The position numbers and the translations under genes are program-made. Under the pieces are notes generated by a model. The model had not been told where the DNA came from. It worked only from the letters and a program-made list of their open reading frames with translations, and made no database searches. From Bacteroidaceae bacterium (GTDB taxonomy: Bacteria; Bacteroidota; Bacteroidia; Bacteroidales; Bacteroidaceae), in contig JAFWAX010000002.1 of assembly GCA_017507385.1 (NCBI GenBank), forward strand, positions 1 through 64,000: a stretch of DNA of 64,000 nt. Reading direction: 5' to 3'. Below are positions 1 through 64,000 of this stretch, piece by piece. Positions within the stretch are counted from its first letter, which is position 1. Each line of letters starts with the position of its first letter.

Positions 1-273
1 GCTGCAGCTGTTGCTGTTGCTGCTGGTCCTGCAGCTGGTGGTGAGGCTGCTGCTGAAGAGAAGACATCATTCGATGTTGTTCTCAAGAGCGCAGGTGCTG
101 CTAAGCTCCAGGTAGTAAAGGCTGCTAAAGAAGCTCTCGGTCTTGGTCTGAAGGAGGCTAAGGATCTTGTTGATGCTGCACCTTGCAATGTTAAGGAAGG
201 CGTAGACAAGGCAACTGCTGAGGCTGTTAAGGCTGCTCTCGAGGCTGCTGGCGCTGAGGTAGAGATTAAGTAA
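1..273 (+). CDS. rplL: 50S ribosomal protein L7/L12, C-terminal part (5' truncated)
   Basis: The window opens inside this gene; frame 1 is open for 90 codons to a TAA. The visible part has the Ala/Gly/Val-rich flexible hinge, then the globular C-terminal domain with [29 protein letters not shown] and a short acidic end. L7/L12 forms the ribosomal stalk and recruits translational GTPases. A strong terminator follows, then rpoB and rpoC, the usual rplL-rpoB-rpoC order. The start lies upstream of the window. Confidence 0.97.
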
Positions 274-294
274 TAAACACCTTAGAATAACTAT

Positions 295-334
295 GGTTAA
301 GAATCCTCAGGTTGAGGGTTCTTAACCTTTTTGT
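295..334 (+). terminator. Rho-independent terminator / attenuator after rplL
   Basis: A 15-16 bp stem (GGTTAAGAATCCTCA, 295-309, pairing with 312-327 with one G-U) has a tiny loop and is followed by TTTTTGTGTCTTT. It lies between rplL and rpoB, so it probably sets the ratio of stalk protein to RNA polymerase by partial read-through (inference). I see no good TAnnTTTG promoter between it and rpoB. Confidence 0.85.
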
Positions 335-446
335 GTCTTTAGGGCACCCTTGGCATTCTGGATGTTCTGGTTCTTCTAGAACTTCTGGATTTTCCCAGTC
401 TTGTACTAATTGGATAATCTGAATTTTAATTCAAAAAAAATATAAG

Positions 447-3400
447 ATGTCTCAAATCATCAACAACCGAGTTAACTTTGCAACGGTAAAGAATCCGGTG
501 CCATATCCCGACTTCTTGGATGTTCAGCTCAAGTCGTTCAGGGATTTCCTTCAGTTAGACACTCCGCCAGAGAAGCGCAAGAAGGACGGTCTTTACAAGG
601 TGTTTGCAGAGAATTTCCCAATCGCTGATACCCGCAATAACTTCGTTCTTGAGTTCTTGGACTACTATTTGGATGCACCTCGCTATTCTATTGAAGAATG
701 TTTGGAGCGTGGTCTTACATACAGTGTTCCTTTGAAGGCCAAGCTGAAGCTTTATTGCTCTGACCCCGATCATGAAGAGTTCGATACTGTCATTCAGGAT
801 GTATTCTTGGGTTCAATCCCCTATATGACAGACAACGGAACGTTCGTTATCAATGGTGCCGAACGTGTCGTAGTCTCTCAGCTGCACCGCTCTCCAGGCG
901 TGTTCTTCGGATCGAGCGTACATGCGAATGGCACTCCTCTGTTCTCTGCTCGAATCATTCCATTCAAGGGTTCTTGGATTGAATTCGCCACCGACATCAA
1001 CAATGTGATGTATGCTTACATCGACCGTAAGAAGAAGCTCCCTGTGACAACTCTTCTGCGTGCCATCGGCTTTGAGAATGACCGAGACATTCTTGACATC
1101 TTCAGCCTTTCAGACGAAGTAAAGGCTACTGCAGCGAATCTCGAGGCTGTAATTGGCCGCAAGCTGGCAGCTCGTATTCTCCAGTCATGGAATGAAGACT
1201 TTGTAGATGAAGATACTGGTGAAGTTGTATCTATTGAGCGCAACGAGATTCTTGTTGACCGTGATAGCGTCATCACAGAAGATGTGATAGAGAAGATACT
1301 TGATTCAGGTGTTGATACAGTTCTCGTACAGAAGGAAGATGCCAACACTGCCGATTTCTCTATCATCTTTAATACGCTTCAGAAAGACCCAAGCAACTCT
1401 GAGAAGGAAGCTATCACCTATGTGTATCGTCAGCTCCGCAATGCTGATCCTGCCGACGATGCTTCTGCCCGTGAAGTCATCAATGGCTTGTTCTTCTCAG
1501 ACAAGCGTTATGACCTTGGCGATGTTGGCCGTTATCGCATCAACAGAAAGTTGAATCTTTCTATTGACCCAGAGGTTCGAGTTCTGACAAAGGAAGATAT
1601 CATTGCCATCATCAAATACTTGGTTGAACTCGCAAATTCCAAGGCTGTTGTCGATGATATTGACCACCTGTCAAACCGCCGTGTACGTACAGTTGGCGAA
1701 CAGCTCTCCAACCAGTTCGCAAGCGGTCTTGCTCGTATGAGCCGTACCATCCGTGAACGCATGAACGTGCGTGACAGCGAAGTGTTCTCTCCAACAGACC
1801 TGATTAACGCGAAGACCATTTCCAGCGTTATCAATTCTTTCTTCGGAACCAATCCGCTGTCTCAGTTCATGGACCAGACCAATCCGCTTGCAGAGGTTAC
1901 TCATAAGCGCCGCCTGTCAGCCCTTGGTCCTGGTGGTCTTTCTCGTGAACGTGCTGGTTTCGAGGTACGTGACGTACACTATACTCACTATGGACGTCTT
2001 TGTCCTATCGAGTCTCCTGAAGGTCCAAACATCGGTTTGATATCTTCTCTTTGCGTATATGCAAAAATCAATAATCTCGGATTCATCGAAACTCCATACC
2101 GTCAGGTTGTTGATGGAGTTGCCGACATCAATAATGACCATATCGTTTATCTTTCTGCAGAAGAGGAAGAAAACAAGATCATTGGTCAGGGAAATGCTCC
2201 GCTGAAAGATGACGGACACTTTGTTCGCAAGGTCGTTAAGTGCCGTCAAGATGCAGACTATCCAGTAGTGCCTCCAACAGAGGTTGATTACATGGACGTT
2301 GCTCCACAGCAGATTGCCTCTATTGCGGCAGCACTTATCCCATTCCTTGAGCACGACGACGCCCACCGTGCACTCATGGGCTCTAACATGATGCGCCAGG
2401 CCGTTCCGCTCATCCGTACCGAAGCCCCAATCGTTGGTACTGGCATTGAGAAGCAGGTGTGTGAAGACTCTCGCACGATGATTGTTGCAGAAGGTGATGG
2501 TGTAGTTGAATATGTTGATGCAACAACAATCCGAATCCTCTATAACCGTACTGAAGATGAGGAGTTTGTAAGCTTCGAACCTGCTCTTAAGGAATATAAG
2601 ATTTCAAAATTCCGTCGTACCAACCAGAACATGACAATCGACCTCCGTCCAATTTGCGACCGTGGTCAGCAGGTGAAGAAAGGCGACATCCTCACAGAAG
2701 GCTATGCTACAGAGGCAGGCGAGTTGGCTCTTGGCCGCAATCTCCTCGTTGCTTACATGCATTGGAAGGGTTACAACTATGAGGACGCAATCGTGCTCAA
2801 CGAGCGTGTTGTTCGCGAAGACCTCCTCACATCAGTTCATGTTGACGAGTATGCTCTTGAAGTGCGCGAGACAAAACGTGGTGTTGAAGAGCTTACAGCC
2901 GACATTCCAAACGTCAGCGAAGATGCGACTAAGGATCTTGACGAGAATGGTATCGTTCGTGTCGGTGCCCGCATTGAGCCAGGCGACATCCTCATTGGCA
3001 AGATTACTCCAAAGGGAGAATCCGATCCAACTCCAGAAGAGAAGCTGCTTCGCGCCATCTTCGGTGACAAGGCAGGTGATGTGAAAGATGCCTCTCTCAA
3101 GGCAACTCCTTCTCTCTCAGGTGTTGTCATCGACAAGAAACTCTTCTCTAAGGCGATGAAGACCCGTGCTTCAAAGGCCGAGGACAAGAAGATTCTGCCT
3201 AAGTACGATCAGGAGTATCAGGACAAGATGGATGGCCTCAAGGAAATCCTCATCGACAAGATTCTTGAACTTACTGACGGCAAGCTGTCAAAGGGCGTGA
3301 AGGACTACATGGGCGCAGACATCATCCCATGCGGCGCCAAATTCATTGCAGGTGCTCTTCACAACATTGACTATACAGCTGTACAGCTCACAGGATGGAC

Positions 3401-4256
3401 AGATGATGAACACGCGAATGAACTCATCCGCCAGCTCGTCATCAACTACCTCAAGCAGTACAAGATTCTTGCAGCCGAACTTCACCGCAAGAAGTTTGCG
3501 CTCACCATTGGCGACGAACTCCCCTCTGGCATCATCCAGATGGCAAAAGTCTATATCGCCAAGAAGCGCAAGATCGGTGTCGGCGACAAGATGGCAGGAC
3601 GCCACGGAAACAAGGGTATCGTATCCAAGGTCGTTCGTCAGGAGGACATGCCATTCCTCGAAGACGGAACTCCGGTAGATATCGTGCTCAATCCGCTCGG
3701 TGTGCCTTCACGTATGAACATCGGTCAGATTTTTGAGACCGTGCTTGGTTCTGCCGGAAAGAAGCTCGGCGTGAAATTCGCCACTCCAATTTTCGATGGT
3801 GCACGTCTTGAAGACCTTTGCGAGTGGACAGACAAAGCAGGTCTGCCACGTTACGGACGTACCTACCTCTACAATGGTGAGACCGGTCTTCGTTTCGACC
3901 AGCCAGCAACAGTTGGTGTGACCTACATGCTCAAGCTCGGTCACATGGTTGAAGACAAGATGCATGCTCGTTCCATTGGTCCTTACTCACTCATCACTCA
4001 GCAGCCACTTGGCGGTAAAGCGCAGTTCGGTGGCCAGCGATTCGGAGAGATGGAAGTTTGGGCACTCGAGGCATTCGGTGCATCCCACATTCTTCAGGAA
4101 ATCCTCACCATCAAGTCAGACGATGTCAATGGCCGCAGCAAGGCTTACGAAGCAATCGTTAAGGGCGACCCAATGCCAACTCCAGGCATACCAGAGTCAC
4201 TCAACGTGCTTCTCCACGAGCTCCGTGGCCTCGGTCTGAGCATTTCATTGGATTAA
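447..4256 (+). CDS. rpoB: DNA-directed RNA polymerase subunit beta
   Basis: The 1269-residue product is the catalytic beta subunit of RNA polymerase. It has the rifampicin-pocket region around residues 466-505 ([19 protein letters not shown] then SALGPGGL), where the Asp, His and Ser positions commonly changed in resistant strains are wild type, so sensitivity at this site is expected (inference). Near the C-terminus it has [16 protein letters not shown] and the beta end that wraps around beta-prime. The ATG at 447 starts [11 protein letters not shown], typical of Bacteroidetes RpoB. It is followed after 105 bp by rpoC on the same strand. Confidence 0.99.
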
Positions 4257-4280
4257 TAAATATCATCGGTTATAAGGTTC

Positions 4281-4350
4281 ATGCGGTTCTACGGTCATGC
4301 GGTTGTTATGCTGTAAAACCTCAAAGCCGTAAAACCTCAAAACCGTAAAA
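4281..4350 (+). repeat. Short direct repeats in the rpoB-rpoC spacer
   Basis: The spacer holds ATGCGGTT twice (4281 and 4297) and a 16-bp unit GTAAAACCTCAAAGCC repeated in tandem at 4313 and 4329 (second copy differs at one base), with a third partial copy at 4345. The words ATGCGGTT and CCTCAAAACCG recur as a perfect inverted repeat upstream of priA (20153-20196). No function can be assigned from sequence. Confidence 0.7.
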
Positions 4351-4361
4351 ACAGATATAAT

Positions 4362-7300
4362 ATGGCTTTTAAGAAAGAATCAAAAGTTAAAAATAATTTC
4401 ACCAAGATAACCATCAGCCTGGCTTCTCCAGAAGAAATCCTCGAGAACAGCTGTGGTGAGGTTTTGAAGCCAGAAACCATCAACTACCGCACTTATAAGC
4501 CCGAGCGCGATGGTCTCTTCTGCGAACGCATATTCGGTCCAACCAAGGATTATGAGTGCCATTGCGGCAAGTACAAGCGCATTCGCTACAAAGGCATTGT
4601 CTGCGACCGATGCGGTGTTGAAGTGACAGAGAAGAAGGTTCGCCGTGAACGCACAGGCCACATCGCGCTTGTCGTGCCAGTAGCTCACATCTGGTACTTC
4701 CGTTCATTGCCCAACAAGATAGGCTACCTTCTTGGACTTCCAACCAAGAAGCTTGACGCAGTCATCTACTACGAGCGCTACATCATCATTCAGGCAGGAG
4801 CTGCCGAGAATGAAGAAAAGAACATCCTCAACAACGAGCTGTTGACAGAGGACGAATATTACGATGTGATTGACAGCCTCGACCCAAGCAACGAACTTCT
4901 CCCAGACGATGATCCAAACAAGTTCATCGCCATGATGGGCGCAGAAGCCATCGAGTATATGCTCAAGCGCATCAACCTCGACCACCTTGCAAACGAACTT
5001 CGTGCCGCAGCAGAGAAAGACGGCTCAGTTCAGCGCAAGACAGATGCCCTCAAGCGCCTGCAGGTCGTAGAGTCCTTCCGCGCAAGCAAGGGCAAGAGCC
5101 GTCCAGAGTGGATGATTATGCACAACATCCCAGTGACACCCCCAGACCTCCGTCCGCTCGTGCCGCTGGATGGTGGACGTTTTGCCACATCCGACCTCAA
5201 CGACCTCTATCGTCGTGTCATCATCCGTAACAACCGACTCAAGCGACTCATCGAAATCAAGGCTCCGGATGTCATTCTCCGCAACGAGAAGCGCATGCTC
5301 CAGGAAGCAGTCGATTCACTTTTCGACAATTCTCGCAAGAGCAGCGCAGTCAAGAGCGAGAGCAACCGTCCATTGAAGTCACTCTCCGATGCCCTCAAAG
5401 GCAAGCAGGGACGCTTCCGCCAGAACCTCCTTGGTAAGCGTGTTGACTATTCTGCACGTTCCGTAATCGTTGTAGGTCCAGAGCTGAACATGGGCGAGTG
5501 CGGTCTTCCAAAGCTCATGGCTGCCGAACTGTACAAGCCATTCGTTATCCGCAAGCTCATCGAGCGCGGCATCGTGAAGACCGTCAAGTCAGCCAAGAAG
5601 ATTGTTGACCGTCGCGACCCCGTTGTTTGGGACATCCTCGAATACGTGATGAAGGGTCATCCAGTGCTCCTCAACCGTGCACCTACACTTCACCGTCTGG
5701 GTATTCAGGCATTCCAGCCACGCATGATAGAAGGCAAGGCAATCCAGCTTCACCCACTCGCATGTACAGCGTTCAATGCCGACTTCGACGGCGACCAGAT
5801 GGCCGTTCACCTTCCACTTTCCAACGAGGCAATTCTTGAAGCACAGCTCCTGATGCTTCAGTCACACAACATCCTTTCTCCAGCCAGTGGCGATCCAATC
5901 ACCGTGCCTTCACAGGACATGGTGCTCGGACTCTACTATACATCTAAGATACGCCCAGGCGCAAAAGGCGAGGGACTCACATTCTACGGTCCAGAAGAAG
6001 CCATCGTGGCTTACAACGAAGGCCGTGTCGATGTACACGCCCAAATCAAGTGCGTGGTGAAAGACATCGACGAAGAAGGCTGCCCGGTAAAGCGCCTTGT
6101 CGAGACCACAGTTGGACGCATCATCATCAACGATGTCATTCCAGATGAAGTAGGTTTCGTCAACGAGGTCATCGGCAAGAAAGCCCTCAAGAAAGTCATC
6201 ACACGCGTTATCAAGAGCGTAGGTATGGCACGCGCCTGCGAATTCCTCGACGGAATCAAGAACTTAGGTTATCGCAAGGCATACGAAGGCGGTCTGTCAT
6301 TCGTGCTCGACGACATCATCATCCCTGCTGAGAAAGAGCAGATTGTACAGGAAGGTCACGACACCGTCGATCAGATTACCATGAACTATCAGATGGGTCT
6401 CATCACCGACAAGGACCGCTACCAGCAAGTCGTTGAGACATGGACCAAGGCAAATGAATCCCTCAAGAAGACTCTCATGAAGCAGATGACCGAAGCCGAC
6501 CAAGGCTTCAACGCAGTCTTCATGATGCTCGACTCTGGAGCCCGTGGTTCTGCCGACCAGATTTCTCAGCTCGCAGGTATGCGTGGTCTGATGGCGAAGC
6601 CACAGAAGGCCGGTGCTTCCGACAACAACATCATCGAGAACCCAATCCTTTCCAACTTCAAGGAAGGAATGTCAGTGCTTGAGTACTTCATCTCTACCCA
6701 CGGTGCACGTAAGGGTCTTGCCGATACTGCCCTCAAGACAGCCGATGCAGGTTACTTGACTCGCCGTCTTGTTGACGTATCTCACGACGTCATCATCAAC
6801 GAAGAAGACTGCGGAACACTCCGCGGACTTGTCTGCACAGCCCTCAAGGACGGAGACCGCGTTGTTGCTTCGTTGGCAGAACGCATCCTCGGCCGTGTGT
6901 CAGTGCACGACATCGTCAATCCTCAGACCAACGAGCTCATCGTTGCCAGCGGCGAAGAAATCACCGACCGTCTTGCAGCAGAAATCGAGGCTTCAGGCAT
7001 CGAGAGCGTTGAGATTCGTTCAGTGCTCACTTGCGAGAGCAAGAAGGGTGTCTGCATGAAGTGCTACGGACGCAACCTCGCCACCCAGCGCATGGTGCAG
7101 AAGGGCGAAGCAGTCGGCGTCATCGCTGCACAGGCCATTGGTGAGCCAGGTACACAGCTTACTCTCCGTACATTCCACGCCGGTGGTGTCGCAGGTAACG
7201 CTGCTGCCAACGCACAGATTAAGGCAAAGAACAACTCTAAGATAGAAATCGACGAACTCCGCACCGTTGCTCGTCCTACAGCTGAACATCCTGATGGACA

Positions 7301-8666
7301 GGTTGTTGTAGGCCGACTCGCAGAACTCCGATTCGTCGATGTCAATACAGGCATCATCCTCTCCAGCGTGCCACTGCCATACGGAGCCAACCTCTACGCT
7401 ATGCCAGGCGACATCGTTGAAGCAGGACAGGTCATTGCAGAATGGGACCCATTCAACTCCGTCATCGTGACCGAGTTCGATGGTGTGGCACAGTTCGAAG
7501 GCGTGAAGGAAGGTCTCACCTACCGCGTAGATGTCGATGAGACAACAGGACTCCGCGACCTCATCGTCACCGAAGCAAAAGACCGCACCGCAGTTCCTTA
7601 CTGCCACATCCTCGCTGCACCGGAAGGCGAACTCCTCCGCACCTACTCATTCCCAATCAACGGACACATCGTTGTTGAAGACGGACAGGAACTCAAGGCC
7701 GGAGACGTGCTCGTGAAGATTCCACGTTCAGTTGCCAAGGCTGGTGACATCACCGGTGGTCTTCCACGTGTTACCGAGCTCTTCGAGGCACGCAACCCAT
7801 CCAACCCAGCTGTTGTAGCAGAAATCGATGGTGAAGTGACCATGGGCAAGGTGAAGCGCGGCAACCGCGAAATCATCCTCACCTCAAAGGTCGGCGATGT
7901 GCGCAAGTACCTCGTGCCGCTGTCAAAGCAGATTCTCGTGCAGGAAAACGACTATGTGCGTGCCGGAACACCACTCTCCGACGGTGCCATCACGCCAGCC
8001 GACATCCTTGCCATCAAGGGTCCTACCGCTGTGCAGGAATACATCGTCAATCAGGTGCAGGACGTTTACCGTATGCAGGGCGTGTCCATCAACGACAAGC
8101 ACTTTGAAATCATCGTTCGCCAGATGATGCGCAAGGTTCGCATCGAAGATGCCGGCGATACCCGATTCCTCGAAGAAGGTATCGTTGACAAGCTCGACTT
8201 CCTCGAGGAGAACGACCGCATCTGGGGCAAGAAGTTCGTCATCGACGCAGGCGACTCTGAGACACTCGAGCCAGGTATGATCATCACAGCACGCAAGCTC
8301 CGCGACGAGAACTCCATGCTCAAGCGCCGCGACCTCAAACTCGTGCAGACACGCGATGCCATCCCTGCCACTTCAACTCAGATTCTCCAGGGTATCACAC
8401 GCGCAGGTCTCGGTTCAAAGAGCTTCATGTCATCTGCATCATTCCAGGAGACAACCAAGGTGCTCAACGAGGCAGCCATCTGCGGAAAGAGCGACCCGCT
8501 CGAAGGCATGAAGGAGAACGTCATCTCGGGTCACCTCATCCCAGCCGGTACCGGTCTCCGCGACTTCGACAAGATCATCGTTGGAGCAAAAGAAGACTTC
8601 CAGGCTGTTGAGCGTCGTCCATTCGATGCCGACATGGCATTCCCATCTTTCGACAGCGATTTCTAA
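4362..8666 (+). CDS. rpoC: DNA-directed RNA polymerase subunit beta'
   Basis: The 1434-residue beta-prime subunit carries the active-site Mg-binding motif NADFDGDQM with Asp474, Asp476 and Asp478. The N-terminal zinc ribbon uses Cys66, Cys68, Cys81 and Cys84; a second cysteine cluster ([13 protein letters not shown]) lies near residue 890. Trigger-loop and bridge-helix sequence such as [16 protein letters not shown] is present. It ends at a very strong terminator. Codon choice is strongly biased to C-ending codons, as expected for a highly expressed gene. Confidence 0.99.
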
Positions 8667-8694
8667 TCGGATATACCATAACTTGCAATACCCA

Positions 8695-8733
8695 AGACGG
8701 GGCGAGCCAATTCGGCTCGCCCCGTCTTTTTTT
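8695..8733 (+). terminator. Rho-independent terminator of rpoBC
   Basis: A perfect 14-bp GC-rich stem (8695-8708 AGACGGGGCGAGCC, paired with 8714-8727) has a 5-nt loop and runs into seven T residues. It lies 28 bp after the rpoC stop codon. Confidence 0.95.
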
Positions 8734-8740
8734 ATGTGCC

Positions 8741-8816
8741 CACCGCCTGCATAATATTTAAAGCACCGTGCACGAAATATTTCAAACACGGTGCTTTAAA
8801 TATTATGCAGGCGGTG
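8741..8816. repeat. Family A palindrome, core-only copy (30-bp perfect inverted repeat)
   Basis: The arms 8741-8770 and 8787-8816 are perfect reverse complements (CACCGCCTGCATAATATTTA begins the left arm), with a 16-nt loop that itself contains the palindrome GAAATATTTC. The same core occurs inside the longer elements at 29571-29765 and 51681-51872. Unlike those, this copy has no recognisable terminal repeats: the rpoC terminator abuts on the left and unrelated sequence follows on the right. Confidence 0.9.
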
Positions 8817-8930
8817 AATGCTGAGGAAATCAGTTTGACTTTCATCCTCAATAATCCCCCAATTTATCCGTCAAATTCTTATGGAAAGCCAAAATCATGC
8901 AGGAAAATATGAAAAAAACTTAATTTTTTT

Positions 8931-8961
8931 GTTGATTATTGAAAAGTTTTCCATAAATTTG
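8931..8961 (+). promoter_or_regulatory. Promoter of the 1246-residue secreted protein gene
   Basis: A Bacteroidetes-type -7 box TAAATTTG (8954-8961) is preceded by TTG at 8932-8934 with a 19-nt spacer. The gene starts at 9053, giving a leader of about 85 nt. The stretch 8817-8930 shows no other recognisable feature. Confidence 0.7.
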
Positions 8962-9052
8962 CCCATCTAACAGTGTTAGCATCAGGCTTAGGCCTAAAAC
9001 TTATTGTACATTATTTATAATTAACTTTTTTATTCACTTAAATTCATTACCT

Positions 9053-12000
9053 ATGAAGAAGAATCTACTAAGATTGGCAACTTTTGTTGCTTCTTTGGTG
9101 GTTTGTCTTAGCGCAAGCGCTATTGACAACGTCCTTAAAAAGACGGAATTGCTGAATGAGGTGACTTCTGTTGAAGCTCTCAAGGAAGCAACCTTCATGC
9201 TCCAGAACGAAGATGCACGTGTTCTTTACACGCCATCAGGCTGGGACATTAAAGTCGGCACCATTTTGGATGCAGTCAGCAAGAATGACAACGGTGGTTT
9301 CTACAAGTTGGAAAACGTCACAATTGATGGTGCTGACCACTTCCTCATGCCAGTTTTCAACATTGACAAGAGCCAACGTAAATTCTGGGCTGGCAATCAG
9401 TATGTGAACTCTCAGCCAGAAGGTGGCAATGTCATCTTTGGTTTGTCAGGAACTAACGACCAGCATGGTCAGGATGGTCTAAACCTCGCTGTATGGGATA
9501 TTACATACGAAGAGGGCAAGGGATTTGCATTCCACTGCGTTGGCCGTGACATCTACATTGGCAGCGATGACGCAGCTGCTCGTCCATCAACTGAAATCAA
9601 GTATTGGAGAGCATATACTGACTACATTGCAGGTTACGATAAGGCCGAAGTAGAGGCTGCTTACGCTCTTGCAATCGAGGCTGTTAAGGCTTCTGATGAC
9701 AAGGCTGCTTTGGAGGCTGCTAACGCAGCATTCGTTGCTGATGAAAATCTTGACGCATACGGTGATGCTGTAAATGCAGCTATCAATGCTATCAATGCAT
9801 GCGAAGCTGTAAATGCCGCATACGCTAACCTTGATGCAGCAGGTGCAGCAAAGGCTGCTGAGGTTCTCGGCAAGTACAATGCTGGTGAATACAAGAATAT
9901 TGCAGAACTTCGTGCTGCATACATCGAGGCTGCAAAGGCTCAGACTACAGCTGGTGCCATCATGACTGGTGCTATCGTGAACCCAAGCTTTGAGCTTGGC
10001 ACACTCGAAGGCTGGACTTCTACTGATGGTGGAGCTATAGCAAACAACTACAACTTCGGCTATAGAACTGGTGATAAGTTCGTTGAGAGATGGACAGATG
10101 GCAATAATGGTGGCAAACTCTCTGACGGATCATTGATGCAGACAATTGCAGGTCTTCCAAACGGCTTCTACACTCTCACAGCAGAGATGCAGAACCTCGA
10201 GCAGGGCAACAATAGTGCTAATGGTAAGGGCTTCTACCTTGTGGCTAACACTGACTCTACAGAAGTTGCTGTTGCTGGCGAGACTGTGAAAGTTACCACT
10301 AAAGTGACTGACGGCACACTCGCTCTCGGCGTAGCATTGAAGGGCTGTACAGGTAACTGGATGTGCGTGGACAACTTCCAGCTCACTTACGAAGGAACTG
10401 TTCTAAAAGATGCATGGTACACAGAAGGTGCGTTCGCAATTGTTGGACACGACTTCGTTGATGGCGTTAAGAACGAATTTGTTGAACCACGATGGGTTGC
10501 TGACGCAGAAGGCAATGCATACATCGAAGTTACTTCCAACGACAACCCATCACAAGAATGGGACAGCCAGATCTTCATCACACTGAACGACGAACTTAAG
10601 GTTGGTGACAAGGTTAACTTCTCTATGCTCGTTCGCGGTACTGCCGAAGGCGTTATGTCAACACAGACTCACTCTGCTCCAGGCAGCTATGTTGGCGGTC
10701 TCTGGCCAGACATCAATGTAACTACAGAGTGGACTAAGTACGAGAATGTTTACACAGTTTCTAATGCAACTGCTAAGACACTCGTATTCAACCTTGCTAA
10801 GGCTGCTACAGCTAACAACTTCCAATTCGACGACATCGCTATCTCTATCGAGAAGGCTCCAGAATTCGAATGGGTTGACATCATCAAGAATGGCGACATG
10901 GAAGGTACAGACACCAGCTGTTTCTACAAGACTGAAGCAACAGTAGGTCCATCTATCGCTGCTATCACTGCTGGCGCAGGTAAGGATGGTTCTGCTGGTA
11001 TCGAGGTACAGTCTGCTGATGCTCCTGCTGAGGATTGGGATACTCAGTTCTTCATCCGTCTGCCATACGTTCTGCCTGCAGGAACACACTTCCTCTTAGA
11101 GTTCGACTACAAGGCAGACAAGGAAGGTCAGGCTGACACTCAGTCTCACGGCGAGCCAGGCGCCTACAAGCATTATGCATGTGCAGGCTCTCCAAACTTC
11201 ACAACCGAATGGCAGACTTACAAACAAGAAGGCACTGTTGCAAACGAGGCTGATGGCATGTACACTATCGCATTCAACCTCTCTAAGAACAAGGTTGCTA
11301 CTAAGTTCTTTATCGACAACGTGAAGTTCTTCGTTCAGGACAATGTTCTCCCAGAACTCACAGCTTCTCCAGACCTCTCTAAGAAGGATTTCTCTCTCGA
11401 CGTTGAGCGCTACCCAGGTCAGGGCTATGGCGCAACAACTTTCACTCCAGACTTCACTGAGGCACTTGCATTCCTTGGCATCGAGGATATCACAGCAGCT
11501 ACTCTCGTTGGTATTAACGCCGACGGTTCAGAAGAGGCTGCTCCTGGTCCTGGTGGTATCGACGGTTGGTGCAACTCTGAAGGCACATTTGTTGGCTGGG
11601 GTACAGAAGCAAAGATTTGTGTTAAGTTCTTCCCATCTGTTCCACAGTATGAAATCTGCGACATGAACGGTGCAGACGTTGTAGGCACAACTTATACAGT
11701 TAAGTACGCTCTCAAGGCTAACGACAAGACTGCCATCTTTGCTATCAACGTGAAGTTCGTGGAGAAGCCAGTGATTTACCTTGCAGACTACACAGCAAAG
11801 GCAGAAACTGTAGAACTCAAGATTGCTGCACAGGACGCTGAAGGTAACTGGGCTGCAGAAAGCGCAACAGAAGCTATCAATGTTGCAGACATCACTGCTC
11901 TCGTTGGTGAAAACTACGTTGTATACGGCGTAGGTGCAAAAGATGGCGATAAGGAAACTCTTACTAACAGTTATTCTTGTGACCCACATCCTGGTTTCTG

Positions 12001-12793
12001 GTGCTTGGCTGATGGAACAGCAGACGTTTGGGCTAACAGCACATTCGGTGTAAGCTTCTATGCTGCTGAAGGCGTATTCAAGACTTGGACAAAGGCTGCT
12101 GTAACAGAAGACCTCTCTACTACATTCTACTTCGTAAATGAAGAAGCTAAAGAATATGTAGCATACAAGGTTGTACTCTGTGCTCCAGAAGTTGTAGATG
12201 AATGGTTTGCTGAAGGCAACTTCAAGGTAAACGACTATGTAAACGGCGAAAAGATGGCTATTGCTGATGCACGCTACGAAGTTGACCCAACAGACGAGAG
12301 CAACAGTTGTATCGTTGTAACTTCTAACGATGAACCAGCAAACGATTACGATGCTCAGCTCTTCATTTCAACAACAGATCCCCTCAATGTAGGTGATGTT
12401 ATTACATTGACCATGAAGGTACGTGCAGATAGAGAACAAAGCGCTGCTTCACAGGCTCACTCTACTCCAGGTGACTACATTCACTGGGCATGTGTTGGCA
12501 ATATCAACTTCACAACAGAGTGGACTGAAATTACACTTACTGCAACTGTTACAGCTGACATGTCTAAGGAAGACAAAAAGATGCAAACTATCACATTCAA
12601 CCTTTCTGACATGACAAACAAGACAGCTAACAACTTCTACTTCGATGACATCAAGCTTGAAGTTGCTGTTCCAGACGCTATCGAAGGCGTTGAAGCTGCT
12701 ACTGCTGCAAATGGCAAGTACATGGAGAACGGCAAGCTCGTTATCATCAAGAACGGCAAGAAGTACAATATTGCTGGTCAGGTTATTGAGTAA
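9053..12793 (+). CDS. Large secreted multidomain protein with type IX secretion sorting tail
   Basis: The 1246-residue product starts with a signal peptide (about 1-23, ending SASA). Visible blocks: an N-terminal beta-rich domain (about 24-195), an Ala-rich helical stretch (about 195-300), a carbohydrate-binding-like jelly-roll starting NPSFELGTLEGW (about 306-450), three related modules of about 130-150 residues (about 465-600, 620-765, 1050-1205) each with 'DxQ(L/I/F)FI', an 'HSxPGxY' type segment and a closing 'FDDI/FIDN', and two related domains (about 772-900 and 908-1045) resembling DUF4859. It ends with NGKLVIIKNGKKYNIAGQ, typical of type IX (Por) C-terminal sorting signals. It is probably exported to the surface and binds glycan. 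No catalytic domain is recognised. It has its own promoter and terminator. Confidence 0.8.
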   Translation: MKKNLLRLATFVASLVVCLSASAIDNVLKKTELLNEVTSVEALKEATFMLQNEDARVLYTPSGWDIKVGTILDAVSKNDNGGFYKLENVTIDGADHFLMPVFNIDKSQRKFWAGNQYVNSQPEGGNVIFGLSGTNDQHGQDGLNLAVWDITYEEGKGFAFHCVGRDIYIGSDDAAARPSTEIKYWRAYTDYIAGYDKAEVEAAYALAIEAVKASDDKAALEAANAAFVADENLDAYGDAVNAAINAINACEAVNAAYANLDAAGAAKAAEVLGKYNAGEYKNIAELRAAYIEAAKAQTTAGAIMTGAIVNPSFELGTLEGWTSTDGGAIANNYNFGYRTGDKFVERWTDGNNGGKLSDGSLMQTIAGLPNGFYTLTAEMQNLEQGNNSANGKGFYLVANTDSTEVAVAGETVKVTTKVTDGTLALGVALKGCTGNWMCVDNFQLTYEGTVLKDAWYTEGAFAIVGHDFVDGVKNEFVEPRWVADAEGNAYIEVTSNDNPSQEWDSQIFITLNDELKVGDKVNFSMLVRGTAEGVMSTQTHSAPGSYVGGLWPDINVTTEWTKYENVYTVSNATAKTLVFNLAKAATANNFQFDDIAISIEKAPEFEWVDIIKNGDMEGTDTSCFYKTEATVGPSIAAITAGAGKDGSAGIEVQSADAPAEDWDTQFFIRLPYVLPAGTHFLLEFDYKADKEGQADTQSHGEPGAYKHYACAGSPNFTTEWQTYKQEGTVANEADGMYTIAFNLSKNKVATKFFIDNVKFFVQDNVLPELTASPDLSKKDFSLDVERYPGQGYGATTFTPDFTEALAFLGIEDITAATLVGINADGSEEAAPGPGGIDGWCNSEGTFVGWGTEAKICVKFFPSVPQYEICDMNGADVVGTTYTVKYALKANDKTAIFAINVKFVEKPVIYLADYTAKAETVELKIAAQDAEGNWAAESATEAINVADITALVGENYVVYGVGAKDGDKETLTNSYSCDPHPGFWCLADGTADVWANSTFGVSFYAAEGVFKTWTKAAVTEDLSTTFYFVNEEAKEYVAYKVVLCAPEVVDEWFAEGNFKVNDYVNGEKMAIADARYEVDPTDESNSCIVVTSNDEPANDYDAQLFISTTDPLNVGDVITLTMKVRADREQSAASQAHSTPGDYIHWACVGNINFTTEWTEITLTATVTADMSKEDKKMQTITFNLSDMTNKTANNFYFDDIKLEVAVPDAIEGVEAATAANGKYMENGKLVIIKNGKKYNIAGQVIE

Positions 12794-12826
12794 TTCTCAG
12801 ACTGACAAATAAATAAACATACTTAA

Positions 12827-12864
12827 AATCCTTCGGGCAGGAATGCCCGAAGGATTTTTTTTTA
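12827..12864 (+). terminator. Rho-independent terminator of the secreted protein gene
   Basis: A perfect 13-bp stem AATCCTTCGGGCA (12827-12839) pairs with 12844-12856, loop GGAA, followed by nine T residues. The following 12865-13047 holds nothing I recognise. Confidence 0.95.
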
Positions 12865-13047
12865 CTCAAGAAGTTTCGTGTACAAAGAAGATGTAGGAGG
12901 ATATGCCGCTTTTCAGCGACGGAGGTAGAGGACGATACTTGTCTGTGGATATTCTGCAGCAGAACCATTGTCATTTACTTTCTTCTATTTTTATCTATCT
13001 ACAAGGTTGGTTGTGCTTGCGAAAGTTATTTTTTTATTGAAAATCGC

Positions 13048-13087
13048 GAAAAAGTTCTTGTATTCACGAACTTTTTCTTTATCTTTG
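13048..13087 (+). promoter_or_regulatory. higBA promoter with overlapping palindromic operator
   Basis: A perfect 10-bp inverted repeat GAAAAAGTTC (13048-13057) / GAACTTTTTC (13068-13077) encloses a 10-nt spacer. The -33 TTG (13058-13060) lies in that spacer, 19 nt upstream of the -7 box TATCTTTG (13080-13087). Binding there would block RNA polymerase, so it is the likely site of autorepression by the HigA antitoxin (inference from known higBA operons). Confidence 0.75.
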
Positions 13088-13111
13088 CATCAGCAAGCAA
13101 TATAAAATCAG

Positions 13112-13408
13112 ATGAAAATCCTTAAATATAAATTATTGAAAGATTTTTGGAAAAAGCATCCAGAGGCGGAAGACCCATTGAAACGCTGGGCGGAATTAGT
13201 GGAGAATATAGACTGGAAGTCCCATGCAGAACTTAAAGAGACCTTCCCTGCCGCCGATTATGTGGGCAACGACCGATACGTTTTCAACATTTCCGGCAAT
13301 AAATTCAGAATGGTCACCGTCGTGGTCTTCTTCAACGGCTTCTTACATGTGCGTTTCGTCGGAACACATGCGGAATATGATAAGATTAAAAACATTAAAA
13401 CCATTTGA
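13112..13408 (+). CDS. higB: HigB-type toxin (mRNA interferase) of a type II toxin-antitoxin pair
   Basis: The 98-residue product matches the HigB family seen in many Bacteroidetes: FWKKHPEAEDPLKRWAELVE near the N-terminus, then DYVGNDRYVFNISGNKFRMV and a C-terminal HVRFVGTHAEYDKI. Family members are RelE-fold, ribosome-associated mRNA endonucleases. The toxin gene comes first, as usual for hig operons, and the antitoxin ATG is 2 bp after the toxin stop. Activity has to be inferred; length and conserved ends look intact. Confidence 0.88.
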   Translation: MKILKYKLLKDFWKKHPEAEDPLKRWAELVENIDWKSHAELKETFPAADYVGNDRYVFNISGNKFRMVTVVVFFNGFLHVRFVGTHAEYDKIKNIKTI

Positions 13409-13410
13409 GT

Positions 13411-13788
13411 ATGAAGATAAACAATGAAACAAAATACGTGGAAATTGAAGCACGTATTGAAGACTTGATTGAGAAAGGAACCATGCTGGGCGGTATGGAA
13501 CAGCTAAGTGATATGGAGAAAGAAGAGCTGAAGGTGCTGAGTGAAGCTGCATACGAATGGGAATGTGAAGAAGAACCACATCCTTGGCGCGCAAAGCCGT
13601 CGCTCATAGCAGCAATTAAGGTGGCTCTCAAGAACAAAGGCTATAAACAGAAAGATGCCGCCAAAATTATAGGCATTTCTGCTACAGGACTAAGCGACAT
13701 TCTGCATGGCAGACGAGCCATTAGCTATGAGGTTGCACGAAGCCTTTACCACGATTTGGGCGTACCAGCCAATATCGTATTAGCATAA
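13411..13788 (+). CDS. higA: HigA-type antitoxin, XRE-family helix-turn-helix
   Basis: The 125-residue product has an acidic N-terminal half (about 1-60) and an XRE helix-turn-helix at about residues 68-120 (KGYKQKDAAKIIGISATGLS then DILHGRRAIS). The N-terminal half likely binds the toxin and the HTH the operator upstream of higB. The ATG at 13411 is preferred to an in-frame TTG at 13405 that overlaps the toxin stop. A short AT-rich hairpin follows the stop (about 13797-13817) and may be a weak terminator. Confidence 0.88.
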   Translation: MKINNETKYVEIEARIEDLIEKGTMLGGMEQLSDMEKEELKVLSEAAYEWECEEEPHPWRAKPSLIAAIKVALKNKGYKQKDAAKIIGISATGLSDILHGRRAISYEVARSLYHDLGVPANIVLA

Positions 13789-13880
13789 GCTGACTTTCAA
13801 AACAATTTTGTTTTTGCACTCTTTTCCTGCTTTTGAGCATTAAACGGGGCACTTGTGGTGAAAAAATGAAAAAAATATTG

Positions 13881-13888
13881 TATATTTG
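13881..13888 (+). promoter_or_regulatory. Putative -7 box of the etf operon
   Basis: TATATTTG at 13881-13888 fits TAnnTTTG, 79 bp before etfB. I see no TTG at the usual 19-21 nt upstream (nearest at 13853), so the -33 element is weak. Confidence 0.5.
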
Positions 13889-13966
13889 CAACCTTAATGC
13901 TCTTATTCTAACTTAGCGTAAAACCGACCTGTATCGGAACATATACATTAACAATCTATAATAATT

Positions 13967-14776
13967 ATGAGTTTGAAAATTATTGTACTCGCAAAGCAGG
14001 TGCCAGACACTCGCAATGTCGGTCCTGATGCGATGACTCCGGAGGGTACTGTGAACCGTGCGGCGCTGCCTGCGGTGTTCAACCCCGAGGACTTGAATGC
14101 GCTTGAACAGGCTCTCCGCCTGAAAGACGCTAACCCTGGTTCTACTATCACCATGCTTACCATGGGTCTCCCCAAGGCTGCCGAGGTGCTGAAAGAAGGC
14201 ATCTTCCGCGGAGCGGACGAGGGCGTGCTTATCTCTGACCGTCCTCTTGGTGGCGCTGACACGCTGGCGACTTCTTACACGCTGGCACAGGCAATCAAGA
14301 AGATTGGTGACTACGACATCATCATCTGCGGCCGTCAGGCTATCGACGGTGACACAGCGCAGGTTGGTCCGCAGGTGGCTGAAAAGCTCGGTCTCACTCA
14401 GATCACTTACACTGAGGAGATTATCTCGCTTGACAAGGATGCCAAGAAGATTGTGGCTAAGCGTCACATCGACGGCGGCGTGGAGACTGTTGAAGGCCCG
14501 CTTCCTATCGTGGTGACAGTGAACGGCTCTGCTGCTCCTTGCCGTGTGCGCAACGTGAAGCGTGTTTGGGCAAACAAGAACCGTGAATTCCCTGTATGGG
14601 GCGCTGCCGATATCGATGCAGACCCAGCACAGATTGGTAAGGCTGGTTCGCCAACCAATGTGAAGGCCGTGAAGAACATTGTCTTTAAGGCTAAGGAAAA
14701 CAAGACTCTTACTTCTTCTGACGAGGACATTAACAGTCTGATTGTTGAACTTATGGAATCAAACACTATCGGATAA
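13967..14776 (+). CDS. etfB: Electron transfer flavoprotein subunit beta
   Basis: The 269-residue product has the ETF-beta start IIVLAKQVPDTRNVGPD and the AMP/FAD-binding segments GADTLATSYTLAQAI and ICGRQAIDGDTAQVGPQVAE. With EtfA it forms the soluble flavoprotein that accepts electrons from acyl-CoA dehydrogenases. Its TAA overlaps the etfA start by one base (TAATG), suggesting translational coupling. The acyl-CoA dehydrogenase downstream is the likely electron partner. Confidence 0.96.
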   Translation: MSLKIIVLAKQVPDTRNVGPDAMTPEGTVNRAALPAVFNPEDLNALEQALRLKDANPGSTITMLTMGLPKAAEVLKEGIFRGADEGVLISDRPLGGADTLATSYTLAQAIKKIGDYDIIICGRQAIDGDTAQVGPQVAEKLGLTQITYTEEIISLDKDAKKIVAKRHIDGGVETVEGPLPIVVTVNGSAAPCRVRNVKRVWANKNREFPVWGAADIDADPAQIGKAGSPTNVKAVKNIVFKAKENKTLTSSDEDINSLIVELMESNTIG

Positions 14777-15816
14777 TGAATAACGTATTTGTATATTGTG
14801 AACTTGAAGGCAACAAGGTTGCTGATGTAAGTTTGGAGCTCTGCACCAAAGGTCGCAAGCTCGCTAACCAACTTGGTGTACAGCTTGAGGCTGTCCTTGT
14901 AGGCTCTGGTCTTGACGGTGTTGAGAAACAGGTGATTCCGTTTGGTGTTGACAAGGTACACATTTTTGATGCTGAAGGTCTTTTCCCTTACACTTCACTT
15001 CCACATACATCTGCTGTCGTAAACCTCTTCAAGGAGGAGCAGCCACAGATTTGCCTTCTTGGCGCAACTGTTATCGGACGTGACTTGGGTCCACGCGTGT
15101 CTTCTGCTCTCCACTCTGGTTTGACAGCTGACTGTACGCAACTGGAGATTGGCTCTTTCGACATGAAGGTGAAGGATGCTGAGGGTAATTTCGTAGACAA
15201 GCACTACGAAGACCAGCTCTATCAGATTCGCCCTGCATTCGGAGGTTCTATCATCGCGACTATCGTGAACCCTGAGCATCGGCCTCAGATGGCTACTGTC
15301 CGCGATGGTGTGATGAAGAAGGAGATTCTCGACGAGAACTACAAGGGCGAGGTCATCAAGCATGATGTTGCCAAGTATGTTCCCGAAACAGACTATGTGG
15401 TGAAGGTGCTCGACCGTCACGTTGAAGCTGCGAAGCACAATCTGAAGGGTGCGCCAATCGTGATTGCCGGTGGCTATGGCGTAGGCGGTCCTGAAGGATT
15501 CAAGCTGCTCTTTGACTTGGCGAAGGAACTTCACGCAGAGGTGGGCGCAAGCCGTGCCGCTGTCGATGCCGGCTGGATTGACCATGACCGTCAGATTGGC
15601 CAGACTGGTACAACTGTACGTCCTAAGGTGTACATTGCCTGCGGTATCTCTGGTGCCATCCAGCACGTTGCGGGCATGAAGGACTCTGGCATCATCATCT
15701 CTATCAACAACGACCCACAGGCTCCGATCAACCAGATTGCCGACTACATCATCAATGGTACCATCGAAGAGGTTGTTCCAAAGCTGATTAAGTATTATAA
15801 GAAGAATAGTAAGTAA
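14776..15816 (+). CDS. etfA: Electron transfer flavoprotein subunit alpha
   Basis: The 346-residue product has an N-terminal ETF domain and the C-terminal FAD-binding domain, with [20 protein letters not shown] and [18 protein letters not shown] around residues 255-300. It overlaps etfB by one base. In Bacteroidales etfBA normally sits directly before the acyl-CoA dehydrogenase gene; here a small four-helix-bundle gene lies between them. Confidence 0.96.
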
Positions 15817-15817
15817 A

Positions 15818-15863
15818 TTGGAGTTAAAAGAAGATAAAGGAAGGTAGAAGAAGATAAAGGACA
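15818..15863. repeat. Left inverted repeat flanking the four-helix-bundle gene
   Basis: This purine-rich arm (GGAGTTAAAAGAAGATAAAG, then AGAAGATAAAGGACAA) begins 2 bp after the etfA stop and ends just before the next gene. Its reverse complement is closely matched at 16243-16290, so the two could pair around the whole small gene. Confidence 0.7.
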
Positions 15864-15869
15864 ATAGTT

Positions 15870-16244
15870 ATGACGCGGAAATTTGAGGATATAGTAGCAT
15901 GGCAAAAAGCTCATCAGTTTGCAGTGATGACCTATCACGCGACAAGGGCTTTCCCAGACTTCGAGAAGTTTGGACTGTGTTCTCAGTTTCAACGTGCCGC
16001 AGTGTCTATTGCAGCTAACATTGCTGAAGGATACAAAAAATTGAGCAAGGGCGATAAACTACGTTTCTTCAATGTCTCTCAAGGTAGTCTCGAGGAGTGC
16101 AGATATTATTGTATCCTCTCAAGAGACCTTGGCTATATTGACGAAACAACCTATCAGCAACTCGTTCAGGCCATTTTTGATACCAGTTACATGCTGAATG
16201 CCTATATCAAAGGCGTCGTCAATGATAATGGCATCGAAGACTAA
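15870..16244 (+). CDS. Four-helix-bundle protein (23S rRNA intervening-sequence family)
   Basis: The 124-residue product has the family signature: KFEDIVAWQKAHQFAVMTY, FPDFEKFGLCSQFQRAAVSI, AANIAEGYKK and RYYCILSRDLGYI. The family was first found in insertions in 23S rRNA genes and is related to the Avd accessory protein of diversity-generating retroelements; its function is unknown. It is flanked by inverted repeats (15818-15863, 16243-16290) and splits the etf / acyl-CoA dehydrogenase unit, so it looks like a small inserted cassette (inference). The ATG at 15870 gives the normal N-terminus. Confidence 0.9.
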   Translation: MTRKFEDIVAWQKAHQFAVMTYHATRAFPDFEKFGLCSQFQRAAVSIAANIAEGYKKLSKGDKLRFFNVSQGSLEECRYYCILSRDLGYIDETTYQQLVQAIFDTSYMLNAYIKGVVNDNGIED

Positions 16245-16290
16245 TGTCCTCTATCTCCTTTTACCTTCTTTTATCTCCATCTATCTCCTT
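16243..16290. repeat. Right inverted repeat flanking the four-helix-bundle gene
   Basis: Pyrimidine-rich arm (GTCCTCTATCTCCTTTTACC, then TTCTTTTATCTCCAT) that is the near reverse complement of 15818-15863, with a 7-nt length difference. It starts at the stop codon of the small gene and ends 15 bp before the dehydrogenase ATG. Confidence 0.7.
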
Positions 16291-16305
16291 GAAAAAGAAA
16301 AAATC

Positions 16306-18015
16306 ATGGCAAATTCCTATACAGACGTTCCGGAAATTAAATTCCACATGGAACACCCGCTCATGAAGCGCATCGTAGAGCTGAAAGAGCGTAATTACGC
16401 TGACTACGGTCAGTACGACTATGCACCCAAGGACTACGAGGATGCACAGGAGAACTATGACAGCCTGCTCGAAATCACAGGCGACATCAATGCCAACATC
16501 ATCGGCCCTAACTCTGAGGATGTGGATGCTGAAGGTCCACACTGCGAGAACGGCCGTGTGCGCTATGCTAGCAAGACTTATGAGAACCTCGATGCTACTA
16601 TCAAGGCTGGTCTCTGCGGCATGACGATGCCACGCCGTTACGGCGGTCTGAACCTGCCTAACGTGGTGTACACAGCGGCAAATGAGATTATCGCTGAAGG
16701 TGATGCCGGTTTTGAAAACATCTGGTCACTTCAGGACTGTATCGAGACGCTCTATGAGTTCGGCGATGAGGATCAGCGCAAGCGCTACATCCCACGTGTT
16801 TGTGCTGGCGAGACCATGTCTATGGACCTCACTGAGCCTGACGCTGGTTCTGACCTCCAGTCAGTGATGCTCAAGGCTACTTTCGACGAGAAGGAGAACT
16901 GCTGGCGTCTGAACGGTGTGAAGCGTTTCATCACGAATGGTGACGCTGACATCCACCTTGTGCTTGCACGTTCAGTAGAAGGCACTCGCGATGGTCGCGG
17001 TCTCTCTATGTTCATCTATGACAAGCGCAATGGCGGTGTTGACGTGCGTCGCATCGAGAACAAGCTGGGTATTCACGGAAGTCCTACTTGCGAACTTGTT
17101 TACAAGAACGCCAAGGCTGAACTTTGCGGTTCAGAGAAGCTGGGTCTGATCAAGTATGTGATGGGACTGATGAACGGCGCTCGTCTGGGTATCGCTTCTC
17201 AGTCTGTAGGTGCAGAGCAGGCAGCTTACGAAGAGGCTATCAACTATGCTCGCGACCGCAAGCAGTTCGGCAAGGAAATCATCAACTTCCCTGCTGTCTA
17301 CGATATGATTGCACGCATCAAGGCTAAGCTTGACGCTGGACGTTCACTGCTCTACATGACTGCACGCTATGTGGACATCTACAAGGCACTTGACGACATC
17401 TCTAAGGAGCGCAAGCTCACTCCAGAGGAGCGCGACGAGTTCAAGAAATACAGCAAGCTGGCTGACGCATTCACGCCGCTGGCTAAGGGTATGAACTCAG
17501 AATTCGCCAACGAGTCTGCCTACGATTCTATCCAAGTGCACGGAGGTTCCGGTTTCATGCTGGAGTACAAGTGCCAGCGTGTGTATCGCGACGCGCGCAT
17601 CATGTCTATCTACGAGGGTACAACTCAGCTCCAGACTGTTGCAGCAATCCGCTACATCACTTCAGGATTCTATGCAAATGTCATCAAGGACTATGAGGCT
17701 GAGCCTGTAGCAGCTGAATACGAGTCTTACGCTGTGCGCATCAAGGACATGGCCGACAAGCTCGCCTACTGCACCAACAAGGCTAAGGAGGCTAACAACC
17801 AGGATTTCCTCGACCTCTGCTCACGTAAGCTTTACGAAATGACGGCTTATACCATCATGTGCCACTTGCTCCTTCAGGACACGCAGCGTGCTCCAGAGCT
17901 GTTCGGCAAGTCGCTCGTAGTGTTCATGAACTATGCTGAGAGCGAAGTGGCTAAGCACTTCAATTATGTTCTCAAGCTGGATGTGGATCAGTTGCCAAGC
18001 TACGTACAGGAATAA
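16306..18015 (+). CDS. Acyl-CoA dehydrogenase (long form with C-terminal extension)
   Basis: The 569-residue flavoprotein oxidises acyl-CoA to enoyl-CoA and passes electrons to EtfAB. It shows the N-terminal helical domain, the middle domain around MSMDLTEPDAGSDLQSV, and the C-terminal helical domain with YARDRKQFGKEIINFPAV and IQVHGGSGFMLEYKCQRVYR, then an extra helical tail of roughly 100 residues. It is longer than butyryl-CoA dehydrogenases (about 380), matching the extended subgroup common in Bacteroidales. The substrate cannot be told from sequence. I chose the ATG at 16306; upstream in-frame sequence is the inverted repeat and low-complexity codons. Confidence 0.92.
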   Translation: MANSYTDVPEIKFHMEHPLMKRIVELKERNYADYGQYDYAPKDYEDAQENYDSLLEITGDINANIIGPNSEDVDAEGPHCENGRVRYASKTYENLDATIKAGLCGMTMPRRYGGLNLPNVVYTAANEIIAEGDAGFENIWSLQDCIETLYEFGDEDQRKRYIPRVCAGETMSMDLTEPDAGSDLQSVMLKATFDEKENCWRLNGVKRFITNGDADIHLVLARSVEGTRDGRGLSMFIYDKRNGGVDVRRIENKLGIHGSPTCELVYKNAKAELCGSEKLGLIKYVMGLMNGARLGIASQSVGAEQAAYEEAINYARDRKQFGKEIINFPAVYDMIARIKAKLDAGRSLLYMTARYVDIYKALDDISKERKLTPEERDEFKKYSKLADAFTPLAKGMNSEFANESAYDSIQVHGGSGFMLEYKCQRVYRDARIMSIYEGTTQLQTVAAIRYITSGFYANVIKDYEAEPVAAEYESYAVRIKDMADKLAYCTNKAKEANNQDFLDLCSRKLYEMTAYTIMCHLLLQDTQRAPELFGKSLVVFMNYAESEVAKHFNYVLKLDVDQLPSYVQE

Positions 18016-18034
18016 CCTTGACATCATACAAGAG

Positions 18035-18066
18035 AAGGACCGTCTGCATTGCAAACGGTCCTTTTT
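18035..18066 (+). terminator. Rho-independent terminator of the etf / acyl-CoA dehydrogenase operon
   Basis: A 9-bp stem AAGGACCGT (18035-18043) pairs with 18055-18063 and is followed by TTTTTG. It lies 20 bp after the dehydrogenase stop, before the convergent priA. Confidence 0.9.
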
Positions 18067-18112
18067 GTATGATTTTCAACCTGTTTTGATGGCTGGATGA
18101 ACTTTGTGGGCT

Positions 18113-20134
18113 TTATAACGGATCTACATCGTAGTAGATGTTGAGATTTTTGGCGATGGGGAGCGCGAGAATCTGGCTTTGTATGGATAGCAGTGCTTCG
18201 CGCACTTGTGTGATGGGTGCCTGATACTCGATTTTGAGCATGATTTTTCGGATATATAGGGATTGTATTCTGGATATAGGCGGGCGTTCGGGACCAAGGA
18301 CTCTGCTGCCGAAAATGGCGCGGAGTCGTTCACCAGTTTCGGTGGCGAGGTGCTCAAGCAGCTGGTCGTCTCGGTGGCGCAAATAAACGTTGATGAGACG
18401 ACGGAAGGGCGGGTAGTGGAAAAGCTGCCGTTCTGTCATCTGGTCGTAGAACATTTGCCAGTAGTCGTTGGTGGTGATATGCCGGATGATGTCACTGTCG
18501 GCCGAGCGTGTCTGCAAGATGACGTGCCCAGGATGGTGATTGCGTCCCGCACGTCCTGCTACTTGGCTGATTGTCTGGAAGGTACGTTCGTAGCTTCGGA
18601 AGTCGGGCAGGTTGAGCATGGTGTCTGCGTCAAGTATCCCGACAACGGAAACATTGTCGAAATCGAGTCCTTTGGTAACCATCTGGGTGCCGATAAGGAT
18701 GTCTGCTTGATGGTTGGAGAAATCGCTGATGATGTGCTCGTATTGCTGTCGTGTTTTGGCTGTGTCAAGATCCATGCGGAGGATTGATGCTCCTTCAAAC
18801 AGCTGTGCTATCTGTTCTTCAACCTTTTCTGTACCTACTCCGATATCGGTGAATCGCTTCTCTTCGCATGCTGGGCACTGTTCGGGGATTTGTGTTGAAA
18901 ACCCGCAGTAGTGGCAAGTGAGGGTGGAACTTTTTTTGTGGAGTGTGAGGGTGACATCGCAATGGGGGCATCGTGGTACCCATCCGCACTGTCGGCATTC
19001 GATGAAGCTGGAGAATCCTCGGCGATTCTGGAAAAGGATGATTTGTTCTTTTCTTTCGAGGGCTTTTTGCATGACTTCGATGAGGCGTGGCGAGAAAGCA
19101 CCTTTCATGAGCTTTTTACGTTTGGCTTCTTTTGTGTCAACGACCTCTACTGTAGGAAGTTGCATATCGCGGAATCGGTGCGTGAGCTGCACATATCCGT
19201 AGCGTTCTTTGCGTGCCAGATGATACACCTCGAAACTGGGTGTGGCAGTGCCTAACAGGGTCTTTGCACCGAACATGTGGGCAAGCATGATGGCTGCGCT
19301 GCGTGCATGATAGCGCGGGGCTGGTTCTTGCTGCTTGTAGCTGTGTTCGTGCTCTTCGTCGATGATGACGAGTCCTAAGTTGTTGAAGGGCAGGAAAATA
19401 CTTGAACGTACACCGAGAATGAGCTGGTAGGGAGTATCGGATGTTTGCCGCTTGTAAACGGTGAGTCGCTGTGCATCGGTGAATTTGGAGTGATAAACGC
19501 CCATCTTGTCGCCGAAAACACGGCGTAAGCGTTCGGTAATCTGTGTGGTGAGGGCAATTTCAGGCAACAAATAGAGAACTTGCTTTCCTTCTTGCAAGTA
19601 TTTGCTGATGAGATGAATATAGATTTCTGTTTTGCCCGAAGAGGTGACTCCGTGCAGGAGTGTGACGTTCTTGGTTTGGAAGGATGTGCCGATTTCTTCC
19701 ATGGCTTTTTGCTGGTGGGGAGAAAGCGGGGAAAGTGTGGCTATGTCGCTGCATGGAAGGCTGCTTTGAGTGGCAGGACGAGTGCTGCGTGTGGCGGTCT
19801 TGAGTGCTTTTTCATCCTTGGGCTTCATGGCTCCAGGCAGAGCGGCTTTCATCACATCGCCGAGAGGGCAGATGTAGTAGCTGGCAATCCATTGCCAGAA
19901 GCGGAACTGCTGTTCGTTGACAACGGGCTGTTCGTCAAGCACTTCCATGATGGCTTTGAGCTCGACCCCTTGCGGAGTGTTGCTGTGGGTGCAGAGGACT
20001 ACGCCTGTATAAATCTTGCTTTTACCGAGTGGCACAACAACTCTGCAGCCTCGCATTACCCTGTCTTCCAATTCTTTGGGAATGAGGTATGTGAAGCTGT
20101 CGAATGCGATGGGTAGTGTGACGTCGGCGAGCAT
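18113..20134 (-). CDS. priA: Primosomal protein N', replication restart helicase PriA
   Basis: The 673-residue product restarts stalled forks by loading the primosome. It has the N-terminal DNA-binding domain (MLADVTLPIAFDSFTYLIP), Walker A in HGVTSSGKTEIYIHL, Walker B IIDEEHEHSYKQ, and a zinc-binding insert with CRQCGWVPRCPHC, CHYCG and CPAC. The C-terminal helicase motif QVAGRAGR is present. The frame stays open for 95 codons upstream, but that part is a Cys/His-rich shadow of the beta-barrel gene, so the ATG at 20134 is the start. Confidence 0.96.
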   Translation of the reverse strand: MLADVTLPIAFDSFTYLIPKELEDRVMRGCRVVVPLGKSKIYTGVVLCTHSNTPQGVELKAIMEVLDEQPVVNEQQFRFWQWIASYYICPLGDVMKAALPGAMKPKDEKALKTATRSTRPATQSSLPCSDIATLSPLSPHQQKAMEEIGTSFQTKNVTLLHGVTSSGKTEIYIHLISKYLQEGKQVLYLLPEIALTTQITERLRRVFGDKMGVYHSKFTDAQRLTVYKRQTSDTPYQLILGVRSSIFLPFNNLGLVIIDEEHEHSYKQQEPAPRYHARSAAIMLAHMFGAKTLLGTATPSFEVYHLARKERYGYVQLTHRFRDMQLPTVEVVDTKEAKRKKLMKGAFSPRLIEVMQKALERKEQIILFQNRRGFSSFIECRQCGWVPRCPHCDVTLTLHKKSSTLTCHYCGFSTQIPEQCPACEEKRFTDIGVGTEKVEEQIAQLFEGASILRMDLDTAKTRQQYEHIISDFSNHQADILIGTQMVTKGLDFDNVSVVGILDADTMLNLPDFRSYERTFQTISQVAGRAGRNHHPGHVILQTRSADSDIIRHITTNDYWQMFYDQMTERQLFHYPPFRRLINVYLRHRDDQLLEHLATETGERLRAIFGSRVLGPERPPISRIQSLYIRKIMLKIEYQAPITQVREALLSIQSQILALPIAKNLNIYYDVDPL

Positions 20135-20152
20135 ATTTGTCGTTTTATGATG

Positions 20153-20196
20153 ATGCGGTTTTGAGGCTGTCTGTTTATGTAACCTCAAAACCGCAT
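20153..20196 (-). terminator. Inverted repeat between the beta-barrel gene and priA
   Basis: A perfect 14-bp stem (20153-20166 ATGCGGTTTTGAGG, paired with 20183-20196) lies 24 bp after the stop of the beta-barrel gene and 19 bp before the priA ATG on the minus strand. No T tract follows, so it may be an attenuator or a dispersed repeat; it shares words with the rpoB-rpoC spacer repeats. Confidence 0.5.
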
Positions 20197-20220
20197 AATT
20201 GATGTTTGAAAGTGGTCTTG

Positions 20221-20853
20221 TTAGAAGATGTAAGTCAGAGATATCTGATGGGTGTTGTTCTTGAGTTTGCCTTTCACGCCTTGTACAGCTGTGCCAAGAA
20301 CAGATGCTTCTGCAGTCTTGCCGATACCGATGTTGTAGTTGTAGCCTACACGGATGTGCTTGAGGGCAGTTACACCGGCACCGATGTTCCACGAAAATTC
20401 TGATGCGTTCAGTTCCCATCCCTGGCTCATGCCATCAATATTGGAAAGTTTCCAGTTCCTGTCGCCTACGTTCCAAGAGAATTGAGGGCCTGTGGCGAAA
20501 TAGACACTGGCGAGGCTGCTGAATCCAATGGTGTATTTTGCGTTGATAGGCAGTGACACGTAGTGCAGCGTCTTTTTGCCTTCGTTGGTTCCATCAGAAA
20601 GTGCGATGCTCTTGTTGTCGTAGAGAAGAGAAGCCTCAACTCCGAGACCAGCCAAAGGAATGGTCACGTCGGCTGTAACACCTGCGAAGAAGCCTGTACG
20701 GTTGTCGCCATCAAGATTGCCTTGATAGTCTTTCAGGCTGACTGAGTTCATGTTGAGACCTGCTTTAACACCGAATTTGAATTGTGCCTGAGATGGCAGT
20801 GCGAATGAGAGAGCTGCAACGAGTACGGCAAAGCTCAAGATGTTCTTTTTCAT
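20221..20853 (-). CDS. Outer-membrane beta-barrel protein (porin-like)
   Basis: The 210-residue product has a signal peptide (MKKNILSFAVLVAALSFA, cleavage after SQA) and alternating strands such as FKFGVKAGLNMNSVSL, VGVEASLLYDNKS-like and IRVGYNYNIGIG, ending NNTHQISLTYIF with a terminal Phe. It fits the small outer-membrane beta-barrel family (OMP_b-brl type) common in Bacteroidetes. Function unknown. The gene is divergent from mraZ. Confidence 0.85.
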   Translation of the reverse strand: MKKNILSFAVLVAALSFALPSQAQFKFGVKAGLNMNSVSLKDYQGNLDGDNRTGFFAGVTADVTIPLAGLGVEASLLYDNKSIALSDGTNEGKKTLHYVSLPINAKYTIGFSSLASVYFATGPQFSWNVGDRNWKLSNIDGMSQGWELNASEFSWNIGAGVTALKHIRVGYNYNIGIGKTAEASVLGTAVQGVKGKLKNNTHQISLTYIF

Positions 20854-21116
20854 GCGCTTAGAGTTCTTAATGATTAATATTTGTTAATTGTTGAGGACAA
20901 AGTAAATACTTTTTTCTTGAATAAAGAAATATTTAGACAAAAAGTTTTTCGGGAGAGGCTTATTCCGATGAATTTTTGGAGCACTTTCTTCTTTTTTATG
21001 TGTTTCTTGTAATTTTTTCCCCACTTTTTTGTAGAAATGTGGATTTGTGTCAAAATCAGTCGTTTAATAAGTTATAAACACCCGTGTTAATAAGTTTTTT
21101 GAAAAAAAAATAAATA

Positions 21117-21151
21117 TTTGTGGGGAATTGTGGGGAATTTATGTATATTTG
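21117..21151 (+). promoter_or_regulatory. mraZ (dcw) promoter with two MraZ-box-like repeats
   Basis: The -7 box TATATTTG is at 21144-21151 and TTTG at 21117-21120. Between them lie two TGGGG boxes (21121-21125 and 21131-21135) at an exact 10-bp period, inside the direct repeat TGGGGAATTG/TGGGGAATTT. MraZ is known in other bacteria to bind tandem TGGGN boxes spaced by 5 nt in its own promoter, so autoregulation is likely (inference). The rest of 20854-21116 is AT-rich spacer. Confidence 0.75.
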
Positions 21152-21221
21152 CACATTCTTTAACGAAAAAGCTCAAAAGGAGCGTGAAAATCATTGTTAT
21201 TTCATTGAGTTGGATTGTAAA

Positions 21222-21680
21222 ATGCGATTTATAGGAGATTATTCAGCAAAGGCGGATGCTAAAGGGCGTGTGTTCTTGCCAGTAGCATTTAGGAAAATAC
21301 TCGATGCGGAAGGCGAGCAAGGGCTTGTCTTGCGCAAGGATGTTTTCCAGAAGTGCCTGGTGCTGTATCCTGAGTCGGTTTGGAATGCCCAACTTGATGG
21401 TTTGAGAGGTGGCTTGAATCAGTGGAATAGCAAAGACCAGATGATGTTACGTCAATTTGTGGCCGACGCGGAACTGGTAGAGCTTGACAATCAGGGCCGT
21501 TTGCTTATTTCAAAAAATAAGTTGCAATATGCAGGCATTGAAGGAGATGTACGTTTCCTCGCGATGGTTGACCGCATTGAGGTGTGGAGCAAGCAGATGT
21601 TTGAGGCTTTGATGGAACAGTGTGATGCCTTGGGCGGGGAGATGGAGCAGAAGTTCGGTGAAAAAGATGGGTTGTTCTAA
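21222..21680 (+). CDS. mraZ: MraZ, transcriptional regulator of the dcw cluster
   Basis: The 152-residue product has two AbrB-like halves, starting MRFIGDYSAKADAKGRVFLP and later VELDNQGRLLISKNK. MraZ is a DNA-binding repressor of the division and wall cluster. The frame is open 34 codons upstream, but the promoter lies in that stretch and the family N-terminus fits the ATG at 21222. Two matching operator boxes lie about 90-100 bp upstream. Confidence 0.95.
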   Translation: MRFIGDYSAKADAKGRVFLPVAFRKILDAEGEQGLVLRKDVFQKCLVLYPESVWNAQLDGLRGGLNQWNSKDQMMLRQFVADAELVELDNQGRLLISKNKLQYAGIEGDVRFLAMVDRIEVWSKQMFEALMEQCDALGGEMEQKFGEKDGLF

Positions 21681-21697
21681 GGGAAGGAGGATGTGTG

Positions 21698-22618
21698 ATG
21701 GCAGAGAATAGCGATGTGTATCATGTACCGGTGCTTCTGGAGGAGAGTGTAGAGGGGTTGAATATTGGCGAAGGGGGCTGTTTCGTGGATGTGACGTTCG
21801 GGGGAGGAGGACATAGTCGGGAAATTCTTTCAAGACTGAAATCTGATGGTCGTCTGTACAGTTTTGATCAGGATGCAGATGCGGAGAAAAATGCGGAGAG
21901 CTTTGACCGGGAACGCTTTACGTTTGTGAGAAGTAATTTCCGATTTCTGAGGAATTTCATGAAGTATTATGGTGAAGAGGGGATTGACGGACTGCTGGCG
22001 GATCTTGGCGTGAGTTCTCATCACTTTGACGATTCGGAACGAGGCTTTTCTTTTCGATTTGATGGTAAACTTGACATGAGAATGAACCAGCGTGCAGGTA
22101 AGACCGCAGCAGATGTGGTGAACACGTATGACGAGAAGCGTCTTGCGGATATTTTTTACTTGTATGGAGAATTAAAGCAAAGCCGGAAGATTGCTGCGGC
22201 TGTTGTGAAGGCGAGGCAAAGCAAGCGGATAGAAACGGTAGCCGACTTTTTGGAAGTGGTTAAAGTTTTTTTCCGTAGTGAACGGGAAAAGAAGGATATG
22301 GCAAAGGTGTTTCAAGCCTTGAGAATAGAGGTGAACCATGAGATGGATGCTTTGCGTGAAATGCTGAAAGGTGCTACTGACATGCTGAGGCCAGGAGGAA
22401 GGTTGGTGGTGATTACCTATCATTCGTTGGAAGACAGAATTGTTAAGAATTTGATGAAGACGGGGAATGTGGAAGGTCGAGAAGAGAAAGACTTTTATGG
22501 TCGGGTGAATGTGCCGTTCCGCTTGGTGAACAGACAGGTGATTGTACCAAGTGACGAAGAAATGGAACGAAATCCTCGCAGCCGAAGCGCGAAACTGAGA
22601 ATTGCAGAGAAACTATGA
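21698..22618 (+). CDS. rsmH: 16S rRNA (cytosine-1402-N4) methyltransferase
   Basis: The 306-residue product (formerly MraW) methylates C1402 in the decoding centre. It shows YHVPVLLEESVEGL, the SAM-binding FVDVTFGGGGHSREIL, LLADLGVSSHHFDD, GFSFRFDGKLDMRMN and the C-terminal NPRSRSAKLRIAEK. A clear GGAGG (21686-21690) is 7 nt before the ATG at 21698; this decides that start over a GTG at 21695 and is unusual for the phylum. It lies 17 bp after mraZ. Confidence 0.97.
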   Translation: MAENSDVYHVPVLLEESVEGLNIGEGGCFVDVTFGGGGHSREILSRLKSDGRLYSFDQDADAEKNAESFDRERFTFVRSNFRFLRNFMKYYGEEGIDGLLADLGVSSHHFDDSERGFSFRFDGKLDMRMNQRAGKTAADVVNTYDEKRLADIFYLYGELKQSRKIAAAVVKARQSKRIETVADFLEVVKVFFRSEREKKDMAKVFQALRIEVNHEMDALREMLKGATDMLRPGGRLVVITYHSLEDRIVKNLMKTGNVEGREEKDFYGRVNVPFRLVNRQVIVPSDEEMERNPRSRSAKLRIAEKL

Positions 22619-22703
22619 ATCCACGCCTGCAACAGGCGATAAAGTGAGTTGTACATTATTATATTTGAGGAGGAAGAAAAAATCTTCCTAAAACAGGAAT
22701 GTT

Positions 22704-23282
22704 ATGTTGAAGAAAAAGGAAAATCCTAATTTGGAGGAGGAGTTACGAATGGCTCTTCTTGAAGATACTGGGGCTGAGCATGAAGATATGCTGGAAGACC
22801 AGGAGGCTATGGAAGCAAAAGAGGCCATGGAGGCCATGAGGAAGTTTACGGCTGAAGATGAGGATGAGATGGGAGAAATCTCGATCAAGTCTATTCTTGG
22901 AGGTGACTTCCTGATGAGTAAGTTTGTCATCAAGCAAATCATGTTTGTGATTTTTTGTGTGGCTTTGATGATATTATATACAGCTAATAGATATGATAGT
23001 CAGCAGGATGCGATTTTGATAGATAGCTTGAGGAATCATTTGCAGGACGTGAAGTACAATGTGCTAACCCAGTCGAGTGAGCTGATGAATTTGGTTAGAC
23101 AGTCTAACGTAGAGAAAAAGTTGCGGACAACGGACGACAGCTTGTTGCATAATTCCATTACTCCTCCTTTTTTGATTAAGATGGGGGATGATGAGGAGGA
23201 AGAAGAACGCGGGTTGGTGGAAGTTGTTGTAAATCAGGAAGTCCAATCAGTTGATTCCCAAAAGCAGAAGGAACAGATATAG
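22704..23282 (+). CDS. FtsL-like cell division protein
   Basis: The 192-residue bitopic protein has an acidic cytoplasmic tail of about 70 residues, one membrane helix (about 74-94, IMFVIFCVALMILYT) and a periplasmic part with heptad-like leucines, ending in a Glu-rich stretch. It occupies the ftsL slot between rsmH and ftsI and matches the Bacteroidetes FtsL-like family in layout. It probably joins the FtsQ-FtsL-FtsI-FtsW complex. The cytoplasmic tail is longer than in proteobacterial FtsL (about 120 residues in total). Confidence 0.85.
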   Translation: MLKKKENPNLEEELRMALLEDTGAEHEDMLEDQEAMEAKEAMEAMRKFTAEDEDEMGEISIKSILGGDFLMSKFVIKQIMFVIFCVALMILYTANRYDSQQDAILIDSLRNHLQDVKYNVLTQSSELMNLVRQSNVEKKLRTTDDSLLHNSITPPFLIKMGDDEEEEERGLVEVVVNQEVQSVDSQKQKEQI

Positions 23283-23304
23283 TAAGTGGGAAAGGGGGAT
23301 AGTC

Positions 23305-25494
23305 ATGAAATTTGATAAGAAGTATATCAGCACTCGTATTACGGTGATTGTTGTGGTGGCAGCCTTGCTGGTTGTTGCTATCATTGCTCGTGCTGTAGTG
23401 ACGGCTACTGTGGAGAACGAGAAGTGGAAGGAACTGGGTGCGGTGAGTGTCGGTGATACGCTGCCAATGCCTGCTGCTCGAGGCAATATCTTGAGTGCTG
23501 ATGGGCAGTTGATGGCGAGCAGTCTTCCTGATTATAAAGTGTACATCGATTTCTTGTCGGGGGTGGAACGCTATGATTCGCTTGATGCTAACGGCAAAAA
23601 GATCAGAGTGTATGATGCAGAGCAGATGGCAAAGAAGGATACGATGTGGCTGGAAAGTATGGATAGCATTTGTCGAGGTTTGGCGAATATTTGTCCTAAC
23701 TATACGTATGAAGAACATCGAAAACATTTGATGGCGGGCCTTGATGGGCATAAGCGATATTGGGATGTTTCACCGCGTATGGTGCTGAACTTCATTCAGT
23801 ATAATGAATTGATGAAATTGCCCGTTTTCAACAAGAAGAATCGCTATGAAAGTGGTTTGCAGATTATTCCGCTTAATAATAGAAACAAACCATTTGGTTC
23901 TTTGGCGAAGCGTACGCTTGGCGAGATGTTTGGCGCAAAGGATTCTGCGCGTTCGGGCTTGGAACTGGCTTATGACTCTTTGTTGAGGGGAGAGCCGGGA
24001 AAAATGCATAATAAAAAGGTTTTGTCAAAATATCTTTCTATCGTTGACAAGGAACCTGTAGATGGATATGATCTTGTTAGCACAATAGATGTGAGTATGC
24101 AAGACATTTGTGAAAGTGCTCTTCGGGAAAAATTGCATGAGTTGAATGCGTCGATGGGAGTTGTTGTGCTGATGGAGGTGAAGACTGGTGATGTGAAGGC
24201 GATTGTCAACCTGATGCGTTATGATGACGGCAACTATTATGAGGCGAGGAATTATGCGCTTGCGGCTTTGATGGAGCCAGGTTCTACGTTTAAGACCGCT
24301 TCGATTATGGTGGCTCTTGATGACGGTTACATTACACCAAAGACGGTTGTCGATACTGGTAATGGTATTTATAATATGTATGGCGCGAAGATGAAAGACC
24401 ACAACTGGGCTACAAGAGGTGGTTACGGTGTGTTAGATGTGCCGCATATTTTGATGGTTTCCAGCAATATTGGGGTGAGCCGAATAGTGGATGAGAATTA
24501 TCATCATCAGCCTCAAAAGTTTGTGGAGGGATTGCGCCGAGTAGGTATAGGCACTCCGTTGGGACTGCCGTTTGATGGTGCTGCCGATCCCATAATTCGT
24601 ACGCCTAATAAGACGAATTGGTCGAAGACAGCTTTGGCGTGGATGTCTATTGGTTATGAAACTCAGATTCCGCCAATCAGCACAGTGTCGTTCTATAATG
24701 CTATTGCGAATGGCGGTAAGATGGTGCGTCCTCGTTTTGTGAAAGGAATTTCAAAAAAAGGTGAAATGGTTGAGGAGTTTCCTGTTGAAGTGATTAAACC
24801 ACAGATTTGTAAAAAATCGACATTGGATGATATCCAGAATATACTCTATCGTGTTGTGAATGATAAAGAAGGACTGGGGAAAAAGGCAGGTAATCCATAT
24901 TTTCATGTGAGTGGAAAGACTGGTACGGCGCAGGTGGCTACAGGTGGTGGTTATAAAGGAGGGCACAATGAGCATCTTGTCAGTTTCTGTGGCTATTACC
25001 CATCGGAGGAACCTAAATATACGTGTGTTGTGGCCATTCGTCACGCTTATTATGTGGCGAGTGGTGGTGGCCAGGCCGGTCCTGTGTTCTCGAAAATAGC
25101 TCAGCGTATATATTCTAAGGATGTGACGACAGACATCAATGTGGCGCGAGATACTACAGCGGTGTTTGTGCCTGATGTGAAAGATGGGAATGTGATGGCA
25201 GCTCGCTATGTGCTTGACGAACTTGGTTTGAAAGCCCGTGGTGCTCAAGGCTATGAATGGGGAACCGCTACGGTGGGTGATGAGATGGTTGAATTTCAGT
25301 CGGTAGCACAAAATGATAATATGGTTCCTAATGTGGTAGGCATGGGAGCAAAAGATGCTGTTTTAGCGATGACTTCAAAAGGAATAAAAGTCCGGATGAG
25401 AGGGCGAGGAAAGGTTGTGGGGCAGAGTGTAGCTGCCGGCAAACGAGTTGTGAAAGGGCAGACTGTTATGTTAGAACTCAATCATTCAAGATAA
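23305..25494 (+). CDS. ftsI: Division-specific peptidoglycan transpeptidase (PBP3) with PASTA domain
   Basis: The 729-residue penicillin-binding protein has an N-terminal membrane helix (about 10-35), a dimerisation domain starting [17 protein letters not shown], and the transpeptidase domain with nucleophile Ser327 in S327-T-F-K330, S386-S-N388 and K538-T-G540. The C-terminus (about 630-729) holds PASTA-like repeats ([35 protein letters not shown]). It cross-links septal wall. The ATG at 23305 is preferred; the open frame upstream overlaps the FtsL-like gene. Confidence 0.96.
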
Positions 25495-25495
25495 A

Positions 25496-26941
25496 ATGAA
25501 ATTAGAAGAGATTATTTCTGAAATAGAAGTCCTTGAAATAAAGGGTGATGCAACGTGTGAAATCAATGCCGTCCAGATTGATTCTCGTCAGGTGACAGAG
25601 GGGGGTCTGTTTGTGGCTGTGAAGGGTACTTTAGCAGATGGCCATAATTATATAAGTAAGGCGATAGAAAATGGTGCTGTAGCGATACTTTGTGAGGTGA
25701 TGCCAGATCATCTCCTTGAGAATGTGGTGTATGCGAAGGTGGCGAATTCCGAACAGGTTGTAGGACAAGTGGCAACGACTTTTTACGGGAATCCATCTAA
25801 GCAGTTGAAACTCGTGGGTGTGACAGGGACAAACGGTAAAACAACTGTTGCAACTGTTCTTTACGAAATGTTTCGTTGGATGGGCTATAAAGCAGGCTTG
25901 TTATCTACTGTTGCCAATTATATAGATGGAGAAATGATTCCGACAGAACACACGACGCCTGATCCGATTACGCTGAATGCCTTGTTGGCGCGTATGGTGG
26001 AAGCTGGATGTGAGTATGTGTTTATGGAGGTGAGCAGCCACAGCGTTGTACAGAATAGAATAGGGGGATTGACTTTTGAGGGAGGCTTGTTTACGAACGT
26101 TACTCGTGATCATCTGGACTATCACAAAACATTTGATAATTATATTAAAGCTAAAAAGCAATTCTTTGACAATCTGCCAGCTACGTCTTTTGTCGTTACT
26201 AATGCCGATGATAAGAATGGTTTGGTGATGACACAGAATACGAAAGCACAAGTAAAGACCTATTCTGTACATAGTCCAGCTGATTTCAAGGCAAAAATTA
26301 TAGAATGCCATTTTGAGGGAATGTATCTTGTGATGAATGGAAAAGAAGTGGGGGTTCAGTTTATCGGGAAGTTCAATGTGAGCAATTTGCTTGCGGTGTT
26401 TGGAGCGGCTGTCATGCTGGGTGTTCCTGAACAGGAAGTACTTGTTGCTTTGAGTGCTATGAAGCCTGTAAATGGAAGGTTTGAAGCCTTGTGTTCTCCA
26501 ACTGGATATACTGCCATTGTGGATTATGCGCATACTCCTGACGCTTTGGATAATGTGTTGAGTGCGATTCATGAGGTGCTGGATGGGAAAGGAGAGGTGA
26601 TTACAGTCTGTGGAGCAGGTGGCAATCGTGATAAAGGTAAGCGTCCGCTGATGGCTCGCGAGGCTGTGAAGCAGAGCGATAGGGTTATCATTACGAGTGA
26701 CAATCCTCGTTTTGAAGATCCGCAAGAAATCATCAATGATATGCTTGCAGGGCTTGATGAGGAAGAGATGAAGAAAGTTATCTCGATTGTGGATCGTCGG
26801 CAGGCTATCAAGACCGCTTGCATGATGGCAAAAAGTGGTGATGTGATTCTTGTGGCCGGAAAGGGGCATGAGGACTATCAGGATGTGAAAGGAGTGAAAT
26901 ATCATTTTGATGATAAAGAGGAAGTTCGGTCTTGTTTCTGA
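25496..26941 (+). CDS. murE: UDP-MurNAc-L-Ala-D-Glu:2,6-diaminopimelate ligase
   Basis: The 481-residue Mur ligase adds the third stem-peptide residue. The ATP loop is [15 protein letters not shown]. The substrate motif [10 protein letters not shown] contains DNPR, the signature of enzymes that add meso-diaminopimelate rather than lysine. It starts one base after the ftsI stop codon, so the two are probably translationally coupled. Confidence 0.97.
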
Positions 26942-26977
26942 TGTGAATAAATAGGAGTAATAAAAATATAAAGAGAC

Positions 26978-28237
26978 ATGTTATACGAGTTTTTTGGATA
27001 TTTGGATCGTTTGGACATTCCTGGGGCTGGAGTGTTTAGCTATGTGTCTTTCAGAGCGTTGACTTCGCTGATATTGTCATTGATTATCTCGCTAATTGCT
27101 GGTGAATTTTTCATTAAATATATGCGCAGGAAAAATCACATCGAAGAAGCGCGAGATGCAGCCATAGATCCTTATGGAGTACAGAAAAAAGGTGTTCCTT
27201 CAATGGGTGGAGTGGTGATAATTATGGCAGTGCTTGTTCCTGCTCTTCTCATGGGGCGGCTCGATAATGTTTATATGATTCTGCTGATTGCTACTATCGC
27301 CTTCTTTGGACTTATCGGATTTTTGGATGATAAAATCAAGCTTGGCGGAAATAAAGACGGATTGGCCCCAAGATGGAAAATGCTGGCTCAATTGGCATTT
27401 GGCGTATGTGTTGGCTTGACGCTGTGGCTGAGCCCTGATGCTGTTGTACGTGAAAATGTTGAGCGTGAGATAGGTGATAAGGTTGAGGTGTATCATAAGA
27501 GTCAGGCGCGTAAAAGTACAGTGACAACGGTTCCGTTTTTCAAGAATAATAATATTGATTATTATGAAGTGTTTGATTTTGTGAAAGATGGAAAGACGAA
27601 GCGTGCTTGTGGGTGGATTCTGTTTGTTCTTGTGACAACTTTCGTCATTGCGGCTGTGAGCAATGGAGCCAACCTGAATGACGGAATGGATGGCATGTGT
27701 GCCGGCAATTCAGCTATCATTGGAGTGACATTGGGTATCTTGGCTTATGTGAGCGGACATATTCAGATTGCAAGTTATCTTAATGTGATGTACATACCTG
27801 GTTCTGAGGAGATTGTGGTGTTTTTATGCGCTTTTGTGGGTGCTTTGGTGGGATTTCTCTGGTATAATGCTTACCCTGCAAAAGTCTTTATGGGTGATAC
27901 GGGAAGCCTTGCCATTGGTGGCGTGATAGCTGTCACGGCGGTCATTATTCACAAAGAACTTCTGCTTCCTATTTTGTGTGGCATTTTCTTGATGGAAAGC
28001 GTGTCGGTTATGCTTCAGGTGGCATACGCAAAAAAGGGAAATGCGAGAGGAGAAAAATGGAGAGTCTTTAAGAGAGCGCCGTTCCATGACCATTATCGCC
28101 ACAAGATGGAAGATGGGGTGAAGTACTTGATCAAGCGTCCTCATGGGTTGCTGTTTGAGTCGATGATTACAACAAGGTTCTGGATTGTGACTATTTTGCT
28201 TGCTGCTATAACACTAATAACATTGAAGATAAGATGA
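26978..28237 (+). CDS. mraY: Phospho-MurNAc-pentapeptide transferase
   Basis: The 419-residue multispanning enzyme makes lipid I on the inner face of the cytoplasmic membrane. Catalytic motifs are GFLDDKIKL, NLNDGMDGM, FMGDTGSLAIGG and PFHDHYRHKMEDG. A hydrophilic insert of about 50 residues (about 155-205, KVEVYHKSQARKSTV and following) makes it longer than the E. coli enzyme (360); this insert is usual in Bacteroidetes. It overlaps murD by 4 bp (ATGA). Confidence 0.97.
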   Translation: MLYEFFGYLDRLDIPGAGVFSYVSFRALTSLILSLIISLIAGEFFIKYMRRKNHIEEARDAAIDPYGVQKKGVPSMGGVVIIMAVLVPALLMGRLDNVYMILLIATIAFFGLIGFLDDKIKLGGNKDGLAPRWKMLAQLAFGVCVGLTLWLSPDAVVRENVEREIGDKVEVYHKSQARKSTVTTVPFFKNNNIDYYEVFDFVKDGKTKRACGWILFVLVTTFVIAAVSNGANLNDGMDGMCAGNSAIIGVTLGILAYVSGHIQIASYLNVMYIPGSEEIVVFLCAFVGALVGFLWYNAYPAKVFMGDTGSLAIGGVIAVTAVIIHKELLLPILCGIFLMESVSVMLQVAYAKKGNARGEKWRVFKRAPFHDHYRHKMEDGVKYLIKRPHGLLFESMITTRFWIVTILLAAITLITLKIR

Positions 28238-29565
28238 AAAGGATTGTCGTGCTGGGTGCTGCAGAGAGTGGCGTGGGTGCTGCTGTGCTGGCCCAAAAGA
28301 AAGGATTTGATGTCTTTGTCAGTGACATGTCAAAAATAAAAGACAAGTATAAGGAACTTCTGAACAAGCATGCTATTGTTTGGGAGGAAGGAACTCATAC
28401 AGAGGCACTTATCCTGAATGCGGATGAGGTGATTAAAAGTCCGGGAATCCCGGATGGTGCTCCTGTTGTTCGGAAAATAAAAGAAAAAAATATCCCAATT
28501 ATTTCAGAGATTGAGTTTGCTGGTCGTTATACAAAGGCGAAAATGATCTGTATAACAGGAAGTAATGGCAAGACGACAACAACATCTCTTATTTACCATA
28601 TTCTGAAAAAGGCGGGGTATAATGTGGGATTGGCTGGCAACATCGGAAGCAGCCTTGCTCTTCAGGTGGCAGAGAATGATTTTGACTATTATGTAATAGA
28701 GTTGAGCAGTTTTCAGTTGGACAACATGTATGACTTCAAGGCTGATATTGCTGTGTTGATGAACATTACTCCAGACCACCTTGACCGCTATGAGTTCAAC
28801 ATGCAAAATTATGTGGATTCAAAGATGCGTATTGTTCGGAATCAGACAGAGCAAGATGCGTTTGTCTTTTGGAATGATGACCCGATTGTTGCGGAAGAGT
28901 TGCGGAAGTACAACATAAAGGCAAAGCTGTGCCCTTTCAGCGAGTTTAAGAGCGATAGTGTGATAGGTTATGTGAATGAAGAAGAGTATATTATCGAGGG
29001 TCCGGTTCCTTTCAATATGGAACAGGAAGAACTGGCATTGTGCGGCAAGCATAATCTTTACAACTCTTTGGCTGCTGGCATAACGGCTGATTTGGCTGGC
29101 GTCAGCAATGATAAGATTCGCGAAGGACTGAAGACTTTCGAGGGGGTGGAGCATCGCTTGGAAAAGGTTGCCAGAGTGCGTGGCGTAGAGTTTGTGAATG
29201 ATTCCAAAGCGACAAATGTCAATGCCTGCTGGTATGCGCTCGATAGCATGCGTACTCCTACGGTGCTGATTCTTGGTGGAAAGGATAAGGGAAACGATTA
29301 CTCGGAAATATTTGACCTTGTCAGAGAAAAGTGTATCGGGCTCGTATTCCTTGGGGTGGATAATTCAAAGCTGCATGCAGCATTCGATGGCTTTGGCATT
29401 CCGATTGCTGATGTGCGTAGCATGAAGGACTGTGTGGATGAGTGTTTCAAGATGGCAAAGCCTGGCAGTACCGTGTTGTTGAGTCCTTGCTGTGCAAGTT
29501 TTGATTTGTTCAAGAATATGGAAGATCGTGGCGAACAGTTCAAGGAGTGTGTGAGAAACCTTTAA
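28234..29565 (+). CDS. murD: UDP-MurNAc-L-alanine:D-glutamate ligase
   Basis: The 443-residue Mur ligase adds D-Glu to UDP-MurNAc-L-Ala in the cytosol. It has the N-terminal nucleotide fold (IVVLGAAESGVGAAVLAQKK), ATP loop ITGSNGKTTTTSL, and NDSKATNVNACWYAL near the C-terminal domain. It overlaps mraY by 4 bp. The mobile-looking element at 29569-29766 is inserted right at its stop codon, and the TAA lies in the left direct repeat. Confidence 0.97.
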   Translation: MKRIVVLGAAESGVGAAVLAQKKGFDVFVSDMSKIKDKYKELLNKHAIVWEEGTHTEALILNADEVIKSPGIPDGAPVVRKIKEKNIPIISEIEFAGRYTKAKMICITGSNGKTTTTSLIYHILKKAGYNVGLAGNIGSSLALQVAENDFDYYVIELSSFQLDNMYDFKADIAVLMNITPDHLDRYEFNMQNYVDSKMRIVRNQTEQDAFVFWNDDPIVAEELRKYNIKAKLCPFSEFKSDSVIGYVNEEEYIIEGPVPFNMEQEELALCGKHNLYNSLAAGITADLAGVSNDKIREGLKTFEGVEHRLEKVARVRGVEFVNDSKATNVNACWYALDSMRTPTVLILGGKDKGNDYSEIFDLVREKCIGLVFLGVDNSKLHAAFDGFGIPIADVRSMKDCVDECFKMAKPGSTVLLSPCCASFDLFKNMEDRGEQFKECVRNL

Positions 29566-29774
29566 TTAATGTAAGTTCGGCGAATTTGTATAAAGCATGC
29601 TATTCCCTACGTGTCTACCGTGTGCATAATATTTAAAACACCGTGTGTGAAATATTTCGTAGGCGGTGTTTTAAATATTACGCGCACGGTGGATGCCATG
29701 CTAAGACAACGGGAATCTTGTTTTGCTTAAGTTGATTCATGCAGCTTTTAATTCATCGAATCCACGTTTAATTA
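29561..29774. mobile_element. MITE-like element, family A copy 1, with 8-bp direct repeats
   Basis: Non-coding element of about 198 bp (29569-29766). The ends are imperfect inverted repeats (ATGTAAGTTCGGCGAATT at 29569-29586; AATTCATCGAATCCACGT at 29750-29767) related to the near-perfect ends of the 51.7 kb copy. The centre is a 27-bp-arm palindrome (29617-29643 / 29664-29690). TTTAATTA flanks both sides (29561-29568 and 29767-29774), as expected for a target-site duplication. The whole element aligns with 51679-51874 in inverted orientation. It sits inside the dcw operon; 29775-29872 is plain spacer. Confidence 0.8.
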
Positions 29775-29872
29775 GGTAGTCGTGTCTCCGCGGATGTGCA
29801 GAACTTCTGAAGGGTGTGTTCTTGCAATGTTGGAATGCGGTGAATGGATAGGTATTAAATGATTGAAAAGAT

Positions 29873-31207
29873 ATGGGAAAATTTGTGAATGCCCTGTTTG
29901 GGGGTAGCCTTTTTAAGGGCGACAAGGGAGTGTGGATGATATACTTTTTCCTTTGTATGATTTCATTGGTTGAAGTGTATAGTGCTTCGAGTCGATTGAC
30001 ATTCGATGGTGGAACTCATTGGGGTACGGTGGTAAGTCAGGCTGGTTTCTTGTTGGTTGGCCTGATTGTCATTCTGGTGGTTCATCGCATCCCTTGTAAG
30101 TGGTTCATGTTGTTCCCGTTTGTGTTGTTGCCTGCTGCCATTTTTCTGTTGCTGTATGCCGCGGTGTTTGGCGGTGGCGCAGAGTTGAATGATACTAATC
30201 GTTGGATTCATGTGGGTTCTTTCAGTTTTCAGCCTTCAGAGTTGGCAAAAGCGGCGCTTCTGATGACAGCGGCTGTGGTGCTTGCAAAAACGCAGGCGGA
30301 GAGAGAGGACATAGTGAATGGCAAAAAGCGGAAGATTGTGGGTGCGATAAAGGGGAAGCGGTATTTGGCTTTTGCTATTGTTGGTGGCGCTGCTCTTATT
30401 ATTTGCGGTTTGATTTTCATGGACAATGTCTCGACAGCCTTGATGCTGATGCTTGTTGTTGTTGTCATGATGTTTGTGGGTCATGTGCCTAAAGACCTGA
30501 TGTTCAAGGGTATGCTCTTTCTTTTTGCTATAGGTGCTTTGGTCGTGATGGTCTCTTTGGTTATTCCCGACAAGGTTCTGATGGAAAATAGTGCCTTGAA
30601 GCGTGTTGTGACAGTGAAGCATCGTGTTACTCGTATGTTTGAGTCGTATGACAATACTGGAAATGAGGAGGAAAAAACAGTTGATGCAAAAAAAATGCTG
30701 AGTGATGAGAATTCGCAGAAGACCTATGCTTTCATTGCCATTGCTAATTCAAATTTGATTGGTTTGGGCCCCGGTAATTCTATACAGCGCGATTTCTTGC
30801 AGCATGCGGAATCAGATTTCATCTATGCCATTATTATTGAAGAATTAGGAATCTTTGGCGCAGTTTTTGTCGCTTTCCTTTATTTGGCATTGTTGATAAG
30901 GGTTGGGCGAATAGCGATGCGTTGCCCTACGTTCTTTCCTGCATTTCTTGTATTGGGATTCGGCATTATGATTGTTTTGCAGGCCTTTGTGAATATGTCT
31001 GTCGCAGTCTTCCCGGGCGTTGTGACGGGACAGCCTTTGCCGCTTATTAGCAAGGGTGGCACATCAATCTTGATAACAAGTTTTTATATCGGTGTGATTC
31101 TTAGCGTGAGCCGCTATGTAAAGAAGAAGGAACAGAAAGCCCCTCTGGTTGAGGCTGTTCCAAACGGGGAAACGAGTGAATATTATACAGATGGAGCCAT
31201 GTCTTAA
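29873..31207 (+). CDS. ftsW: Septal peptidoglycan glycosyltransferase FtsW (SEDS family)
   Basis: The 444-residue polytopic membrane protein polymerises lipid II with FtsI at the septum. It has about ten hydrophobic helices and SEDS motifs NRWIHVGSFSFQPSELAKAA, a periplasmic loop around EESDFIYA-like AESDFIYAIIIEELG, and the C-terminal GQPLPLISKGGTSIL. The loop with many Lys/Glu (about 245-285) is long. It is the only dcw gene preceded by an insertion; no clear new promoter is visible just before it. Confidence 0.96.
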   Translation: MGKFVNALFGGSLFKGDKGVWMIYFFLCMISLVEVYSASSRLTFDGGTHWGTVVSQAGFLLVGLIVILVVHRIPCKWFMLFPFVLLPAAIFLLLYAAVFGGGAELNDTNRWIHVGSFSFQPSELAKAALLMTAAVVLAKTQAEREDIVNGKKRKIVGAIKGKRYLAFAIVGGAALIICGLIFMDNVSTALMLMLVVVVMMFVGHVPKDLMFKGMLFLFAIGALVVMVSLVIPDKVLMENSALKRVVTVKHRVTRMFESYDNTGNEEEKTVDAKKMLSDENSQKTYAFIAIANSNLIGLGPGNSIQRDFLQHAESDFIYAIIIEELGIFGAVFVAFLYLALLIRVGRIAMRCPTFFPAFLVLGFGIMIVLQAFVNMSVAVFPGVVTGQPLPLISKGGTSILITSFYIGVILSVSRYVKKKEQKAPLVEAVPNGETSEYYTDGAMS

Positions 31208-31269
31208 AGGCAAATAGGTCTAAGAGCTGATTTTTTGTGGGCAAGAAACGGAATTTGTAGGCTTTTATG

Positions 31270-31300
31270 TTTGAAAATCCGTTATTTATTTGTATTTTTG
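31270..31300 (+). promoter_or_regulatory. Internal dcw promoter in front of murG
   Basis: TTTG at 31270-31273 and the -7 box TATTTTTG at 31293-31300 are separated by exactly 19 nt (from TTG). The murG ATG follows at 31327. This is among the best promoter matches in the window and could drive murG-murC-ftsQ-ftsA-ftsZ independently of the mraZ promoter. Confidence 0.75.
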
Positions 31301-31326
31301 CTCATTAAAACTAATGACAGGAAAGC

Positions 31327-32463
31327 ATGGAACAAAACAGACCTTTAAGAGTGATTGTGAGCGGTGGTGGAACAGGTGGGCATATCTTTCCAGCTGTATC
31401 AATAGCTAATGCCATAAAGAAGCAGCATCCAGAGGCAGAAATACTGTTTGTGGGTGCAGAAGGGCGCATGGAGATGCAGCGTGTTCCTGCGGCTGGTTAC
31501 AAAATTTTAGGTCTTCCTGTACGCGGGCTTATCCGTCCGTTGTGGAGCCCTAAAAATGTGGGGGTGATGCTCGACTTTTTGAAGAGCAAAAAAATGGTTA
31601 AGGACATTATAAAGGACTTCAAGCCTCAGGTGGCGGTGGGGGTTGGTGGATATGCCTCTGCCCCAACTTTGAATGCCGCTTATGCAATGGGCATCCCGTG
31701 CTTGATACAGGAACAGAATTCGTATGCCGGCGTGACTAACAAGTCGCTTGCAAAAAAGGCTCAAAAGGTTTGTGTGGCATATAGCGGAATGGAACGCTTC
31801 TTTCCTGTGGATAAAATTATTATGACGGGCAATCCTGTGCGCCAGAATTTGCTTGATACAAAAATGACTAAAGAGGAGGCAAGATCGAGCTTCGGATTGG
31901 ATCCTGATAAAAAAACCGTTTTGATGATTGGTGGCAGTCTTGGAGCCCGGACGATGAATGAAAGCGTTTTGAAGCATTTGGACGAAATCCGTAACAGTGA
32001 TGTCCAGTTTATTTGGCAAACAGGAAAATATTATAGCCAAGACATTGCGGAAGCGTTGACTCAGAAGGAGGACGTTCCTAACATGAAGGTGATGGATTTT
32101 ATTGGTAGCATGGACAATGCTTATGCCGCTGCCGATATCGTAGTGAGCCGTGCTGGAGCAAGTTCTATTTCGGAACTCTGCTTGTTGGGAAAGCCTTGTA
32201 TCCTTGTGCCTTCGCCCAATGTGGCTGAAGATCATCAGACCAAGAATGCTCTTGCGCTTTCAACGAAAGATGCGGCAATCTTTATTGCAGATAAAGATGC
32301 GAGAGACATGTTGATTGCTACGGTCTTGAGAACTGTTGAGGATGATGCAAAGCTGACGTCATTGAGCGCGAATGTGAAGAAACTCGCTTTCCATAATTCG
32401 GCAGATGTGATAGCGGAGGAAGTATATAAGTTAGCAATAGAGTATAAAAACAAGAGGAAATGA
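31327..32463 (+). CDS. murG: UDP-GlcNAc:lipid I N-acetylglucosaminyltransferase
   Basis: The 378-residue GT28 enzyme makes lipid II at the inner membrane face. It has the N-terminal glycine loop SGGGTGGHIFPAVSIA, the second loop VGVGGYASAPTL, QEQNSYAGVTNKSLAK, MIGGSLGARTMNE, and the UDP-GlcNAc site SRAGASSISELCLLGKP. It has its own upstream promoter and its stop overlaps the murC start (ATGA). Confidence 0.97.
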   Translation: MEQNRPLRVIVSGGGTGGHIFPAVSIANAIKKQHPEAEILFVGAEGRMEMQRVPAAGYKILGLPVRGLIRPLWSPKNVGVMLDFLKSKKMVKDIIKDFKPQVAVGVGGYASAPTLNAAYAMGIPCLIQEQNSYAGVTNKSLAKKAQKVCVAYSGMERFFPVDKIIMTGNPVRQNLLDTKMTKEEARSSFGLDPDKKTVLMIGGSLGARTMNESVLKHLDEIRNSDVQFIWQTGKYYSQDIAEALTQKEDVPNMKVMDFIGSMDNAYAAADIVVSRAGASSISELCLLGKPCILVPSPNVAEDHQTKNALALSTKDAAIFIADKDARDMLIATVLRTVEDDAKLTSLSANVKKLAFHNSADVIAEEVYKLAIEYKNKRK

Positions 32464-33860
32464 TGCAGTCGAAGGAGATTAAGTCGGTTTATTTTGTTGG
32501 CGCTGGTGGCATTGGCATGAGCGCATTGGTGCGTTATTTCCTGACTCAGGGGTATAATGTGGGTGGCTATGACAAGACGCCCAGTGAGCTGACAGAACGT
32601 TTGATTGAGGAAGGTGCCAAAATCCATTACGAGGAGAATGTTGACGCAATAGAAGATTGCTTCAAGCAGAAAGACTGCACATTGGTGGTATATACTCCTG
32701 CTATTCCTGCAACTCACAAGGAACTGGTGTATTTCCGTGAACATGGTTTCGAAATACAGAAACGTGCACAGGTGTTGGGCTTCTTGACGCAGTCGCACAA
32801 GGGGCTTTGCGTGGCAGGAACACATGGCAAGACTTCCACTTCTACCATGGTGGCACATCTGTTGCATCAGAGCAAGGTGGATTGCAATGCTTTTCTTGGT
32901 GGCATATCAAAGAATTACGGAACAAACTATATTCTTTCCGAGAGTGATTATGTGGTGATTGAGGCAGACGAGTTTGACCGTTCATTTCACTGGCTTCGCC
33001 CTTATATGTCGGTTATTACGGCAACAGACCCAGACCATCTGGATATTTATGGAACAAAAGAAGCTTATTTGGAGAGTTTCCGCAAATATACGACTCTAAT
33101 CCAGCCAGGAGGGGCATTGATTATCCATAAGGGGCTGGAGATGAAGGCAGATGTGCAGGAAGGCGTGGCAGTGTATGAGTATTCGCGAGAAGATGGTGAT
33201 TTCCATGCAGAGAACATTCGTATAGGGGGTGGAGAGATTGTGTTCGACTTTGTTCATCCATCAGGAGTGGTGAAGGACATTCAGTTAGGTGTGCCAGTCA
33301 GCATCAATATTGACAATGGCATTGCTGCGATGGCCTTAGCAATTCTGAATGGTGTGGATGAAAACGAAATACGTGAGGGGATGAAGAGCTTTGCTGGTGT
33401 TGACCGCCGTTTCGACTTCAAAGTCAAAACAGATAAGATGGTGTTCCTTAGTGATTATGCACATCACCCTAATGAGATTGAACAGAGCGTGAAATCAGTG
33501 AGGGAGCTTTATCAAGACAAGAAGATTGCAGCTGTTTTCCAGCCGCATCTTTACACTCGTACACGAGATTTCTACAAGGAATTTGCTGCTGCGCTTTCGT
33601 TGCTTGATTGTGTTTATTTATGTGACATTTATCCAGCACGCGAATTGCCGATAGAAGGCGTGAGCAGTCAGCTCATTTATGACAATTTGCGACCAGGTAT
33701 AGAAAAGCATCTCATTCGTAAAGAGGATATTCTTGATGTGGCGAGAACGAGAAACTTTGATGTGCTCATGTCGTTGGGAGCTGGCGATATAGAAGAATAT
33801 GTGCCGAGGATTGCGGCTATACTTTCGAAACAGCGTCCCGAGAATGAAGGACTTGTATAA
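32460..33860 (+). CDS. murC: UDP-N-acetylmuramate:L-alanine ligase
   Basis: The 466-residue Mur ligase adds the first stem-peptide residue. It begins with the nucleotide fold VYFVGAGGIGMSALVRYFL, has the ATP loop CVAGTHGKTSTSTM, DEFDRSFHWLRPYMSVIT and DYAHHPNEIEQSV. It starts with two consecutive ATGs; the first (32460) overlaps the murG stop, the second (32463) is equally possible. Confidence 0.97.
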   Translation: MMQSKEIKSVYFVGAGGIGMSALVRYFLTQGYNVGGYDKTPSELTERLIEEGAKIHYEENVDAIEDCFKQKDCTLVVYTPAIPATHKELVYFREHGFEIQKRAQVLGFLTQSHKGLCVAGTHGKTSTSTMVAHLLHQSKVDCNAFLGGISKNYGTNYILSESDYVVIEADEFDRSFHWLRPYMSVITATDPDHLDIYGTKEAYLESFRKYTTLIQPGGALIIHKGLEMKADVQEGVAVYEYSREDGDFHAENIRIGGGEIVFDFVHPSGVVKDIQLGVPVSINIDNGIAAMALAILNGVDENEIREGMKSFAGVDRRFDFKVKTDKMVFLSDYAHHPNEIEQSVKSVRELYQDKKIAAVFQPHLYTRTRDFYKEFAAALSLLDCVYLCDIYPARELPIEGVSSQLIYDNLRPGIEKHLIRKEDILDVARTRNFDVLMSLGAGDIEEYVPRIAAILSKQRPENEGLV

Positions 33861-33878
33861 AAAAAAGAAGAACTCGAT

Positions 33879-34652
33879 ATGAAAAAAGTAAAGGTTGCCA
33901 AAATCCTGAAGATAGTTTTTGTGTCATTGTTCTCTCTTTGTATCATGACATACATGGTTTACGCGATGGTGTTTCTGTCGCACCCCGATGACGAGGAGGT
34001 GTGTGCTGATGTGGAGATGATTGTGAATCAAGATGTGAATACGTTGTTCTTCAATAAGAAAGATGTTGAAGATATGCTGAAAAAAGCGCAGATGTATCCC
34101 AAGGGGATGTTGATGAAGGATGTTGATACGAAGAAGATAGAAGAGACTGTTCGTGAAAATGAATTTGTGTCAGAAGTGGAATGCTATAAGTCGGCAAACG
34201 GGAAGCTGTATGTGAAAGTAAAACAGAGAGTTCCTGTGGTGTTTGTGGCTCCTGATGGACGGGATGGCTTTTTCGTTGATGCGACAGGAAAAATTATTCC
34301 CAATAATGGTAATGTCGTGAATCTCGTTGTTGCTTCTGGTGACATAGACGAGAAATACGCCAGTACTAAATTAGCGGAATTTGGGCAGTTTCTGCAAAAT
34401 GATGAGTTTTGGAATAACCAGATAGAACAGGTTTATGTGCTGAAGGATAAGAAGGGGAAACGAGTCGTGGAATTGATTCCGAGAGTGGGAGACCACATTG
34501 TCTATCTGGGTTCTATTGATGATTTCCAGAAGAAGCTTCGCAAACTCAAAATATTCTATGATAAGGCGATAGATACTGTGGGGTGGAATAAGTATGCGAG
34601 AGTGAATCTTGAATACGAAAATCAGATTATCTGTACTCAAAAGAAGAGATAA
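33879..34652 (+). CDS. ftsQ: Cell division protein FtsQ
   Basis: The 257-residue bitopic protein has a short basic cytoplasmic tail, one membrane helix (about 11-32, IVFVSLFSLCIMTYMVYAMV) and a periplasmic POTRA-like region, with VDTKKIEETVRENEFVSEVE and VKQRVPVVFVAPDG. It occupies the ftsQ slot between murC and ftsA. It would anchor the FtsL-FtsI-FtsW complex at the septum. Confidence 0.9.
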   Translation: MKKVKVAKILKIVFVSLFSLCIMTYMVYAMVFLSHPDDEEVCADVEMIVNQDVNTLFFNKKDVEDMLKKAQMYPKGMLMKDVDTKKIEETVRENEFVSEVECYKSANGKLYVKVKQRVPVVFVAPDGRDGFFVDATGKIIPNNGNVVNLVVASGDIDEKYASTKLAEFGQFLQNDEFWNNQIEQVYVLKDKKGKRVVELIPRVGDHIVYLGSIDDFQKKLRKLKIFYDKAIDTVGWNKYARVNLEYENQIICTQKKR

Positions 34653-34687
34653 ATATCTTGTATTGAAACATTTAAAGTATAACATAT

Positions 34688-36313
34688 ATGGCTATTTCTG
34701 ATAAAGATTTCATTGTGGCGATAGAGTTGGGCTCTTTCAAGATCTCGGGTATCGCTGGTAAGAAGAAAGATGGAACGATGCAGATTCTCGCTTATGCGGA
34801 GGAAAAGACCTCTGGGTGTGTGAGACGAGGTGTCGTTTATAATATTGAGAAGACGTATCAGAGTGTTAACAACATCATAACGAAGCTTGAGTCAGTGCTC
34901 AAGACGAAAATAACGCGTGCTTATGTTGGACTTGGCGGTCAGTCTGTGCGTTCTTACAAGTGTGTAATTAAGCGTAATCTCTTGACGCAGAGTTATATTA
35001 CTAATGATGTGATTGATGCAATCCGTCAAGAGAGTTGTGAGATTCCTTTCAGCGACTATGAAATGCTGGAGAATTACCCACAAGAATTTGTTGTGGATTC
35101 AAGCATCATTGCCGATCCTGTTGGCGTGATGGGTACAAATATTGAGGGTGAATTCCTTGATGTGATAGCAAAGCACAATCTTCGTGCAAATATTGAGACC
35201 GTATTTGCGAATACTAACGTTGATGTTGTTGAAGAACTGATTTCTCCACTTCAATTGGCCAATAATGTGCTGACCGATGCGGAAAAGCGTTCTGGATGTG
35301 CATTAGTTGACTTGGGTGCAGAGACGACGACACTTGTTGTATATAAGAATAATATTGTTCGTTATCTGGTAACCATTCCACTGGGAAGCAATAACATCAA
35401 TAAAGACTTGTCCACACTTCCTATTGATGAGGCTGAGGCGGAAGAAGTGAAGCTGAAGTATGGAGATGCTTGCAGAGAGTCTGATGCATTGGAAGAAGCT
35501 GAGAGCCAGTCTTATACAACAACGGATGGACGTCAAATCGACGTTGTAACTATCAAGAATGTCATTGAAGCAAGAATAAGTGAGATTATTGCCAATATCA
35601 GTAACCAGATTATCAATTCTGACTACAGCGGGAAACTTCTTGCTGGCATCGTCATTACTGGTGGCGGCAGTAATATGAAAAACATTGTCAAGGCATTTGT
35701 CAAGGCGACAAAGATCGATAAGGTTCGTGTTGCTAATAAGGTTAATCAGGTGGTTGTGAAAACCTCGAATGCTTCAAGCATCACGTTGGATAGCACCCAG
35801 ACGACTTCGGTCGTTTCGCTCCTTCTGGCAGGAACAGTTCCTTGTGGTGGTGATGCGTTTGATGGTCGTCCAGATATGTTTGACCAGCAGATGAAAGAAG
35901 AAGAACGTCGCAAGCGTCAGGAGGAGGCAGATGCTGCAGCAGCTGCTGAGGCTCAAGATGCCCAGGCATTCGACAATGTGAAAGCCGAAATTCGTGCTGC
36001 TTACGATAAGGTGCAGAAGCAGATTTTGGAGCTTGAGAAATATGGGCGCGATAAGAAAGTTCGGCAGAATGCTAAAATGCTTTCGCTGAACATCTTGGAT
36101 GAGGCTATTGGCGAAAAGTACGAGAAAGCTGCGCAGGCTCTTGAAGGGAAAGACAAGTTCAAGCAGAGCCTGAAAGAAGGCGCTGATTTGGCAGAAATGC
36201 TGAAGAAGGCTGTAGATGAGTTGACTGAAAATGTCAATAAGGCATTGAAGGAGAATAGCCTCTGGGGACGTGTCACTCGTACACTTTCTGATATTGTTGA
36301 TGATAATAACTAA
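34688..36313 (+). CDS. ftsA: Cell division protein FtsA with long C-terminal extension
   Basis: The 541-residue actin-like ATPase tethers FtsZ to the membrane. It starts FIVAIELGSFKISGIAGKK, has ALVDLGAETTTLVVYKN and IVITGGGSNMKNI. After about residue 395 comes an extra 140-residue Ala/Glu/Lys-rich helical, coiled-coil-like region absent from E. coli FtsA (420 residues), ending with SLWGRVTRTLSDIVDD, the likely amphipathic membrane-targeting helix. ftsZ follows after 17 bp. Confidence 0.95.
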   Translation: MAISDKDFIVAIELGSFKISGIAGKKKDGTMQILAYAEEKTSGCVRRGVVYNIEKTYQSVNNIITKLESVLKTKITRAYVGLGGQSVRSYKCVIKRNLLTQSYITNDVIDAIRQESCEIPFSDYEMLENYPQEFVVDSSIIADPVGVMGTNIEGEFLDVIAKHNLRANIETVFANTNVDVVEELISPLQLANNVLTDAEKRSGCALVDLGAETTTLVVYKNNIVRYLVTIPLGSNNINKDLSTLPIDEAEAEEVKLKYGDACRESDALEEAESQSYTTTDGRQIDVVTIKNVIEARISEIIANISNQIINSDYSGKLLAGIVITGGGSNMKNIVKAFVKATKIDKVRVANKVNQVVVKTSNASSITLDSTQTTSVVSLLLAGTVPCGGDAFDGRPDMFDQQMKEEERRKRQEEADAAAAAEAQDAQAFDNVKAEIRAAYDKVQKQILELEKYGRDKKVRQNAKMLSLNILDEAIGEKYEKAAQALEGKDKFKQSLKEGADLAEMLKKAVDELTENVNKALKENSLWGRVTRTLSDIVDDNN

Positions 36314-36330
36314 GTAAAAAAAGATAGGAT

Positions 36331-37644
36331 ATGGCAGAGATTGAAGATATTGGTGTATTCAATTTTGCGAAAGGTGCCACGAGCATCATCAAGGTTATTG
36401 GTGTAGGTGGTGGCGGTAGCAATGCTGTTAATCACATGTATAATGAAGGTATTCACGATGTTACATTCGTTGTGTGCAATACCGATAATAAGGCTTTGCA
36501 GGATTCTCCTGTGCCTGAAAAAATTCAGTTGGGCAGCGAGGGGCTTGGTGCGGGTAACCGTCCGGACAAGGCCCGAAAGGCTACAGAGGAATCTATCGAG
36601 GCTATCAAGAATATGCTTTCTGATGGGACGAAAATGGCTTTCATCACTGCTGGAATGGGTGGCGGAACAGGTACAGGTGCCGCTCCGCTGATTGCCAAGA
36701 CAGCCAAGGATATGGGCATCCTGACGGTAGGCATCGTTACAATCCCGTTCCGTTGGGAGGGAAATAAGAAAATAGACCAGGCATTGGATGGAGTGGAGGA
36801 GATGAGCAAGAATGTCGATGCTCTCCTCGTCATCAACAATGAGCGCCTGCGTGAAATATACCAGGATTTCACTGTCATTAAGGCTTTCGCAAAAGCTGAT
36901 GATACGCTTTGCAATGCAGCTCGCTCTATTGCTGAAATCATTACGATGCACGGCATCATCAACCTTGACTTCAATGATGTCAGCACCGTTCTCAAGAATG
37001 GTGGCGTTGCCATCATGAGTACTGGATATGGCTCTGGCGAAGGCCGTGTCACTAAGGGTATCAACGATGCTCTCAATTCACCATTGCTCAACAACAACGA
37101 CATCTATCGTGCGACGAAGATTCTGCTTCGCATTTCTGTTCCAGACGAGGAGAATGAGGGCAACAATGCACTGATGATGGACGAGATGAACGAGGTTCAT
37201 GAGTTCATGGCGAAAGTGAAGAGAGAGGATGTGGAGACCAAGTGGGGACTCTCTGTTGACCCGTCTCTTACTGACCAGGTGAAGATTACGATTCTTGCCA
37301 CAGGATTTGGTGTTGAGGACATCGACTCTGATGAACTTGGCTCTCGTCTTGTTGCGCGTGACAAAGAGCAGCAACAGCGTGATGTGGAAAAGGCTGAAGC
37401 TGAAGCAGAACGTGCGCATCGCCGAGAAACTATTTATGGAAAGGATAAGAATAGCAGCACTATTCGCCGCCCTGTCTATAGCTACATTTTCAAGGAAGAA
37501 GACCTTGACAATGAAGATGTCATCAGCATGGTGGAAACCACTCCTACGTATAAGCGTTCAAAAGAAACGCTGCGCCAGTTGATGGAGATTGGTTCAAGCA
37601 GAGCCAATGCCGTTGAGCCAGGAACGACAATTGTGTTTGGTTAA
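36331..37644 (+). CDS. ftsZ: Cell division protein FtsZ
   Basis: The 437-residue tubulin-like GTPase forms the division ring. It has VIGVGGGGSNAVNHM, the GTP signature GMGGGTGTGAAPLIAKTAKD and NNERLREIYQDF. After the globular core comes a charged linker (about 345-380), then a tail with YKRSKETLRQLMEIG. It is the last gene of the dcw cluster; a hairpin follows. Confidence 0.98.
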   Translation: MAEIEDIGVFNFAKGATSIIKVIGVGGGGSNAVNHMYNEGIHDVTFVVCNTDNKALQDSPVPEKIQLGSEGLGAGNRPDKARKATEESIEAIKNMLSDGTKMAFITAGMGGGTGTGAAPLIAKTAKDMGILTVGIVTIPFRWEGNKKIDQALDGVEEMSKNVDALLVINNERLREIYQDFTVIKAFAKADDTLCNAARSIAEIITMHGIINLDFNDVSTVLKNGGVAIMSTGYGSGEGRVTKGINDALNSPLLNNNDIYRATKILLRISVPDEENEGNNALMMDEMNEVHEFMAKVKREDVETKWGLSVDPSLTDQVKITILATGFGVEDIDSDELGSRLVARDKEQQQRDVEKAEAEAERAHRRETIYGKDKNSSTIRRPVYSYIFKEEDLDNEDVISMVETTPTYKRSKETLRQLMEIGSSRANAVEPGTTIVFG

Positions 37645-37670
37645 TAATCACGCAGATTCCAATCATATAG

Positions 37671-37712
37671 CAAGGGAGGCACGCATTTACGCATGTCTCC
37701 CTTGTTTGTTCT
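37671..37712 (+). terminator. Probable terminator of ftsZ / dcw operon
   Basis: CAAGGGAG (37671-37678) pairs with CTCCCTTG (37697-37704), followed by TTTGTTCTT. The inner part of the stem is only partly paired and the T tract is interrupted, so it is a moderate match, 26 bp after the ftsZ stop. Confidence 0.6.
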
Positions 37713-37749
37713 TGCCGAGAGGGATGATGGGGTCGCAATCTTTTCTTGC

Positions 37750-37948
37750 AGCAAATTCATGTCATCATCTCTTCCGCCCTGATGGCAGAGCGAAAGACAA
37801 TTGACCGTACCCCTCGGGTACGATGCATCGCACCCCTCGGGTCCGCCATGGCGGACCCGAGGGGTGCGGTTTTACAGAAAGGAGCATTCTTCTCTCTTTT
37901 TCAACATGAGTTCAAAATCGGGTACAAGCTAATTCGCCGAACTCGCTT
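37750..37948. mobile_element. MITE-like element, family B copy 1 (GC-rich palindrome)
   Basis: Non-coding element of about 200 bp that aligns in inverted orientation with 61379-61588. Shared landmarks: AAATTCATGTCATCAT near 37753, the small hairpin GTACCCCTCGGGTAC (37808-37822), a perfect 38-bp palindrome at 37830-37867 and TTTTACAGAAAGG after it. The right end AATTCGCCGAACTCGC (37931-37946) matches the family A terminal repeat; the left end is degenerate. The main hairpin followed by GGTTTTAC is oriented as a terminator for ftsZ. Confidence 0.75.
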
Positions 37949-37975
37949 GGTTTTGTGGTTTGCCCGACTGCAAAG

Positions 37976-38023
37976 TAAAAAAATGTGCCGACTCGGTCAG
38001 AATCACTTCTAATTGGTCGGCAC
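37976..38023 (-). terminator. Terminator of gyrB
   Basis: GTGCCGAC (37985-37992) pairs with GTCGGCAC (38016-38023). On the minus strand the stem is followed by ATTTTTTTA. It lies about 100 bp after the gyrB stop. The remaining 38024-38121 shows nothing else. Confidence 0.75.
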
Positions 38024-38121
38024 GAGAATATATGTAAGAATTGAATGAAATTTTCCAATTCAGAGATAAGTTTGCCGTAGAATGTTAATCGTTGAGTTGT
38101 GGCAAATTATCTTTCTGTCGT

Positions 38122-40098
38122 TTATGCGTCGATGTTCGCGTAAGTAGCGTTTCTCTCGATAAATTCTCGACGAGGTGCAACATCTTCTCCCATCAGCATG
38201 GAGAACGTGTAGTCAGCTTCTGCTGCATCGTTGATGGTCACTTGCTTCAGCAGGCGCGTTTCAGGGTTCATGGTGGTTTCCCAAAGGTGCTCAGGGTTCA
38301 TCTCGCCAAGACCTTTGTATCGCTGTACCTTGATTTTGTCTTCTTGTCCTTCGCCGTAGGTGTCGATGAAACGCTGTAAAGCTTCGTCGTCATAGCAATA
38401 TTCGCTAATTTTGCCCTTTGTGCACTTGTAGAGTGGTGGAGTGGCAATGTAGAGACGTCCATCACGTATGAGCTGTGGAAGGAAGCGGAAGAAGAGTGTC
38501 AGCAGCAGGGTGTCGATGTGTGAACCATCGACATCGGCATCGGTCATGATGATGGTCTTGTAGTAGCGCAACTTGTCATAGTTAGCTTCCTTCTGATCTT
38601 CGGGGTTGAGTCCGAATTTCACGCCTAATGCCTGGAAGATGTTATTTACTTCTTCATGTTCAAATGCCTGATGCCATTTCACGCGTTCTACGTTGAAAAT
38701 CTTACCGCGGATAGGCAGGATGGCTTGGAAGTGACGGTCGCGTCCTTGCTTGGCAGAACCGCCTGCGGAGTCTCCCTCGACAATGAACATCTCGCAGTTT
38801 GCGGGGTCTTTGTCTGAGCAGTCAGCAAGTTTGCCAGGCAGGCCACCTCCTGTCATCGGGTTCTTGCGCTGCACTTTCTCGCGTGCGGCACGAGCGGCAA
38901 CACGTGCTTCGGCTGCCAGCACCACCTTGTCGATGATCAGCTTGGCCTCTTTGGGGTGTTCCTCCAGATAGTATGTGAGTGCTTCGCCAACAGCTTGCTG
39001 AACAGCACCGGCTACCTCGCTATTTCCAAGCTTAGTCTTTGTCTGTCCCTCGAACTGTGGCTCTGCTACCTTCACGCTAACCACCGCTGTCAGACCCTCG
39101 CGGAAGTCTTCTCCGCTGATTTCAATCTTCTGCTTCTCCAGCTTCTCCGTGATCTTGTTGTCATCGGCATACTTCTTCAGTACGCGTGTCAAAGCTGTGC
39201 GGAAACCCTGAAGGTGTGTACCGCCTTCTATCGTGTTGATGTTGTTGACGTAAGAATGGATGTTCTCGCTATATGAAGTATTGTACATAATAGCGATTTC
39301 GATAGGAGTATCCTGCTTCTCTGTGTTCAGATAGATGACATCGTCAAACAGGCAGTTGCGCGTAGAGTCGATGTAGCGCACAAAGTCCTTCAAACCGCCC
39401 TCGCTGTAGAACACTTCTTCGCGCACACCTTCAATGCCGATTTCTGCATTCTTTTCCAGACGCATGTCTCTCAGCGTGATTTTGATGCCTGCATTCAAGT
39501 ATGCCAACTCACGCATACGGTTTGCGAGGATGTCATATTTGTATGTTGTTGTGATGAAGATGCTCTTGTCGGGCCAGAATTGCTGGCGTGTGCCTCTCAG
39601 CTCTGTCTCGCCAACCACCTTTACGTCATAGAGTGGCTTTCCGCAAGCGTATTCCTGCTGATAGATTTTTCCATCGCGGAACACCTGTGACATCATGTGA
39701 GAAGACAGCGCATTCACGCAGCTCACACCCACGCCGTGCAGACCGCCGGAAACTTTGTATGAGCCTTTGTCGAACTTGCCGCCGGCGTGCAGTACGGTCA
39801 TGACCACTTCGAGGGCACTGCGGTGCTCTTTCTCGTGCATATCTACAGGAATTCCTCGTCCGTCATCCTGCACGGTGATGGAATTGTCTTCGTTGATGGT
39901 TACTTCTATATGGGAGCAGTACCCAGCCAGCGCCTCGTCGATGGAGTTGTCCACAGTTTCATACACAAGGTGGTGGAGTCCTTTCTCGCTGATGTCTCCG
40001 ATGTACATTGCGGGGCGCTTTCTTACAGCCTCGAGACCTTCCAGAACTTGGATGTTGCTGGCCGAATAATTCGCTTCGTTGATTGTTGTTTCGTCCAT
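38122..40098 (-). CDS. gyrB: DNA gyrase subunit B
   Basis: The 658-residue ATPase subunit of gyrase introduces negative supercoils with GyrA. It has the GHKL ATPase N-terminus (EGLEAVRKRPAMYIGD, DDGRGIPVDMH, SGGLHGVGVSCVNALS), and the Toprim domain with VEGDSAGGSAKQGRD and MTDADVDGSHIDTLLL. The C-terminal QRYKGLGEMNPEHLWETTM is intact. Length is normal for the short GyrB type that lacks the large proteobacterial insert. Confidence 0.98.
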   Translation of the reverse strand: MDETTINEANYSASNIQVLEGLEAVRKRPAMYIGDISEKGLHHLVYETVDNSIDEALAGYCSHIEVTINEDNSITVQDDGRGIPVDMHEKEHRSALEVVMTVLHAGGKFDKGSYKVSGGLHGVGVSCVNALSSHMMSQVFRDGKIYQQEYACGKPLYDVKVVGETELRGTRQQFWPDKSIFITTTYKYDILANRMRELAYLNAGIKITLRDMRLEKNAEIGIEGVREEVFYSEGGLKDFVRYIDSTRNCLFDDVIYLNTEKQDTPIEIAIMYNTSYSENIHSYVNNINTIEGGTHLQGFRTALTRVLKKYADDNKITEKLEKQKIEISGEDFREGLTAVVSVKVAEPQFEGQTKTKLGNSEVAGAVQQAVGEALTYYLEEHPKEAKLIIDKVVLAAEARVAARAAREKVQRKNPMTGGGLPGKLADCSDKDPANCEMFIVEGDSAGGSAKQGRDRHFQAILPIRGKIFNVERVKWHQAFEHEEVNNIFQALGVKFGLNPEDQKEANYDKLRYYKTIIMTDADVDGSHIDTLLLTLFFRFLPQLIRDGRLYIATPPLYKCTKGKISEYCYDDEALQRFIDTYGEGQEDKIKVQRYKGLGEMNPEHLWETTMNPETRLLKQVTINDAAEADYTFSMLMGEDVAPRREFIERNATYANIDA

Positions 40099-40122
40099 TG
40101 TCGTATTCTCTTTTATACGTTA

Positions 40123-40130
40123 CAAAGTTA
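40123..40130 (-). promoter_or_regulatory. Putative -7 box of gyrB
   Basis: On the minus strand TAACTTTG fits TAnnTTTG, 25 bp before the gyrB ATG. No TTG is visible at the usual distance. Confidence 0.5.
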
Positions 40131-40225
40131 CGATTTTTTCTTTGAATTTAGAAATAAAACAAGGAGAAAATTCCCCTTTAGGGGAAAAAACTTTTCGCCC
40201 TTTGCGAGATAAGAGTTTGAGGGCA

Positions 40226-40259
40226 TGAAAAAAGTCAGAATCTTGCGGATTCTGACTTT
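40226..40259 (-). terminator. Terminator of rpsT
   Basis: A perfect 12-bp stem AAAGTCAGAATC (40231-40242) / 40248-40259 has a 5-nt loop; on the minus strand it runs into TTTTTTC. It lies about 55 bp after the rpsT stop and would isolate rpsT from gyrB. Confidence 0.85.
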
Positions 40260-40314
40260 AATCTTTCTATAAATAAGGCATTCTCTGATGCCGTATTGAT
40301 GCTGTTTTGTTTTC

Positions 40315-40569
40315 TTAAGCAAGCTTTGCAATGTGCTTTGCTGCGCCTGACTTGAGGTTTGCTGCCTTCTTCCAGTGGATGATGTTCTGCTTAGCCAGCT
40401 TGTCGAGCATCTTCTGGAGCTTTGGGAACATTGCTTGTGCTGTTTCCTTGTCCTTCTCGTTGCGGAGGTCGCGGAGGTAGTTGCGCATTGTCTTTGCGTA
40501 ATAGCGGTTGTGGAGTCTGCGCTTCTCGTTCTGGCGGATGCGCTTCAGACATGATTTGTGGTTTGCCAT
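40315..40569 (-). CDS. rpsT: 30S ribosomal protein S20
   Basis: The 84-residue basic product starts [20 protein letters not shown] and contains [13 protein letters not shown], matching S20, which binds 16S rRNA near helices h9 and h44. A long A-rich stretch precedes the ATG on the minus strand (a poly-A/C leader). The tRNA-Glu gene is 203 bp upstream on the same strand; no separate TAnnTTTG box is visible, so the two may be co-transcribed. Confidence 0.95.
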
Positions 40570-40659
40570 TTTTTTTGTTTTTTTTTGAAAGTGTTAATAA
40601 ATTCAGGAGTTCGATGTGGTATGGCCTTTGACCTCGCACCCTTCTCCTTCTAAGAGTTT

Positions 40660-40768
40660 TTTCTTAATTAATAATGACAATTAACAATTTTGCCATTCAA
40701 ATTGCTTGCCGTTAGGTACATCGCATTAGCCTAATTGTCAACTGTCAATTATTCATTGTCAATTGTTT
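40660..40768. repeat. AT-rich spacer with repeated (A)ATTGTCAA words
   Basis: The spacer between rpsT and tRNA-Glu contains several copies of TGTCAATT/AATTGACA on both strands, e.g. TAATTGTCAACTGTCAATTA (from 40732) and TTGTCAATTGTTT (from 40756). The same word occurs in the uxuA-uxuB gap. No gene is seen. Confidence 0.5.
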
Positions 40769-40771
40769 GGG

Positions 40772-40843
40772 TAGCCCGTAGGAGAGTCGAACTCCTCTTT
40801 AGAGAATGAAAATCTCTCGTCCTAACCGATAGACGAACGGGCC
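40772..40843 (-). tRNA. tRNA-Glu (anticodon TTC)
   Basis: On the minus strand the 72-nt gene folds as a cloverleaf: acceptor GGCCCGT pairs with ACGGGCT, the D-loop holds GGTTAGGA, the anticodon arm is AGAGA-TTTTCAT-TCTCT giving anticodon TTC, and the T-arm is GAGGAGTTCGACTCTCC. The discriminator base is A and CCA is not encoded. Confidence 0.95.
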
Positions 40844-40898
40844 AGCCTATGGAGAATTTCTCCGAGCGAAACAACCTTGTTTCGCTGTTTTGCGAGTG

Positions 40899-40928
40899 CA
40901 AAGGTATGAACTTTAATCGATACTGCAA
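40899..40928 (-). promoter_or_regulatory. Promoter of tRNA-Glu (and possibly rpsT)
   Basis: On the minus strand the -7 box TACCTTTG (40899-40906) has a TTG (40926-40928) exactly 19 nt upstream. The leader contains a perfect 9-bp inverted repeat GCGAAACAA / TTGTTTCGC (40866-40885). Confidence 0.75.
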
Positions 40929-41001
40929 AACTTTTTGTCCTTTTTTTTCGCTTTGGCGGCATTTTTTCGGGCTCCATCGTTTTCGAGTGCGGTTTTTTCC
41001 C

Positions 41002-41009
41002 TATTTTTG
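41002..41009 (+). promoter_or_regulatory. Putative -7 box of recO
   Basis: TATTTTTG fits TAnnTTTG and ends only 9 bp before the recO ATG, so the mRNA would be almost leaderless. No TTG is visible at the usual distance upstream. Confidence 0.5.
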
Positions 41010-41018
41010 TAGTCGATT

Positions 41019-41747
41019 ATGCAGGAAACATTTCGTGGCATCGTATTGCGCACGGTAAAATATGGCGACAGTTCGCTGATTGTCGATCTCTTTACCGAAA
41101 GTCGTGGGCGTCTGTCGTTCATGGTCTCTGTTTTGCGCACCAAGCGTTCTGTGCGCAACGTCTCCTTCTGGCAGCCCCTTTCCATGGTCGAGTTTAGTGC
41201 TGAAGTGCGTCAGGGTAGTGGAAAACTGCCGCGTCCGGTCGATGTGCGCACATATTATAATTATATAGACCTCCCTTTTTCGCCTGTCAAAGCGACCCTC
41301 GCCCTGTTCTTGTCCGAGTTTCTCTGTGCCGCCCTGCGCGAGGAGAAAGACAACTTGCCCCTTTATCGTTACATCGAGTCTTCTCTCCAATGGCTCGACA
41401 TCGTCGATTCGTCAGCGGCTGTAGCCAATTTCCATTTGGCATTTCTCATGCACCTCAGCCGATTCATTGGCATCTATCCCAACCTGGAGTGTCCCGACCG
41501 TTACTTCGACCTCCTCTCTGGCGCTTACTGCGACCGTCAGCCTTCTCATTCCCATTTTTTGCAGCAGCAGGAGGCTGCGGCATTACCCACTCTCTTCCGC
41601 ATGGACTATCCCGTCATGCGCTTTTTCCGCTTCTCGCGCCGTGAGCGTATGCGCATTCTTCAGGTGCTCAACACCTATTACCGGCTGCACGTACCGAATT
41701 TCCCCGAATTGAAATCCTTGTCCGTCTTGCAGGAACTTTATTCTTGA
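41019..41747 (+). CDS. recO: DNA repair protein RecO
   Basis: The 242-residue product has the RecO N-terminal OB fold (FRGIVLRTVKYGDSSLIVDL then FTESRGRLSFMV) and a helical C-terminal part with FHLAFLMHLSRFIGIYPNL. RecO anneals single strands and helps load RecA at gaps with RecR. The four-cysteine zinc site of some RecO proteins is not obvious. It converges with the next gene and no terminator is visible in the 88-bp gap. Confidence 0.93.
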   Translation: MQETFRGIVLRTVKYGDSSLIVDLFTESRGRLSFMVSVLRTKRSVRNVSFWQPLSMVEFSAEVRQGSGKLPRPVDVRTYYNYIDLPFSPVKATLALFLSEFLCAALREEKDNLPLYRYIESSLQWLDIVDSSAAVANFHLAFLMHLSRFIGIYPNLECPDRYFDLLSGAYCDRQPSHSHFLQQQEAAALPTLFRMDYPVMRFFRFSRRERMRILQVLNTYYRLHVPNFPELKSLSVLQELYS

Positions 41748-41835
41748 ATGGAACTTTCTCTAAACAGTTGTTGGCTGAGCCGTTTTCTTGTTCCGTATAA
41801 CTTATCTTCCGTACTTCGGCTTAACTCCACCTCTC

Positions 41836-44800
41836 TCACTCATTCACCAGCACCTTTCCATCCTCCGTCATTCCCTCTGCACTGATGTACATCTCCTGAC
41901 AGGTCGAGTTGTTGTAGAACTCCACCTTTGCCTTTCCCTGCGCATCCGTCTTCACATCGGGATTCCAGTAGATGGTGCGGCGGAAGTCCGCCATGGGCGG
42001 GATGACGCTGTAGTCTTCCATCTGGAACGTGGAGGGCTTGTTGAACCCCTGAAAGTAAGTGCGGCGAAGCCCTTTCTGGCTCTCTGCTGCAAATGTTTTA
42101 TGCGTATAAAGATAGACTCGTACTGCTCCGTCTTTCTCTTTCATGCTATAAGGAACAATGTACAGATTCTTGATTTCACTCATGTTGACGGGAAAGAAAT
42201 TGTCTCCCGTCGCTCCAGCATCACTGGTAATGGCCGCAAACATCTCGCCTTCTGTTTCTTCAGATTTTGACGGAACTGTTCCGAGAATCCTTTTGATGGT
42301 GAGCATCCATGTTTCGGAAAAGTCCATTGCTGCAGATGACTCTCCATTGTCAACAATCCATTTAATGGGCCGATGATCATACGAAAGACTTCCGCCCCAA
42401 TACCATTCCTTATAATTTTGGTTTTCATTTTCCATGTCAAGCGTGTCAACAGGCGGCATCGGAAGATTTTTGCATTCAGGATTGTTGAACAGCGCATTCT
42501 TCTTGCATAAGAACTCAAAGATGGTCGGTTCTGCCTCTCCACGGTCAAGGATAGCATCCAGTTCCTTATCGATGTCATAGTGATGGGTGGCGTACTGTCT
42601 CCCCCATGCCTCGTTCTTGTACTTCCAGTCGTCGTTGGTGAAGTACCTCCTTTTCGCCTGCACTGTCACGTTCTGGAGCACATGGTCTTTCTCCGTAATG
42701 GGGATGAATTCATCTTCTTCGGAGAGTCCTTCGAAAGGGTTCTTTGCAAAAGCATTCGCTTTCAAAGGAAGCTGCATCTTTGATTCCATCGGAGTGATGT
42801 ATCTCGCTGCTGGAGAGAACTGCCTGTCAATGCCCACATAGTAGGTTTTTCGTTTCTCTTTGCCTTTCTTGTTTTGCTTGCTCGTGTAGATTTGCATTTT
42901 CCATTCCCCCTCCACAAAAGGAAGCATGAAAGCATAGTTGCCTAAAGAGTCTGTGCGAGTGGTGCCCGAAAGACTCTGCCCCTCATGGTTGTAGAGGAAC
43001 ACTTGAAGGTTCACGTCATTTACGGGGTTTCGCTTTCGGTACACATTCAGCTTGCCGAACACATGGAACTTGTCCTCGACGGGTTGTATCTTCTGAAACT
43101 TCTTCTGCCCTGTCATCAGTTCCCAGTCATATCGTCTCCACCCTTGTGTGAGCATCAGCAGGTCGGCCGCCTGTCGGTGCTCCGCGTCATCTGCTTCAAA
43201 GTAATAGCCGGCATTGTGGATATATCCCCGCACTTCTGAGGATAACAGCATCCACGTCTGCATGTTTCCTTGCTTTCCATTGGTCATGGTCTGCGCATCC
43301 ATGGCCGAGAACGAGAGATGAGCATTAGGCTGCGCCTGCAGCTCCAGCTCCACCTTGCCGCATGGCTTCAGCCGCTGCGTCTTTGCCACGATGCGGATGC
43401 TGTCTGAGCTATCCTGTTCTGGACAGATGAAGAAGAGCCTTTCTGCAAGTATTCGTCCGCTGCTGTTGAAGAACGTCAGCTGGCTCACACCTTTCTTTTG
43501 CTTCTGCCTGTCAAGAGAAATCTTCACAAGCGGAGCTGCTGTAATGGTGTCACAGTAGGTGATGTTTCCACCGTTCATCAGTGCATACCCCAACAGACTT
43601 CCACAGATTCCCTCCGTGCACTGCAGTGTGATACCTATACTGTCATTCACGGCATCAAAAGCCAGGGCGCATCCTTCTTCTCGCACTTGAGGGAGAGGGA
43701 ATTCCTGTACCTTATCTGCCAGATTTCTCATCTGCATGACGAGCGTGCTGCTGTCGGCTATAATCTCAAAAAGGCCTCTTCCTAATGTGTCGGTCGCCAC
43801 CGTCGCCACCACGTCTCCACGCTCATTCAGCACGAAGCCCTCGCCTTCATAAGGATTGCCGTTGTCATCCACAGCCAGCATAGCCACTCGGCACTTCTTT
43901 CCCTTGACGAGGCTTCCCCCTTCTGGGTAGAACTGCACGCTGATGGTCTTCATCAGGTCGCTCGTATAGATACCCTCGTCAATTGCCTTTTGGTATAAGG
44001 AATCGGACTGGTTGCGGTTGTTGGGGTCACGGTGTCTGTAGAGACGAGAATTGATGGTAGGATTGTCGTAATCGCCTTCGGTCTCAGGTTTCGTGAAGAT
44101 GGGGAACACTCTCGAGAAGAGCGCGTTCACTCCCCAGTTGGTCATGTATCGGGTGTATGCTCTGACCTCGTAGAATCCCGAACCCAGAAGCGTGTCAAGC
44201 TTCATGTCGCCGTGCGCCAGACCCAACGAGTCAATGGGGTATTTGTGGGTTTTGATGACGTCGCCGCTGGGATTGAGCAGTTCTACATATAGCACCTTGC
44301 TCAAATTGGTGGGGCGGCTGTTGTCGGTCCTCGTCACGTATGCCTTGAACCACATCGTCTCGTTCTCGAAGTATCCCGTGTTGTCGAAGTGCAGATACAC
44401 CTTCTCCTGCGGAACAACCCTGTTGAAGTTCATCGCCTTCTGAAGGTATTCTTTGACAGAAAGCAATCGTGGCTCATCATCGCGTTCTGTGCTTGTTGGC
44501 AAGTGGCGGATGACTGCTTCTTCATCAGCAGTCCGTTTGATGATGCTCTGCTCTTTGATAAGCCCTGCTGGCGACTGTGCCTTGTTGATGGCAGCAAGGA
44601 TATTGCCTCGAATGGGAACAGAATCTTTCAACGGCAGCTGATAGTCTTCTATATTAAGGAGAACAGATGTTACATTCAGTTCTCCTGCAAAAAACTCATA
44701 ATACATGTCCGAAACTTCTGTAAACCCGTTTCTGTCTCTATAATTGACATGTATTTTGAATGTTCCGGGAATCTGTTCATGCTTCACTACATTTTCATAT

Positions 44801-45657
44801 TCTTTCTTGACAAACAGCTGCAAGTCCATGCTGCCGTCAAATCTTAGCAGCCGGAAGGATTCTGCATCGATATACATTTCTCCGGTCAGCACCTCCGTCT
44901 GCTCTTTCTTTTTCTTGTTCAAACGGATGCAGTACACCAATTTTCCCCCATACTCCATGATTTTGCTGCTTGTATCATAAAACCGCTCGAAATGTGATGG
45001 CGAGCAGTTTCTGGGAAAAGGAAGCGTAAAGCCCCGAATGGAACTGTTGCTTCGTACCATGGGTCCCATGCCCAGCATCTTGTGCAAATCCGTATATTCT
45101 AAATTCGCCTGAACAGAGTCTCCCTGTTCAGTTCTGCCCCAATACTGTCCTGTATAAAGCTTTAAGCGGCGAAGATTGATGGCCGACCTTGCGTCAAGAT
45201 AGCCTTCAACTATTTCCGTCTGGTCGGCACTTTTCATGACGATGCGGTTAAAGTAGGGAGTGGTCTCTTTCTTGTATTCCCGGTACTCTTGCTTCATCTT
45301 TCTGAAAGAGTTCATCAGAATTGCAACATCCGACATTACAACAACTTCCCGCAGTTTCCGAACAAGAGGCTCCATTGCGATCATGTTCTTCGATTGGGAT
45401 GCCGCTATTCGTTTCTCGGCATACCCCACCGCTGAAAGGAGCAGCGTGTCGGGAACACTCGTCTCAAGCAATATTTCCCCATCGACATTGCTGATACACT
45501 TCAGCTTGTCGTTCACATAGACGTTCACCCATGGAATAGGCTTCCCGTTGACCTTGTCAACAATCCGTGCTCGAACTTCCTGCATTTGTCCTTGCATGGG
45601 GAGAGACATGCACAGAAGGATGGCAGTAAGGATGACGTGTATTGTACGATTTTTCAT
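41836..45657 (-). CDS. Large exported protein with carboxypeptidase-regulatory and MG2-like domains
   Basis: The 1273-residue product begins with a signal peptide (MKNRTIHVILTAILLCMSLP). A CarboxypepD_reg-like domain follows (about 25-105: VRARIVDKVNGKPIPWVNVY). A macroglobulin (MG2)-like domain is near residues 410-530 (VPQEKVYLHFDNTGYFENET). The last part contains tandem Ig-like folds and a region reminiscent of TonB-receptor plugs. It is probably an outer-membrane or periplasmic protein. Function unknown; no SusD-like partner is adjacent. The frame is open 20 codons upstream, but the signal peptide fixes the start at 45657. Confidence 0.8.
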   Translation of the reverse strand: MKNRTIHVILTAILLCMSLPMQGQMQEVRARIVDKVNGKPIPWVNVYVNDKLKCISNVDGEILLETSVPDTLLLSAVGYAEKRIAASQSKNMIAMEPLVRKLREVVVMSDVAILMNSFRKMKQEYREYKKETTPYFNRIVMKSADQTEIVEGYLDARSAINLRRLKLYTGQYWGRTEQGDSVQANLEYTDLHKMLGMGPMVRSNSSIRGFTLPFPRNCSPSHFERFYDTSSKIMEYGGKLVYCIRLNKKKKEQTEVLTGEMYIDAESFRLLRFDGSMDLQLFVKKEYENVVKHEQIPGTFKIHVNYRDRNGFTEVSDMYYEFFAGELNVTSVLLNIEDYQLPLKDSVPIRGNILAAINKAQSPAGLIKEQSIIKRTADEEAVIRHLPTSTERDDEPRLLSVKEYLQKAMNFNRVVPQEKVYLHFDNTGYFENETMWFKAYVTRTDNSRPTNLSKVLYVELLNPSGDVIKTHKYPIDSLGLAHGDMKLDTLLGSGFYEVRAYTRYMTNWGVNALFSRVFPIFTKPETEGDYDNPTINSRLYRHRDPNNRNQSDSLYQKAIDEGIYTSDLMKTISVQFYPEGGSLVKGKKCRVAMLAVDDNGNPYEGEGFVLNERGDVVATVATDTLGRGLFEIIADSSTLVMQMRNLADKVQEFPLPQVREEGCALAFDAVNDSIGITLQCTEGICGSLLGYALMNGGNITYCDTITAAPLVKISLDRQKQKKGVSQLTFFNSSGRILAERLFFICPEQDSSDSIRIVAKTQRLKPCGKVELELQAQPNAHLSFSAMDAQTMTNGKQGNMQTWMLLSSEVRGYIHNAGYYFEADDAEHRQAADLLMLTQGWRRYDWELMTGQKKFQKIQPVEDKFHVFGKLNVYRKRNPVNDVNLQVFLYNHEGQSLSGTTRTDSLGNYAFMLPFVEGEWKMQIYTSKQNKKGKEKRKTYYVGIDRQFSPAARYITPMESKMQLPLKANAFAKNPFEGLSEEDEFIPITEKDHVLQNVTVQAKRRYFTNDDWKYKNEAWGRQYATHHYDIDKELDAILDRGEAEPTIFEFLCKKNALFNNPECKNLPMPPVDTLDMENENQNYKEWYWGGSLSYDHRPIKWIVDNGESSAAMDFSETWMLTIKRILGTVPSKSEETEGEMFAAITSDAGATGDNFFPVNMSEIKNLYIVPYSMKEKDGAVRVYLYTHKTFAAESQKGLRRTYFQGFNKPSTFQMEDYSVIPPMADFRRTIYWNPDVKTDAQGKAKVEFYNNSTCQEMYISAEGMTEDGKVLVNE

Positions 45658-45776
45658 GTTGAGGTGAAGCAAACTTGATGCAAATTCGCCATCTGTGCAC
45701 GAGAAGAGATATGGCACAATATCATAAAAAATAATATTTTAATGGCCTTCATTAGCTTTTTATTTTTAATTATCGA

Positions 45777-45806
45777 CAAAAGTAGTAATTTTTTGCAAAA
45801 TGGCAA
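45777..45806 (-). promoter_or_regulatory. Promoter of the large exported protein gene
   Basis: On the minus strand TACTTTTG (45777-45784) is the -7 box and TTG (45804-45806) lies exactly 19 nt upstream. The leader is about 110 nt. Confidence 0.75.
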
Positions 45807-45997
45807 TGATTTCGTGGTGGTTTTTTAGGGGTTGTGTTGCATGTTGAGATATTGATTATAATGTGATTAAGCCGTTGCTATGTTACGTGGTTAAAAAATA
45901 AGTGAGAGCACCCCTGTTTTTTACCTCCCCCTATTGGCAGTTGTTAACATTTTTTGCTACGTTTTAATCTGCTCAAAAACACAGCATTTTATGCCTT

Positions 45998-46072
45998 AAA
46001 AGGGGTGAGACTCTCACCTGTACCATAGGTGAGAGTCTTACCTATACCATAGATGAGACTCTTACCCCTTTT
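45998..46072. repeat. Three near-palindromes GGTGAGACTCTCACC at 24-nt period
   Basis: Copies at 46004-46018, 46028-46042 (GGTGAGAGTCTTACC) and 46052-46066 (GATGAGACTCTTACC), with linkers TGTACCATA / TATACCATA. The outer edges AAAAGGGGTGAG and CTTACCCCTTTT are themselves inverted, so the block is palindromic as a whole. It lies in the divergent gap between the large exported protein and the Crp/Fnr gene. A related array is at 63423-63483. Confidence 0.85.
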
Positions 46073-46202
46073 GAGGTACTGAAAGCGCCTAAAATGGCGG
46101 TACTTTTTAAGGGAAGTTTTTCAAGGTGTTTTGTCGGTTTTTTTTGTTTGCCTGAAAACTGTTTTTTCTATCAAAACTTATCCTTGTAAAATGATTTTTT
46201 TG

Positions 46203-46210
46203 TAATTTTG
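46203..46210 (+). promoter_or_regulatory. Putative -7 box of the Crp/Fnr gene
   Basis: TAATTTTG fits TAnnTTTG but ends 5 bp before the first ATG; a TTG at 46184-46186 is 16 nt upstream. The mRNA would be near-leaderless, or translation starts further in. Confidence 0.4.
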
Positions 46211-46215
46211 TAGCC

Positions 46216-46808
46216 ATGGAATCATTCAACTCATATAAGAAAGGTCTCGATCTCTCATTTCTTATGAAAAGATGTATTGAGCATGGACGTCTGGTGCAGT
46301 TCTCGCGAGGTGACTTGTTTGAGAAAGCCGACTGTCCGTCTCGCTTGGTTGGCTATGTGGTGAAAGGCTGTTTTAAGTATAATGTGAAAGTGGGGGGGGT
46401 AAAAGTTATGTTACAGGCTTTGCTTTTGAAGGCGAGTTCGTGGCTGATTACCCCAACTGCCTCTATGGACATCAGTCGGAAGTGTCGATAGAGGCGAGCA
46501 TGCCATGCGAAGTGTATGTGATAGATGGAAGAGATTTGCTGCAGATGTATCTCGATGATGCCGAACTTCGCCATCAAGGGAGACTTATTGCCGAAAACCT
46601 TTTCACGCAGACTTATTCGCGTTTTCTTGACTATTACCGGCTGGATGCCCGTGGTCGTTACGAAAAACTCTTGACCCGATGTCCGCAAGTTGTGCAGCTG
46701 CTTTCGCTGAAGGATATCGCATCGTTTCTCAACATTACCCCCAAGACCATCTCGCAGATACGGCGTGACATCACTCTGGGCGATAGCAAAGGGTGGCAGG
46801 CTGAATGA
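46216..46808 (+). pseudogene. Crp/Fnr-family regulator, frameshifted at a G8 tract
   Basis: The first frame (46216 to about 46399) encodes the start of a cyclic-nucleotide-binding-like domain ending CFKYNVKVGG. The rest continues in another frame, about 46400-46808: SYVTGFAFEGEFVADYPNCL through to a C-terminal helix-turn-helix, LKDIASFLNITPKTISQIRR. The break falls in eight Gs (46392-46399); nine or six would restore one frame of about 197 codons. It may be a phase-variable switch, a true null or a sequencing slip. The target genes are unknown. Confidence 0.8.
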
Positions 46809-46956
46809 GCATTTTTTTTCGTCCAGTTGGCATTTCACACCTGAAATGGATTCTGTGGTTGGACAAACTGCATAATTCTCATTAACCTAAGTTAAGAAGT
46901 GGACTTTTGGTGTTCTTTTTTTCTGGATAGGCCGAATGGGTCTTGACAGAAAGCGT

Positions 46957-47050
46957 TACCTTTGTCTTGTTGAAAATCTCAACAATTAGTAATTAAAGAT
47001 TAAGACCGGTCAAGCCACGTGAAACTGTGAAGTCTCATGTGGCTTTTTGT
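46957..47050 (+). ncRNA. Possible small RNA or leader ending in a terminator
   Basis: TACCTTTG (46957-46964) fits a -7 box (no good -33), and about 50-70 nt later a hairpin AGCCACGTGA (47013-47022) / TCATGTGGCT (47035-47044) with loop AACTGTGAAGTC is followed by TTTTTG. The unit would be about 80 nt. The same GACCnGGTC-stem-AACTGTGAAGT arrangement recurs at 51931-51973. It lies upstream of the DUF4419-like gene; 46809-46956 and 47051-47261 hold no gene. Confidence 0.45.
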
Positions 47051-47261
47051 GTGTTTGTGTGTAAGTTCTTGATAATGTGCTTATTGCTTTCTTCTTGTGA
47101 ACTTTTTGTGAATTCTTTCAGAGTGCAGTTTGTGAAATGTGAATTTTTTGTGAACTTCAATTCTTGGCTGATGTGCGTGGAATTTATACTTTTGTGGCAA
47201 ATCCTTCAGAGGCGATGCTTTTGTTGGATATGTGTCACATGTTTATTAAATTGTAATTTGT

Positions 47262-48812
47262 ATGAAAAGAAAAGTAACGAAATGGATGAATGGCAGAATC
47301 GGAAGAATCGGTTTTGTGCTTTGGGCTACCTGTGTTTTGTCCGCAGGTTCGGCATTTGCTTCCGGGCAAGAGAGAAATAAGGGAGTGGCGGAAATCTTGC
47401 GCCGTTCGGAGGGAAGCATCACGTTTGTGGTGGATGAGAATCTGCCGGCACCCAAGAAGAAGTTGACGATAACCCCCAACGAGATGATTGCCAGATGGAT
47501 TGTTGGCAAAGAGCAGATTCGTCAGGAATTGCAGAATGTGGTCAAAATCAGCTTTGAGCAAGAACGCATGGACTATATGGGCCAGGACAACCTGTTTCGC
47601 AGCATGGTGTTAGCATACGCTGACCATCGCCCTTTGGTGCTTTCGCCTGATATGGTGTGGCTTATTATCTGCCAAGGTTTTGCCGGCTATGTGAACCAGC
47701 ATCCGGAACAGTTGCGCAATCAGCTGGTGAATCATGAGGGGAAAATGACAATTGCTGTGCAGTCGGACACGAATTCTCTGTTGCCTGATGCCGACTGGGG
47801 AAAACTTCTGGATGCGTTCTCTACAGGGATTTCTAAGAATGTGAAGGGGGATATAGCGAAGACCGTGACCGCAGATTTCACTACGACGGGATTGACAGAA
47901 CTTGTTGCGTCTCAAATCACTTTGTTGGAGACTGTCAAGTCTTATTTTACCTATTTGGAATTCTATGCTGCTTGCGGCATTCCGTCTGTCACGTTGCAGG
48001 GCACGCCAGCTGATTGGAAGAAAGTGCTTAAGAAGACTCGCAGCTTGTCGCAGTATGGTCTTGAACCGTGGGTGTCAGACCTTGAAGAGATATTGGTCGA
48101 ATTTGTCAAAGCGTCGGAAGGAAAGCCTAATCAGCGATTCTGGCAGAATATGGTGAGGAAGCTGCGGGTGGATGAGTTGCGTGGCGGCGCCTGTAGCTCC
48201 GAAAAGGCCACAGAGTTGGATGGGTGGTGCTTGAAGTTCTTTCCCGACAAGGAGGGGCGTACTTTTGACAAGGTGGGTTGGAACAAAAGCATGCCTTCGG
48301 AAATGGTGCGCGTAGGATTCGACCTTGTGCTGTTTGATCCAGATATAGACAGCGTGCATGTCGATGTGCCCATGGAGCTTTGGGCTGGATTTGTGGGAGT
48401 GGCAGAAGATTCCATTACAGGTGCTTTGACTCCTAAAATCGGTTGGTTGGCTCGTGTCGCCGATGAGGAGAAGGAGTCGTTGGCGAGATTGGAATATAAG
48501 GATCGAAGTGGCGGAGGTCTTTATTTCCTTGTTCGCCCCGGAATGGAACTGCCTCGTATCATCTCTAAACTGCCTCATGTCAGGATATTGCGTCTTGACT
48601 TTGAAGGCGCAGTGGAGGTGCCAGATTGGGTGGACGACATGAATATTGAGGAATTCATTATTGAGGGAAAATTCTCCGAGAGTGAAAAAGTGCAGCTTCG
48701 TCAACGTTTCCCTAACGTGGTGCTGAAAGATCGGGATGGAGTGGAAAAATCTGCGGAGAAAACACGCTTGACTCTCCCTAAAGTGATGCTGAAAGATCGG
48801 AATGGAGATTAG
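47262..48812 (+). CDS. DUF4419-like secreted protein of unknown function
   Basis: The 516-residue product starts with a signal peptide-like segment (basic start, then IGFVLWATCVLSAGSAFA). The central part (about 80-400: HRPLVLSPDMVWLIICQGFA, then GWCLKFFPDKEG) fits DUF4419, a family of unknown function. The C-terminus has leucine-rich strands (LPHVRILRLDFEGAVEVP) and an imperfect 22-residue repeat (VVLKDRDG / VMLKDRNGD). No catalytic motif is recognised. Confidence 0.75.
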   Translation: MKRKVTKWMNGRIGRIGFVLWATCVLSAGSAFASGQERNKGVAEILRRSEGSITFVVDENLPAPKKKLTITPNEMIARWIVGKEQIRQELQNVVKISFEQERMDYMGQDNLFRSMVLAYADHRPLVLSPDMVWLIICQGFAGYVNQHPEQLRNQLVNHEGKMTIAVQSDTNSLLPDADWGKLLDAFSTGISKNVKGDIAKTVTADFTTTGLTELVASQITLLETVKSYFTYLEFYAACGIPSVTLQGTPADWKKVLKKTRSLSQYGLEPWVSDLEEILVEFVKASEGKPNQRFWQNMVRKLRVDELRGGACSSEKATELDGWCLKFFPDKEGRTFDKVGWNKSMPSEMVRVGFDLVLFDPDIDSVHVDVPMELWAGFVGVAEDSITGALTPKIGWLARVADEEKESLARLEYKDRSGGGLYFLVRPGMELPRIISKLPHVRILRLDFEGAVEVPDWVDDMNIEEFIIEGKFSESEKVQLRQRFPNVVLKDRDGVEKSAEKTRLTLPKVMLKDRNGD

Positions 48813-48942
48813 ATTGTTCCATTCAACAGCCTTTTGCAGAGACTTGGAAAACGCCATTTTTTTCTTTTTTTGAAAAAAAAGTGAAAAAAGATGCAATATT
48901 TCAGGAAAAGCTGTGTATATATAAGTAGAAAGCGCTTGAAAA

Positions 48943-49500
48943 ATGGAAACAGAGGCAACAGAACTCATACAGGGCTTGTGCCGGAAGGACAGGCAAGCCC
49001 AGCAACGTATGCTCCTGATGTATGGCGATATGGTTTGGAGCCAAGTGGCGAGAATCGTAGGCTGTCAGGAGGATGCCGAGGAGGTCTATCAGGACGTGTT
49101 TGTCAAAGCGTTCCGCAACATCAGCTCGTATGATGAGTCAAAAGCCTCTCTTTCTACTTGGTTAAGCCGAATAGCCTACAACGAGTCGCTGAACTTTTTG
49201 CGCCGAAAGCAGCTGTCCATCGTCCATGTTGATGACTGTGCCGAGGAAGTGGAAAATACGTTGGACGAGGAGCTTGACCAAGCCTTTCAGCAGCAGGACG
49301 AACAGGCTGTGCGAGCCTTGGAACAGGCGTTGGAGCATCTTCCGCCCGATGACTTGGGGCTGGTCATGATGCGCTACTTTGAAAATATGGCAATAAAGGA
49401 TATTGCTTACGTCACGGACAAGCATTCTTCCACCATCGCCTCTCGGTTGAGCTGGATAAGAAAGAAACTTTATAAACTGATTAAATCCACCCGTCAATGA
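48943..49500 (+). CDS. ECF-type RNA polymerase sigma factor
   Basis: The 185-residue sigma factor has region 2 (about 28-95: EDAEEVYQDVFVKAFRNISS, then STWLSRIAYNESLNFLRRK) and region 4 (about 125-180: YFENMAIKDIAYVTDKHSST). An acidic linker separates them. It redirects RNA polymerase to a specific regulon. Its stop overlaps the next gene by 4 bp (ATGA), the usual sign of a cognate membrane anti-sigma partner. Confidence 0.93.
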   Translation: METEATELIQGLCRKDRQAQQRMLLMYGDMVWSQVARIVGCQEDAEEVYQDVFVKAFRNISSYDESKASLSTWLSRIAYNESLNFLRRKQLSIVHVDDCAEEVENTLDEELDQAFQQQDEQAVRALEQALEHLPPDDLGLVMMRYFENMAIKDIAYVTDKHSSTIASRLSWIRKKLYKLIKSTRQ

Positions 49501-50516
49501 AAAAAGATAGCTTTGAAAATAATCATCAGAAGGATGTCAATCTGCGTGAAGCCGTAGCTCGGCGTGCGTGCAGATGTCCGCAAAAGCCAGCAGGCTTGGA
49601 TGAGCGAGTGATGGCGCGGATGGAATCTGAATCACGGCATGCATCTGAGATTCGGCATACAATTATTACCCCCCCCATTCGTAAGCCGTGCCTCTATGCT
49701 GCCGCTTGCGTTGCCGCTGCTGTTCTCATTGGCTACACATTATATAATAATGAGGCGGGAATCCCATCATCTTCTGGAGAAAACATCGCTTGTGCGGTGC
49801 CTCAGCAGCAGAAGGTGAAGGCGGATTCTGTGGTTTCTGATATAAAAGAAGAGAATCCTGAGTTCTTGTTAGGCAAAGAAGTGGCTGAGGTTTCAGTACA
49901 GCCTTCTCTTCAAGAGAGTGTGGCAGCTTTGCCTGATGTGCCCGAAGAAAAGTCGGTTGCTGCAACATCAGGCCTTCTTGCCTGCACTCCCGCAGAGACG
50001 CATCCTGTGGAAAATGTTCCTCCTGTTCAGACGGAAGAATGTTCTTCGGAAGAGGAATGCGTGGTGAATGCCGCAGTTGCTCCCGAAGAGGAAGCCTTAT
50101 ATAAGAATCCCGGATTGATTGATGAGCTGATTGCGAAATTTGCAGCCTACCACGATGTGAAGCAAGTGGAACTGGACATTTCTGTGCCGCTTGACAGCAA
50201 TACAGCCATAGCCCTCTATGTGTTTCCCGACAAGAGTGAAATAGAAGTTTTTGGCAGGTTGCTGAAAATGGCTATTGGGTATGACAAAACTTCCCCCGGC
50301 TACCATCTTGACCTGTCTTCCCATCTGCTCATCTTTGAATTGCTGGATGAGGAGAAAGGATTGCAGTACCGCTGGATGGCGGAGCGGATAGAAGGGCGAG
50401 TCCTTCTCTGCTGCACTCATTCGCTGGTAGATACAGAAGTCATGATGGATCAATATTATAACTATAGAAACAAATGTATCTTACACTCTTTAAATACAGG
50501 TTATTATCAACTCTAA
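49497..50516 (+). CDS. Single-pass membrane protein, probable anti-sigma factor
   Basis: The 339-residue product has a cytoplasmic N-terminus (about 1-60, with RACRCPQKP), one membrane helix (about 64-82, LYAAACVAAAVLIGYTLY), a long acidic Pro/Val/Glu-rich linker (about 90-200), and a globular C-terminal domain (about 205-339). Layout and coupling to the sigma gene suggest an anti-sigma factor, but no zinc-finger anti-sigma motif (HxxxCxxC) is seen, so this is an inference from context. Confidence 0.65.
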   Translation: MKKDSFENNHQKDVNLREAVARRACRCPQKPAGLDERVMARMESESRHASEIRHTIITPPIRKPCLYAAACVAAAVLIGYTLYNNEAGIPSSSGENIACAVPQQQKVKADSVVSDIKEENPEFLLGKEVAEVSVQPSLQESVAALPDVPEEKSVAATSGLLACTPAETHPVENVPPVQTEECSSEEECVVNAAVAPEEEALYKNPGLIDELIAKFAAYHDVKQVELDISVPLDSNTAIALYVFPDKSEIEVFGRLLKMAIGYDKTSPGYHLDLSSHLLIFELLDEEKGLQYRWMAERIEGRVLLCCTHSLVDTEVMMDQYYNYRNKCILHSLNTGYYQL

Positions 50517-50530
50517 AAACCAAAACTGAT

Positions 50531-51679
50531 ATGAAAAAATGTAAAATTGCCATCTTGAGCTTGATGGCGTGTGCAGCTGCTGTTATGCAGGCAAAAACAG
50601 ACGATGTGGTGGTTCTTGGTAAGGGTACCGTGTACCTCTCTAATTTTGAAATCAAAAAAGATGATGCGACAGGAGAAGAATACGCATTGTGGCCCAGTAC
50701 GGAAAATGCGTGGATAACGGACACTTGTTGGGCAGAAAATGTTCCCGTGCTCAGCGATTCTGAAGCAAAAGCCATCAACATTGCGTTATCCTTCGAATCC
50801 TCTACATACACACCCTTGACTTGGATGCTGACAGAGGAGGAAGATGAAACGGTTCTTCACTGCTATTTGAAAATGCCTCCTTGTGATGTCTTGACCAATT
50901 TGTGGCTTGCGTCAGAAGAAACGGCAATACTCGATAGGGAGACAGGTGTACAGTATCGGGCAAAGCGTACTGTACCAGAGTGCTGGAAGAAGCATTTGGG
51001 CGTGAAGGCGCCTAAAGGTTCTGTTCTTGACCTTAAGATTTATTTCCCTCGTTTGCCTAAGAGCACTCGTAATATCGCAATCTATGGTGTGCCAGTCTGG
51101 AATATGCGTGGTCTTGAAGTCAAGCTGAAAAGTCGAGGCAAAAATGCTGCAGAAAAGTATGATGAAGTTCCTGAATTTAAGACTCCGCGTCTTGTCAAGG
51201 CGGAAGGCAACTACAACAAAGATGACCATAACACTTGGGCGGTTTATACGGATCCTCATCTGATTAAACCTGTGAAAGGGGAGAATGTGATGGCTCTCTG
51301 GCGCACTCCGGAAGCAACCTATCTTGCTATGGCCATAGAACAAAACTGGATGCGTGAGTATTATGGCTTCCATCCAGGTACGCAGCTGGTAGCTAATGGA
51401 GGGGGAGGAATATTCGAGCTTAAAGAAGTCCTCGGCTTGCCTAAAGATCATATATTCTGGATGGAGGGCAACTCAGGTGACTATCTCGCCTACGTCTGTG
51501 TATTTGAGCCGCTGCCTCTTGATGTGGACATCATCCATTTTTTCGAACCAGATGGAGAGCCTTTTGAAATGTGGGGCGCTAACTGGAAAGGTGAGAATAT
51601 TATGAATCTTGATGTGGATGAGCTTCGTGCCAATCAGCATCTGTTTGAATACAAGATGCGAAAGGTGGTGGATAAGTGA
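50531..51679 (+). CDS. Secreted hypothetical protein of the sigma operon
   Basis: The 382-residue product has a signal peptide (MKKCKIAILSLMACAAAVMQA) and no recognised domain. It is rich in beta-strand-like, Trp-containing segments (WPSTENAWITDTCWAEN, YFPRLPKSTRNIAIYG). It lies 14 bp after the putative anti-sigma gene and is probably in its operon. The frame opens at 50474 inside that gene, but the signal peptide fixes the start at 50531. The MITE-like element begins at its stop codon. Confidence 0.7.
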   Translation: MKKCKIAILSLMACAAAVMQAKTDDVVVLGKGTVYLSNFEIKKDDATGEEYALWPSTENAWITDTCWAENVPVLSDSEAKAINIALSFESSTYTPLTWMLTEEEDETVLHCYLKMPPCDVLTNLWLASEETAILDRETGVQYRAKRTVPECWKKHLGVKAPKGSVLDLKIYFPRLPKSTRNIAIYGVPVWNMRGLEVKLKSRGKNAAEKYDEVPEFKTPRLVKAEGNYNKDDHNTWAVYTDPHLIKPVKGENVMALWRTPEATYLAMAIEQNWMREYYGFHPGTQLVANGGGGIFELKEVLGLPKDHIFWMEGNSGDYLAYVCVFEPLPLDVDIIHFFEPDGEPFEMWGANWKGENIMNLDVDELRANQHLFEYKMRKVVDK

Positions 51680-51874
51680 CGTGAGTGCGACGAATTGAAA
51701 AGCTGCATGAATCGACTTAAACAAAAATAAGATTCACGTTGTTTTAGCATGCACCGTGCGCGTAATATTTAAAGCGCCGTGCACGAAATATTTCGCAGGC
51801 GGTGTTCTCAATATGATGCGCACGGTGAGCACGTAGGGAGCGGCATGCTTTATGCTAATTCGTCGAACTCACGT
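51679..51874. mobile_element. MITE-like element, family A copy 2, near-perfect terminal repeats
   Basis: Non-coding, 196 bp. The ends are ACGTGAGTGCGACGAATT (51679-51696) and AATTCGTCGAACTCACGT (51857-51874), matching in 17 of 18 positions as inverted repeats. The centre contains the family A core (CACCGTGCGCGTAATATTTA at 51752, GAAATATTTC, GCGCACGGTG near 51818). It is the reverse complement of the 29.6 kb copy along its length. The left end overlaps the last base of the upstream stop codon. No clear target duplication is seen. Confidence 0.8.
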
Positions 51875-51930
51875 TGAGTAAGATCAGAACAAGCAAATAA
51901 TAATGAAGAATAGATGAATTGTTAATGGTT

Positions 51931-51973
51931 GACCAGGTCGCGCATGGAACTGTGAAGTTCTTGCGCGGCTTTA
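51931..51973 (+). other. Stem-loop related to the one at 47013-47044
   Basis: GTCGCGCA (51937-51945 region) pairs with TTGCGCGGC (51961-51969) and an apical GAACTGTGAAGTTC hairpin sits on top; CTTTATTG follows. The shared AACTGTGAAGT loop and the preceding GACCAGGTC link it to the 47.0 kb structure. No promoter is seen directly upstream; the MITE-like element ends about 57 bp before it. Confidence 0.5.
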
Positions 51974-51990
51974 TTGGTTGAGGTAGTCTA

Positions 51991-52040
51991 TTGATGCAGC
52001 CATGGCAGGGAAAACATCTTCCCTGCCATGGCTGCATCAA
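51991..52040. terminator. Perfect 22-bp inverted repeat after uxuB
   Basis: TTGATGCAGCCATGGCAGGG-AA (51991-52012) pairs perfectly with 52019-52040 around a 6-nt loop. It lies 17 bp after the uxuB stop. There is no T tract on either strand, so it may work as an mRNA-stabilising end or a rho-dependent stop rather than an intrinsic terminator. Confidence 0.6.
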
Positions 52041-52056
52041 TATTGTAAGTGTTTTG

Positions 52057-53643
52057 TTATCTGGCAGATACGTACTTGTGCAGAGTGGCACGTACGGCGC
52101 CGTTTCCGGCATAAAGCTCTTTCACCATGCCTTCAATCTGTTCGCCAAGCCCTGCTTCGTAGAGGTCGAGTCCAAAGACATCTTTGCGACTGTAAAGTTG
52201 CTTCAAGCAGCTGTAGTCCTGCTTGCCCTTGCCGACTTCGAGCGGTGCCACGATGGCTTGCAACTCGGCGAGCATAGGGTCTGGCGATGGGTCGAACGGT
52301 GTGCCGTCATCCTTGATGCCCTTGAGGTAGCGGGCGTAGCCTGCCAGGGTGAGCGGTATGAGGATGAGGTTGCTCTTGTCGAGTCCGCGTTCCAGATATT
52401 TCTTGATGGTCTCGCCGAAACGGATGGGGAGTTTCTGGCTGGTGTCCATGGCGATGCGCTGAGGTGCATCAGGCATGAACGGATTGGGCAGACGGCGGTT
52501 GATGACCGCTCCGATGAACTCGTAGGGGTTCAACACGCCAGGGTCGGTCACTACAGGCATGGCTTCCATGTAGCCAATCTTCTGCACGAATGCGCGGAGG
52601 TCTTCATCTGCCATTTCTGCCGAGATGAGCGTGTAGCCGAGCATGCAGCCGTAGATGGACATGGCTGTGTGCAGCGGATTCAGGCAAGTGGTCACCTTCA
52701 TGGTTTCCACTTTGTCAACCGTCTCGCGTGTGGTGTAGAGTGCGCCGCCGAGGTTGAGTGGCGGACGTCCGTTGGTATAGTTGTCTTCGATGACGAGGTA
52801 CTCCACCTCTTCGGCATTCACGAAAGGAGCGGTGAAGGTGTGCTTTTCCGTCTCGATGTAGTCGTTGTCTTCGAATCCGTCGGCAGCCAGCATCTCTTTC
52901 ACCTTCTCGTGCGGACGAGGAGTGATTTTGTCAATCATTGACCATGGGAAGGTAATCTTGCTCTCGTCCTTCAGGTAGTCGAGGAAGGCTGCAGGAACGA
53001 GCCCGTCAGCCACCCACTTTTCTGCGTAGGCGAAAACGCCGGCTTTTACCTTGTCGCCATTGTGCGAGCAGTTGTCCATGCTCTGCACGGTGAGTGGCAG
53101 CTGTCCTGCATTGAAGCGTTCGAGCAGCAGGGCGCATACCTTGCCCATTGCGAAGACGGGCTGGAGACCGCGTGCCAGGTCGGCGTCGTTGTAGGTGTAA
53201 CCCTTCTCGGTGATGGTGAAGGAAATCATCTGGAGAGATGGATTGCGGAAGATTTCCACAAGGCGTTGCCAGTCGTCGAACTGGTAGTCTGCTTTCAGCG
53301 CTTCTGTTACAGATGCGATGACTTTCTTCTCGATGGTGCCAGAGGATTGCAGGCTGACCAGCAGCGAGAGGTTGTTGTATGGAGCGTAAGCTTTATCGAT
53401 GACTTCGAAGTCGAAGGTCTCGGCAACAATCACGCCTCGGTCGTATTTGCCGGTGTTCAGCGCATCGTTGAGGATGGCTGCTGGGAAGGCGCGGAAGATG
53501 TTGCCACCTCCGAAGTGTACCCAAGTGGGTTCGTCATGTGTCTTCTGACGCACAGCTGCGATGTCGAAATGGGGAAGCTGATAGCCTTTTGCTTCCCACT
53601 CGGCGGCATTGAATCCGCCTGAAAGTATGTCGTTGAGTTTCAT
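52057..53643 (-). CDS. uxuB: Fructuronate reductase / mannitol dehydrogenase family
   Basis: The 528-residue NAD-dependent enzyme of the polyol dehydrogenase family has an N-terminal Rossmann part (WVHFGGGNIFRAFPAAIL), a mid motif DNCSHNGDKVKAGVFAYAEK, and DKITPRPHEKVKEML at the domain joint. Next to uxuA it most likely reduces D-fructuronate to D-mannonate (context-based). The ATG at 53643 is preferred over a TTG three codons upstream. Spacing to uxuA is 37 bp. Confidence 0.88.
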   Translation of the reverse strand: MKLNDILSGGFNAAEWEAKGYQLPHFDIAAVRQKTHDEPTWVHFGGGNIFRAFPAAILNDALNTGKYDRGVIVAETFDFEVIDKAYAPYNNLSLLVSLQSSGTIEKKVIASVTEALKADYQFDDWQRLVEIFRNPSLQMISFTITEKGYTYNDADLARGLQPVFAMGKVCALLLERFNAGQLPLTVQSMDNCSHNGDKVKAGVFAYAEKWVADGLVPAAFLDYLKDESKITFPWSMIDKITPRPHEKVKEMLAADGFEDNDYIETEKHTFTAPFVNAEEVEYLVIEDNYTNGRPPLNLGGALYTTRETVDKVETMKVTTCLNPLHTAMSIYGCMLGYTLISAEMADEDLRAFVQKIGYMEAMPVVTDPGVLNPYEFIGAVINRRLPNPFMPDAPQRIAMDTSQKLPIRFGETIKKYLERGLDKSNLILIPLTLAGYARYLKGIKDDGTPFDPSPDPMLAELQAIVAPLEVGKGKQDYSCLKQLYSRKDVFGLDLYEAGLGEQIEGMVKELYAGNGAVRATLHKYVSAR

Positions 53644-53649
53644 AATGTT

Positions 53650-53682
53650 CAATTGTCAATTTCTAATTCTCAATTGTCAATT
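53650..53682. repeat. Direct repeat CAATTGTCAATT in the uxuA-uxuB gap
   Basis: The 12-bp palindrome-like word CAATTGTCAATT occurs twice (53650-53661, 53671-53682), 9 bp apart; the second overlaps the uxuA stop codon. The word recurs in the rpsT-tRNA spacer. Confidence 0.6.
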
Positions 53683-54934
53683 AATCAAAGAATCCGGGTT
53701 GTTTGTATTCGATGCCTAACTCTCTATCAACAGTGGCGAGGATGCCCTGCAGCTGTCCCATGGCGAACATGCGCCCGAGGAGTGTGTAGCCAGAGTTGTG
53801 GCCGTGGTTGCTCTCGTCCATGATGCCACCAGGCTGGTCGGTGAAGGTCATGCCGTGGTCAACACGCATGGGCAAGCTCGGATTTTCCTTCTCGAAGATG
53901 CGGCAAAGCTCGATGATGTCGGCACGACCGCCAAGGTGGGACGCTTCAGTAAAGTCGCCGTTGGGGAAGATGTGGCATGAACGGAGGTGTACGAAATGAG
54001 TGCGTGACGCAAATTTCTTCGCCATCTCCACCACGTTGTTGTAAGCGCCTGCTGAGAGAGATCCTGCACAGAAAGTGAGTCCGTTGTGCTTGTTGGGCAC
54101 GGCATTGAGGAACCAATCGATGTCTTCTTCTGTACGCACGATGCGTGGCAAGCCGAGCACTTCGATTGGTGGGTCGTCGGGGTGAACGCACATGTTCATG
54201 CCATACTCCTCGCAAGTCGGCATAATTGCCTCCAAGAAATACTTCATGTTGGCGCGGAGCTGAGCCTTGTCGATACCTTTGTAGAGGTCGAGGAAGTCGC
54301 GGAACTTCTGGATGGGGGCTTCGTCGTTTTCGCTGAAATTGCCGCTGACGAAACCTTGAGTCTTGATGATGATGTTCTCCACCAGTTTGTGGTCTTTCTC
54401 TGGAGTCATCGTCTTGGCGAGTTCATCGCATTCTGCCAGCACGTTGCGTCCTTGTCCGATGCCAGCAGGGAACTCGAACTTTGCCCATTCTTCACGAGCG
54501 CCTTCGCGCTTCAGGATGTAGATGTCGAAGTAAGCGAATTCAGCGTAGTTGAAGTAGAGGTTGGTTGAGCCGTTGGGATTCTCGTGCAAGAGATCGGTAC
54601 GTGCCCAGTCGAGCACAGGCATGAAGTTGTAGCAGATGCAGTGGATGCCCTCGGCTGAGAGGTTGCGCAGACTCTCTTTATACACCTCAATCTGATGGTC
54701 TCGGTCAGGTCCGCCATACTTGATGGTCTCCACGACAGGGAGGCTCTCTACCACGCTCCAACGCATTCCGTAACTTTCGATATATGTTTTCAGGTCGTGA
54801 ATTTTTTCACGTGTCCAGACCTCGCCAAGAGGCACGTCGTGCAGGGCTGTTACGATTCCCTCTACACCGATTTGTTTCAGTTGGGCAAGAGTAATCTTGT
54901 CTTTCTTGCCAAACCAACGCCATGTTCTTTCCAT
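53681..54934 (-). CDS. uxuA: Mannonate dehydratase
   Basis: The 417-residue TIM-barrel enzyme converts D-mannonate to 2-keto-3-deoxy-D-gluconate. Visible motifs: MERTWRWFGKKDKITLAQLK at the start, VESLPVVETIKYGG, CYNFMPVLDWARTDL, CVHPDDPPIEVLGLPR, LTFCAGSLSAG and MRVDHGMTFTDQPGG; the Cys and His residues match metal ligands of the UxuA family. It is the first gene of a uxuA-uxuB operon. A kdgK/eda pair is not in the window. Confidence 0.96.
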   Translation of the reverse strand: MERTWRWFGKKDKITLAQLKQIGVEGIVTALHDVPLGEVWTREKIHDLKTYIESYGMRWSVVESLPVVETIKYGGPDRDHQIEVYKESLRNLSAEGIHCICYNFMPVLDWARTDLLHENPNGSTNLYFNYAEFAYFDIYILKREGAREEWAKFEFPAGIGQGRNVLAECDELAKTMTPEKDHKLVENIIIKTQGFVSGNFSENDEAPIQKFRDFLDLYKGIDKAQLRANMKYFLEAIMPTCEEYGMNMCVHPDDPPIEVLGLPRIVRTEEDIDWFLNAVPNKHNGLTFCAGSLSAGAYNNVVEMAKKFASRTHFVHLRSCHIFPNGDFTEASHLGGRADIIELCRIFEKENPSLPMRVDHGMTFTDQPGGIMDESNHGHNSGYTLLGRMFAMGQLQGILATVDRELGIEYKQPGFFD

Positions 54935-55022
54935 ATTGTTAAGTTTTTAAGTTCTTGATTTTGCGATTTTTCAAGTCTCTTATCTTTGAGCTTCTGAATG
55001 TTGCTCAATGTGTAGATTGGTG

Positions 55023-55030
55023 CAAAGTTA
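55023..55030 (-). promoter_or_regulatory. Putative -7 box of uxuAB
   Basis: On the minus strand TAACTTTG fits TAnnTTTG, about 88 bp before the uxuA ATG; no TTG at the usual spacing is seen. The leader shows nothing else recognisable. Confidence 0.5.
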
Positions 55031-55177
55031 GAAAAAAAAAGCATAATCCATTTGTTTCTCTGTATCATTTTTCTTCAATGGCGTAACCAAAACGTGCTTT
55101 CTTGCCTTTCCATCGTGCTTTTTCTGCCATTCTCTATTTTGTTGAGATGGTCAAGATGAATAGGGGCACATGGCTAT

Positions 55178-55225
55178 AAAATCGTACCCCTCGATGTCTG
55201 ATTGGACAGAATCGAGGGGCGCGAT
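55178..55225 (-). terminator. Terminator of the GH127 gene (family-B-like hairpin)
   Basis: ATCGTACCCCTCGAT (55181-55195) pairs with ATCGAGGGGCGCGAT (55211-55225) with one mismatch region; on the minus strand the stem is followed by TTTTATAG. The sequence CGnCCCCTCG...CGAGGGG and the TTTTA tail resemble the family B palindromes, but no terminal repeats are present. Confidence 0.75.
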
Positions 55226-55277
55226 GATGAGATAAGAGGAACAATCTCTTTATTTGTTCTTTATTTGCAAAGTCTTC

Positions 55278-57590
55278 TCATTTGCAAAGTCTTACTTCGC
55301 AGATGCGAGGCGTTTCTCGGTCTGCTTCTGCTGCAATCTCTAATGTGACTTTTTCTTCCTTGATGTTGGTTGGAAAATCGATCATAGCCATGCCCTCACG
55401 ATTGAGGCGGATGGAACTGATTTCTGTTCCGTTGATGGAAACGCGTATGGATTGGCGGTCGCCTGTGAATCCTTTTATATGGATGGTTTTCGCATCGGCT
55501 GCCTTCATCTGATAAGAGAATGAACCTCGTGTGCGACGCCAGCTGACACCGTTGTCGCTGCCATTCCAGCTATTAGTGGAAGCAAAGAAATGGTCGCTTT
55601 CTGACTGCTGCTCGCCACAGTAAACCTTGTCTGTTGTCTGTGCTTCAAGAGCCATGCGCTCTTTCTCGGCTTCTGCTAATTTTTGCTGTTTTTCATTCCA
55701 TTCAGCAGAAGAATAAAGTGGGAAATAGATTTGGTATCTGCATTCGTAAAGTTTGTAGAATGGAACAAGTTTCATGTTCTCGAACTGTGGAAGCGTAAGG
55801 CCTGACAATTCAAATGTTTGTGGACGGCCAGCAACTGGCTTCAAGTGTGAGAGAATGGTCGATGCGTCGCCAATAATGCCCGGCATTTGGTCTAATGGAA
55901 TCTTTGGGCCATTGGCGATGTGTCCGCCGCGGCTGTCGTCTGCATACATGCCATCCTGATTGTTTTTGCCTGTTTCGGCAGCCAGCACGATTGGACCATA
56001 GAGGAAACTGTATTGTGGCTTTCCGTCGGGAGTCTGCATGGCTGTCAAGTGCATGGGGAGGTCAACATGCAGCTTGTCGCCGTCTTTCCAGGTGCGATTG
56101 ATGACAAGGTACTCGTCCTCGAACTGGGCCTCGATTGCTTCGTTGTTGACCTTGGCGCTGATGTTTTTGCACCACCATGGGCGACGAACCTTGATAGCCA
56201 TCTTCTTGGCTTTCTTTGTGCTGATAGTGAGGTCGGTAGATGGCTCATCGGGGAAGCGGTTCTCTTGTTTCACTGTGATGCCTTCCCATGTAAGAGTGGA
56301 AGGGATGAAGAGGTTGACAATCAAATCATTGCCTTGATGCGCATAAATCATTTCGCCATATCGGGCTGGATTCTCGATTCCAGTGCCGACACAGCACCAC
56401 ATGCAAGTTTGTGGCTGGGAATAAACGCGGTAGTGTCCTGAGCGCATTGGGGTGAAATAGACGAAACCACCTTGTACAGGGTTGAAAATAGACAGGATGT
56501 GGTTGTAAAGCGCACGTTCATAGTAGTCAATATACTCCATGCTTGCAGATGTCTGGTAGAGCATCTTGGTGAGTCTCAGCATATTGTATGTATTGCAGCT
56601 TTCTGGACCTTGTTCGCTTTCGAGCAAGCCCGTGAAATCGTTGGTTGGGTTGAAGTGTTCTCTTACTGAGTTGCCGCCGATGCTGACGCTGCGTTGCCCA
56701 ATGACCACTTCCCAGAAGAATGCTGCTGCTTTGTCCCAGTCGGCACGGCCTTCGAGGTCGGCGATGCGCTTGTAGCCAATCACTTTGGGAATCTGGGTGT
56801 TGGCATGCTTTCCTGTCAGGTTGTCCTCGCTGCGCATCAGAGGCTGCAATAGTTGCTGGTCGCTGAAACGGTGAGCAAGTTTCAGGTATTTCTTGTCACC
56901 TGTGATTTCAGCCACGTCTGCAAAAGTTTCGTTCAAGCCTCCATGTTCGCTTCGGAGCATATCCTGCATCTGTTCTTCGCTTAATGGGCTGACAAGTTCA
57001 GCCATCCAGTCTGTCAGTTTGATGAGCATCTCTTTGGCATCCTTTCGCCCGCACATCAGCCACGCATCGCGCAATCCTGCGTAGGTCTTGTGGATGTTGT
57101 AAAGCGGAACCCATCGGTCGTTCAAACCGAATGATGAGGCGCGGATGTTGCCTTCTGATATTTCTTTCCACATTTGTGGACCATTGGGAACGCCTGCCAA
57201 ATAGCCGTTTCCGCTGGCATCTTGGCAACGCTTCATTTCGGCGAGCACATAGTCCATGCGCGTCTCGATTTCTTTGTTTCCGGTAGCGGCATACATGTAG
57301 GCGAGGGCGGAGAGATAGTGGCCGCCGATGTGCCCGTCGAGTCCGGTGTTTTCCCAGTTGGTGTAATTCTCTGCTTTGGGTTCCAAGCCAGCTCCTTTCA
57401 GGAATGGAGCTAAAAGACGGTCGGCATCGAGCCCCAGCAGGTAGCTGATGTCTGCCTGCTGATTTTTCTGGAATTGGCTGTCGCCCAGCCGCACATTTGA
57501 GATGTGGAATGTTTCAACTTTGGGCTGTAGTTGCGCGTGGGTTGTCTGGAAAGCTGCAGCTAAAGCCAAGCAAATGAGGATTTTTTTCAT
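55278..57590 (-). CDS. GH127-family glycosidase (beta-L-arabinofuranosidase type)
   Basis: The 770-residue product starts with a signal peptide (MKKILICLALAAAFQTTHA). The catalytic domain holds the residues matching the zinc site of HypBA1 (Glu338, Cys340, Cys417, Cys418): Glu330 and Cys332 in GPESCNTYNML, and Cys399-Cys400 in MWCCVGTG. C-terminal beta domains follow (about 560-770). The product likely removes beta-linked L-arabinofuranose from plant or glycoprotein glycans. It is monocistronic with its own terminator, divergent from the GH97 gene. Confidence 0.92.
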   Translation of the reverse strand: MKKILICLALAAAFQTTHAQLQPKVETFHISNVRLGDSQFQKNQQADISYLLGLDADRLLAPFLKGAGLEPKAENYTNWENTGLDGHIGGHYLSALAYMYAATGNKEIETRMDYVLAEMKRCQDASGNGYLAGVPNGPQMWKEISEGNIRASSFGLNDRWVPLYNIHKTYAGLRDAWLMCGRKDAKEMLIKLTDWMAELVSPLSEEQMQDMLRSEHGGLNETFADVAEITGDKKYLKLAHRFSDQQLLQPLMRSEDNLTGKHANTQIPKVIGYKRIADLEGRADWDKAAAFFWEVVIGQRSVSIGGNSVREHFNPTNDFTGLLESEQGPESCNTYNMLRLTKMLYQTSASMEYIDYYERALYNHILSIFNPVQGGFVYFTPMRSGHYRVYSQPQTCMWCCVGTGIENPARYGEMIYAHQGNDLIVNLFIPSTLTWEGITVKQENRFPDEPSTDLTISTKKAKKMAIKVRRPWWCKNISAKVNNEAIEAQFEDEYLVINRTWKDGDKLHVDLPMHLTAMQTPDGKPQYSFLYGPIVLAAETGKNNQDGMYADDSRGGHIANGPKIPLDQMPGIIGDASTILSHLKPVAGRPQTFELSGLTLPQFENMKLVPFYKLYECRYQIYFPLYSSAEWNEKQQKLAEAEKERMALEAQTTDKVYCGEQQSESDHFFASTNSWNGSDNGVSWRRTRGSFSYQMKAADAKTIHIKGFTGDRQSIRVSINGTEISSIRLNREGMAMIDFPTNIKEEKVTLEIAAEADRETPRICEVRLCK

Positions 57591-57650
57591 TGTTATAATT
57601 AATTAATGTGTGTTCTGACGGAAGTTTTTCCTGGTGTTATCATTTCGGAT

Positions 57651-57658
57651 GCAAAGAA
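57651..57658 (-). promoter_or_regulatory. Putative -7 box of the GH127 gene
   Basis: On the minus strand TTTCTTTG is one base from TAnnTTTG, about 60 bp before the ATG. The 344-bp divergent gap 57591-57934 holds this, the GH97 promoter and otherwise AT-rich spacer. Confidence 0.35.
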
Positions 57659-57878
57659 AGTTCTTTATTGCCGATTATGCAAATTTTTGCAGTTCATTTT
57701 TTTTAGAATAGGTTTCTTATTTATTTTTCCCCGATTTTTAGAGGAGAAGGTCTGTGTGGGACGTTTTGTGAACATAATATTGTATGACACTGTTGTTGCA
57801 ATAGCTATTTTGTTGGTTTTTATATGGCAAAGTACGTGGAATGTTACGAAAAATGAAGTTTGTGTTACACCAAAGGAA

Positions 57879-57907
57879 TTGTTTGTGAAAATTTATGAGT
57901 AATTTTG
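57879..57907 (+). promoter_or_regulatory. Promoter of the GH97 gene
   Basis: TTG (57879-57881) is 18 nt upstream of TAATTTTG (57900-57907). The ATG at 57935 follows after 27 bp. Confidence 0.6.
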
Positions 57908-57934
57908 CATGGCAATTTTTTACTTAACAGCAAT

Positions 57935-59872
57935 ATGAAAAAAGTTATTTTAGGAATTCTAATGTTATTGTGTGGCTGGACTTCTGTTTCGGCTGCTGAA
58001 AAGTCTTTTAGTAGTCCCGATGGTCAGTTGACCGTGTGGGTTGATGATGTGAATGGCGCTCCTGCTTATCGTGTTATGTTAGGTGAGACTGAATTCATCG
58101 AACGTTCTCCTCTGGGTGTTAAAACCAATATCGGTGATTTCACGCAGAACCTCACTTTGACAGGTTGCGAGATTAAAAAGGTGCAGGAACAGTACCAGCT
58201 GAGCACCATCAAGCAGAGCACAGTTAATTATGAAGCAACCGAAGCTGTGTGCAGCTTCGAGCAGCAGGGGCGCAAGGTGATAGATGTGGTTTTTCGTGTG
58301 AGCAACCGCGACGTGGCATACAGCTACACCATCTATCCTAAGGGTGGTACGCTTGTTTGTGTTGTGGATAGCGAGGCCAGTGGATTTCAGCTCCCATCTG
58401 GTACAACCACTTTCTTGTGCCCACAGTCAAGACCAATGGGTGGATTTGCCCGTACGGCTCCAAGTTACGAAACCAGCTATTCGCTTGACGACCAGATGGG
58501 AAAGAATGGCTGGGGCGAAGGCTATTCATTCCCTTGTCTTTTCCGTGTAGGCGAAAAGGGATGGGTGCTTATTAGCGAAACAGGCGTGGACGGAAACTAT
58601 GTGGCAAGCCGCTTGCTCAATGTGAAGGACGGGCTCTATCGCATAGGCTTCCCGCAGCAGGGCGAGTGCAACGGCTGGGGTTCTACTTCTGCTTCTGTGG
58701 CACTTCCTTGCCAGACTCCTTGGCGCACAATCACTATCGGCACAACATTGGCTAACATTGTAGAAACAACAGTTCCTTTCGACTTGGTGTCTCAGAAGTA
58801 TAAGGCATCACAGGAGTACATTCATGGCAAGGGCTCCTGGAGTTGGATTATCGGTATGGATGCAAGCTGCAACTTCGATGAACAAAAGCGCTACATCGAT
58901 TTCTCTGCTGCAATGGGTTATCAGAGTGTTCTGATTGATGCTCTTTGGGATGTGCAGATTGGTCGCGAGAAGATTGCTGAATTGGCAGCATACGGAAAGT
59001 CTAAGGGTGTAGGTCTCTACCTTTGGTACAATTCTAACGGCTCATGGAATGATGCGCCTCAGTCTCCAAAGGGCAAGATGGACAAGAGCCACGCACGTCG
59101 TGAGGAGATGGCATGGATGAAGAGCATCGGCATTCGAGGCATCAAGGTCGATTTCTTCGGCGGCGACAAGCAGAACATGATGCAGCTCTACGAAGACATT
59201 CTTTCTGACGCTAACGACTACGGAATCTTGGTGATCTTCCATGGCTGCACATTGCCTCGCGGATGGGAAAGAATGTATCCTAACTATGCAGCAAGTGAAG
59301 CTGTTCTTGCGTCTGAAAACTTGCATTTTGGACAGGGCGCTTGTGATGCAGAAGCATTTAATGCAACAATCCACGCATTCGTCCGCAACACTGTCGGTGC
59401 AATGGACTTTGGCGGCTCAACGCTTAATAAGTTCTACAACGCCAATAACAGCCGTGGAAGCCGTCGCGTAACATCTGACGTTTATGCGCTGGCTACTGCA
59501 GTTCTCTTCCAGAGCCCTGTACAGCATTTCGCTCTTGCGCCAAACAACCTGACAGATGCGCCAGCATGGGCTATCGATTTCATGAAGGAAGTGCCTACAA
59601 AGTGGGATGAGGTGAAGTACATCGACGGCTATCCTGGCAAGTATGTCATCATGGCACGTCGCAGTGGCGACAAGTGGTATGTTGTAGGTGTGAATGCAGA
59701 GAAGACTCCGTTGAAGACCAAGATTGAACTGCCTATGTTTGAGAAGGGCACAGAGCTTCAGGTTTACAGTGATGATGCAGAGCTCAATGGCAGCCTCACA
59801 ACTGTGAAGCAAAAGAAGCAGATGGCTATCACAATCCCAACCAATGGCGGCGTGGTGATTGTGAACAAGTAA
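57935..59872 (+). CDS. GH97-family glycosidase, probably retaining alpha-galactosidase type
   Basis: The 645-residue product has a signal peptide (MKKVILGILMLLCGWTSVSA), an N-terminal beta-sandwich (about 25-275), a TIM barrel (about 275-560) and a small C-terminal beta domain. Asp406 in IKVDFFGG and Glu461 in ASENLHF have the same 55-residue spacing as the nucleophile and acid/base recalled for the retaining enzyme BtGH97b (Asp415/Glu470). That favours a retaining alpha-galactosidase over SusB-type inverting alpha-glucosidase (inference). Start fixed at the signal peptide, 10 codons inside the open frame. Confidence 0.9.
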   Translation: MKKVILGILMLLCGWTSVSAAEKSFSSPDGQLTVWVDDVNGAPAYRVMLGETEFIERSPLGVKTNIGDFTQNLTLTGCEIKKVQEQYQLSTIKQSTVNYEATEAVCSFEQQGRKVIDVVFRVSNRDVAYSYTIYPKGGTLVCVVDSEASGFQLPSGTTTFLCPQSRPMGGFARTAPSYETSYSLDDQMGKNGWGEGYSFPCLFRVGEKGWVLISETGVDGNYVASRLLNVKDGLYRIGFPQQGECNGWGSTSASVALPCQTPWRTITIGTTLANIVETTVPFDLVSQKYKASQEYIHGKGSWSWIIGMDASCNFDEQKRYIDFSAAMGYQSVLIDALWDVQIGREKIAELAAYGKSKGVGLYLWYNSNGSWNDAPQSPKGKMDKSHARREEMAWMKSIGIRGIKVDFFGGDKQNMMQLYEDILSDANDYGILVIFHGCTLPRGWERMYPNYAASEAVLASENLHFGQGACDAEAFNATIHAFVRNTVGAMDFGGSTLNKFYNANNSRGSRRVTSDVYALATAVLFQSPVQHFALAPNNLTDAPAWAIDFMKEVPTKWDEVKYIDGYPGKYVIMARRSGDKWYVVGVNAEKTPLKTKIELPMFEKGTELQVYSDDAELNGSLTTVKQKKQMAITIPTNGGVVIVNK

Positions 59873-59890
59873 GACTCTGTTTTTCGTTAC

Positions 59891-59930
59891 AAGAGTGGAA
59901 TATCTGTTGGGATATGTCCACTCTTTTTTA
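59891..59930 (+). terminator. Terminator of the GH97 gene
   Basis: AAGAGTGGA (59891-59899) pairs with TCCACTCTT (59917-59925), followed by TTTTTTA. The stretch 59931-60100 holds no recognised feature. Confidence 0.9.
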
Positions 59931-60103
59931 TTTTATCTTCTATAGGTATGCACAAGGCAAAGGTGGAGACGTAGGAAAAACCACGCAATTTCTTTTGCTT
60001 CTATATTCCAGATTTTTGTAGTATTGTGGCCGTTTGCAGGCAAGATGGACAGATGTAATTCATGAAGTTTGAAAGGCTCGAAATCAGAAAGATGCGTTTT
60101 TAT

Positions 60104-60134
60104 TTGGTAGGATGGCAAAAACTTTGTACCTTTG
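60104..60134 (+). promoter_or_regulatory. Promoter of rplS
   Basis: TTG (60104-60106) is 20 nt upstream of the -7 box TACCTTTG (60127-60134). The leader to the rplS ATG is about 120 nt. Confidence 0.7.
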
Positions 60135-60140
60135 CAACCG

Positions 60141-60262
60141 ATTTTGGCGAAGCCGCTGTCTGATAGGGATAGAGCCCAAGGAGTTGAGACAATGAGTTTC
60201 AGTATTCTGAAAAGGAGAATGCTTCGCTGTAACTCTTTAATTAACAATAAATCAAACCGATT
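60141..60262 (+). promoter_or_regulatory. Structured rplS leader, possible autoregulatory region
   Basis: GCGAAGC (60147-60153) can pair with GCTTCGC (60221-60227), GAGTT (60181-60185) with AACTC (60231-60235), and TTTCAG/CTGAAA form a small hairpin (60197-60212). The first two pairings cross, giving a pseudoknot or alternative folds. Ribosomal protein leaders often bind the protein they encode, so L19 feedback is possible (inference). Confidence 0.4.
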
Positions 60263-60631
60263 ATGGCAGTAGATTTAATTAAAGTGGCTCAGGAAGCAAT
60301 GCAGACTTCAGAGCCAAAGCAGTTCCCAGACTTTAAGGCTGGTGATACTGTAACAGTAGCTTACAAGATTATCGAAGGTACTAAGGAGCGTATCCAGCTC
60401 TACCGCGGTGTTGTCATCAAGATTGCAGGCGAAAAGAGCAAGAGACGTTTCACAGTTCGCAAGATGTCTGGAACAGTAGGTGTAGAGCGTATTTTCCCAA
60501 TCGACTCACCAAACATCGATTCAATCGAGGTGAACAAGGTAGGTAAGGTACGTCGCGCTAAGCTTTATTACCTCCGCAAGCTTACTGGTAAGAAGGCTCG
60601 TATCAAGGAAAAGCTTGTTAGAAAAGCTTAA
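60263..60631 (+). CDS. rplS: 50S ribosomal protein L19
   Basis: The 122-residue product contains the L19 core [26 protein letters not shown]-like [35 protein letters not shown] and the basic tail [19 protein letters not shown]19 lies at the interface of the two ribosomal subunits. It has its own promoter with a structured leader. Confidence 0.97.
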
Positions 60632-60739
60632 GAACCCCTTCTTGCAAAAGTGGAATAGTGAAAGATCTAAGTTTCTCCTTCTTCTAAAGGCTTGTAATAC
60701 AGATTTTTCACTTTTCTTTTTTGTTTCTCACTTTTTGTT

Positions 60740-60747
60740 TATCTTTG
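60740..60747 (+). promoter_or_regulatory. Putative -7 box of the MaoC-like gene
   Basis: TATCTTTG fits TAnnTTTG, 23 bp before the ATG; a TTG at 60721-60723 is 16 nt upstream. An AAGGAG (60758-60763) just before the ATG is a plausible ribosome-binding site. Confidence 0.5.
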
Positions 60748-60770
60748 CAAAAAATCTAAGGAGCATAAAA

Positions 60771-61235
60771 ATGGAAAAACTTATAGTAAACTCGTATGAA
60801 GAGTTCGCATCTCATCTTGGAGAGCAGATAGGACAGAGTGAATGGCTCGAAGTATCGCAGGAACGCATCAATCTTTTTGCAGATGCAACGCTCGACCATC
60901 AGTGGATACACGTAGATACAGAGCGTGCAAAGGTGGAAAGTCCGTACAAGTCAACGATAGCGCATGGATACCTCACACTCTCGCTCTTGCCTCATCTGTG
61001 GCAAGAAATCATTCAGGTCAACAATGTGAGAATGCTTGTCAACTACGGCATGGACCAGATGAAGTTTGGCCAGCCTGTGCTTTCAGGTCAGCGTGTCCGT
61101 CTCACAGCAAGTCTCCATGACATCTCTAATATCCGTGGTATTTGCAAAGCACAGATCAAGTTCAAGCTTGAGATTGAGAATGAGAGGAAGCAGGCTCTTG
61201 AAGGACTTGCCACATTCTTGTATTATTTCGAATAG
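60771..61235 (+). CDS. MaoC-like (R)-specific enoyl-CoA hydratase family protein
   Basis: The 154-residue hot-dog-fold protein has the MaoC signature: FADATLDHQWIHVDTERAKV followed by YKSTIAHGYLTLSLLPHL. In the family Asp and His of this 'D...H' pair are catalytic for hydration of enoyl-CoA. The substrate is unknown. The open frame extends upstream into the end of rplS, but the promoter and RBS place the start at 60771. Confidence 0.9.
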   Translation: MEKLIVNSYEEFASHLGEQIGQSEWLEVSQERINLFADATLDHQWIHVDTERAKVESPYKSTIAHGYLTLSLLPHLWQEIIQVNNVRMLVNYGMDQMKFGQPVLSGQRVRLTASLHDISNIRGICKAQIKFKLEIENERKQALEGLATFLYYFE

Positions 61236-61261
61236 AGAATACTTATTCCATCAATATATGT

Positions 61262-61297
61262 GCAGGAGGCTTCATGTGAGAGGCCTCCTGCTTTATT
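61262..61297 (+). terminator. Terminator of the MaoC-like gene
   Basis: GCAGGAGGC (61262-61270) pairs with the complementary run ending at 61291 (GCCTCCTGC), followed by TTTATTTG. 61298-61368 shows nothing else. Confidence 0.85.
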
Positions 61298-61368
61298 TGT
61301 GTGTGGAATTTCTTGCAAACCGTCCCCTCTGGTGCACTATGGCATGCTAAAAGGGAGCGGTTAATGGA

Positions 61369-61598
61369 TTGTTCGTTAACGTGAGTTTGGCCAATTCGCA
61401 TCTATTCAAATTCGCAAATTTATATTGAAAAAAGAAAGAATATGCCTTTCTGTAAAATCGGACCCCTCGGGTGCGCCATGGCGTACCCGAGGGGTCCGAT
61501 GCGCCGTACCCGAGGGGTACGGTCAATTATTTGCTTATTATCCTACAATCGCAGCTGTAAAAATGATGACATGAATTTCGTCGAACTCTTGTTCGTTA
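61369..61598. mobile_element. MITE-like element, family B copy 2, with 10-bp direct repeats
   Basis: Non-coding, about 210 bp (61379-61588). The left end ACGTGAGTTTGGCCAATT and right end AATTTCGTCGAACTC are inverted relatives of the family A ends. TTGTTCGTTA occurs immediately outside both ends (61369-61378 and 61589-61598), a likely target-site duplication. The centre is a 44-bp palindrome (61457-61500) plus the smaller GTACCC hairpin. The element is the reverse complement of 37750-37948. On the minus strand the main hairpin is followed by ATTTTAC, oriented as a terminator for the FadL gene. Confidence 0.8.
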
Positions 61599-61613
61599 GG
61601 TGTTTATGCCGAG

Positions 61614-62954
61614 TTAGAAGTGGATGTCCATGCCGACTGTTGCAACGTGGGTCTTGCGCTCGTAACGTGTACCAGTAAGTTTGTTGTTGTATGGAGCGTA
61701 GTTCGTGTAGCTGTAGCCGAAATTGAGGCCTATTTTCTTTGTGATGCTGTACTTTCCGCCAACGCTGGTCATGAATGAGTCGTTGATGAATGCGAGGTCG
61801 CTTATGTATTTGTCATTGATGCCGAAGTTGTTGAACTGGATGCCTGCACTTACAAGGAGCTTCTCTGTCAGCTTATATTCTGCACCGAAGAGGTACTCGG
61901 TTGTGTTGTGGGAAAGCTTCTGCATATTGTCGCCGCCCATGAGAGACTCAACCTTTGCATCCTTGTCGAAATAGTAGTTCCAGCCAGCCATTACTTGAAG
62001 ACGGGGGAGCGCCTGCCATGAGCCTGCAAGTGAAAGCATTGCAGGAGCATCGCAGCGGAGTTTGTTGCCATCGGCAAAGCCGCCGAGGTAGCTGCCAAGA
62101 GCAGCGTTTGCTGCACCTTCAATCGTCTCTTTCATTCCCATTTGTTCCATTGCCGAACCTGCTGTCACGTCACAAGCCTTTGTGTCATTCTCGACAGTTG
62201 TAACTGCGCGGAACTCATATCTTGCAGCAAAGTTGAAGTTGCCGACCTTATAGTCAACGCCTACGATAGGGGCAAAAGCAACACCGCTCTGATCCATGTC
62301 TATATTTACAGCCATTACCTCAACGCCAGTTGCGCTCATAGCGGGAATGTCAGCAAGTGCTTGTATCGTGCCCAAATAGTTGTTGCTTGTATAGTTGCCG
62401 CGTACACCTGCGTATGCAGAAAGATTGTCTGTGATTTTGTATGCAGCGCCGAATTGCAATGCGAAAAGATATTGTGAAGATTCGAACTGTGAAGCACCTG
62501 CAATTGTCATGGGAACGGGTGACATCGCCCCGAGGCCTTTGCCAAGATTGCCGATGAGGTTGTCGAAGAGGGGAAGTCCATTTTCAAACTCAGCCTTTCC
62601 GCCACCGCCAGGCATGCCGAAGAATCCACTGAATGTCCAGTCGCCGGTTTTGTATGCCGCCATAATGGTAGGCATGCAGGGAACATAGATTTTACCTTCA
62701 TATTTTTTGCTGTTGAGCAAGTTGATGGCATCACGCTGCTGCCATACCATCTGCCAGTTGCCCGAGAGGTGGAATCCGTCCTGAAGGAATGCTGTTCCTG
62801 CAGGGTTAAAATATACTGCGTCAATGTCGAGTGAAGCGAAACGCGCAGGGTTGCGAACAAATGCAGCGTGCTGGTTTGTGTTTGTGAGAAGACCGCCGGC
62901 AAATGATGTAAGAGCGAAGGCGGCCATGAGAATCGTCGTTAATGTTTTTTTCAT
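61614..62954 (-). CDS. Outer-membrane transporter of the OmpP1/FadL/TodX family
   Basis: The 446-residue product has a signal peptide (MKKTLTTILMAAFALTSFAGG), then the FadL-type N-terminal hatch (NTNQHAAFVRNPARFASL; DAVYFNPAGTAFLQDG) and many amphipathic strands ending HVATVGMDIHF with terminal Phe. Family members move long-chain fatty acids or other hydrophobic compounds across the outer membrane. The open frame extends 24 codons upstream through the promoter; the signal peptide fixes the start at 62954. Confidence 0.92.
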   Translation of the reverse strand: MKKTLTTILMAAFALTSFAGGLLTNTNQHAAFVRNPARFASLDIDAVYFNPAGTAFLQDGFHLSGNWQMVWQQRDAINLLNSKKYEGKIYVPCMPTIMAAYKTGDWTFSGFFGMPGGGGKAEFENGLPLFDNLIGNLGKGLGAMSPVPMTIAGASQFESSQYLFALQFGAAYKITDNLSAYAGVRGNYTSNNYLGTIQALADIPAMSATGVEVMAVNIDMDQSGVAFAPIVGVDYKVGNFNFAARYEFRAVTTVENDTKACDVTAGSAMEQMGMKETIEGAANAALGSYLGGFADGNKLRCDAPAMLSLAGSWQALPRLQVMAGWNYYFDKDAKVESLMGGDNMQKLSHNTTEYLFGAEYKLTEKLLVSAGIQFNNFGINDKYISDLAFINDSFMTSVGGKYSITKKIGLNFGYSYTNYAPYNNKLTGTRYERKTHVATVGMDIHF

Positions 62955-62995
62955 TTTCCTAAGTTTGATTTTTGCCATTTTCCGTTTAGAGTGCA

Positions 62996-63003
62996 CAAAG
63001 GTA
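62996..63003 (-). promoter_or_regulatory. Putative -7 box of the FadL-type gene
   Basis: On the minus strand TACCTTTG fits TAnnTTTG, about 41 bp before the ATG; a TTTG lies 24 nt upstream, a little far. Confidence 0.5.
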
Positions 63004-63174
63004 CTAATTTTGCGTAAACTAACCATACAAAATAACCATTTTAACGCTCATAATGAACAAAAAGTGTGTTTTATATGTTAAAATACCTTTTCGCCGCCTC
63101 TTTTTTGTGTGGAGATGCAAAAAAACGTCTTGCTCATTCTGGGATATATTATTATATAATGTGAACTCGAAAAA

Positions 63175-63312
63175 ATGAGCACAAATGAGATAGATGATGA
63201 TTGGGTGGATTCAGACTCGCATGAGGACATAACCGAATTGTCCATGAATTTTCCTCAGTTCTGTCTGGCAAAAATATCCCGCAAGATGAAACCGACATTC
63301 ATCTTGCTTTGA
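63175..63312 (+). CDS. Possible 45-residue small acidic protein (uncertain)
   Basis: An ATG at 63175 opens 45 codons to a TGA. The product starts MSTNEIDDDWVDSDSHED and ends with a basic, hydrophobic tail. No homology is recognised and no promoter is obvious; it may be a gene remnant or chance. Confidence 0.25.
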   Translation: MSTNEIDDDWVDSDSHEDITELSMNFPQFCLAKISRKMKPTFILL

Positions 63313-63420
63313 ACCTGAAAAAAACAAACTTTTGGAACATCAGCACTTTGTTATGCCAAACTGCCTTTCACGACAGTTCCACAATAGCATCCCCCGAAAG
63401 AGGAAGCCTAAACCTCTAAA

Positions 63421-63485
63421 TAGGTGAGACTCTCATCGACTTAGAGGTAAGACTCTCATCGGTCTATAGGTGAGACTCTCACCGT
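63421..63485. repeat. Second array of GGTGAGACTCTCACC-like units at 23-nt period
   Basis: Copies at 63423-63437 (GGTGAGACTCTCATC), 63446-63460 (GGTAAGACTCTCATC) and 63469-63483 (GGTGAGACTCTCACC), separated by 8 nt. The same 15-mer makes the array at 45998-46072. It lies in gene-free DNA upstream of the FadL gene and of the candidate RNA unit. Confidence 0.85.
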
Positions 63486-63617
63486 TTTGGATGTACACGA
63501 ATCCCAGAAACCACGGAATGCTTTAATAGCACATCTTGTTTCTTGGCTTCCTGAGCCAACATGGGACTGCCGAATTCATTTGTGCTGCCCCTCTGTGCTC
63601 AATTCTATTGACATATA

Positions 63618-63798
63618 ACAAAAAAGGGAAGCTGATTTTTTCAATTTCCCTTTCAAGTGGTGCCACCAGAAAATGAGTTCCATTTCTAAATGGCTCTATA
63701 TCTTCACATTAAAGAAATGCTCCAAACGTAATCTCCCGCTATTGCTCCACCTAAATTCTGCACCATTCTGCAGTGTCTCGCAGAGTCGAGTTCCTACT
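63618..63798 (-). ncRNA. Candidate structured small RNA, about 180 nt
   Basis: On the minus strand a complete promoter, TTG (63832-63834) and TACCTTTG (63805-63812) with a 19-nt spacer, is followed by about 180 nt and a terminator: TTCCCTT/AAGGGAA (63646-63652 / 63624-63630) then a T run. No ORF starts in it. Several short hairpins can form (CTCG..CGAG, CTGCA..TGCAG, CCATTT..AAATGG, GTGG..CCAC). I cannot assign a known RNA family. Confidence 0.5.
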
Positions 63799-63893
63799 TT
63801 GATGCAAAGGTAGTGCAAGCCGAGAGAAGAACAAAATAAATGAGTTTATTTTTTCATCCGAGGCGCCGCCTACCTTCGGCGAAGCCAAAGTAG
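63796..63893. repeat. Imperfect palindromic region around the small-RNA promoter
   Basis: CTACTTTG (from 63795) is matched by CAAAGTAG (63886-63893), and AAAGGTAG (63807-63814) by CTACCTT (about 63869-63875). The GCCGAG and CGGCG words near both halves add to the symmetry. It contains the TACCTTTG promoter. The rest to 64000 shows only a repeat of GCTCCACCT (also near 63744). Confidence 0.4.
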
Positions 63894-64000
63894 TGAAATA
63901 ATTTGAAACAGAAATAACTACACTTAAATTTCGCTCCACCTCAGTTCGAAATTCCTCTTCCTATCTTCTGTTAAGATTGTTAAACGCATCAATTAACAAG

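Follow-up and report, generated by a model that had tools for sequence, protein, structure and literature searches.

The two families of short repeats, A and B, found in a 64,000-nucleotide stretch of a Bacteroidaceae genome (the window) are very probably non-autonomous MITEs with IS982-type ends, mobilised by an IS982-family transposase acting in trans and enclosing hairpin arrays that also exist independently of them. On the basis of sequence comparisons, both families are best read as IS982 MITEs. Family A (typically about 196 bp) has as its centre a 76-bp palindrome of CACCG boxes, and family B (about 214 bp) a 63-bp array of three GC-rich 17-bp hairpin units. The features of the window are presented in Table 1; an Rfam scan of the window gave one tRNA and no match at the A or B elements.

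Table 1 Repeat elements, arrays and hairpins in the window.
Feature	Position	Strand	Details
End-motif matches	29569, 29750(-), 37931(-), 51679, 51857(-), 61379, 61575(-)		scan of the window at ≤3 mismatches
A core (76-bp palindrome) without IS982 ends	8741..8816	.	downstream of terminator-like hairpin
Family A MITE, 199 bp	29569..29767	-	core 29616-29691; direct repeat TTAATTA at both borders
Terminator-like hairpin after ftsZ	37669..37707	+	upstream of B element; kept in G028; not listed by pattern scan
Family B MITE	37753..37948	-	just one recognisable end left (37931-37948), other end eroded; three-unit array 37806-37868
Three-unit palindrome array, GGTGAGACTCTCACC type	46004..46066	.	24-bp pitch; outside the MITEs
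Family A MITE, 196 bp	51679..51874	+	core 51752-51827
Degenerate B-like hairpin without ends	55178..55225	-	3′ of gene 55278-57590; ACCCCTCG stem, GATTTTATAG tail (minus strand)
Terminator-like hairpin of plus-strand gene ending at 61235	61262..61291	+	upstream of B element; similar hairpin in G028
Family B MITE, 214 bp	61379..61592	+	three-unit array 61459-61521; direct repeat TTCGTTA at 61372-61378 and 61592-61598
Second GGTGAGACTCTCACC-type array	63422..63481	.	23-bp pitch; outside the MITEs

The end motif ACGTGAGTTCGACGAATT matched the window seven times at up to 3 mismatches, compared with a mean of 0.05 in 100 shuffles, and the kinship of the A and B ends is thus beyond chance. In the window's own genome (G000, a MAG of 2.38 Mb that is 78% complete) there were 95 matches (53 + 42) and 2 for the reversed-motif control. 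Consensuses built separately for A (n = 22) and B (n = 9) are identical over 16–18 bp at all four ends, with agreement between the left ends extending to about ACGTGAGTTCGACGAATTAGC, which bears out the claim of the earlier note that the families have common ends and different centres. The genome-wide search for paired 18-bp ends that it had proposed gave 53 end pairs, 35 of which were kept as elements. Of these, 22 have an A centre, 9 a B centre and 3 neither, and one is a fused element (C53:47704-48054). Of the 18 dropped pairs, 12 were 23 bp long, a product of the near-palindromic 18-bp end, and 6 overlapped a kept pair or used a weak second end. All but one of the 22 A elements are 172–199 bp long, the exception (353 bp) being interrupted, and all nine B elements are 146–237 bp.

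Six IS copies of 1026–1051 bp, from G006, G008, G012, G019, G035 and G044, have paired ends of this type at 0–3 mismatches. Two of their transposases match PF13612 (Pfam) and transpos_IS982 (NCBIfam) at 258–260 bits (cutoff 130), such that the IS982 assignment is by profile for two copies and by protein match for all six. One IS copy (L140) is bordered on both sides by the 7-bp duplication TAAGATA. The transposase with matching ends that had been predicted is therefore found in relatives; in the home genome, the search for an intact IS982 transposase gave just two fragments, which are relics, in a MAG that is incomplete and from which assembly may have dropped multi-copy repeats, as it often does. 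Because the A and B ends agree with each other, and IS982 elements with the same ends occur in other species of the genus, one transposase type moving different centres is the best reading, as originally put forward, and we infer that an IS982 transposase acts on the A and B elements. Beyond about 20 bp the MITE shells differ from the IS copies compared with them by eye, so the shells need not derive from those particular copies.

Traces of insertion were identified in a subset of the elements. Direct repeats of 5 bp or longer flank 9 of the 35 paired elements (2000 permutations: mean 2.0, maximum 6), and seven have one of 6 bp or longer (mean 1.0, maximum 5); the other 26 have no border repeat of 5 bp or more. 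The sister species G028 is without three of the window copies (29569 A, 37753 B and 51679 A), and its gaps at these empty sites measure 66, 80 and 164 bp compared with 307, 328 and 384 bp in the window, the first pair of values being that of the 29569 A site. At the fourth site (61379 B) no B element was seen in G028, in a comparison that is not clean. The families thus combine the features of IS982-derived MITEs, namely matching ends, a size generally under ~300 bp without a transposase gene, target duplications, and dispersed copies with empty sites.

As a repeat, the B centre is independent of the A/B ends and occurs in more than one shell. Of 45 genomes examined in the genus, 14, counting the home genome, have the array at the threshold used, and some of these have few IS982 ends. 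In G028 it is also found in a second carrier of about 300 bp, indicating that modularity runs both ways. No end lies within 130 bp (4 mismatches) of 13 of the 53 A cores and 17 of the 38 B arrays; among random spots, 18 of 2392 have an end at that distance and stringency. No trace of a shell was detected on either side of five of 32 three-unit arrays. Many of the endless cores retain traces of a decayed shell, and hence not every one of them was always free. MITEs probably acquired the arrays by capture, as opposed to arrays inserting into existing MITEs. A search of viral contigs for the exact two-unit pattern gave no match.

The geometry of the array is constant, with a 6-nt spacer between units in every spacing (70, 39, 33, 8 and 36 in five genomes, with gaps of up to 12 allowed) and most arrays running F-F-R or the reverse complement of that order. 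The unit consensus is CGNACCCCTCGGGTNCG, and the unit sequence varies among species. Short palindromic units in many intergenic, 3′-biased copies, with cores that outlive their shells, would also fit REP/BIME-type repeats, which a RAYT (Y1 tyrosine) transposase would have spread, the IS982 shells being incidental. This origin is very unlikely, as Y1_Tnp has no match in G000 and does not track the arrays: among the 45 genomes, many of them incomplete, it is absent from array-rich G000, G007, G028, G035, G041 and G043, weak in G015 and G030, and strong in G016 and in array-poor G006. By eye, the unit consensus in G000 and relatives is also without the closing GTAG or CGTC tag, so that neither the tag nor the companion transposase of a REP/RAYT system was found. 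According to the part of PMC3733652 that treats them, REP elements of the GTAG and CGTC families are, like the cores, short dispersed intergenic palindromes, and the CGTC families seem, like the arrays, to have no dedicated transposase; the B array differs in its untagged unit ends, its three units with 6-nt spacers and its location inside IS982-type shells.

The fixed spacer and unit order, and the retention of the core while shells decay, would also be expected if a protein bound the array, as DNA or RNA, and selection kept this functional site at gene 3′ ends, the MITEs having just helped to spread it. At five orthologous sites in G015 and G016 the array is 95–100% identical and the flanks, which are partly coding, 72–96% (the pair L505/L420, not orthologous at the array, was excluded). 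Such a role is possible but doubtful, since a species-specific unit in under a third of the genomes is not what an essential site would show, the orthologous comparison covers five pairs, and concerted evolution could mimic constraint. A speculative and rather improbable extension is that the array, as three 17-bp quasi-palindromes in F-F-R order, represents a new repeat class without its own transposase, conserved more in geometry than in sequence, which a bound protein would retain at gene 3′ ends and which would ride unrelated carriers (IS982-type MITEs in one species, the ~300-bp repeat in another). If so, several other arrays in these genomes, unrelated in sequence but likewise made of two to three units at a 22–24-bp pitch, would be sister classes.

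When 63 kb of intergenic DNA was scanned by lag, with A, B and whole elements masked, there were 4 segments at lag 23 and 2 at lag 24, and 5, 4 and 7 segments at lags 21, 30 and 14, respectively. A general 23-bp pitch in intergenic DNA is a lead and not a result, because these other lags gave similar or more segments.

The earlier note had suggested that the elements may serve as ready-made terminators; in that reading, the transcript of the preceding gene would end at the B hairpin with its TTTTA tail. Both strands fold into strong hairpins (MFE −53 to −60 kcal/mol, z −7.5 to −9.2), and the copies favour gene 3′ ends, with 37 occupied gaps convergent and 7 divergent in G000, and 19 and 4, respectively, for the arrays of relatives. 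The convergent:divergent ratio was used in place of a baseline from the unoccupied gaps, of which 7 are convergent, 49 tandem and 14 divergent, because the neighbour of a convergent gap cannot itself be convergent. In tandem gaps, 10 of 12 B arrays and 16 of 22 A cores in G000, and 27 of 30 arrays in relatives, are nearer the upstream stop. In G000, 27 of 32 arrays have TTT in the 8 nt that follow them compared with 9 of 32 on the other side, but this bias is confined to G000, the values in four other species (G028, G015, G016 and G035) being 7/20, 8/18, 5/12 and 6/14.

The hairpin and tail do face the preceding gene at both window B copies, as had been observed, but the genes on both sides of each copy are convergent, so that a hairpin there faces a gene whichever way it points, and the two copies are thus uninformative; the case illustrates why convergent-gene orientation cannot back a terminator claim. 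In tandem gaps, which are the informative ones, orientation is random, an outcome that the earlier note had itself named as refuting its idea. By T-run, the 12 arrays in G000 divide into 4 with the gene, 4 against, 2 both and 2 neither; by unit order, the 30 in four relatives divide into 14 with, 12 against and 4 of other order (pooled 18:16, binomial p 0.86). Moreover, a separate hairpin lies nearer the stop than B both at ftsZ and at the gene ending at 61235, and these hairpins are kept in G028, at ftsZ without B. Terminator scans gave 24 sites (shuffle mean 16.8, sd 3.8) and 10 sites (mean 9.4, sd 3.9), and at both window B arrays a simple scan scored the strand opposite the TTTTA side. The hairpin of an intrinsic terminator is therefore present without a consistent orientation of the U-tract with the upstream gene, leaving the claim weak and the role unlikely. 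The endless hairpin at 55178-55225, which had been likened to B, has a B-like stem and tail and no B unit in a scan allowing two mismatches. Siting near gene 3′ ends would most likely reflect selection against promoter insertions, with a directional terminator role unneeded.

Cardinium is a member of the Bacteroidota. Its MITECca01, in the part of PMC9769881 that describes it, is like A and B in size (about 240 bp) and in ends that resemble an IS982-family parent, and has 169 copies, mostly intergenic or within other mobile elements. It differs in that the parent IS is in the same genome; a second similar MITE is described there, with no independent hairpin array in that description.

Common ends with different interiors are already published for P. 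gingivalis (PMC4596501), in which MITE239, MITE700 and ISPg3 have like ends and a dissimilar remainder. The ends in Table 2 of that paper (MITE239, ACGTGAGTTCGATATAAAGGAA; MITE700, ACGTCATTCGA / TCGAACTCACGT; ISPg3, ACGTCAGTTCGA / TCGAACTGACGT) are close to those of A and B, and copy numbers are around 10–20. Unlike B and A, MITE239 and MITE700 have no 63-bp or 76-bp array in the portion of PMC4596501 describing them, and ISPg3 is called IS5-family there, whereas the two scanned transposases with A/B-type ends score as IS982. In the same portion, the BrickBuilt MITE and MITE464/PgRS enclose, as A and B do, different repeat arrays between nearly identical ends, and BrickBuilt is intergenic with 23-nt repeats, the pitch of the B array. 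They differ in their GAGACC-type ends, matched to ISPg1/ISPg9, and in having 1 to 22.8 direct repeats instead of a three-unit palindrome array.

In the preferred reading, an IS982-family transposase would recognise the common ~18-bp terminal repeat and act in trans on both A and B, insertion duplicating about 5–8 bp of AT-rich target. Independent hairpin arrays of the genus would have become enclosed between IS982-type ends, and the composites would then have multiplied, shrunk by deletion and sometimes fused. The modularity is in both directions, as one IS982-type end pair is found with different arrays and one array in different carriers and alone. The elements may therefore provide a natural system for how MITEs gain interiors and for whether a host-useful array spreads by switching vehicles.

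The IS982-type MITE families A and B had been claimed to carry one end motif around different centres. The motif is present at the window places named in the earlier note (7 matches against 0.05 expected by chance), and a genome-wide search of the window's own genome, G000 (a 2.38-Mb, 78%-complete MAG), returned 95 matches against 2 for the reversed pattern. End consensuses made separately for each family agree, which bears out the likeness of the A and B ends. A further family A copy lies at 29569-29767, beyond the range first described. Searches with an A copy and a B copy as query gave 81 and 78 alignment rows, respectively, many places being listed twice because of the palindromes. The 372 kb of sequence examined, much of it chosen for nearness to A or B elements, contain 53 A cores and 38 B arrays, the latter with two or three units each. 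Classification of the centres in the 35 paired-end elements kept, out of 53 end pairs, gave 22 A, 9 B (five with three units and four with one), one fused A+B and three with neither an A core nor a B unit, two of which are 48 and 67 bp long. A third type of centre, with GTGCCCCACACCGATT hairpins between IS982-type ends, was seen at two loci, in one of them joined with B sequence.

In other species of the genus, paired ends are found approximately 1 kb apart with transposases between them. Profile scans of two of these transposases (311 and 304 residues) gave 258 and 260 bits for the NCBIfam IS982 model (cutoff 130) and a match to Pfam PF13612 for both; the ends of six such IS copies match the motif at 0-3 mismatches. 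The predicted transposase with matching ends was found in the genus, but in G000 only as relics of 39 and 59 residues. IS982-type transposase matches occur in 29 of 45 genomes, G000 included, and the end motif (two mismatches) in 34. The exact 18-mer of the end is present in at least 119 stretches of named genomes; among the 80 matches listed, 77 are named Bacteroidales and three cyanobacteria. Judging by the common ends and the target size, the IS and the MITEs would use the same transposase. Other short elements in G008 and G002, two genomes of the genus (loci L149, L150 and L151), have the same ends and different interiors.

Direct repeats of at least 5 bp border 9 of the 35 elements (permutation mean 2.0) and those of at least 6 bp border seven (mean 1.0), examples being TTCGTTA at the B copy at 61379 and TAAGATA at the IS copy in locus L140. 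TTA is preferred ahead of the element and TA behind. G028, a sister species and the closest relative by the searches run, matches some G000 contigs at 98-99% and others at 78-91%, which may reflect mis-binning or recent exchange. For three window copies, G028 has a shorter gap and its aligned sequence lacks the element: A at 29569 (307 bp in the window versus 66 bp), A at 51679 (384 versus 164 bp) and B at 37753 (328 versus 80 bp). At 61379 there is no clean empty site, because G028 keeps the upstream gene and a hairpin and similarity then stops. PMC4596501 describes Porphyromonas gingivalis MITE239 and MITE700, with ACGTGAGTTCGA-type ends matching ISPg3 and dissimilar interiors, and BrickBuilt and PgRS, whose ends, common to both, are of another type; an IS982-derived MITE is known from Cardinium (PMC9769881). 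Given these precedents, the shells, i.e. the element parts around the core, are of a known kind.

Gene gaps were called with a custom codon-usage gene caller. In G000, an element, core or end is present in 37 convergent gaps, 40 tandem ones and 7 divergent ones, while the other gaps of the same stretches number 7, 49 and 14, respectively. A chromosome is expected to have roughly as many convergent as divergent gaps, so 37:7 is read as bias (binomial 5e-6). The 60 arrays fetched from relatives lie in 19 convergent, 30 tandem and 4 divergent gaps, with 7 at contig or stretch edges. In tandem gaps the upstream stop is the closer one for 27 of the 30 arrays in relatives; in G000 the same holds for 10 of the 12 B arrays and for 16 of the 22 A cores. 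This closeness is compatible with the elements serving as terminators, and also with selection against landing in promoters; direction tells the two apart, and it is random. The B hairpin had been said to face the preceding gene in both B copies of the window. By T-run, the G000 tandem gaps have four with, four against, two both and two neither. Unit order gave 5 with and 6 against for 11 full arrays in G000, and 14 with, 12 against and 4 of other order in relatives. A T-run follows 27 of 32 arrays in G000 and 7/20, 8/18, 5/12 and 6/14 in four other species, where 12, 8, 6 and 4 have one on the other side; it is a trait of the G000 copies, absent as a trait in these species. The ftsZ gene has its own hairpin ahead of B (-24 kcal/mol), which G028 retains although it lacks B at this site; the hairpin is missing from the terminator pattern-scan list.

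The B centre is a 63-bp array of three 17-bp units, CGNACCCCTCGGGTNCG, with 7-bp stems and a CTC or GAG loop. Unit clusters in G000 comprise 33 of three units, four of two and seven of one, and G015 has one four-unit array. Spacers are 6 nt throughout (G000 70/70, G028 39/39, G015 33/33, G016 8/8, G035 36/36), and the order is F-F-R or its reverse complement in 32/34, 20/20, 18/19, 12/16 and 14/18 arrays, respectively; the relatives' loci, found with a three-unit query, are only part of the copies there, and shorter arrays may be missed. The unit sequence differs among species (e.g. loops GTC/GAC in G035). Other arrays and repeats were also observed, the 22-23-bp pitch showing no clear over-representation in masked intergenic DNA.

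Positions of other arrays, centres and repeats
Feature	Location	Remark
GGTGAGACTCTCACC-type array	window 46004-46066	three palindrome copies, 23-24-bp pitch
GGTGAGACTCTCACC-type array	window 63422-63481	as above
GGTGAGACTCTCACC-type array	G028, L398 1611-1671	as above
Short arrays, sequence-unrelated	G000 C58 ~72801, C45 ~209, C34 ~7682, C60 ~79585, C48 ~6688; L503 1434	two to three units, 22-23-bp pitch
GTGCCCCACACCGATT hairpin centre	L103 (C61:5653), L098 (C58:72494)	
GATACTGTTTCGAAAAGTGTGTC and ATTGGTGTCCGCTAAAA repeats	G000 contig ends C45, C47, C16; C78 ~74846	interrupt A or B elements; probably insertion sequences
ACGTGGGTTCGA-type palindrome	G028 L389 right flank and matching flank, G000 C73 ~48450	~50 bp, near-perfect; ends like that of P. 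gingivalis MITE239 (PMC4596501)
TATTGATGCAGCCATGGCAGGGAA inverted repeat	window 51989-52042	perfect, 24 bp; convergent genes either side; adjoins A element

The array occurs in 14 of 45 genomes, G000 included; two of these genomes, G015 and G035, have the end motif (two mismatches) twice and once, respectively. Among 20 arrays fetched from G028, one lies inside a B shell and at least five inside a different carrier, roughly 300 bp long, whose borders lack IS982-type ends. A literature search by terms other than the array sequence, mainly of open-access papers, listed none that was recognised as a description of a 63-bp three-unit array or of one array in different carriers. Core identity to the reference is 86-100%, while that of the shells lies anywhere between 94% and background level, and 5 of 32 arrays have a shell trace on neither side. 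At five orthologous G015/G016 sites the arrays are 95-100% identical and the flanks 72-96%. End-less A-type cores make up 13 of 53 in G000 (4 mismatches allowed). Weaker A-core matches were found in six other genomes, where most of the 11 A-type loci inspected by eye have similar box arrays. The A and B centres are independent repeats.
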